DNA of 64,000 nucleotides from Hexactinellida sp. DTS-2022. Taxonomy: Eukaryota; Porifera; Hexactinellida. Positions within the stretch are counted from its first letter, which is position 1; the number at the start of each line of letters is the position of its first letter. Under the pieces are notes generated by a model. It was given only the letters and a program-made list of their open reading frames with translations. It did no database searches and was not told the DNA's origin. A program made the position numbers and the translations under genes. Location of the stretch: the NCBI GenBank assembly GCA_028753945.1, contig JAPNXP010000013.1, forward strand, positions 4,403,501-4,467,500, read 5' to 3'. This document shows, piece after piece, positions 1 through 64,000 of this stretch.

Positions 1-1096
1 GTTCAAGCACTCCCAACTATACTATGATACACTATCTATCCAATTCCGAAAGAAAAATTTGATTCGGACATATCTTTGACCTTTTTGACGTCACTAAAGG
101 TCAAAATCGCCGTTATTTTGTACTAAAGAGAATTCCGAAAGATTTCCTGAGAGTGACCTTTGTATGGCTCTCATATCTCAAAAAATATAAGTCGGAGAGA
201 AAAAAACTATTCCTCAAAAATGATCCTTATCAGTAGTAGGTTTTTTCCCGCCGTGTCGATTTTCAACTTTTATACAAAGTTATGGAGTTAATAATTATAT
301 AATGCCAAATTTCTGATAAAATCGAGTAATTATTTGAAAATCTATAGATAAAAAGAATATAATCGAAATCGAGAATTCTGTGTGGGGGAAAAACTTGTAA
401 TAATAGAGTAGACTTAAATTGGCACTAAATTAGAACTTGCGCCAAACAAAGAAAATTGCTAGAAATGCCGTTGACTAGTATGGATTCACTATTATGCTAT
501 TTTGAACAATCAATATCTAATTCAAATTTTTAAATTTTAGAAATTCTGAGTTTCTACGTCCTTCTTAGAATAACTTGTACTGTCCAAAAACGGAATAATA
601 ATTGGGGGTTATCGGGTGTCGAAAATCTGCCATTGTATCTCCTTAATGTTATGGTATAGGAGAAGATCCAAAATTTTCGCGCTCCTAGATTCAAATTTTC
701 CAAAAATCATACTCCAAAAGGAGCGTCTCGCACTCCTGGATAATTCCTTGACTGTACGTATATTACAAAGGAACCAAATTACCTATATACATAGTGTACG
801 TCCTTCATAAAACCACCATGATATCTGGAAGCGAGGTGTGAACTTGATAGAAAGTATTTTCAGCGGACTTTTAAAACAAATCTTCACGATATGTATAATC
901 CCTATAGCCATCAGCTGGTGTCACAAAGAAAAGAGATTCTATTGAATAGATAGCTAACATTGGCTCTTGTTCTAGCTAGTTATTGATGCACACATCTATA
1001 ATTACTGTGATAGATAGATATTATAGTTCTATAATAACTACAGAAGACTCTGCTTAATTAATTAATGGTTTACAATTATATCAGCAAACACCTATA
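1..1096. other. AT-rich intergenic stretch, no gene seen
   Basis: No open frame here resembles a protein I know. The only recognisable item is one copy of the 'tataggagaag' interspersed repeat at about 636-756. Short frames in this stretch read through repeat sequence and are not supported as genes. Confidence 0.6.
636..756 (+). repeat. Interspersed repeat R, copy 1 (partial)
   Basis: Contains the family signature TATAGGAGAAGAT, then GCGCTCCTA, then CCAAAAGGAGCGTCTCGC, then CTCCTGGATAATTCC. Other copies lie near 17.5, 26.8, 39.8 and 57.3 kb. Complete copies begin CAGTGTATTATACAGCC, so this one lacks the left end. Two facing GGAGCG/CGCTCC blocks give it hairpin potential. No transposase is visible, and the class is unknown to me. 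Confidence 0.7.
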
Positions 1097-1283
1097 TAAC
1101 GTTAATACGAACACCAACGGACGGTAAAAATTTGTTAGCTTTATCCGGAGTTCGTTTAACCGGAGTAATACCCATTGAAAAGCCATTGTAGGGAACTCAT
1201 TTTGTGGAACTGTTTGTTCGTCTTATCCGGAAATTCGTATTAATTAACCGTGTTCGTAGTTCGTACTAACGAGGATATACTGT
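1097..1283. mobile_element. MITE, TIR family A (pogo/Tigger-like)
   Basis: Ends resemble CAGTAGAACCTCGTTAATACG and its complement ACTAACGAGGATATACTGTA. The interior has the typical GGTAAAAATTTGTTAGC and CCGGAAATTCGTATTAA segments. TA-flanked CAG...CTG ends are characteristic of Tc1/mariner-pogo elements. There is no coding capacity. Confidence 0.75.
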
Positions 1284-1749
1284 ATTTAATTAATTAACGC
1301 GGTTGCCTAGGAATGTGAAAAGTTAAATTAAAAATGAAAAGTTTTTTTCTATTTATACCTTGGACCCCAGGACCCGCATCCATGGGTTAAATAAATAAAT
1401 TAGGCCAGATAAAATAAATAAATAACTGGCATATCATCCCCGCTCTTCCCAATTTTTACCCTCTGTCCGGATATTATTATTATTATCTAAGGAACATAAT
1501 CGTACAACATAGATTAGCTATAAACTTGTAAAAGAAGTATTCCTAAATGTATCAATTGTTTTAAATCTTGATTCTAGAGCATTACTTTAATTATTTAACC
1601 ATTGTCGTGTGATTTTCTAATTCAATTAAATATTTAGATTTATTGTTTGGCATAGGATAATGTTAGTGTTTCATCTAGTCATTTAGAATGTGAGGGGGGA
1701 GGAAATGCCCCCCCCCCCTAAATGAAACCCTGAATGTTATTGCATATTA

Positions 1750-1995
1750 CAGATAACCTCGTTAATACGAACACGGTTAATACGAAATTCCGGTTAACAC
1801 GAACACTATTTCAGTCCCCTTCAAAGCATTTTAAGTATAAATTACATCCGGTTAACACGAAATTCCGGTTAACACGAACACTATTTCAGTCCCCTTCAAA
1901 GCATTTTAGGTATAAATTACATCCGGTTAATACAAATTCCGGATAAGGCGAACACACGATGGTCCCCTGGTGTTCGTACTAACGAGGTTCTACTG
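1750..1995. mobile_element. MITE, TIR family A, with internal tandem duplication
   Basis: Runs from CAGATAACCTCGTTAATACG to the complement ending GAGGTTCTACTG. It carries two nearly identical internal blocks of about 67 bp, each with CACTATTTCAGTCCCC and AAGCATTTTA. Single-block relatives occur near 24.6 kb, so the duplication is specific to this copy. The apparent small open frame across it is repeat sequence. Confidence 0.8.
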
Positions 1996-2115
1996 TAATA
2001 AGGTAGGTAATATGTACATCCATACCATATAATGCTATGGTACATCGTAATACATAATTATATAATAATTACTATACATTTACTAGTTTAAAAGGTTAGT
2101 AACTATTAGTTTAAG

Positions 2116-2408
2116 GGGTCTGACTGAATGGTGGAAAATGGTGGAAAACTACTTAACTGAATGGTGGAAAATAGTGGAATTTCTAAAAATCGACTGAATG
2201 GTGGAAAACGACTGAATGATGGAAACGCATATAACAAAAAGTACACAGAGCATGCTCATAAGGTACATCCACCATTTTCCACCATTCAGTCGTTTTCCAC
2301 CATTTTCCACTTTTCAGTAGATTTTTAGAAATTCCACCACTTTCCACCATTCAGTCATACCGACGAAAATTCAGAAATCCCACCATTTTCCACAATTCAG
2401 TCAGACCC
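2116..2408. mobile_element. Fold-back MITE with 8-bp target duplication (hAT-like)
   Basis: Terminal inverted repeats GGGTCTGACTGAATGG...CAGTCAGACCC are flanked by AGTTTAAG on the left (2108-2115) and AGTTTGAG on the right (2409-2416), an 8-bp duplication with one mismatch. Each arm is built from repeated CTGAATGGTGGAAAA units, so most of the element can fold on itself. The 8-bp duplication points to the hAT superfamily. No transposase is present. Confidence 0.8.
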
Positions 2409-2567
2409 AGTTTGAGTGGGGCATGCGTTTAGTAAGTTACTATCTGTGATAATTGGTATATTTATTTTGGGATTCACACGCTGTAATGCTATTGACTGTT
2501 TAGATGAGAAAGGAGACTGCATAGATTGGTAAGTGCTCAGTATTATGTATGTATAAATATAGAAATA

Positions 2568-2983
2568 CAGTCAACTATAGGATAATTTTAATACCAAGTC
2601 GGTTATTACGAAGTACCTGCTTATAACGAAGTGATTCAATGGTCCGGAAATCCTTCTATCTCATTACATTATTAAAACTTCGGTTGCAACGTAATGGATA
2701 TAACGAAATTCTGCTTATAACGAAGTAATTTAAATCCTATATAGCCTCTGAGTTATTGATTTTACTCCAGTTATAACGAAATCATATACGAAATATTTTG
2801 TGCTTGCCGGGCCAAATAATTTTAATTCCGTAAACAATGTTAGGAATTTGTTTATTTGTATAATGAACTCCGGTTACAACGAAATCTGCTTGATATTAAC
2901 TCTTTTAAGATCGAACTCCTCTTGTAACGAAATGAAACTAAGGTCCCGACTCCCGAGCACTTCGATATAACAGGAGTTGACTG
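2568..2983. mobile_element. MITE, TIR family B (pogo/Tigger-like)
   Basis: Runs from CAGTCAACTATAGG to the complement ending ACAGGAGTTGACTG, flanked by TA. Internal repeats TTATAACGAAGT and TATAACGAAAT are typical of family B, whose other copies lie at 15.2 and 18.0 kb. It is longer than those copies (416 bp) and non-coding. Confidence 0.75.
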
Positions 2984-5082
2984 TAATATTACAGTAAAGT
3001 TTGCTGAAGTTTTTATGAATCCGATTAAACATTCAAGTAAACACTGCACCATTGAAAAGTAATTAGGCAGGTTAACTGTTCGGCAAGAATGTAATATTCT
3101 AATTTCCTTCATTTAATTAAAGGTGGGTAATTGCCAAAATTCCGCAATTCAGAGATTCAGACAACAAATCGATCAGTAATGGAACAGGCTATTTATACTA
3201 CGACAGTACAATGACCAATGGGACAATACAAAATAAGTATCAGACAAGTATTTATGTCGTAGAGTGTACTAAATGTTTAGTTTGAATTAAAAAGGTTTGG
3301 ACAAGTTCGGATTATCCTATAGAAAGTGAATATAATTTTTTGAATCGGGGGGGGTGAATAATTACATCCTTGGTCTATTTATACAAAATAACACGGTTTG
3401 CAGCTCAAAAGGAACAAAAGTCGACTCTGCTCCGCTTAACTTAATTGGGTCTCTTTGGTCCGAGGATGGCGATGGTTTGACCCTATTAAAACAAAATTTT
3501 ATTAATTAATTAAATTGTATGTATTCCTCTAGAATCTAGATTAATCAGAGAACCCAATTCGTAACATGATCACTACCGTACTTATATGCGGCTAACACCT
3601 TTTCTAATGTAATTGAAAGCATTGGCATGGGTCATTTGTTATCATTAAAACTTCCGAATCCGGGGTTTTTTTATTTTAATTATTAGGCCAGATAAAATTA
3701 ATTGTTTATCATCCGGATTTTTTCAGAGAATACGGACGGCGGACGGGATTTTGTTTTTATTTTCATTAACCATGCTATCGAGGATAAATTATCCCATTAA
3801 ATCTAGCAATAATATACCGTATTTATTCGAATAGTAGACTAGGCGATTTTTGTCTTATAGGCCATTTTTTTACCAATAATTTTTGTTACTTTTCGAGAAT
3901 ATCACATGTTGATACAATTAATTTTTAGTAGAGTCGGTTGATAATCGTATTGCGACTAATATTAGATAAAGAAATTTACTCAGGGTACCGGTAGTAAATT
4001 TGTATTTGCTAATTTAGGGGGGGGCTATTATTGGAGGTAGGCGATTATTCGAATAGGGGCTACTATTAGAGTATATACGGTATGTACAATATATGATGTG
4101 ACATAACATAAGGGGGAGGTTATATAATTCTTCCTCTGATATTAATTAAAAGGACTGTTGATAGCATTAGCTCTACTAGCTAAGCGAATGAAGACAATAA
4201 ATGAATAATTTATACATATTTGTAATACAACTTATTACAGGTTTTTGTCTGTAGTACTTTTTCTTGAAATTATGTTATATTTATTCTACTTCATTTGCTT
4301 GTATTACACTCTCCTGATACACAACTCCAAATAGGAGGTACAAATATAATTAATGAGGGACTATTCTTACTCAACCTGGTATTCCTGTTAAACTTGGATA
4401 GACCAAAGATCTGAAAATCTTAACATATATTTATGGTTAGGCGGACCCTTATGTAATATTGAAGGGAACCTGGACCATTCCAAAGTGACCTATTAAGGAT
4501 ATAATATATCAGTGTTGGGAATTAACTTATCTGGAATCAATATATGAACACAACTTTATGTCTAGACTCCAGAGTAACAAGTGCCACACTTTAGCCATTA
4601 GACTAACTATTAATAGAATTATAATCAGTAGTTTTAGTCAGGTAGTCTTGTATATTAATTCAACAGCTTGGGTTTTCGTGATTTATAATTACTTTGAGAG
4701 CTTTAAATTAACTACATGAGATTCTAATTATTAATATTTTAGTTCTCTGTAGTGGTCATACATTTCGATATAACGGGAGTTTAATGTCATTAACATACAC
4801 ACAAGTAAATTTAATAATGGAGTAAATCGAAATAACTAAACTCCTTAATAAATTGTTCCTATCGACAGCATTATAAGTAGGTATGTAATTTACAGTAGAG
4901 TAGAGTAATATATACAAGCTTGTGTCTATAGTAGATATATAATGTCTCACTACATTTATAAAAGCAATCTATTCAAGTCAGTGCTGAACTGGGGAACCGA
5001 ACTAATTCACAGATCGTTGGCCATGATCTGCATTGAAAAACCTAAAGTTCTATAAAAATAAAGGAGATTTGAGATCGCGTCG
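2984..5082. other. Intergenic repeats downstream of USP24, no gene seen
   Basis: Holds a partial family C MITE end (about 3395-3460, GCTCCGCTTAACTTAATTGGG) and AT-rich sequence. I saw no frame with similarity to a known protein. The USP24 polyadenylation region must lie at the right-hand edge, just below 5083, but I could not pick out a convincing signal. Confidence 0.55.
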
Positions 5083-29656
<24,574 letters not shown>

Positions 29657-30588
29657 AACCAAGAGGCATCCAATGCAATCTACCTTCAACGAACTAGTAA
29701 TCTATAAACTCAATTGTTCTTTGTTTGTTTGTTTGTTTGTTTGTGTGTTTGTCCGGATTGTATTAAAAGTGATGGGGAACAGAAACCGCGTTTATATTTG
29801 AGAGACTAACTTCCAAATGTTATAATAGGTAAACAAGAATGCTGAATTCGAATTTCACGTTTACAAATTTCTAATATGATTCCAAATACAAATTACAAAT
29901 TTTCAAACTTTTTATGTAAATATTTTTGGTATATTGAAAAAAGCGAGACTGCGTAGTTGGAGATACCCGTCGCAAAGCAATCGGAACCGAAGGGCTCTTT
30001 TATTTAAAAGCTATTATTTCTGAGTTTATAGCATCTAATACAGGCTAGAGAATCTAACTACATAATCTACGTATATATATATCTGGTTTCGGAAATGCAG
30101 TGGAATGAATGAATCAAATATAGGAAAATCACCAGCTAGGATAGTTGAATAATAAAGTAGTTGGCAGATCACATTTTTGCATCATATAAATACCATATTA
30201 GAGTTTTAAAACTGTTAGTGTTAACGTCTCAATTTCTTCAAATTGTTTAAATTTAGATACAACAAATACTCAAATGCTCAAGTAACAAGATCACTTGAGC
30301 AATTATTTGAAATACTAATACGTAAATTAGTTCCTAAAATAGGTGCCTTATACTGACATATTACACATTTGTAGTTTCCAATACTTGATAGGGAGCCTAT
30401 GTTAATACGAGCATGTTTTACTGCTTGGTTGTATTGCATGTAATCAATACCTCAAATTGCAAATAATATTTGAACACAGACCTGTCTCACACTTCAATCA
30501 CGCCTAAACAGAGGTCAGGTACTGCTAGTTAGGATGAAGTGTTTTCACAAAGTTAAAACCTAATTCAGAGATAAGAGGGTAGTTCAAG
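29657..30588. other. Intergenic region between USP24 start and ZC3H15 end
   Basis: About 930 bp, including the presumed USP24 promoter. It holds a repeat G copy ((GTTT)n, then GTCCGGATTGTATTAAA, at about 29718-29895) and a fragment of the CTTCGGTTCCGATTGC family near 29968-30000. No further gene seen. Confidence 0.6.
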
Positions 30589-31770
30589 CTAGTCGATGTC
30601 TTCTACATTACCACATTCCGATAGGAAGAGATCCTGATCAATCTCTACAGTTTCAAACCCATTCTCTACAGGCATCTGCTTGTTGATACCGATTTGCTCG
30701 ATATTGAGATCCGAGTCTTCGCTCTCGTCTGTGGAGCTGTCCCTGTATTCCTGGAACAGCTCCTCTGAGTAGGCGGGCTCCTGCAAGGGGGCGTACTCCT
30801 CCGGAGGCGGCAGGTACACGGTGGCGTCTGCCTCCTCGTCATCCTCCCGCACCATGTCCGGGTTAAAGAAGAACATCTCGCGACCTGTCACGCCCGCTGT
30901 TTTACCTTTTTTGAAGTTAGCTTTCTTCTTCGCCGCCGCTTCTATCTCCTTGCTGTCCGCTTCTTTCCGTTTCTGCACTTTCCAAGTGTGGAAGGATTCC
31001 TCCGTGACCGGCGTCAGCGCCTTGGTGCACAGCGCGGCTCGCTGCTTCTCGACCAGCTCCTCGATGGAGAGCTCGTCCTCCTTCTGGGCCTCCATGGCCT
31101 TGCGCTCCCTCTGCAGGACGTACGCGGACGGGAGGGCGTGTCGGTACTTGCAGCTGCCGCCGTTGGGGCACTGCCAGAACCAGCCGTACATGCTCCGCTC
31201 CACTGCGTCCAGGAAGTACTTGCAGATTATTGTTGTGCGGTTTGCAAGTTTGCCGTCCTTGCTTTCGTGCTTCTCTGCTACAACTCGCTCGAGCTTCTCC
31301 TGGTCCCACTTATCCATGGTGTCCTCTTCCAGATTATCCTCGCCCGCTTCTCGGAGATCAATAAAAGCGCTCCTTTTCGCGGATTTATTCCTTTCAATAG
31401 AGAGATCGTGCGAAAACTTACACTTATCGCCCTTCTTGCACTGACCCTGTTTGAAGAACACACAAATTATCGATTTGGGATCAGCGCCTGCGGAAATACT
31501 CTGCGCTTTTATGACAGGTTTGAACAGCTGTTTCAGTTCCTCCTCTCGCTCCTGGAGAATCTCCTTGCTAGATTTCTTCTCTTCGTCTTGTTTCAACTTG
31601 TCCTTGTAATCCTTTCCGCTGAACTTAACTTGAGTCGTAACATTCTTAATGTACTGCTGCTGCTTCCTGCTTTTCTTGTTCTTAAGGCCAAACGTCTTGT
31701 CCTCGATGACGCGGTCTTTCTGCTTATCGACTGTCTTCTTAGACGCCTCTTGGCTCTTCTTTGGGGGCAT
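30589..31770 (-). CDS. ZC3H15: Zinc finger CCCH domain-containing protein 15 (DRG-family regulator)
   Basis: Cytoplasmic partner that stabilises the translation-linked GTPase DRG1 (DFRP1 family). The 393 codons are one uninterrupted exon. The family N-terminus is present (MPPKK, VIEDKTFGLKNKK), then two CCCH fingers: C-x-FF-x-QGQCKKGDKCKFSH near residue 105 and CKYFLDAVE...CPNGGSCKYRH near 185-210. The DRG-binding C-terminal half has GREMFFFNPDMVREDDEEAD, and the tail is acidic. Human ZC3H15 has 426 residues; the shorter length comes from the acidic tail. Its ATG lies 168 bp from the stop of the upstream methionyl-tRNA synthetase gene on the same strand. Confidence 0.97.
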   Translation of the reverse strand: MPPKKSQEASKKTVDKQKDRVIEDKTFGLKNKKSRKQQQYIKNVTTQVKFSGKDYKDKLKQDEEKKSSKEILQEREEELKQLFKPVIKAQSISAGADPKSIICVFFKQGQCKKGDKCKFSHDLSIERNKSAKRSAFIDLREAGEDNLEEDTMDKWDQEKLERVVAEKHESKDGKLANRTTIICKYFLDAVERSMYGWFWQCPNGGSCKYRHALPSAYVLQRERKAMEAQKEDELSIEELVEKQRAALCTKALTPVTEESFHTWKVQKRKEADSKEIEAAAKKKANFKKGKTAGVTGREMFFFNPDMVREDDEEADATVYLPPPEEYAPLQEPAYSEELFQEYRDSSTDESEDSDLNIEQIGINKQMPVENGFETVEIDQDLFLSECGNVEDID

Positions 31771-31937
31771 CCGTCCGATTTAGAGATTGTAATATACTAA
31801 TAATTAAAACACAGATTTGTTATAAGGATTCAGTTATTACGCGCATTTAATTGTGTATGTGAATATCAATTGACCTAGTTGGTTGCTAATGTTAATTATT
31901 ATAAAATTATCTTTCTCCTACCATTGATACTAATCTG

Positions 31938-34409
31938 CTACTTTGATTGATTTAAGAATTTCTTCTGATACGAGTCTATCTCTTCTTGCTCCAGCTTCCT
32001 AAACAGAGGCAGCGGAGTCCCTATCTCGTGTCCCGCGGAAATAAAACCCGCGAAGTGTTCCGGTATGAGAGTACAGTTGTCCGGTACATTAAGCTGCTGC
32101 CTCATGCTAGCGCAGGTCTCCGGCATGTACGGCTCCAGGAGCAGCATCAACAGACAGGAGAGATTGACGGACAGATGCATTATGGTACCGGCTCGCGCCC
32201 TGCCCACCTCCCCCTGCTTAGACAGGACCCACGGCTGCTGTTCCTGTATGTACCCATTCCCGAGCCGCGACAGGTTCAGGATGTACTTTACCCCATCGCG
32301 AATCCTAGCGTCTTCCAGCGTGCTAATGTAGTTGGACAGTTCTGCGTTAATTTGCGCGATCAGCAGTTTGTCCCCCTCCTCCACCTCTCCCAAGGGGGGC
32401 ACCACGCCCCCGAATGTGTTCTTCGTGAACGAGAGAGACCGGTTCACGAAGTTCCCCAGGTTGTTTAGCAGCTCGTTGTTGTTCTTAGACATAAAGTCGG
32501 ACCAGGAGAAGGTGGTGTCCTGCGTCTCGGGGCGCATATAAAGCAGGTAGAACCGGAATATATCCGCGGGAATCCCTGTACTCTTCGCGCTGTCCCCGAA
32601 CACGCCCACGCCCCTGCGCTTGGAGAACTTCCCCCCTTCGTAGTTGAGGTATTCGCAAGCGGATATGTGGTGCAGCAGAGTGTACGCGTCGCCCGTGCCG
32701 AGGAGACACGCGGGGAACATGACTGTGTGGAACGGGACGTTGTCTTTGGCCATGAATTGGTATAGCAGGACCTGATCGGGGTTCTTCCACCACTGCTCCC
32801 ACTCCTCTGTGTAGCAGGCCGTTATGGACATGTAGCCGATAGGCGCGTCGAACCACACGTAGAACACTTTATCCGTGAACCCCGGGAGCGGGACGGGGGT
32901 GCCCCACTTGAGGTCTCGCGAGATGCAGCGCGCTTTCAACCCCTCTCGGAACCAGTTGTTCGTGATGGCGCAGGCGTTCTGCGTCCAGTTTCCGCGCGGC
33001 GCTGCTTTCGCGACCCAGGCCTGCACCGGGCCCTGCATGCGCGCCAGGTCCAGGAACACGTGCTGGCTGCGCCGCGCGGACGGCTGCTCCCCGCAGAGCT
33101 TGCAGCGCGGCCGGATCAGCTCCACTGCGTTAATAAGCGCACTGCACCCGTCGCACTGGTCCCCCTGGGCGTCGTCGTAAGCGCAGGAGGGACAGGTTCC
33201 GGACACGAACCTGTCGGCTAGGAATCTCTCGCACTTCCCGCAGAACAGCTGTTCCACGCTCTCGTCCGTGATGAGTCCCCGCTTGTGGATCTTCCAGAAA
33301 ATATCCTGCGCGATCTCGGTCTGTCGCTGGGTGGTGGTGCGTCCGAAAGTGTCGAAGCTGATGTGGAACCACTCGTATATGTCTCTGTGCTCGCGGTAGT
33401 ACTTGTCGCAGACCTCCTGCGGCGTCACGCCCTCCTGCACGGCTTTTATCTCCGTCGCGGTTCCGTACTCGTCAGTGCCGCAGAGGTAGAGCGTGCGGTA
33501 GCCGCGGGCGCGGCAGTAGCGCGCGAACACATCAGCTGAGAGCACGCACCCGATTATGTTCCCCAGGTGCGGCACGTTGTTGACGTAGGGGAGCGCGCTG
33601 GTGATGAGCACGTTGCGCTTGTTCTCCTCGGGCAGAATCGGGTGCTGCGTGGGAGGGGCGAGGAGAGAAGGCTTGTCTCCGCTCCACTTCAGGAACGCGG
33701 TTTGTATCGCCTCCTGGCTCAGGGGGCTCGCATCCATGGTGTGGACTGCTCGTTTGAAGCCAGTGGTGCCAGTGGTGGCGCCAGTCCACTTGTCGGGCGG
33801 AGGCAGGGCGGACAGCAGCCGCGCCACCGCCGGAGCCGCGGCCACGGCAGACGCCCAGCTGAGCAGCCGCGGACAGGGGCCGGACAGCTGGGCGCCGAGA
33901 GCCGCGAGGAGCGGATAGAGACTGGAGAACATGATGACGTCAGAGAGAGAGAGCGTGTCTGCTGCAGACAGAGGGTAGCTGGACTCCAGCGTCTGCAGGG
34001 ACAGCCGTAGCGGCTCGGGTATGGACAGCTGTGAGAGGGCTAGGAGGAGGTGTGGGGAGAGAGAGGAGGATTCGAAGTTTAGCCAGCGACTTGTCTCCTC
34101 TGTCTCTTGCAGGTGTGAGGGTGTGTTCGCTAAGTTAGATATCAGGTGTCTGCAAATCTGGTTTGTAGAGAGAATGAATACTCCTTGTTGCTTCTCGAGG
34201 ACAGCTCCCTTCTCAACAACAGAGAGCAGATGGAATGCCTCTTGTCGGATATCCTCCTCAGTGACGTGTTGTCTTCGGAACAGCTGATCGCAGGAGAGGC
34301 CGAGCAGAGAGAGGAGAAGTTCTATTTTTAGTTTTGAAACTCTACCGAGGAGGTTGGAGCAGATGAGGAGCACTGGTCTGTCAGATTCTGAGGAAGCTAG
34401 AGTTGCCAT
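31938..34409 (-). CDS. MARS1: Cytosolic methionine--tRNA ligase
   Basis: Charges initiator and elongator tRNA-Met. One intronless frame of 823 codons from ATG 34407-34409, chosen over an in-frame TTG 15 codons upstream. The N-terminus is a GST-like domain; the class I catalytic core starts with ITSALPYVNNVPHLGNIIG (HIGH-type motif near residue 280), then GTDEYGTATE, zinc-knuckle cysteines, and the anticodon-binding domain. The KMSKS-type loop reads KFSKRRGVG near residue 595; human and yeast enzymes have KFSKSRGVG. The protein ends at the equivalent of PLFxKLExxxIxxxxxxF, so the WHEP domain of vertebrate MARS1 is absent. High GC compared with its surroundings. Confidence 0.97.
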   Translation of the reverse strand: MATLASSESDRPVLLICSNLLGRVSKLKIELLLSLLGLSCDQLFRRQHVTEEDIRQEAFHLLSVVEKGAVLEKQQGVFILSTNQICRHLISNLANTPSHLQETEETSRWLNFESSSLSPHLLLALSQLSIPEPLRLSLQTLESSYPLSAADTLSLSDVIMFSSLYPLLAALGAQLSGPCPRLLSWASAVAAAPAVARLLSALPPPDKWTGATTGTTGFKRAVHTMDASPLSQEAIQTAFLKWSGDKPSLLAPPTQHPILPEENKRNVLITSALPYVNNVPHLGNIIGCVLSADVFARYCRARGYRTLYLCGTDEYGTATEIKAVQEGVTPQEVCDKYYREHRDIYEWFHISFDTFGRTTTQRQTEIAQDIFWKIHKRGLITDESVEQLFCGKCERFLADRFVSGTCPSCAYDDAQGDQCDGCSALINAVELIRPRCKLCGEQPSARRSQHVFLDLARMQGPVQAWVAKAAPRGNWTQNACAITNNWFREGLKARCISRDLKWGTPVPLPGFTDKVFYVWFDAPIGYMSITACYTEEWEQWWKNPDQVLLYQFMAKDNVPFHTVMFPACLLGTGDAYTLLHHISACEYLNYEGGKFSKRRGVGVFGDSAKSTGIPADIFRFYLLYMRPETQDTTFSWSDFMSKNNNELLNNLGNFVNRSLSFTKNTFGGVVPPLGEVEEGDKLLIAQINAELSNYISTLEDARIRDGVKYILNLSRLGNGYIQEQQPWVLSKQGEVGRARAGTIMHLSVNLSCLLMLLLEPYMPETCASMRQQLNVPDNCTLIPEHFAGFISAGHEIGTPLPLFRKLEQEEIDSYQKKFLNQSK

Positions 34410-34919
34410 AAAGTGCACTCGGACAATTCTATCTTTCAGTTTGTGAAGATGCAATCGGATCTACGCACAAACTATAGGTTTTATACGATAGAAATAGGGA
34501 AAATAATACGCTGTTAGAAGATTATTGTGTCTGCATTACAATTCCTACTGTACAAATACTTTGGGCCCAGAGTATAGAATCACTGTAGATTAATATTTAT
34601 GGTAAAATATATACTATATATATAAGTTATGTAAGTTATATAATTATGATAAGTTTTGATTATAATTATGATAAGTTTTATCACTAACCTAACCTTTGAG
34701 GTAAACTCTTTTATTACATTTTATATAATAATGGGATAATAAGAGGCCTGTCTAATGTCTACGTATGTTCCTTGTAGGTGAATATACAGTGTCTCAAAGA
34801 GTGACTACATTACAATATTAGAATGTTAGTCTCTCCCAACTTGATGGTTACTACAACACTCCACATACAACGAAATAAACAAATTTTCTAGATACTGGAG
34901 CAATAAGTACAAAAAGTAA
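34410..34919. other. Intergenic, MARS1 upstream region
   Basis: About 500 bp of AT-rich sequence between the MARS1 ATG and tRNA-Ser. No gene seen. It must contain the MARS1 promoter, but no clear TATA or initiator can be assigned by eye. Confidence 0.55.
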
Positions 34920-35001
34920 CGTAGTCGGCAGGATTCGAACCTGCGCGGGTAAAACCCAATGGATTTCTAGTCCATCGCCTTAACCACTCGGCCACGACTA
35001 C
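34920..35001 (-). tRNA. tRNA-Ser (anticodon AGA)
   Basis: An 82-nt cloverleaf. The acceptor stem GTAGTCG pairs with CGACTAC, A box is TGGCCGAGTGG, the anticodon loop carries AGA (CTAGAAATC), there is a long variable arm typical of serine tRNAs, and B box is GGTTCGAATCC. Discriminator is G, CCA not encoded, no intron. A TTTTT Pol III terminator follows within about 10 nt on the minus strand (plus-strand AAAAA near 34911). Confidence 0.97.
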
Positions 35002-35869
35002 GACATAACTAAATTAAATGTTAGTTTCTGCATTTGAGACTAATTCATAACTTAATCTCCCCATTTTTATATGTTGCCAAGTATGCAACTCAATTCAATT
35101 CTGTTATCTATCGTTCCGTAAAGTTCCGCAAATATATATGACCCAAATTTATTGGCCTTTATTGTTAATAGGAATTTCTAAAATATCGGCCAACTCATCT
35201 TGCAATTAGCTCAGGTCCCCCAATAATCTAAAATCATGTGTGCACGCACTGATACGGGAGTATTTAATTAATTGTGACAAATTGTTAGTCGCAATTGATC
35301 ACTCTTCTTACTCAAATAGATTTCCATGGAGTGATTCAATGAACAAGAGAATGGCTCGTTATGATAACAGGCTCAAGATCAAATAATCCTGAAACTGTGG
35401 AACCCGCAAAACTGATGCATACTAACCTAATACAAATTTATGTAATTGTTAAGGTCATTCTTTAATCAAAAGTTCGCCTTTGCGAAGCCGGGTTCTATAT
35501 TTTCTATATTGAAAGGTTTGGGCCATACATAAGTAAGCCCTTGTTGATAATGGGGTATCAAAAACATGGTGTATTCAAATGTAACGTATCGTATTAAAGT
35601 TGCAGCTAATTAACGTAATATCGAACTGCTTTTGGCTTTTAAATTTAGTTACATATGTGTGGAGTCTATTAATAGGATAATAAGATTGATAACAGTCTCA
35701 GAACCATTTACCAATTCGATAAAACGGGAGTTGACTGGATTGTAATATTTTTAAGCTAAACTCATTAGCATTGCATTATTAGCGAAACTAAATACGCATA
35801 TAGAATAAATAAGGAATACAATTTTGTTTACGTTTAAAGTCTTGAATAGAGCTAACAATATGCTCTAAC
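35002..35869. other. Intergenic, no gene seen
   Basis: Contains a copy of repeat F at about 35447-35546 (TAATCAAAAGTTCGCCTTTGC, GGTTTGGGCC). Otherwise AT-rich and unassigned. Confidence 0.55.
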
Positions 35870-36980
35870 TTATGTGAAATTCGAGACAACTTGAATAGCA
35901 GCATTGCCAAGAGAATTAGGAATAACCAACAAAAATTTCTTTACATCTAAACCGATTTGGAATCCAGGAAAGATAATACTAGGCGTTTGTTTGTAGAAAG
36001 AAAGGGGTTTCCTAGCCAAATTTGGCCTGTTAACAGCGTACCGTTTGTCTTCTTTGGCCCAAGAAACTGAGTCCGTACTTTCAAAACAATATAGCTTGGG
36101 AGCATGATTTGTGTAGAGCTTAGAAAATTCAGAAAACTTTTGTATTGTGTCTTTAAAGGTTTCATTTGGGAAAGTTCGTAATATACCCTCAATATGATTG
36201 ATACTTTTGGCGCTTGTGTAATAACAAATGTCTAATTTGTGGCAAGTGGGGCTTATAGGGACTACAACTTTCTTTGTATTTTGATTGAAAAATGTTTTCC
36301 TAGGGATTGGAACAGAATCTGGTGAAATGCCGTTAAATCCTAACAACAGTTCCCAAGCTTTGGAATGTATCAACTTGCATTCTCCTTCGATAAATTGTTT
36401 CTCATGTGTGTAAATGTCAGAATGGTGAATTGGAATTGGTTCTGGAAATTCCCAGCTGTCGTTAGGTAGTGGTTCATCGAAGTTGATTGACTCTGAAAAT
36501 TGATAAAACCAAGTTTCAGAAACCAAAAACCAATCCTCATTCGCCTGAGGCTCTAGCTCTAATAGAGGTTCTAATCTCGATTATTTTCTCAATAAATTTG
36601 TCAAAATTTGAAAATTTTAAGTTCACATGTGTGAGAAGCTTCTGCGATCTCTCGAAATGAATTATTTGTTTGTTTACGACAGACATCTGCTCTTCTAAAA
36701 ATGGCTTCAAGGTGTTTGTGCCCAGAGAATCTTCGATGGTAGGAATCATGCAATTAAGAAGTTTTAAGTCATTTGTAACCTGATTGAGTGCAGGTTTGTT
36801 AGTTGATTCTAGTTGGTTTAGCTCAGCAAATAACTCCAACTCCTTCTTATCTAACGACTGTCGATAGCTTAGGAACTTCGTTCTTATCGCATTTCTTGCT
36901 TCATCAATTGAAATACTATTGTCCCTGTGCTGGAATATGTGCAGTGTAGGAAGAGGGGGAGAGGGTAAAAAAACTGCCAT
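35870..36980 (-). CDS. Coiled-coil plus DUSP-domain protein, reading frame broken once
   Basis: Two overlapping minus-strand frames look like one gene. The first (ATG 36978-36980, stop at about 36537) begins MAVFLPSPPLPTLHIF and encodes a long alpha-helical, TRIM/B-box-C-terminal-like coiled coil. The second, about 220 codons in the +1 frame, starts within the last 40 nt of the first. It reads as a DUSP domain (WFLVSETWFYQF, PEPIPIHHSDI, KAWELLLGFNG, VPIPRKTF), known from USP4/15/20/48, followed by a ubiquitin-like-sized tail. No USP peptidase domain is present nearby. No GT donor lies in the overlap that would splice it. Either a one-base lesion (pseudogene or assembly error) or a genuine +1 frameshift joins them. 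The domain calls are mine by motif and need checking. Confidence 0.6.
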
Positions 36981-37344
36981 TGTAATCCTAACTAAAATCT
37001 GAAGGATACAAATAAACATAACCATGAACAAATTTAGTGCTTTTTATTAAATAATATATTAAACCGAGCATTAACACTGCCTCTAGCAAATAGATCATAG
37101 AACTAGCTACTGTTGTTAATGATTTTAAGGTATAGATGTAATAGGAAGTATAAAGTGTGATGCTATAACAAATAAGGTAAGTAAACCGTCATGGATAGAA
37201 AGTATCCATGGTTATAGTAGTAAAGTGGTAAGTAAACCGTCATGAAACAGTTACTAAGGAATAACAGATTGTAATAAAGATATTTATTAGCTACAACTGC
37301 ACCGACATATTTCTAATCTATCCTAGCTATAACTAGTTCGCAAT

Positions 37345-37608
37345 TCATTTCTTTCTGCTGACTTTCGCGATGTCGGAGGCTAGTCCGTCCCTGCAAGTCA
37401 GGAAGTTAAGCGCGCTGTCCCCCTCCCCCACTTTGCGCAGGTAACCACTCAGCACGTACTTCTTGGCGCCCGTCATCTTCCCGTCCTGGTCGAGCTCAGC
37501 CACGGACAGCTGGACGGCCCCGTGGTCCTTTGCGCTAATTATTCTATTCGTGAAGGAACATTTCCGCGGGGAATACAGGTCCACGCTTTCTCCTGCTTCG
37601 TTCTGCAT
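37345..37608 (-). CDS. RPS21: 40S ribosomal protein S21
   Basis: A small-subunit structural protein needed for 18S rRNA maturation. The 87 codons are intronless. The N-terminus MQNEAGESVDLYSPRKCS and NRIISAKDHGAVQLSVAELD match eS21 closely. The middle (GYLRKVGEGDSALNFL) is more divergent, and the C-terminus ends in basic VSRKK rather than the vertebrate form. Length agrees with the family (82-87). The neighbours are unrelated, and flanking DNA on both sides is repetitive. Confidence 0.94.
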   Translation of the reverse strand: MQNEAGESVDLYSPRKCSFTNRIISAKDHGAVQLSVAELDQDGKMTGAKKYVLSGYLRKVGEGDSALNFLTCRDGLASDIAKVSRKK

Positions 37609-38100
37609 TCTTAGGACACGAGCTAATTAGCTAATACTATACCAGTGTGAGATTTAATGTTGGAAAGTGCAGAGTGAAGCGGTCTGCAACAATTCAAGTT
37701 TGCAAACTTTGAATATAACTATATTAATAAATCTGGATTGTTGCGTGTGTGTGTTTGTTTGTTTGTCCGGATTGTATTAAAGTGATGGGGGAATAGAAAC
37801 CGCATTTATAATTGAGATAGAGACTAAGTTCCAAATGTTATAATAGGTAAACAAGTATGCTGATTTCGAATTTCGCATTAATAAATTTCTAATATGAATA
37901 TTTGTTGTTGTAGTTTACCAAAATAGGTAAACAAATTAATGAAAGTTCAAAATCATCCTATCCTAGAAGATAGCATTCAACGGGTATTATAGGTAATTGA
38001 AACTATGCAAAAATGTATAAAGGGATGTATATAACACCTCCCTGGTGAAAAGGGTGAGGACTCCTCACCCTTTCTATTTGTCACAAGTTATTAGATACAT
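37609..38100. repeat. Intergenic with repeat G copy
   Basis: About 37740-37910 holds repeat G: (GTGT/GTTT)n, then GTCCGGATTGTATTAAAG, GGGGAATAGAAACCGC, CCAAATGTTATAATAGG and TAAACAAGTATGCTG. Related copies are at 29.7, 40.1 (reverse) and 54.4-55.0 kb (reverse). No gene seen. Confidence 0.65.
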
Positions 38101-38350
38101 TTATTTGTCACAAGTTATTAGATACACTATGTCATTGTTGTGTACCTAGTCCGCATTGTTTCAGGGAACTTCGGTCACGGCAGCCATGCGGCCTTACTCC
38201 TCACTGAGGAGTAAGGCCGCATGGCTGCCGTTAACTTGAGGTGCGAAGCACCGATCCGTCGCAAAGCTACCGAGACCGAAGTTCCCTGAAACAATGCGGA
38301 CTAGGTACACAACAATGACATAGTGTATCTAATAACTTGTGACAAATAAA
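38101..38350. mobile_element. Large fold-back element (250 bp)
   Basis: TTTATTTGTCACAAGTTATT at the left and its exact complement at the right end a nearly perfect palindrome with arms of about 100 bp. The tip is ACTCCTCACTGAGGAGT. The right arm has about 45 nt with no left partner (GGTGCGAAGCACCGATCC, GTCGCAAAGCTACC). The same GC-rich modules recur near 29.97, 49.45 and 53.89 kb, so this is one member of a family. Confidence 0.85.
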
Positions 38351-38537
38351 TATAATATGACCAAGAAGGACAGTTTCGCATGAGTGTAAAATAGATCAAA
38401 TCTATTTGGTTATTGTAATAACGAGACATTTTTATGAATGCCAGGAATTGTGAAATTCCTAGCTTAAATGCATGAAATATAATTAAACTTCGTCTAAATA
38501 ACATGCTACAGAAAATGAAAAAATAAATAAAAAGTAA

Positions 38538-38609
38538 TGCGATGGCCGGGAATCGAACCCGGGCCAATTGCTTGGAAGGCAATTATTCTAACCACTATAC
38601 TACCAACGC
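38538..38609 (-). tRNA. tRNA-Gly (anticodon TCC)
   Basis: A 72-nt cloverleaf. GCGTTGG pairs with CCATCGC with one G-T pair. A box TAGTATAGTGG, anticodon loop CTTCCAA giving TCC, T arm CCGGGTTCGATTCCCGG, discriminator A. Very close to animal tRNA-Gly(TCC). A TTTTT Pol III terminator follows on the minus strand (plus-strand AAAAA near 38529). No intron. Confidence 0.97.
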
Positions 38610-38799
38610 CTAGAATAATAAGAATATAGCGGTGAATTATAAATAGGAAAATAACTAGAGGATGAATGTTGTACTAAAATTATAAATTTTTTTAAAACTG
38701 TATCAACTATACTAGTATAGTCGCCCAGTATTTAAATTTAATTAGATGACTGCCTTGGTTAGTTGTTTATCCGTTCCTCATCCACAGAAACAGAGTTTT

Positions 38800-39170
38800 G
38801 TTTACGATTTTTGATTACATTTTTTTGTTGTTGTTTACAAAAATAGGTAAACATAAGAATTATAATTCAAATCAACCCAGAAGTTCTCTTTCAAAGTATA
38901 TTATAATTATTGAAACTAGAATATCTTTGAAATTAAGTGAGCTAAAGGAAACTTCCAACACACTAAGGGTTGATTCCGTCCAAAACACCTATCTGAAATG
39001 GTTTAACACCTTTACAGTGACGATGACGTTACAAAAAATCTAAAATTACAGCTTTGTCGATAACATGCTATTTGGAGGCACTATCAAACGACCAACCACC
39101 AAAAGATAGTGGCTTCAAAGGAACATTTTGTCGGCACAGCTGTAATTTTAGATTTTATACCTGTCTAAAC
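38800..39170. mobile_element. Long inverted-repeat element, copy 2
   Basis: AAAAATCTAAAATTACAGC and CTGTAATTTTAGATTTT are complementary and bracket CACTATCAAACGACC / GATAGTGGC. It is related to the element at 27600-27905. Upstream sequence (TTGTTGTTGTTTACAAAAATAG) belongs to the same kind of unit as the 54.4-kb tandem repeat. Confidence 0.6.
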
Positions 39171-39218
39171 GCATGCTGAGAGTCGGGATTAAATAAATTT
39201 ATAATTAATATATATGTA

Positions 39219-39382
39219 CAGTCAATTCCGCTTAATAGACCCACCGGTTAATAGATTTCACTGCTTAATCGGGTCAAAATTTCGCAGGATTTCGCAGGGC
39301 AATTACATTTTGGCTTAAAATATTTTCGGTTATACATTTCTCCGCTTAATCGGGTCAAAGCAACCTGGTCCCGAGGTGACTG
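39219..39382. mobile_element. MITE, TIR family C (best-preserved copy)
   Basis: CAGTCAATTCCGCTTAATAG to GGTCCCGAGGTGACTG, TA-flanked, with CACCGGTTAATAG and two GCTTAATCGGGTCAAA blocks. Used as reference for family C. Confidence 0.8.
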
Positions 39383-39469
39383 TAATAATAATCTAATACG
39401 AAACCTTCTTCATTGGTCGCTTCGCGACGAATAACTCAACCACCACACAAGTCTTACTCTTTTCAATGG

Positions 39470-40070
39470 ACTTTCACTGGATAATTGGTCCGGGGGCCAA
39501 AATTCCATGGAAAACTGGTCCTAGGACCATATTTCCATGTAAAATTGGCCCCCCGGACCAAATGTTTCGGGTAAAATTGGTCCGGGGGACCAATATTCCA
39601 TGGAATTTTGGTTTTAGGACCTGTTTTTCCATGGAATTTTGGTCCCGAATCAATTTTTCGGGATCCAATGTTCCAGTGAAAGGCTTATTCATAATTTTTT
39701 TGGTCCCAATCTGGTGAAAAATCGCCTAGGCTACTTTTCTAGTAAATACGGTAACTAAATAAACACAAACCTCAGAGGCAGTGTATTATACAGCCATTTG
39801 TAAATACGCTCCTAATCCTGGTCTGATCCAATTTTCATACGCATAAATCACAAATTAATGTTACGGTTTAGGAGAAGATTTCAATTTATGGCGCTCCTAA
39901 ATAAAAATTTTCCCAAAATCATGCTCCAAAAGGAGCGTCTCGCGCTCCTGGATTATTCATTGCTCAGAGGGACCAATTTTCAACAGAAGGACCAAAATTC
40001 CATGAAAATTTTGGTCCCCCCGCACCAATTTTCCAAGGGGACCAAAATTTCCGTAACAGGACAATTAATA
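39470..40070. mobile_element. Palindrome array II (GGTCC / ATTCCATGGAAT), interrupted by repeat R
   Basis: Six or more units of 30-32 bp alternate two palindromes: GGTCCGGGGGACC-type and AAAATTCCATGGAATTTT-type. The array covers about 39480-39690 and resumes at about 39968-40062. Between them lies a full copy of repeat R (39779-39962). Open frames across it are by-products of the repeat. No transposase. Confidence 0.75.
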
Positions 40071-40084
40071 TTTATACGTATTAA

Positions 40085-40250
40085 AAAATTTAACAAAATT
40101 TAACTCTTAATTAAATCAGCATACTTGTTTACTCTATCTAACGTTGGAAGTTAGTCTATATCTCAAATAGAAATGCGGTTTCTTTACCAGTAGTAATCCA
40201 GACAAACAAACAAATAAACACACAAACACACAACAGTCGAGTTTTAATAG
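40085..40250. repeat. Repeat G, reverse-oriented copy
   Basis: GCATACTTGTTTACTC, ATGCGGTTTCTTTACC, TCCAGACAAACAAACAAA and CAACAGTCGAGTTTTAATA in reverse orientation to the 29.7- and 37.7-kb copies. Confidence 0.6.
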
Positions 40251-40507
40251 AATATATGTGGAGAGGAAACGAAATAGAAATAAAACCCGAGTATACATTA
40301 ATTCAGTCACAGTAATAAGATCTGTCATTTACAACAAACTGGTGGTGTTCACAAAACTGGTCGTAAATGACAGGTGGCCGAAGGTGACAGGGGTCGTACA
40401 ATACAGGTACCAGTGCATATCAAAATGTAGAGTACGTACAGTCCATATTCCGAACCAAAGTTATCCAAACATTTTAAACTGAACAAAACATCTAGTGCTT
40501 TATAATA

Positions 40508-40571
40508 TTACTTCTATGATACTTATTAGTTACACTTCCTGGAAGTGTAACTAATAAGTATCATAGAAGTA
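40508..40571. repeat. Perfect 64-bp palindrome
   Basis: TACTTCTATGATACTTATTA and its exact complement meet at ACTTCCTGGAAGT with no loop. It would extrude as a cruciform or read as a long hairpin RNA. No flanking duplication identified. Confidence 0.85.
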
Positions 40572-40730
40572 ACTATGGAATCCATAGTTACATGTCTACT
40601 TAATTGAATAGACAGCTGTGAATGATATTCAACACCAGCAAATAAATTATAATTAGTTTGTGGGGAAATGGTCCACCATACTCAGTTATAAATTATACTA
40701 CAGCTATTTCAAAAATTTAATCAAGAAATA

Positions 40731-41093
40731 ATGCTGAAATATTTTTGCGTCAAACTTTGGTTATACTCTTTGGCTATGCAAATGGTTCAGAATTACACTT
40801 CAATGAAGAATAGAGGTCGCAACGGGCCAATATCATCGGCCCGACTCATAGAGGCACAAGTTAAGCATAATAAAAACTTGCCTGCAATCAAATTTGATAT
40901 TGAAATATTGATTGAGTGAACAAATTACCAGTTTATCTTGACCAAATGCCGATCGGTGACGCCAGGTAAAGTGGCTGAATTAGCACAAAAGGCAGGTTCA
41001 TTAGATAGTATTTATAAATTTGAATTATACTACGTATATAAATTAAAGGCGAAAAAGCTCGGAAAGTATTATCAATCTATGCTGTCAGTCAGA
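40731..41093 (+). pseudogene. Unknown protein-like frame with one in-frame TGA
   Basis: One frame from ATG 40731 runs about 120 codons to a TAG, broken only by a TGA at 40917-40919. The predicted sequence is basic (KNRGRNGPISSARLIEAQ; KVAELAQKAGSLDSIYKF). I do not recognise it. It may be a decayed gene or an exon pair with an intron I cannot see. Nothing around it suggests a function. Confidence 0.3.
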
Positions 41094-41892
41094 TAGTCAT
41101 AGACCCGAGGGCCGGGCTTTCGGCCTCTACTGAAGAGAATAGAGACCAAACATTGTGTTTGAGAGGGTTTGTAAAGAATATAGAGATTTAGGGTTAGAAA
41201 ATTAATAGATTTATCAACGAATCGCTATAAAATTCGAGGATTTGAAAAGTCAGTATGTCCTACCAGGGACTTCTTTAATATAGGGACTGTAAACTTCGTT
41301 TTACGGTCAAATTAGCGTAGGCCTGTGTATGACGGTTAAATTACCATGACAGTTTACTTACCTCTAGTACTATAACAATGATTAACCATGGATAAATTAT
41401 ATCCATGACGGTTTACTTACCGTCTTTGCAATGGCTTCACACTTTATACTTCCAATTACACATCCAGCACTTATAAGGATTCACATCTCAAATTCTAATT
41501 TACTTTTCATAATTTGACATTGCATCAACATAGCATTTAATAATTTCCATATTTAGCATTAGATATTTTGGGCCATAATGACATTTTCCAATTAGGGCCT
41601 AAAACAGTAAATTGTTACTTATTGATATCCCGTAATCCGCTAATGCTAGACACAGGAAATGTATTATTGTCGTATAGGAAATCATATTTTGGGAGTCCAA
41701 CGGTCATATTGGTTTATCGAAAATATTTGTGGAAAGTAAGTTATGCGATGTTCACACCTTTCCATATATGGTAATATTGTTAAAATCTCGAGATTGTTAG
41801 CTTTATACATATGAAATTTATTATTGGCGAATGGGAAATGGGAATTCATATTTAGGGACTCAGTAGATCACATTGATTTAAAGATAAAGCAA

Positions 41893-42200
41893 CTCCACTG
41901 TAACTGATTGGATGTGTGAATTCACTCTCGACCCATTAATTTACAGTCTCAGTTAAGCTATTGCAATGCACACTCAACAATTGATTGACACTAAATTCTT
42001 CTATACTAATTGAATGATAGCTGCTAATCCATACTGAGACAACCCTCTAATTTAATTGGTCAAGTTTTGTCACCTTTCTGGAGGGAAGATGTGAATATTT
42101 TTATTATATAATAGAACATGTTTCTAGATGCAGTATTCCCTACATTTCTGCCAAAATTTCAAGTCTGTATCTCTTACCAGTTCCTCAATCAATTCTGAAA
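41893..42200. repeat. Dispersed 300-bp repeat, copy 1
   Basis: Aligns end to end with 43003-43310: both carry AACTGATTGGATG, TTACAGTCTCAG, TAATTGAATG, GAAGATGTGAATATTTTT and AATTTCAAGTCTGTA. The two copies are clearly diverged, with many substitutions and small indels. Class unknown. Confidence 0.75.
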
Positions 42201-42237
42201 AAACTAACATCTAAAATCTTTATGAATTAATAGAGAA

Positions 42238-42602
42238 TACTTATCCACCGATCATCGGCAATTGTATTAAAAACCTCGCTACTTTCTACCGATGATGTTT
42301 TTTATAAACATAAAAAACAATCGGTAGAAAGTAGCGAGGTTTTTTAATACAAACGCCGATGATCGGTGGATAAGTATTCCCTTATAATATTTATATGACA
42401 ACAATAATAATTATAACCATATACGTATATTAATTCGGGAATACTTATCCACCGATCATCGGCGTTTGTATTAAAAAACCTCGCTACTTTCTACCGATTG
42501 TTTTTTTATGTTTATAAAAAACATCATCGGTAGAAAGTAGCGAGGTTTTTTAATACAAACGCCGATGATCGGTGCTACCGATGATCGGTGGATAAGTATT
42601 CT
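42238..42602. mobile_element. Two tandem fold-back hairpins with 60-bp arms
   Basis: Units 42238-42376 and 42437-42602 each run from AATACTTATCCACCGATC to GATCGGTGGATAAGTATT. The arms contain TACAAACGCCGATGATCGG and AACCTCGCTACTTTCTACCG. The loops TTTTTTATAAACATAAAAAA are in opposite orientation in the two units. The second has a small duplication of its right end. A shortened relative is at 19100-19190. Confidence 0.85.
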
Positions 42603-43002
42603 CTTAGATAATTAGGTTAATTAGAATGATTAGACTCTACATCTGGTGGATTACCATAATTCCCATAACACAAATGTCGCTAATTTGTTACAAGAAGTTT
42701 ATTGTTTCTCAAAAAATATTCTTTAGGTTCAAAGGATTTCGCTCGGTTAGTGTACGTATGTGTTATTGGAAGTTGAAACTATGTTAATCCACAGCAGTAG
42801 AGTCTATTGTATTGTGCAACCACATACACAATTGCGGTATTACGATAACAAGTTAACAACCAATGAGGTAGATTGGCATTCCTTCATTACCTAAGTAAAG
42901 ATAGAGTCTGTGAAGTTAAATAGTATTTCAAACCAAACTAATAACATGGCACAATAAAATTATTAGAAATGTATGGGATAATGGGTAGACAGACGAAACA
43001 CA

Positions 43003-43310
43003 AATAACTGATTGGATGAATGAACTTCCTCTCGACCAATTAAATTACAGTCTCAGATGGGCATTCTATAATGCACACTTAACAATTGATAGAGACACTA
43101 AAATCCTTTTATATTAATTGAATGCTAGTTACTAACCCATACTGGAAAACCCTCGAATTTAATAGGCTAAACTTTTGGCACCTTTAGGGAGGGGGAAGAT
43201 GTGAATATTTTTCTTAGATATCAGAACTTGTTCCCAGATACACTATTTCCCACCCTCCTGCCAAATTTCAAGTCTGTAGCTCTTACCAGTCCTCAATAAT
43301 TCTGAACAAA
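43003..43310. repeat. Dispersed 300-bp repeat, copy 2
   Basis: Partner of 41893-42200, same orientation. The interval between them holds the fold-back hairpins. Confidence 0.75.
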
Positions 43311-44337
43311 CAAAAGAAAATATTTGTGATTTAATATATAAAATATAATTACATGTGTATATTTTGTTTCAGAAGATAGTTAGTCATTAAAAACAATCTG
43401 TGCAAAGGTTACTTTATAACTGATAGCATATATAACATTAGCTCAGTATTTAGTGATTTCAAAACACATAAATGGAGAGCCCGTTTATTAGCACCCTTGG
43501 GTATTCTTTGTCTAATCCCGAAATTCAGGGATTGGAAAATATGTCCGGGATTGTAAGCCCTACTTGGAAGTCGGAACGGTTAACTAATTATTAGCCCACC
43601 TTTCGGAGAAGAAAGGAAATTTGGAATAATAGTTTCAGCTTAGTTGTTAGGAGTGTTGTGCCGTTAATATATTTAAGTCGACCAATATTATTGTCAGAAG
43701 TATACAGTACAAGTTAGAGAGTAAATATAATGTGGGATTTACAGGTTTTTATTAGGAATTTCTTATACATATATCGGCAAACACCTTTCTAGTAAGTTTC
43801 TACTATATAAAAACTGGGTCGCAAAAGGTCAATTTTTGATGTTCCAAAAAATCAACTCATCAGTGCTTAAAATTGCAAAAGACATTGTGTTGGATGATAT
43901 AAGTAATTGTCTGTATGAAAAGAACCGAAAAAGAATATAAACTGTGTTATTAAGTTTTCCCAAAAAATGATAATGAAAATAGCTTTAATTGATGAAAAAG
44001 GTAAACAACATTGGGAACAATAATGAGTAAACAAATGAGTAAACAGGAATAAATGAGTTAAAAGAATAAATGTGTAAAAAAGACTAAATGAGTAAAGAAT
44101 AAATGAGCAAACTAAAAGAAACGAAAGACATGAGAAAAGAGGAAAAACTTATAATTATTAATTATACAAACTATCACTTAGGAAGCTAACTTATTACCAT
44201 GGGACAGAATGGGGGTATTGGAACTAAATTAAATGGAGGTTTCACCTAGAGGATGATTAGTGAAGGTCAGGTCTTTCTCTCCAGATTTTTTGGTGTCAGC
44301 AGCATCCGTGAAACCTCTCTGCTTGATCCTATCCATT

Positions 44338-44800
44338 TCAGCTAGGGAGAGTGGTAGACTTCAAATGTTCAATTTGTCTCCTAAAGTACAAAAAGACAAA
44401 TACTAGGAAGACAAACAGGAAGATGATGGTTACAAAGAATAGAAAACACACAAATAGGAGAACATAGAATGCAGTTGTTTTGGTGTTTGCATTCAGTTCA
44501 CCTAGCACCTGTCCCTGCATTGAGATCGATATCACAATGACTGAAGTTCGATGGAGACACTTTAAATCCTTCAATGCACGAACAAGCATATGAGCCAATT
44601 GCGTTGTTACAGTGGTGCGAACAGTTTCCGTTGGACAGAAAGCATTCATTGATGTCGACACAGTCAGATAATCCCTACAGTTGGTATCCGGTTAGACACG
44701 AACATTCATATGAGCCGATTGCGTTGTTACAGTGGTGCGAACAGTTTCCGTTGGACAGAAGGCATTCATTGATGTCGCTACAAAGAGTGTCATTCTCATT
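44338..44800 (-). pseudogene. EGF-domain membrane protein remnant (two duplicated EGF modules)
   Basis: Two calcium-binding EGF-like modules ([24 protein letters not shown]) are encoded at about 44705-44790 and 44582-44667, with nearly identical DNA. A TAG interrupts the frame after GYQL between them. Downstream in another frame is a strongly hydrophobic segment (FLFFVTIIFLFVFLVFVFLYF) followed by RRQ, as in a type I membrane protein. The two frames do not join without a splice I cannot place. A possible acceptor (TTTGTAG) precedes the first module. Either a small multi-exon gene or a decayed copy. Confidence 0.5.
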
Positions 44801-45109
44801 ATAGACCCTGTTTTGTAGTTTAGCTAATTCTTACCTCTCAGATATCTGTAATTATGTTGTTTATTTAAAAATCTTGATAAGTTTCTTTCAAATCTATTCC
44901 TTTTTATTCTGTCTGACTAATCCTAATGATTATGATAAATAAATTCAGATAATAAATAATCCCATACATAATCCCATATTCTGCATAATTCTGAAACATT
45001 TCCTGTGTTTAGCATTAGCGGAGTACCCCCCTCAGACGGAGACCCAACTACGATTAAAGAAGTCCCTGGTCCTACATAAGTAGTATAAATTTATCAATAA
45101 AATAATATA

Positions 45110-45277
45110 CAGTAGAACCTCGTGAATACGAACACCAACGGCGCGGTAACAAATTTGTTCGTATTAACCGGAGTAATACCAATTGAATAGCCATTGTAGG
45201 GACCTGATTTGTGGAACTGTTTGTTCGTCTTATCCGGAAATTCGTATAATCGTGTACGTACTAACGAGGTTTTACTG
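45110..45277. mobile_element. MITE, TIR family A
   Basis: CAGTAGAACCTCGTGAATACG to ACTAACGAGGTTTTACTG, TA-flanked, interior AACAAATTTGTTCGTATTAA. It lies 65 bp from the stop of the RSPH1 gene. Confidence 0.8.
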
Positions 45278-45342
45278 TATGTGATATAATAAGTGATCGA
45301 GTCAGATAATATAATTAGTTCAGGCTATAAGTGTAGGTTGCA

Positions 45343-46002
45343 TCAGTTGCTCACAACCCTGCCCCCGACCCACTTCGGCACCGACACAGGCACGTAGTCC
45401 TCTGCGTCTTCGTTCTCCGGGGGCGGCTGCTCCTCCAGGACGTACTGGCCTTCCTGTCTGCTGGAATTCTGTCCGAAGGAGTACACAGCGGAACCCTGCG
45501 GTTGGTCCTGAAGGAATGTAGCCTGCAGGACGGTGCCATTGGCGTGCACCAGTCGCCCCTCCCCTTCCCTCCTGCCGTTAGCCCAAGCGCCCTCGTATCT
45601 GCTCTTGGTATCGTGCCAGGTGTACACGCCCTGGCCGTGGCGCTTGTCGTCAAACCACTCCCCTTCATACACGTCCGCATTCGTGTACGTGTAGGCACCG
45701 GAGCCGTGTCGCTTGTTCTCTACCCAGGAGCCCTCGTATCTAGACCCGTCTGGGTATACGAACGTGCCCTGTCCGTGCTTCTTGTTCTCCACGTACTCAC
45801 CGTCGTAGCGGGACCCATTCTTGAAACGGTACTTGCCCTGTCCGTTGCGCTTGCCGAACTGGTATCTGCCTTCATACGAGTCTTTGTTAGAAAAAGTCGC
45901 TTTTCCATGTCCGTGGCGCTCGTCCTTCTCATTTCTCTCCCCTTCGTAGCTGCCCAGGTCGGGCTCCTGGTCCTCAATCGCGTCAGATTCGTCTTCAGAC
46001 AT
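45343..46002 (-). CDS. RSPH1: Radial spoke head protein 1 homologue (MORN repeats)
   Basis: A component of the radial spoke head of motile cilia and flagella. The 219 codons form one exon from ATG 46000-46002. An acidic start (MSEDESDAIEDQEPDLGSYEGERN) is followed by at least six MORN repeats of the YEGxWxxxKRHGxGxYxY type (GKRNGQGKYRFKNGSRYDGEY, KKHGQGTFVYPDGSRYEG), then VPVSVPKWVGG, corresponding to VTVVPKW in human RSPH1. The long acidic C-terminal tail of the human protein (309 residues) is missing, so the protein ends just after the core. Other MORN proteins are the alternative; the N-terminal match favours RSPH1. Confidence 0.87.
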   Translation of the reverse strand: MSEDESDAIEDQEPDLGSYEGERNEKDERHGHGKATFSNKDSYEGRYQFGKRNGQGKYRFKNGSRYDGEYVENKKHGQGTFVYPDGSRYEGSWVENKRHGSGAYTYTNADVYEGEWFDDKRHGQGVYTWHDTKSRYEGAWANGRREGEGRLVHANGTVLQATFLQDQPQGSAVYSFGQNSSRQEGQYVLEEQPPPENEDAEDYVPVSVPKWVGGRVVSN

Positions 46003-46513
46003 TGTGCAAGAAATAAACTTAGAATTCGAAAGAAAAGCTAAAATATAATTTATTTGAAGTCTTAAATAATTTGCAGTCTACTCTCTTATTATTAATGACT
46101 CATAATTAGAAATAATTATCAATTGAAAATATATAGGGTGTATTCTTCTAAGATGTTCTTTCTATAATTAAGCAATTAAAATGAATAGGTCGTTACTGGA
46201 CCAGAACACAAATTTCGATATACGTATCTATACTATTAAAACATGGGTGGGTGGGTGTATATGTGTGTGTATATATTTGTTTGTATGCTACGAGTTGATT
46301 GAAGAAACTGGACGGTTTCCAAATGTGATTTTTGGCATATAGGGGTAACTTTTGGCACCCGCCAACAAGTTGAGGTTTCCACTCAAAATTTCTCACACCT
46401 CGAAAAGTTATGACGTCATTGTCACATTTCGAGAACCTCGAAAATTCACTTAATCAATAATACAAAAGGTGTTATATTATTACCTAAATATACAAACAAA
46501 GGGATCAAATAAA
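46003..46513. other. Intergenic, no gene seen
   Basis: Includes a TATCTATACTATTAAAACATGG unit followed by GTGGGTGGGTGTATATGTG, the start of a repeat resembling the (GTTT)n family. No supported gene. Confidence 0.5.
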
Positions 46514-46516
46514 TTA

Positions 46517-46636
<120 letters not shown>

Positions 46637-46663
46637 TTACCGATCAAATTCCTTCTTGATATA

Positions 46664-47953
46664 CCCGGTGTAAGAGGAGATCCTGTTCCCCCGTGAAAAT
46701 TGTTCCCCGAACTATTTTTCCTAGGAAATATTGTTCCCCTCTAGGGAATTTTGTTCCCCTCTGCCTAATGCAAAATATTGTTCCCCTGAACAGTATTCAC
46801 TAGGGAACACTGTTTCCCCTTTTAGTACAGTAGTAATATTAATTAACATCCGCACAGTATGTTATATTGATATGACACAATCGAAAGTGAATTCGAGAAA
46901 ATCCAATTATTATTCTGCATTTATCCATAACACAATGGAGAAATTCGACCATATTCCATATGTTGAAAAGTAGACAACACATGTGTACTTTTCAATACAG
47001 TGCAACCTCTATAAGTGGGGTCTCTATAAATGGGGAACCTCCATAAGTGGGGAATTTTTTTACCATATTCGTATATATCCATACAAATGAACCTCTATAA
47101 GCGGGGAAGTGGGGAATGGGGGACCATAAATTTCAAGGAGTTTTTATCTGCATACAAAACAACCTCCATAAATGGGGGGAATGGACAAATCCTAACATGA
47201 TTCTTATAAAATAATACAATATTTCCAATAAATCGACTCTAAAGTTCTACAGAAAAATATTTTCGATTGATCTACTCTGATGTTTTTAGAAGAAATCACC
47301 TAGTGTAGATCAGCAGTTAACTAAATTGTCATAATATACAAATAATAACTATAACGTGCATTAATGTGTGTGTTATATGAATACTTTGTATAATATAGCA
47401 TATATAATGTTTTTCCAATTGAATTTTATAACCGGGGAATGGGGGGCAATTGAAATTTTCCCCGTCCCATGCTCCCCACTTATAGAGGTTCCACTGTACC
47501 TCCATATTCGTCTATATCTTCCGTGAGGAAAGTATACAGCAGGGTGTTCAAAGAGCGAGAAGTATGTAATAATAGGTAATTCACAACTTTTCTACATATT
47601 CTAGTAACCTTAGTTCTATATATTGTATTGAGGGGAAGATAATTTTCTAGTGAATCTGCACTGTTCGGGGGAACAATATTTACTAGTGAATACTGTTCGG
47701 GGAACAATATTTACTAGTGAATACTGTTTGGGGGAACAATATTTACTAGCGAATATTGTTCGGGGGAACATATTTACTAGTGAATATTGTTCGGGGGAAC
47801 AAAATTAACCAGGGGGAAACACTCGGGGGGTACATTATTCCCTAGGAAATATGGTGTGGGGAACAGGATTTCCTAGGAAATATTGTTCGGGGGAACAGTA
47901 TTTCCTAGGAAATCCTGTTTGGGGGAACAAAAAGATGGGGGAACAGGATTTAC
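46664..47953. mobile_element. Palindrome array I (GTTCGGGGGAAC / TATTTACTAGTGAATA) inserted in DYNLL
   Basis: The left part (about 46680-46830) and right part (about 47640-47950) are arrays of about 31-bp units alternating GTTCGGGGGAAC with ATATTTACTAGTGAATAT-type palindromes. The outer ends are an imperfect inverted repeat (CCGGTGTAAGAGGAGATCCTG; complement of right end CCGGTGTCATAGTAAATCCTG). The middle is non-coding and contains a 499-bp MITE. No transposase. Confidence 0.75.
46998..47496. mobile_element. MITE, TIR family D, nested in array I
   Basis: CAGTGCAACCTCTATAAGTGG at the left and CCACTTATAGAGGTTCCACTG at the right, with TA on both sides. Internal repeats of CTCCATAAGTGGGG form a subterminal pattern like that of Tigger elements. 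499 bp, non-coding. Confidence 0.85.
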
Positions 47954-48112
47954 TATGACACCGGCAATATCTTTTTCCACTTGGAATCTTTCCAAAGCAT
48001 TTATTGCTAATTCGGTTGCAACCTGTTGCATTTCATCAGACATGTCATTACTCTTGATGACTACCTTCTTTTCTGCCATTTTATGCTAATTTATAAATTG
48101 TAGTAATAGAGT

Positions 48113-48245
48113 CACCTCGGGAACAGGTTACTTTGACCCGATTAAACGGAGAAATCTATTAACCGAAAATATTTTGCCAAACTGTCTATCCGTCCTAGAA
48201 ATCCTGTGAAATTTTGGCCCGATTAAGCGGATTTGTTCGAGTGTG
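48113..48245. mobile_element. Family C MITE truncating the LRR frame
   Basis: CGAT/CCGATTAAACGG..., TTAACCGAAAATATTTTGCC and GGCCCGATTAAGCGGA match family C in reverse. It supplies the stop of the LRR frame and lies only 34 bp from the DYNLL start codon. Confidence 0.65.
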
Positions 48246-48890
48246 GTCATAGAAGAATCGCTAAAATTGAAATATGTGAGACTTCGAAGTGTCTCTTTGG
48301 AAACTAAATCTAAATTTGTTTTCAAGTACCGAGTAGATAATTCTGTCAATCCATCCAATCCAGATAGTGCGTTCTCTTCAAATGTGAAATTAGTGAAGAA
48401 TCTGTAAAAAACCAATATTCTCAAACGTGTCAAGTTAGCAAACTGGTGACTATAGAGGTGTTGTATTCCAGTCAGAAATAAATACTGAATACGAGTATTA
48501 TCGAAACTGCTGGGAATAACATTATACCACAGTGCGTCTTCTGATTGATATAATCCTAACTCATGCAAGTTAGGTAGAATAAGCGTTGACGGAAGAATGG
48601 TTACGACATTAATAGGTAGATAAAGGTAGTGGAGATACAGTCGTGTTAAACTTCTCAGGTTTAAATATGGAAAGCGATCGAATACAACATTCTGTATATC
48701 GAGGTATGTAAGGCTTGGGAAATAGTTTAAGAAATCATAAGGACAATATATAACAGCCGCATTGTATGAATATAAATATAGAGATTGGATGTAAATTTGA
48801 TTCTCGTTGAATTCAATCGAGATTGTATCATAAAATACAAATAGAATATGGTCATACCTCCAGCTATATCCAGTGTTGCCATAAAGTTAA
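48128..48890 (-). pseudogene. Leucine-rich-repeat protein fragment, cut by repeats at both ends
   Basis: One frame of about 250 codons runs from about 48890 down to 48128 with leucine-rich-repeat-like spacing (SLTYLDIQNVVFDRFPYLN, LRSLTRLYLHYLYLP, LPNLHELGLYQSEDALW, NLTRLRILVFYRFF, LRSLTYFNF). The last 40 codons (IRLIGPKFHRI onward) are family C MITE sequence, so the original C-terminus is lost. The upstream side runs into the 48.9-kb repeat. No signal peptide or membrane anchor remains visible. Probably a degraded receptor-type gene. Confidence 0.5.
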
Positions 48891-49105
48891 TAGTTCATGA
48901 ATAATTCGTTATATTCGGATGAGACATACGTTTATTTGTTTATATACGAAGAAAATTAGATAGTAGAACAAATTTCCATCGTATATTTTGGAATGTTGCA
49001 TACAATTTTGTTTTTTGCGATATTTCATGCAAATAGTTGCACCTTGTATGTTACAATGTTGCATGTAACAAAGTTGCATCGTGTATGATGGGATTTATGT
49101 ATATG
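48880..49105. repeat. TTGCAT-rich repeat, copy 1
   Basis: Shares ATACGAAGAAAATTAGATAG, AATGTTGCATACAA, CGATATTTCATGCAAAT, TTACAATGTTGCATG and GTTGCATCGTGTATGATGG with 50505-50800. The unit is rich in the self-complementary core TTGCATGCAA-like words. Confidence 0.75.
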
Positions 49106-49252
49106 TTATGGCCTTATGGGAAATATGCGAAATTGAGCATTTTGCATAATGCCCAGGTAATATGCAAATTGTTACAAAAACCAGCAATTTGCATATAGCC
49201 TGGGCATTATGCAAAATGCCCAATTTCGCATATTGCCCATAACATATACATA
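49105..49252. repeat. Long inverted repeat rich in ATTTGCATA
   Basis: ATATGTTATGG...GGGAAATATGCGAAATTGAGC and GCCCAATTTCGCATATTGCCC...ATAACATAT are complementary. The interior GCATAATGCCCAGG / CCTGGGCATTATGC pairs as well, leaving a short loop around AAAAACC. Confidence 0.8.
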
Positions 49253-49439
49253 GATTACACCAGACGCCCCATGTTTTGCACATGCCACAACATACGGTAG
49301 ACAGGGAGTATCATCAGTCCTAGCCAAGATTATACATCCAAAGGGGTATATTCTGTGCTAGCCCACTTCATACCCGGGGGTATAATCTGGGCTGTTACAC
49401 TGGTTATGTTTTATTAGAATAGACTAGTATATTTTATAA

Positions 49440-49545
49440 ATACGAGCCCTTCGGTCTCGGTCGCTTCGCGACCTTTGTTCGTTCGTGTTAGGCACTACGC
49501 GATGCAATTAACGGCCGCTTCGCGGCCTTTCCCTCCTCTAAAAGA
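49440..49545. repeat. GC-rich CTTCGGTCTCGGTCGCTTCGCG repeat
   Basis: GAGCCCTTCGGTCTCGGTCG, CTTCGCGACC, GGCACTACGCGATGC and GGCCGCTTCGCGGCC match modules of the 38.1-kb fold-back element and of 53.89 kb. Strikingly GC-rich in AT-rich surroundings. Confidence 0.7.
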
Positions 49546-49936
49546 AAGTAATATTAATAATAAAAACATCCAAGGCAGTAAGATTAGAACTGGGCCACTA
49601 TACTATAGTATAGTCGGCACAGTAATAAGTTAACCTGTGGCTAGTATATTACACACACTACTTAACGCGCGCTTAAATTCATTCTGGGTTGTGATTCGTT
49701 AATGTAATCTGTTTGGGAAATGATGTGTTATGTATGTTATTCTCATTACTTATTAGTTATTAATTATTAGTTAATAATATATGATATTGGCTCAATAATT
49801 CTTAATTAAGGTAGCTCATTTCAGCTCCATTAAAAGGTTAGCTTGTTAGCTCAAATAAATTGAAACCCGTGGCTGATAAATTATACGCAATTATTTATTT
49901 CAGTATATTATTTTGCAAAGTAATTTACTTAGCCTG

Positions 49937-50042
49937 GATTTAATCTCTGCATAATAATGGTTTAAAGATGAGAATAAGACCGCTTCGCGGTCTTATTCTC
50001 ACCATTAAACCATTATTATGCAGAGGTTAAATCCAGGGTTGT
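49937..50042. repeat. Hairpin with 48-bp arms
   Basis: CCTGGATTTAATCTCTGCAT and ATGCAGAGGTTAAATCCAGG arms, with internal AATAATGGTTTAAAG / CATTAAACCATTATT, closed by AAGACCGCTTCGCGGTCTT. Confidence 0.85.
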
Positions 50043-50504
50043 AAAATATTTGATTTTTAATTGATAGTAATAATAAACATATCAATCTCATAATTAGACA
50101 GATCCTAAATCCTTGATGAAATCAACTACTTAATTAATTTCATAATTTCAGTATAGGTTAGAAATTACGTAATTCCATTCATTGTCTTATTAAGTGTTTA
50201 CGTAAAACAAATGGCGAGTCTATTCATGAGTGATTCATGACAACTCGAAGTTATAAGATTTCTTTGTGTTAAAATCAAAACCATTCATCGTGTTAAGATA
50301 GCAAGAGTTGTGAATCTACAAAGGATTCAGCCTAAATTATTACACTTTCGACCAAATTTCCGTCGACGAATTTTCCTTTCGACGAAGTTTCCGTCAACGC
50401 TAAAATACATACTAATTCATTGAAAAAATGGCAAATAATTGTGAATAGATTATAAACTATTCTTTTTGCCGAACTATCCATATCGCGAATACCCAAAATT
50501 TGCC

Positions 50505-50800
50505 AAAAAGTTAATAGTTGATGAATAATTCGTTATATTCGAGAATTATTCAACTTAGAGATGGGACATATGTTTATTTGTTTATATACGAAGAAAATTA
50601 GATAGTAGAACAAAGTTGCATCGTATATTTGAAATGTTGCATACAAATTTGTTTTTGCGATATTTCATGCAAATTGTTGAGTGTTCGATATTTCATGCAA
50701 ATTGTTGAGTGTTCGTTATTCATGCAAAATTGTTATATATAATATATTACAATGTTGCATGCAGCAAAGTTGCATCGTGTATGATGGGATTTGTGTATAT
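50505..50800. repeat. TTGCAT-rich repeat, copy 2
   Basis: Second copy of the 48880-49105 unit. It contains a direct duplication of about 28 bp (CGATATTTCATGCAAATTG then TTGAGTGTTCG), absent from copy 1. Confidence 0.75.
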
Positions 50801-51399
50801 ACACACACTGATATTACATATCTATGTATATACTACATAGATATGCAATATCAGTATGTTGCTGAGAACCAATAGAACCATTATAATTGCTGAGAACCAT
50901 TAGAATCTACCTAATAAATATTATTTTATGGATTTAAAAATTTTTAGGGTAAATTTGGCTCGTTAAAACACGGTATATCTATTATTCATTGGTACGGAGT
51001 TCACTGTAATATTTAATTTTGATAATTTGGTTCATTGCCATTAATTTGATTCTCCTGACGTACGAAATAGTAGTTACTGTTTCATGTTATATGAAACATC
51101 CAATAGAAATATTCCATAAACTTATTATTGATTCTACTGAAGGGTGACGTTAATCTCCTCATACTTTCAATTATGCTCTAAATTGCTTACTATACATCAT
51201 TGCAAAGTATAGTATTCGTTATGTTCAATAACTAATTAATTAACCAACGACAACGAGTGGTACTGTAAGTAGAACTAAGAGTCTCCTAGCAAATGTAGTA
51301 TACGGTACTATACGTAGAAATTCTGGGGAAGAAAGATTAGTATAAATTGATTTATATCCTACTAACAATTATCAGTAATATACTTACTATTAATAAGAA

Positions 51400-52914
51400 A
51401 TGGCAAATAAATCAGAAAAAGCTGAAAAGGAACAAGCTAGAATATTCCCAGTCCTTATAGCATCAATTGCATCTAGTCTAAGTTCTTTCGTTTTTGGATT
51501 CAGTCTTGGGTATCCGTCTCCCATCGAGGAAGAGGTTAAAAGGATAGGAGTGTTGGATGATTCCACTTTCCCAATATTCAGTTCTTGTTTGTTCTTCTTT
51601 GCAGCCATCGGATCAGCATCTGTTTCCTTCTTCACAGAAAGGTTAGGCGCGAAAGCGCTCATCATCCTACTCTCCCTTCCCAACACAATTGGATGGTTAC
51701 TCATAGCTTTTGGTTATCATTGGACCGTTATGTTGTTAGGCAGAGTTCTGATAGGAGTGGCGATTGGTGGCATTTCGGGTCTCATTTCTGTTTATATATC
51801 AGACATGGCTCCCAAACAATCCAAAGGATTATATGGTAGCATTTTCCAACACGCATTTAACTCCGGACTGTTATGCAGCCACCTACTTGGTGCATTCATT
51901 TCATTTCGATGGCTTGCTCTGGTGCCAGTGGCAGCACTACTGATACAGAATTTGATTCTTTTCTGCCAGCCGTATTCCCCGAGATGGCTAGCTTCCAGAG
52001 GGTTGGAAAAGGATGCGTTAAACACTCTGAAGTATCTGAGAGGTCCTAACTACGATTATCAGTCGGAGTATGAGGAGATGCAACGTGTTATAAAGGAGAG
52101 CAGTGATTGGACTTTCTTGCAACGCATTCGTAGTCTGTTTTTTGACTTGCAATACTTGAAGGTTTTTGTAATAATTTCTCTTGTGTTCGTAGGGGTGCAG
52201 CTTACAGGTATATCGATTGTTGCCTCCTATTCTTCTACCATACTAAAGTCAAGTCGCCTGGTTTCTCCAAATGTTGCAACTTTCATTCCGACATCAGTTC
52301 AGTCAGTATCAGTCTTACTCTTCACATTTATCGTGGATAGAGTTGGAAGGAAGCCTCTGTTGTTATTCTCCGGAGCTGGCATTGCTCTGAGTCACGTAAT
52401 ACTGTCTGTCTATTCGTTCGGTTCCTCTCATGTCTGGTCTCAGTGCTCTGGTTTGGATACAACATACAGCCTAACTAACTCTAGTGGTATTAACACACTC
52501 GTGAGTATAGAGTTCTGTGATTACATCACTCTCGTGCCTATGGCAGCTCTTATTTTACTCAGATTTGTATTTGGACTGGGATGGGGACCGATACCCTGGA
52601 TCCTGTTAGGAGAATTTCTTCCAACTAAAGTGCGTTCTACAGCAGCATCTATCTCCATTTGTGTCTTGATGTTTTCTATTGCACTGATTCTCCTTGTGTT
52701 TCCTTATATTGATCAGTTGTTGGATGCTCACTATATATTCTCAATATTTGTGCTTCTGAATATTTTCACATGTGTGTTTGTATTTCTCTTCATTCCAGAA
52801 ACAACAGGACTCAGTATGGAGGAGTTGGAAGAGTTGTTCAAAGGTAAAATTATTTTTGTTAAACGCCGAAACCATTTTCCAAGAAAATATGTAAATAATG
52901 ATATAATTGTATAG
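51400..52914 (+). CDS. Sugar-porter family transporter (SLC2/GLUT type)
   Basis: A 12-helix major facilitator protein of 504 residues, intronless, ATG 51400. Family signatures: GRVLIGVAIGGISG after helix 4, SPRWLASRG near residue 193 before the central loop, GVQLTGISIVASYSSTI in helix 7, DRVGRKPLL near residue 312, GLGWGPIPWILLGEFLP in helix 10 and PETTGLSMEELEELF near residue 465. These are the motifs of class III GLUT (SLC2A6/8) and arthropod trehalose-type carriers. Substrate cannot be fixed; a hexose or related sugar is likely. N-terminus is short and charged. Flanked by repeats on both sides. Confidence 0.88.
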   Translation: MANKSEKAEKEQARIFPVLIASIASSLSSFVFGFSLGYPSPIEEEVKRIGVLDDSTFPIFSSCLFFFAAIGSASVSFFTERLGAKALIILLSLPNTIGWLLIAFGYHWTVMLLGRVLIGVAIGGISGLISVYISDMAPKQSKGLYGSIFQHAFNSGLLCSHLLGAFISFRWLALVPVAALLIQNLILFCQPYSPRWLASRGLEKDALNTLKYLRGPNYDYQSEYEEMQRVIKESSDWTFLQRIRSLFFDLQYLKVFVIISLVFVGVQLTGISIVASYSSTILKSSRLVSPNVATFIPTSVQSVSVLLFTFIVDRVGRKPLLLFSGAGIALSHVILSVYSFGSSHVWSQCSGLDTTYSLTNSSGINTLVSIEFCDYITLVPMAALILLRFVFGLGWGPIPWILLGEFLPTKVRSTAASISICVLMFSIALILLVFPYIDQLLDAHYIFSIFVLLNIFTCVFVFLFIPETTGLSMEELEELFKGKIIFVKRRNHFPRKYVNNDIIV

Positions 52915-52917
52915 GTT

Positions 52918-53045
52918 TGTATACTTATTCTTTAGTTTATCTGTCTTCAATCTCTTTTTTCAAGTTGTTTATTATTTATTAATCAATTAAATATCAATTC
53001 CTGACTATCTTGTTATCGGCCTAGGGCTAGATGGTACAATTTATT
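52918..53045. other. Short AT-rich gap after the SLC2 gene
   Basis: Contains the presumed 3' UTR and the left target duplication AATTTATT (53038-53045) of the hAT-like element that follows. Confidence 0.5.
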
Positions 53046-53706
53046 CAGTGGCGTAGCTAGGGTTTCGGGGGCCCCGGTTCAAAAGTAGTGCCGGGGCCCC
53101 TGGCCCCATTGGAGTAGTATATTTTAAGGAGGTTCGCGGCATGCATCTGGGTAAATTTGGGTTCGGAAATGGCATTTCCCGCATTTTGACGAAGTAGATT
53201 GAAGTATATCTGCATATGGAGAATTTTGGAACATTTGCATACCTACCTACAGCCAATCGTACAGGGATTTGAACCATTTTGGATGTTTTGTACAGGCGTA
53301 CAGGGATTTTAATTTACTAATTATGAGTAAAATAATGCTAGAAATATCTACAGTGGTGATAGTATATTCTTCCATCATTCTGCATTGGCCACACAAAGGC
53401 ACAAGTTGCTTTATATATTTATTCAAGCGTACAGGAATTCACTGTACAGTATATAATTCAATGCTTATCCGTTTCTAAAGTGTTATTTTTATATGTAAGT
53501 GTACAGTAATCCCTGGACGAGCGAGCGCAGCGAGCGAGAAAAATTTTTGAAGGTGTATAGGGATTTTGGCCAATGTACAGGGGAAAATTGGAGTCCTGTG
53601 CAGGGATATGAAACAAATAGGTTGGCAGGTATACCTTCGGGGGCCCCCGAGACATCGGGGGCCCTGGTTCAATGAACCGCCTGAACCGCCTATTGCTACG
53701 CTACTG
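53046..53706. mobile_element. Non-autonomous hAT-like element with exact 8-bp target duplication
   Basis: Ends CAGTGGCGTAGC and GCTACGCTACTG form terminal inverted repeats. The 8-mer AATTTATT flanks both sides exactly (53038-53045 and 53707-53714). Subterminal GGGGGCCCCGG and GGGGGCCCTGG blocks are also inverted. A CATACCTACC...GTTGGCAGGTATAC element (53238-53633) is nested inside. One solitary end of this family, CAGTGGCGTATCCAGGGG, sits near 59386. Confidence 0.88.
53238..53633. mobile_element. CATACCTGCCAAC-type element nested in the hAT-like element
   Basis: Left CATACCTACCTACAG, right AATAGGTTGGCAGGTATA, with internal GTACAGGGATTT and TGTACAGGCGTACAGGG motifs shared with 14820-14946. 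The core also has a short GAGCGAGCGCAGCGAGCGAG run. Confidence 0.75.
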
Positions 53707-53884
53707 AATTTATTACAGAACTGCGAATTTGATTCCTAACATTTTGTTCTTAACAATTGTTATTATGCTGGCGTGGGTCTGAAGTATAAATAGAAAAACC
53801 CCAGTTTCACTTTCATTTCAATTGAAATTCAATAACTTTCAGTTTCAGTTTTCACATTCCGAGCCAGCTTTGGAATTTATTATA

Positions 53885-53985
53885 TACGAGCCCTTCACTC
53901 TTGGTAGCTTTGCGACAGATTGGTGCTACGCACCTAAAGTTAACAGCGCTACGCGGCCTTACTCCTCACTAAACAAATGATTACA
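53885..53985. repeat. GC-rich CCCTTCACTCTTGGTAGC repeat fragment
   Basis: GAGCCCTTC, GGTAGCTTTGCGAC, GGTGCTACGCACC and GCGGCCTTACTCCTCACT repeat the modules of the 38.1-kb fold-back element in one orientation only, so this is a half-element. Confidence 0.7.
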
Positions 53986-54009
53986 TAGTTAGTAATATTT
54001 GTCATAGTT

Positions 54010-54405
54010 ATATATATTATGTCGATTTTGTCAAATGTTGATTTACAAAATCAACATGAATCAACGGAACTAAACAAGTGTTCTACTTTGGCTATATTAT
54101 TCGGATAAGCCTAAGTTTTATTGCATTTTGTTCAGAATTCGCATCATCCAAGTATATACCGACTTGTATGAAGAATTTTTTTACCAAAATGAATATTTTT
54201 ACTAGAATGAAAAAATATTCCAGGATGATTTTGCAAAATCAACGAATAAAAAATGTCGATTTTATAAAATCAACATATTTTATTAGTTGATTTTGTAAAA
54301 TCGACATTTCTAATTAGATGATTTTGTAAAATCGACACTCTGAAATGTACATTTACAAAATCAACTAATTAAAAATGTTGATTTTATAAAATCGACATAA
54401 CATAT
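54010..54405. mobile_element. Palindrome array III (GTCGATTTTACAAAATC), copy 1
   Basis: Ends TTATGTCGATTTTGTCAAAT and its complement near 54400 (AAATCGACATAACATATA). A unique core (CGGAACTAAACAAGTGTTC...TATTCCAGG) is followed by about four 30-bp palindromic units. Copy 2 at 61728-62520 is in the same orientation with many more units. Confidence 0.8.
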
Positions 54406-54417
54406 ACGTAATATAAT

Positions 54418-54845
54418 ACCTGTTACTTATAATACCAGTTGAAAGCTAACTTCTGGGTTGATTTTGATCTTTCATTAATTTGTTTACCTATTTTTGTAAA
54501 CAACAACAACAAATATTCATATTATTATTATTTTATAAACGCGAAATTCGTGTTCAGCATACTTGTTTACCTATAATATCCGTTGAAAGCTAACTTCTAG
54601 GTTGATTTTGAATTTCATTAATTTGTTTACCTATTTTGTGTAAACAACAACAACAAATATTCATATTATTATTATTTTATAAACGCGAAATTCGTGTTCA
54701 GCATACTTGTTTACCTATAATATCCGTTGAAAGCTAACTTCTAGGTTGATTTTGAATTTCATTAATTTGTTTACCTATTTGTGTACAACAACACCAATAA
54801 ATATTCATATTACAAATTTATAAACGTGAAATTCGGGTTCAGCAT
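54418..54845. repeat. Tandem repeat, about 143-bp period, three copies
   Basis: Unit starts ACTTGTTTACCTATAATATC at 54561 and 54704, with a diverged first copy at 54418 and a partial fourth at 54846. Each unit has GTTGAAAGCTAACTTCTAGG, GTAAACAACAACAACAAATA and AACGCGAAATTCGTGTTCAG. It leads into reverse repeat G (to about 55050) with CA/AAAC microsatellites. Confidence 0.8.
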
Positions 54846-55050
54846 ACTTGTTTACCTATTATAACATTTGTTTACCCATTATAACATTTGGAAGTTAGTT
54901 TATATATCATATATTAATGCGGTTTCTTTTCCCCCATCACTTTAATACAATCCGGACAAACACACACACTCACACACACACAAACAAACAAACAACAATC
55001 GAGATTTAATATTATTTCTGGACAAACAAATAAACAGACAACAATTTCGC

Positions 55051-55767
55051 TTTTAATATATAGATAGATAATAAGGTATAGTCAAATTAAACATTCGGGA
55101 AGTGCAATCAGAAGAAGCACACTCCCATCCCGTCTGTGAGGGGTTTTAATTTGCAATAGAGAAACAATTTACATCACTAAATAATATTTATGGGATTATA
55201 TTATTATTTGTTATTAGGTCAATCTTGCTAGTAGAAAAATTTGTTAATAGGGAAACTCATTTCTACACAATAATGCTTCGTCCCTGAACAACTAGCGAAT
55301 AAGTATAACAATCTTTCCATTAGAGCAGTTGCTACAAGTATTTGACAAATCACAGTCTATCTATAATTTATATTTACGTATTACTGAACATCTCCATAGA
55401 ATAATTACAAAGCACATGTTTCTCAACAACTAAACAATATTGTACTTCACAAGATATACGTATACTCCCTTTCCGAGTAAAGGGAGAGCCAAGTAAATGA
55501 AGATTTTACTGTTACTGAATTAGAAAATTACATATTGTTCTCATAAAAATTTATTTGAATACTAATTCCATATGAATTTGACTAAGGATAGGTTAGTTAA
55601 CCCCAATATTCATTAAGTTTGTCCCTAAACCCCAAAGTATAAATAAGAGTTTTGAGAAATCAATTAACTAAAATACAATCACATAAAGGAATTCACGTTG
55701 ATCTAGTTATCCAATATATCTGGTACAGTTTCATACGAGCAACTGAGATCCATCATCAGAAATCACA
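55051..55767. other. Upstream region of the SLC18B1-like gene, no gene seen
   Basis: About 700 bp of AT-rich sequence without recognisable repeats, presumably including the promoter. No element could be assigned. Confidence 0.5.
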
Positions 55768-57165
55768 ATGGTGTTTGATGAAAGTAAATCCCCACCACGT
55801 TTTCCCAAACTTCGGAAAATATTTTCATGCACAAAAGTACAATTCGCCAAGGTTGCATTTACCGTTACGTGTTTATTTCTCCTGACATTGGTATACATGG
55901 GTGTCATGTTACATTACGTGTGTTACCCATTCATTGCAAAATCTAAAGGATTAAATCCCACAAATGTTGGAATCATTATGGGTCTTTTTCCATTTGTCAA
56001 CATTTTTACATTTCCAATTTCCGGTGTACTTATCAGTAGAATGAACATTAAAGTAACATTTGCAACAAGTGCAATCGTGCAATGTCTCCTATTTTCGCTC
56101 TTTGGATTGGTGCCTAGCATGTCGCCGTTACCTTTTCAAATATGTTCTTATCTCTTTCCAATCATTTTCTCATTTCCAGTAGCTTTCTTCTACAATTCCA
56201 TATATTCATTACTTCAATTAGTATTCCCAAAACATGCAACGCTTATCCTCACTGTACAGTATGTGTTCTTTTCCTCTGCGTATCTGATGGGACCGCCTGT
56301 TGGTAGCATACTCTACTATTCAATTGGTTTCCTTCCTATGTTTTTACTATTCTCCGTAGCTGGGACACTCGTAACAATTGCAGCTATACTAATGCTGTAC
56401 TATTCACCCATGAATACTGAATTAAATACTAGACAGAAGGAAAACCCCAGTTCCTTGTTGATTTTCAAAATCCTTTTAACGCCCTCGATTTCGTTCAACC
56501 TCTTGTTCACCTTCATCACCTCGTCAGTCTATTTCTACTTTCTACCTGTGATGGGTCCTTACATAGCCTCTCGGTACAATGTTGGAGTCGTAACTATCGG
56601 AGCAGTGATGATGGTATCAGAATTGAGCCATTTGATCGTAGCGCTTCCCTTGGGGTACTTAATGAATAAGTGGTCATCTCCTTTGTATTATCTCTTTATT
56701 GGATTTGGGTTAGCCATTCATTCAATCGGAATTTTTTTGTATATTCCTTCTTCTATTCTCTTCCCTACTACTGAATATTACCTCCCCCTATGTTTCGTAG
56801 CAAACCTAATTATAGGAATTGGATTCGCTTTGTCGTATGTACCGACTATGTCAGTGACATTGAAGAGAGGAGAGGAAAAATTCCAATCTTTTCCTACAAG
56901 TACTAGCACGATAATAAGTGGACTTATTACAGGGGTTTACTCTCTGGGAGAATCAGCTGGACCTGTTTCTGCTGGGATAATTGCAGAATTCTTGGTACTT
57001 GATGTTGTGACCTTCTACCTTTCAATAATTGTGAGCATTGCCGCAATTATCGCGTTTATTGCTATGTTGGTAAGTGGTGAATTGAAACAAATTTTCATTT
57101 CTCTCAAGAACTTATGTTGCCGAAAATCAGAAGACATAATTCTGCCGAATTATAATTATGTCTAA
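55768..57165 (+). CDS. Major facilitator transporter, SLC18B1-like
   Basis: A 465-residue, 12-helix carrier in one exon from ATG 55768. A short basic N-terminus is followed by helix 1 (FLLTLVYMGVMLHYVCYPF), then PTNVGIIMGLFPFVNIF and SGVLISRMNIKV, in the position of the motif A loop. The second half has PLGYLMNKW and SLGESAGPVSAGIIAEFL in helix 11, typical of SLC18 vesicular amine and polyamine carriers. Human SLC18B1 has 456 residues. Substrate is not deducible. The N-terminal half resembles SLC18B1 more than SLC18A. Could belong to a lineage-specific branch. Confidence 0.75.
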   Translation: MVFDESKSPPRFPKLRKIFSCTKVQFAKVAFTVTCLFLLTLVYMGVMLHYVCYPFIAKSKGLNPTNVGIIMGLFPFVNIFTFPISGVLISRMNIKVTFATSAIVQCLLFSLFGLVPSMSPLPFQICSYLFPIIFSFPVAFFYNSIYSLLQLVFPKHATLILTVQYVFFSSAYLMGPPVGSILYYSIGFLPMFLLFSVAGTLVTIAAILMLYYSPMNTELNTRQKENPSSLLIFKILLTPSISFNLLFTFITSSVYFYFLPVMGPYIASRYNVGVVTIGAVMMVSELSHLIVALPLGYLMNKWSSPLYYLFIGFGLAIHSIGIFLYIPSSILFPTTEYYLPLCFVANLIIGIGFALSYVPTMSVTLKRGEEKFQSFPTSTSTIISGLITGVYSLGESAGPVSAGIIAEFLVLDVVTFYLSIIVSIAAIIAFIAMLVSGELKQIFISLKNLCCRKSEDIILPNYNYV

Positions 57166-57247
57166 TATTAATATTCTGAATTTATTAATTGTCTTGCTCT
57201 TGTTTTGTTAGTTATGTGACAAATTTTATAAAAAAATAGTTCTAAAT

Positions 57248-57432
57248 CAGTGTATTATACAGCCATTTATAAATACGCTCCTAATCCTGGCCTGTGCAAT
57301 TTCATACGCCTAAATCACAAATTAATGTTACGGTATAGGAGAAGATTCCAAATTTTTGCGCTCCTAATTCAAATTTTCCAATAAATCATACTCCAAAAGG
57401 AGTGTCTCGCCCTCCTGTATAAATTCCTGTTC
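57248..57432 (+). repeat. Interspersed repeat R, copy 5 (complete)
   Basis: Runs CAGTGTATTATACAGCC, AATACGCTCCTAATCCTGG, CATACGCCTAAATCACAAAT, GGTATAGGAGAAGATTCC, CCAAAAGGAGTGTCTCGCC. Useful as a consensus copy. Confidence 0.8.
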
Positions 57433-57898
57433 TAAATGTTTGGCGGTAGATCAGGGGATAAAGTAATTCACTAATAAACTTTTTAAAACTCTGTATTCCT
57501 GAAATATGAGAAAGATTATAAGATATACAAATACAATTAGGTATGAATTAACTAAACACCTTGAACGATAAATTTTGTTCGATTCTTCGGAATTTTTTCA
57601 GAATTATTAAGTTTTCTTAATTTATATTTATAGGGAATTCCTCATTTGTTGTCAGATTTCACAGATATTTTGGTGGTACGAATCTAACCCCTATTGCAAA
57701 TGCACATATGGGGCCGTTCAACGAAACGTAAACCTTCCAAGGGGGAAGGGGGGATGTCAACCAATGTGTGACAACTGACAGACCATCCTTTTGTATTATA
57801 AAAATGGTAAAAAAATCGTGACATAGGTAGGGGGTATCTATTTTCCCTTGAATTTAGCGTTTCAGTCCCATATATGTAATCTTTTAACTTTCTAACTA

Positions 57899-58082
57899 CA
57901 GGTAAACCTCCCAAAGCGGCGCCATTCGGGAGAATGATTTTGTGCCGCTTCTCGGAGGTTGCCGCTTTGGGAGGTTGCTCGTAAGGTAAAACTCCCAAAG
58001 CGGCACCCATCGGGAGAATGATTTTGTGCCGCTTCTCGGAGGTTGCCGCTACTCGGAGGTGCCGCTTTGGGAGGTTTACCTG
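57899..58082. mobile_element. Hairpin MITE, TIR family E (AACCTCCCAAAGCGGC)
   Basis: CAGGTAAACCTCCCAAAGCGG to CCGCTTTGGGAGGTTTACCTG, with TA at 57897-57898 and 58083-58084. The interior is two near-identical blocks with CGGGAGAATGATTTTGTGCC and GCTTCTCGGAGGTTGCCGCT. Confidence 0.88.
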
Positions 58083-58084
58083 TA

Positions 58085-60006
58085 TTTGTCCTAAAATTTA
58101 TATGCATTTGAGCGTAGAAAATGTTAAAAACTATTAGTGAATAAGCCCCAGAAAAATAAAACCTCCTCAACTTTGGAGTTGGCACCATTTTACAAAAGGA
58201 GCACGCCAGTTCTCATTCTTTATAAATGGAGCTCCCTTCAATTGCAATCAAATTTACACTCTGGAATAATACCATATGTATTTTCCTAATATATGATCAA
58301 GGACCGTGATTGTAACGTAACTTGTATAAGATATAAGATTCACTGATAACGGCAGAAAGAGGGGAAATTCATATTCTATTTTCATAGCGCTATTAGAATG
58401 GCGTCTTAAAATAAATTTAATCTATAATTTTCTCTTCTTCTTCCATTCAACTCTTATCAGTGATCAATTGATATAGCATAAGTATAGATATACCGCCAAT
58501 ACATGAGCCTGGGTACTGGAGTTACAGGGCATTATGTTTTCTATTAAAGTGAGCGTAAGATTTAAGTGGAAATTGAAGTCTATAATTGGTAATCTTGTGT
58601 CAGACCTATTTGGGAGGATTTCGGGTGATTTACTCTTTTGCAAAGCTAAATATTAAGAGCATCAATTTATTAGGTTGTAATACCCACATGGATGACAGCT
58701 ACATAAATTCTAGACAATTTCACTCTTTATCTATAATAACAACGATAAGTACAAGCCAATTAGTTATTAACAGTCATCATATGAATGAAACTAAATTTCT
58801 AGTTATATTATGATCGAAAATATCGAAGAAACGATTGGGATCAAAACAACAGAAGGGGGGAAAGTAACATTACTTAATTTGGCACTATAATAAAAAGGGG
58901 TCTTAAGAGCATCAGTTATCTAAGTCACAATCGGAGTGGACCATGAGTCAACATTTGTGACCCATGACCCATCGAGGGACCCACTACACAATTTCAAATA
59001 TCTAAATATAATGTCACAGTAACAAGACAGTAACAGAATAACAGAATATCAGAATAAAACTAATCAATACATTTGTTTTGGTACCCTTTTGATACCACAG
59101 AAATTTCCTGTACAGTTTCTGGGTCAACTGATTTCTCATTTCTCATAGACATTAAAATTCTAAACGGGTCATGGATCATGGAGCCGTGAGCCATCAACCC
59201 ATGGCAAATGCAAGATAACAATGTCATTAAGTGGTATCACATGAGGGAGTGAATATTAAACTTAACGTTTAGGCTGATAGCTAAAATATTTTGTAATTCA
59301 AGGTTTCTCTTCATTGTGATTTTGTTGTTTACGAGCATCTATAGATTAATGCTATAGTAACAGAAACATTATTGTTGTCAGTGGCGTATCCAGGGGGGGG
59401 GGGGGATTTGGGTGTTCAAACACCCCCCTCATAACTGGTTTCCAAAAGGGATATGTTGTTATTTATAGTTTGGTACAACTGCACAATATTACACTCCTCC
59501 TTCTATGTGACAAGAATAGCTGTACATCGATGTTGAGGGTCTAAGATCCCATTAAAATTCCTATTGTTCAAATACCGTATTTGCCCGAATAAGCGCCGAG
59601 CCAATAAAAATGACATTGGTATGATAAAATTTAAGCACATTAGTTGATAACTGTAGTGTAATTCCATTGATTTTGGCAACTTCGGTATGTATACTGTCGG
59701 TGAGACTGAGAACCATTAGACCCGACCTAAATATTATTGAATTATTATAAGTTTCTTCATTGATTTGTGCCCTGACACATAATCTATACTTTGTGGATAT
59801 TCCAATAATTCAATTTACAAATAAACTCGAGTTGTTAATGGTAAACGTTGGAATTCAAAGAATTTGCAAAGGGACAATTGTCTGGTTTGAATGATTTATT
59901 AATGTATTTATTTCGCAAAAGTTCAGAATTAAATTAACATTTTAGAATTATGCAAGTAAGTATGGCTATTTTAGCGTTACAAAAATATTGATGCGTTATT
60001 ACTTAG
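58085..60006. other. Intergenic, no gene seen
   Basis: Nearly 2 kb without a recognisable gene. At about 59386 a lone hAT-type end (CAGTGGCGTATCCAGG) is followed by 13 G and GGTGTTCAAACACCC. The GGGGCCGTTCAACGAAACG sequence lies just to the left at about 57711. Confidence 0.55.
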
Positions 60007-60602
60007 ATGGAGAAGCGATCGGTCATAAAAAAACTTCGAGACAGGACAAGTGGTTGCTCTAAAGACCCGACAAGAATAATTGGCGCCAAAATACTCAAGA
60101 GATGGGAGAGCCTTGCAGTAGATACAACCTGTGAAATGGATAGACTAAACCAAGCTACTTTTAACTGTATTGACACTGAATGTGTATATGGGCGTTATTT
60201 TATAAGCGGATTTAATATGGGTTGATTACTATACACGATCTGACTGAAGTGTTGTATAGGAAAGGTGTTGGAATGAAAACAGCACAATTACTAGCAAACT
60301 CGATTGAGTCGAGTGAATCACTCGCTCATAACAAAGCAGTGACTGATGTTCATTGGTACCCTCACGACACAGGAATGTTCACTTCTTCAGGTATTCTTAC
60401 CGTCATCATTAAATGGCGCCTAAACAGCTTAACCACAAATCTGAGATTCTCAAAAGTGTCTCCATTGGACTCGAAATGGTTTATTACCCCATATACAACC
60501 CAAATAATAACAATAGGAGGCATAGTTTATCCTAGAGTGAAAATTAGAAACTGTCCTCTTTGTTTTATGGCCTTCTCGGCGACATATATAGCTGTATATT
60601 AA
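60007..60602 (+). pseudogene. ERCC8: ERCC8/CSA-like WD40 remnant with a frameshift
   Basis: ERCC8 is the WD40 substrate receptor of the CSA-CRL4 ligase in transcription-coupled repair. Two adjacent frames match its N-terminal third: EGRYMLSG-like VYGRYFISG, then IHDLTE, and the diagnostic VHWYPHDTGMFTSSG (human VQWYPHDTGMFTSS), then IIKWRLNSL and KVSPLDSKW. The frame shifts by one base near 60215, and matching stops after about one third of the protein. A second-repeat-sized deletion or insertion after TSSG is also likely. No further WD40 repeats follow. Reads as a truncated, frameshifted copy. Confidence 0.72.
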
Positions 60603-60609
60603 GTAGGCC

Positions 60610-61635
60610 ATGCTCGGTGTCATAATGTCATTAATTCTATTCTGCTTAGCTGGTAAAACATTCTTCCTAAACCTAACAAATCTAATCTATTTCAATTACG
60701 CAATCGCACTGCTTTTAGGATATGCGTGTTTTCTGTTTCTATTACCAACAGCCGTATTAAGCGAGTTACTACTGTGCGGGAGCTGTATTCGTAACACAGT
60801 ATGTATGGACTGCTGCATTTACATGGAGCTTAAGCTTATGCATTAGTGTCATGCTAATATACTTATTCAGAGTTGATAAGCTGATAAAAGTTCGAAATAT
60901 AAAACCATTCATTCGTTATTGTGCACTCAGTTGGAGTGTCGCTATTTTGCCCTGCACAATAACACTGTTCGTCACGACACCTAATTTTACAGATTATATG
61001 ATATCCACTATGAGTCTATGAGAGATAATTTAACCTGTTATCTGTCAAATGAGAGACACACAAAATGGGGACTTTTAGGGACAGTACTATTCCTACTTTC
61101 TCTCGAAATAATCGCTCTAATAATTACCTAAGTTTGTTGATATGTTGGCGTACGAATCACAACCTTAAAAATCGCTGTCAATTTAAGCAGACAGTTTAAA
61201 GAGAACGCGTTTAAGAATACAATTTCGCAATCTCTATATAGGATTCCTAACTATAACTTCAATACTGGGATTACCTTGGATGTTGTTAGTTGTGAATGCA
61301 GTATGTAGTTACTTAATTGGGGACGATACACTGTCTTCAATAATAGAGTGGTTGTTTCTGGTATTAAACGCACCGATCGGTGTAGTATTCTTCTTTGCAC
61401 ACACAATACATTCTAAAGAAGTGAAAGGACTATTTAAGCATAACATTTTTACCTCACAAAATACCGTAAGTTCCCCTACCATGATCCCTTCTCCATCTCG
61501 CCAATCTTTTCCGCTACCCGACTCTATTCCCAGGGCAAAAAGCCTTTGATATCATCAGTGAGTTCCACCCCGGCCTCTCCGATCCCTCAAGATGAAAAGG
61601 CCTTTGAAAATCCGGTATTCTCAATCTCTCAATAG
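60610..61635 (+). pseudogene. Adhesion/secretin-type GPCR remnant with several frame breaks
   Basis: Seven-helix segments of a class B-like receptor are spread over three frames. Helices 1-2 are at about 60620-60760 (LILFCLAGKTFF; IYFNYAIALLLGYACFLF). Helices 3-4 follow in another frame (FTWSLSLCISVMLIYLFRVDK; ALSWSVAILPCTITLF). Helix 5 follows DNLTCYLSNERHTKWG, then the third loop. Helix 6 is ILGLPWMLLVVNAVCSYL, and helix 7 is WLFLVLNAPIGVVFFFAH, with a Ser/Pro-rich tail ending EKAFENPVF. At least three shifts or stops prevent a single protein. No GPS or long ectodomain is attached; the ERCC8-like remnant directly abuts it. Confidence 0.72.
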
Positions 61636-61727
61636 AAAGTACATGTGACCAACGTTAAATTAACTATATACTAACTGTTAAGCTAAGTTCGTTATTATTA
61701 TACCCTTCCTAAGTATATGTATACGTA

Positions 61728-62520
61728 TATATATGTTATGTCGATTTTGTCAAATGTTGATTTTGCAAAATCAACATGTCGATTTTACAAAATCAACATG
61801 AATCAACGGAACTAAAACAAGTGTTCTACTTTGGCTATATTACTCGGATAGGCCCAGGTTTTATTTCATTTTGTTCAGAATTCGCTTCATCCAAGTATAT
61901 ACCGACTTGTATGAAGAATTTTTTTTACCAAAATGAAATTTTTTTACTAGAATGAAAAAATATTCCAGGGTGATTTTGCAAAATCAACGAATAAAATATG
62001 TCGATTTTATAAAATCAACATTTTTTATTAGTTGATTTTGTAAAATCGACATTTTTTATTTGTTGATTTTGTAAAATCGACATTTCTAATTAGTTGATTT
62101 TGTAAAATCGACATTCTGAAATGTCGATTTTACAAAATCAACATTTCAGAATGTCGATTTTACAAAATCAACTAATTAAAAATGTTGATTTTGTAAAATC
62201 AACATTCTGAAATGTCGATTTTACAAAATCAACATTTCAGAATGTCGATTTTACAAAATCAACTAATTAAAAATGTTGATTTTGTAAAATCAACATTCTG
62301 AAATGTCGATTTTACAAAATCAACATTCTGAAATGTCGATTTTACAAAATCAACTAATTAAAAATGTTGATTTTATAAAATCAACTAATTAAAAATGTAG
62401 ATTTTATAAAATCAACTATTTTACAAATTAAACTTAAGTTTGTATGTTGATTTTACAAAATCGACATTTTGGATGTTGATTTTGTAAAATCGACTATTTG
62501 ACAAAATCGACATAACATAT
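61728..62520. mobile_element. Palindrome array III (GTCGATTTTACAAAATC), copy 2, expanded
   Basis: Ends TATATGTTATGTCGATTTTG and AAAATCGACATAACATATA. The same unique core as copy 1 (GTGTTCTACTTTGGCTATAT, TATACCGACTTGTATGAAG) is followed by about 15 units of 30-31 bp, each with GTTGATTTTGTAAAATCGAC in either orientation and spacers TTCTGAA or TAATTAG. Non-coding. Confidence 0.85.
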
Positions 62521-64000
62521 ACATTCTACATAAATGATGCATATATTATGTCTATGAATAAACTGTTTGTTATTTTGTATTTTTTAACTGTTTGTTATTT
62601 TGCTATCATTCCCAATATTTTACAAAGCTTTGGGTGTAATTTTACAATTCAAGATGTGCTTACTTATATAACAACTAACAACTTTTAAATTTAAAACCCG
62701 ACTTCGCAAAGGTGAATGTTTGATGTAAAAATAACCATGCAAGTTCCTGAAAATACATTAGAAAGGTGTTGGCCGATACACAATAATACTTCTAGGGTTG
62801 TTAAATGGATTTGTTGCAGAATAGTATTTTTGATTGATATAATATAGCTTACAGGGATTACAGGTGTCTTTATTAGGTGGAGACAGTAGACCTGGGAAAT
62901 GAGCCTATCAATAGGCCGGATAATATGTCAATAGTATTGCTAAGTAATTTCACAACAGTTTTACAACCTTTAGAAATTATAAAAATACATGTATTTACTC
63001 AATCACACAATAATTAAACGAAATCTCTATATTAAAAGCGCAATTGTTGTGTGTGTTTGTCTGTTTGTCCAGAATTAATTGGAAAGACCACGAGTCCCAG
63101 AAAGCTGAAAATTTGTATACAGGGGTAATTTTATACTGCGACAACGATCTATTGGTTTTTGAAGAGAAATATTCACATTTAAAGGTGACAAAATATGTTA
63201 GCCAATTTAATTCTAGGGTTTGTTAGTACTGTATGGATTAGCAGACTTCATCAATTAGTATAAATAGACTGTGCATAATATAAAGATTTTCTGAGGCTGC
63301 AATCTGTTTGAGTGAAAATAGATTCATTTTAACCAATCAATCATTTGTCTTTTCTATTGCATGTTTTTCTTTTAGTATTATTTGGATTCGAACTTCCTTA
63401 TCGTGCAACTGAAATTTATTGAGCTACTAATAGGAGTATTTGAATTTCCCAAACAAATTACATTCTTACTACAATTTGTGCATTGGCTTAGTTACAAGTG
63501 TTGTCTGTGTTGAGATTTACATTTAGTATATTTATTACAGTTATCTATTTACACTGGTATACTATGTAGGGCGTTAGGATCTTTCGATGCACGATCGTGA
63601 TTGGGATCTGATCGAATAATTTATAACAATCGATCCTGATCCTTTTCTGATTCAGAATACAGAAATTAATAGCTTGACGTTATATCAATTAAATTTATTA
63701 TTCACATTATTATTAATTGTAAGTTGTAACTCACTTATACCTCAGAAGCCAATGTGGAGGATAAATTAATAATTACTATAGTGATTTGTAATGTTATTAT
63801 TACAGTACTATTATTTAGTTGCAATCTTCGTCATCAATGTAATTGTATGCTACTACGAATCTACAACTAGGAAACAGTTGTGATCTTATTCATAATATAT
63901 TTAATTCTTGCCAGCAAACTAATATTATTAACAGTGTTAATAATTACACTGTTTAGATAGACAAATTTATCCGAAGCATAAAACAGTTAATCAATTAAAC
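62521..64000. other. Intergenic to window end, no gene seen
   Basis: Contains repeat F (about 62636-62790) and a repeat G-like start (GTTGTGTGTGTTTGTCTG, about 63036-63075). The short frame downstream of the latter is repeat-derived. No supported gene. Confidence 0.55.

What the first reader, a model, noticed from the sequence alone, without database searches (positions are those of the whole stretch)
39470..62520. Three sequence-unrelated repeat families share one architecture: alternating palindromes with a ~30-31 bp period
Array I (46.7/47.6 kb, GTTCGGGGGAAC with TACTAGTGA), array II (39.5/40.0 kb, GGTCCGGGGGACC with TTCCATGGAA) and array III (54.0 and 61.7 kb, GTCGATTTTACAAAATC) have no common sequence. 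Each is built of about 30-31 bp units alternating two palindromes, and arrays I and III have inverted outer ends. Copy number of units differs between the two array III copies. The shared geometry without shared sequence suggests a common mechanism: a replication or recombination machinery, or proteins spaced at three helical turns, or one class of undescribed non-autonomous element.
Basis: partly seen in the sequence, partly recalled or inferred. Interest (0 to 1): 0.8.

Follow-up and report, generated by a model that had tools for sequence, protein, structure and literature searches.

The report
Ginger-like mini-transposons with repeated palindromic ends
The three repeat arrays are parts of short parasitic DNA elements whose end sequence seems to have been copied over and over as ~31-letter palindromes, and their ends and landing sites resemble those of known Ginger transposons, which explains most of their shared shape.

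Summary
The arrays are real and are parts of transposable elements. Array I (46669-47960), array II (39472-40058, split by another repeat) and array III (54015-54402, 61734-62517) have TGTNR-type ends with inverted partners and lie between 4-bp target duplications: I between CCGG (11 of 19 paired copies on both sides), II between GGAC here and GGTA elsewhere, III between TATA inside RTATAY (20 of 27). Empty sites without a gap at the junction support 4 bp for I, II and III, though one III insertion is ambiguous. Published Ginger1 elements have TGTNR ends with CCGG duplications, Ginger2 elements TGTNR ends with RTATAY targets. The arrays are best read as non-autonomous Ginger-like elements. Units of I and II are related (z 6.2), contrary to the finding; III and a further family IV are unrelated in sequence. 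The terminal repeats of I, II, III and the right end of IV are diverged copies of their own array unit, so the arrays look like iterated terminal repeats, probably extra transposase-binding sites. 'Two alternating palindromes' follows from a palindromic unit plus periodicity. The ~31 bp period is common but not universal (family VI: 49-50 bp). No autonomous partner was proven; family IV carries a PHD-finger remnant, a domain of one known Ginger1 transposase.

The parts
39472..40058 (+). Array II element, TGTCAC-type ends (here TTTCACTGG...CCGTAACA)
   Evidence: flanked on both sides by GGAC; other copies lack the stretch in the middle
39468..39471 (.). 4-bp target site duplication GGAC, left
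40059..40062 (.). 4-bp target site duplication GGAC, right
39478..39612 (.). Array II proper, about four 30-31 bp palindromic units
   Evidence: period 30, 4.4 copies; palindromy z 5.1-5.3
39779..39962 (.). Other high-copy repeat (about 185 bp) that splits array II
   Evidence: 28 listed rows cover about query 315-498; 2261 first-look candidates for the whole query; another copy at 57248-57420
46669..47960 (+). Array I element, Ginger1-like ends TGTAAGAG...CTATGACA
   Evidence: CCGG on both sides
46665..46668 (.). Target site duplication CCGG, left
47961..47964 (.). Target site duplication CCGG, right
46680..46820 (-). Left (inverted) part of array I
   Evidence: Sequence; inverted repeat with 47890-47971 (I3); matches the left end of other copies
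47660..47930 (+). Right part of array I, 8.5 units of 32 bp
46986..47496 (.). Foreign insertion inside the array I element (CAGTGCAACCTCTATAAG... inverted ends, pogo/Tigger-like by recall)
   Evidence: alignment to another copy breaks here; inverted ends read
54015..54402 (+). Array III element, short copy, Ginger2-like ends (first triplet TAT instead of TGT)
   Evidence: TATA on both sides in ATATAC
61734..62517 (+). Array III element, long copy, TGTTATGTCG...CGACATAACA
   Evidence: TATA on both sides in ATATAC
61972..62428 (.). Array III proper, 14.9 units of about 30-31 bp
   Evidence: dyad spacings mostly 30-31 bp

Best explanation
Arrays I, II and III are internal parts of non-autonomous DNA transposons of the Ginger class (integrase-type transposases; TGTNR...YNACA ends; 4-bp duplications). 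I is Ginger1-like, III is Ginger2-like, and II belongs with I by unit sequence but has other targets. In each, the terminal inverted repeat has been reiterated inward in both orientations, giving a dyad-symmetric unit of about 31 bp made of two half-units about 15.5 bp apart. Shown: ends, duplications, empty sites, TIR-unit similarity, variable unit number. Inferred: that the half-units are transposase-binding sites, that an autonomous Ginger supplies the enzyme, and that unit number changes by slippage or unequal exchange. The common shape then reflects common ancestry (I, II and related families V and VI) plus a shared type of enzyme (III and IV).
For: Array III: TATA on both sides in 21 of 28 pairs (one pair spans two insertions). 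Without that row 20 of 27, all 20 inside RTATAY, against 218 of 714 TATA sites in the window. One further locus, seen on two contigs, has TATG on both sides, which argues against a TA duplication. Paralogues without the insertion align with no gap at the junction for the C10 copy (two) and the C13:528361 copy (one). Array I: CCGG on both sides in 11 of 19 copies that the script paired; four copies have empty-site paralogues with no gap at the junction. Array II: GGAC/GGAC and GGTA/GGTA, the latter with a 90% identical empty site without a gap at the junction; a V variant has GGTG/GGTG. TIR versus own unit, matches of 21: I 16 and 17, II 16 and 14, III 16, IV right end 14 (p at most 0.0045 in 2000 mononucleotide shuffles). 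End patterns genome-wide, 0 hits of the reversed control: I 92 (this pattern includes CCGG), III 321, II 410 and 171. Published Ginger ends and targets. Family IV, not used as a seed, came up in the palindrome scan, and one complete copy lies between CCGG with TGT...ACA ends. In L069 it follows a PHD finger (PF00628, E 1.3e-8, protein 2), a domain of the Ginger1-9_HM transposase.
Against: No autonomous element with these ends was shown. Integrase (PF00665) hits within 4 kb of the 200 listed array II ends: 5 inside, 3 outside, 1.07 expected each, so not specific. The PHD in family IV could come from another source. The IV left end does not match its unit significantly (12 of 21, p 0.18), and the window's own II right end only weakly (13 of 21, p 0.023). 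8 of 19 array I copies lack identical 4-bp flanks, one (CAGG/CCTG) being inverted rather than direct. For the C12 insertion of array III most paralogues show gaps of 2-3 bases at the junction (the one at window 54762 a gap of 2, which alone would fit a TA duplication); two others, with TAGA in place of TATA, have none there. Array II targets (GGAC, GGTA) match neither published Ginger preference. III and IV units are unrelated in sequence to the others, so common descent of the arrays is not shown for them. The 31 bp period is not universal (family VI).
Confidence: 0.72

Rival explanations
1. The arrays are ordinary tandem-repeat growth inside mini-transposons: slippage or hairpin-driven duplication multiplied a palindromic end, with no selected binding function.
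For: Unit number varies freely (III elements 388-784 bp; end-to-end pairs from 96 bp among the first 100 places listed). Palindromic arrays of other periods exist (12-23 bp), and around the 22-, 12/23-, 17- and 19-bp arrays tested no TGT...ACA pair with identical flanks was found. Many units are degenerate.
Against: A palindromic unit of 30-33 bp that resembles the TIR occurs in families with unrelated sequences (III, IV, I/II). Of the arrays left after masking, 5 of 21 with period 28-35 are palindromic against 9 of 163 of other periods, but these five come from two families only (four from IV).
Confidence: 0.35
2. Array III is a Tc1/mariner-type mini-transposon with TA duplications, so it shares nothing mechanistic with I and II.
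For: Ends can be read as TA|TATGTT...AACATA|TA in most copies. One paralogue of the C12 target (window 54762) has a gap of 2 at the junction.
Against: One locus has TATG/TATG, and paralogues of the C10 and C13 targets align without a gap at the junction for a 4-bp duplication. 20 of 20 TATA/TATA copies lie in RTATAY.
Confidence: 0.1
3. The elements are solo LTRs of Gypsy-like retrotransposons, which also have TG...CA ends and short duplications.
For: TGT...ACA ends with 4-bp duplications.
Against: Long inverted ends (I3: 82 nt, 74% complementary) and fixed CCGG or RTATAY targets fit Ginger as published; that LTRs lack such long inverted ends is recalled.
Confidence: 0.05
4. Host function: the arrays bind a chromatin or replication protein at three-turn spacing.
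For: Period close to three helical turns (31/10.5; arithmetic only).
Against: Arrays lie in mobile elements with target duplications at dispersed sites; no call tested a host role.
Confidence: 0.05

Closest known systems
Ginger1 DNA transposons (PMC2836005; passages and sections 5-6 seen)
   Same: TGTNR termini; 4-bp duplications, mostly CCGG; terminal inverted repeats; PHD domain present in one family (Ginger1-9_HM)
   Different: No iterated palindromic units are described there ('palindrom' and 'tandem repeat' have 0 occurrences in its text); our copies are non-autonomous
Ginger2/TDD transposons (PMC2836005)
   Same: TGTNR termini; 4-bp duplication; RTATAY target, matching array III; a 252-bp family (Ginger2-1N1_NV) is listed in its Table 2
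   Different: Variable arrays of TIR-like palindromes inside array III elements
Foldback and Galileo elements of Drosophila
   Same: Terminal repeats with internal tandem repeats of variable number, proposed to hold secondary transposase-binding sites (PMC3573991, passages seen); recalled: Foldback has ~31-bp tandem repeats
   Different: Galileo is in the P superfamily (PMC4168063, start of abstract in the listing); recalled: 7-8 bp duplications, against 4 bp here; our units are palindromic
Helentron/DINE-type satellite-carrying elements
   Same: Tandem arrays inside a non-autonomous mobile element (PMC7492417 and PMC4067079, search listing only)
   Different: Rolling-circle elements (listing); ours have inverted ends and 4-bp duplications

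Membership tests
Ginger1 (array I) | TGTNR...YNACA termini | tested here: met
   TGTCAGAG / CTATGACA and TGTCATAG / CTCTGACA; in 16 of 19 paired copies the two ends read TGT(C/A)A and TGACA, in 3 one end has a change. The end patterns used for pairing contain TGTCA
Ginger1 (array I) | 4-bp CCGG (or CCGT/ACGG) duplication | tested here: met
   11 of 19 CCGG on both sides; 8 of 19 imperfect; four empty sites without a gap at the junction
Ginger1 (array I) | Terminal inverted repeats of about 40-270 bp | tested here: met
   82-nt arms, 74% complementary, in the window copy, about 71 nt of each inside the element (I3); loosely met, since the arms are imperfect
Ginger1 (array I) | Autonomous partner with Gypsy-like integrase plus OTU/Ulp1/PHD | tested here: inconclusive
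   One listed integrase hit lies inside a 10.5-kb array I pair that also holds frames that look gag-like by eye (zinc-knuckle cysteines; Pfam found nothing in the 239-aa frame), read as a nested Gypsy. PHD remnant in family IV. Ulp1 hits 2.2-2.3 kb inside two array II ends (2 inside, 0 outside, 0.21 expected each)
Ginger2 (array III) | TGTNR termini | tested here: met
   TGTTA...TAACA in most of the pairs; the short window copy begins TAT
Ginger2 (array III) | 4-bp duplication at RTATAY | tested here: met
   20 of 27 with TATA on both sides, all 20 in RTATAY; empty sites without a gap at the junction for two copies, ambiguous for the C12 copy
Ginger2 (array III) | Integrase transposase lacking GPY/F and YPYY | not tested
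Ginger (array II) | TGTNR termini and 4-bp duplication | tested here: met
   TGTCAC...GTGACA; GGAC/GGAC and GGTA/GGTA in the two copies read with both ends, empty site for one
Ginger (array II) | CCGG or RTATAY target preference | tested here: not met
   Duplications seen are GGAC and GGTA; so II is called Ginger-like, not a Ginger1 or Ginger2 member
Tc1/mariner (array III) | TA duplication | tested here: not met
   TATG/TATG locus and 4-bp empty sites of the C10 and C13 copies; the C12 copy is ambiguous
Foldback/Galileo (P superfamily) | 7-8 bp duplication (recalled) | tested here: not met
   4 bp in the three arrays

The most novel reading that the evidence does not exclude
A dyad unit of about 31 bp with half-sites about 15.5 bp apart is a functional requirement of Ginger integrases in this lineage: several unrelated Ginger families independently evolved iterated, palindromic terminal-repeat arrays that load extra integrase and raise transposition, so unit number tunes element activity.
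Probability: 0.22. Interest if true: 0.62.

Novelty: new variant of a known kind. Interest (0 to 1): 0.45.

Why it matters
Ginger transposons are DNA-transposon relatives of Gypsy integrases. Families of one genome that turned their ends into variable arrays of dyad sites would give a natural dose series for testing how integrase-like enzymes use multiple binding sites, and would explain a source of dispersed palindromic satellites.

Tried and rejected
Tc1/mariner reading of array III with TA duplications: held at first, dropped. A THAP-domain ORF (PF05485, E 7.3e-9) in a 4.6-kb element with array I ends (C15:2049062-2053650): considered as an autonomous partner, left open, since the middle could not be read; THAP has 0 occurrences in PMC2836005. 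Integrase near array II ends as proof of autonomy: rejected as non-specific (5 inside, 3 outside). Ulp1 near array II ends (2 inside, 0 outside): kept as suggestive only, because in the C11 case a family IV element lies between. First pairing script for array I mistook inner units for ends; redone. A search for TGT...ACA pairs around 14 palindromic arrays picked by hand found identical 4-bp flanks for 2 of 14, of which only family IV is convincing; the control gave 4 of 400 random places with such flanks and 161 of 400 with a pair of any kind. The IV right-end string carried letters at its inner end that I had not read; one search repeats the test with the true sequence (14 of 21, p 0.0045, in place of 15 of 21), and the report uses that.

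Sampling limits: 30 loci were fetched for III (247 first-look candidates), 30 and 30 for the two ends of I (86 and 94), none for II (2261 candidates, many of them the inserted repeat), so II rests on copies that happened to lie near array I. One search pairs only ends within 2.6 kb and up to 4 mismatches. Lists show only the first 100 places each; searches scored 150 of 706 and 150 of 440 candidates. The OTU search was made to look for Ginger1 transposases and was not compared further. The scan uses stretches around seeds, not random genome.
Full report
What was checked. The window is part of a 112.4-Mb assembly in 18 contigs, of an animal that I could not name. Shuffled windows gave no tandem array of period 26-36 in 20 trials. 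Units are self-complementary well above shuffled units. Because a periodic sequence with one dyad must have a second dyad half a period on, 'two alternating palindromes' says only that the unit is palindromic; this is geometry, not a second shared feature.

The arrays are inside transposable elements. Comparing 30 array III loci and the window gave sharp boundaries TGTTATGTCG...CGACATAACA. Of 27 elements under 1 kb, 20 have TATA on both sides and all 20 of these lie in RTATAY, whereas 218 of 714 TATA sites in the window do. Seven of 27 lack this: two rows, one locus seen on two contigs, have TATG (CATA on the other strand) on both sides, and five have mismatched flanks. Two paralogues of the C10 target and one of the C13:528361 target, without insertion, align with no gap at the junction when one TATA is removed. 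The C12 insertion is ambiguous: most paralogues of its target show gaps of 2-3 bases at the junction, two with TAGA have none there. For array I, 19 complete copies were paired; 11 have CCGG on both sides and 8 do not. Four copies have paralogous empty sites without a gap at the junction, one of them an array I element inside an array II element (C2), whose own flanks are CCGG and CCAG. For array II the window copy has GGAC on both sides and the C2 copy GGTA, the latter with a 90% identical empty site without a gap at the junction. The C4 copy of a related variant (V) has GGTG.

Relations between the families. Units of I and II are related (score 18.0 against a shuffle mean of 7.8, z 6.2), as are II-V (6.3), II-VI (5.4) and V-VI (7.8), and more weakly I-V (3.6); I-VI is marginal (2.5); III and IV match none. 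The sequence next to TGT is a diverged copy of the family's own unit: 16 and 17 of 21 positions for I, 16 and 14 for II, 16 for III, 14 for the right end of IV (p at most 0.0045); the left end of IV, 12 of 21, is not significant. For I the other unit variant, with ACTAGT, gives 14 and 17. Array II's right end also matches the unit of I (15 of 21). So the arrays read as reiterated terminal repeats. Family VI has a 49-50 bp unit, so the ~31 bp period is frequent, not fixed. Outside the masked families, 14 of 184 tandem arrays in 244 kb have a palindromic unit at z 3 or more: 5 of 21 with period 28-35 and 9 of 163 with other periods. Those five belong to two families, four arrays to IV and one to V, and lie in stretches fetched around seeds, so they are not independent draws.

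What they are. The paper that defined Ginger transposons (PMC2836005; passages and sections 5 and 6 read) gives TGTNR ends for both groups, CCGG (75%) or CCGT/ACGG (24%) duplications for Ginger1, and 4-bp duplications with RTATAY targets for Ginger2. Array I meets the first and array III the second. Array II has the ends and the 4-bp duplication but neither target, so I call it Ginger-like only. Family IV, found by the palindrome scan and not by a seed, has one 142-bp copy TGTAAGGG...CGTTTACA between CCGG. Longer family IV copies, several of about 1 kb by the positions of their inverted ends, share a stretch that in L069 encodes a PHD finger (protein 2) and in three other loci (L034, L051, L074) is degraded. 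Ginger1-9_HM has Ulp1 and PHD.

Autonomous partner. Not shown. Integrase hits near the 200 listed array II ends are not clearly more frequent inside than outside (5 and 3; 1.07 expected each). Two of 30 Ulp1 hits lie 2.2-2.3 kb inside array II ends (C11:14135551 with the end at C11:14137829; C17:3344088 with the end at C17:3346252) and none outside, 0.21 expected each; in the C11 case a family IV element lies between, so this is suggestive at most. One array I pair of 4.6 kb holds a THAP domain, unexplained.

Mechanism. Inferred: integrase-type transposases bind the terminal repeat; inward copies of it in both orientations give more binding sites. Tandem repeats in terminal or subterminal regions have been proposed to hold secondary binding sites in Galileo and other elements, described as a convergent trait (PMC3573991, passages). 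Half-units about 15.5 bp apart put neighbouring dyads on opposite faces of the helix and repeats of one dyad on the same face; this is arithmetic, not a test.

Novelty. The Ginger paper's text has no occurrence of 'palindrom' or 'tandem repeat', and searches, seen as listings only, showed no title or abstract start describing iterated palindromic ends in Ginger elements. The library holds open-licence papers only and no repeat database was available, so individual families may already be named there. Verdict: new variant of a known kind, of moderate interest.

Noticed in passing
39779-39962 and 57248-57420 (also 17523-17688, 26788-26910, 643-750): A very abundant repeat of about 185 bp that has inserted into array II; the query holding it had 2261 first-look candidates genome-wide.
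   Followed up: partly
42226-42600: Nested inverted repeats, 70 nt at 100% complementarity, with further long arms.
   Followed up: no
40508-40572: Perfect 32-nt inverted repeat with a 1-nt loop.
   Followed up: no
46994-47500, 45112-45290, 57900-58090: Elements with ACCTC-type inverted ends that resemble pogo/Tigger mini-transposons (by recall); ARAGORN calls a doubtful tRNA-Arg at 45112-45206 that Rfam does not list.
   Followed up: no
54416-54863: 144-bp tandem repeat (3.1 copies) related to a widespread repeat in which array III elements have inserted.
   Followed up: partly
L049 and L089 (C15:2049062-2053650): 4.6-kb element with array I ends that carries a THAP-domain reading frame.
   Followed up: partly
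L050 1714-2083: Tandem array that is open in several frames (DSFESMAR repeats) inside a long array I element.
   Followed up: no
L051 582-1574, minus strand: 331-aa open frame of RTRGELHI repeats running into a degraded PHD finger next to a family IV array.
   Followed up: no
L026 and L027: The same array III insertion with matching flanks on C12 and C17 in opposite orientation: a duplicated segment or assembly duplicate.
   Followed up: no
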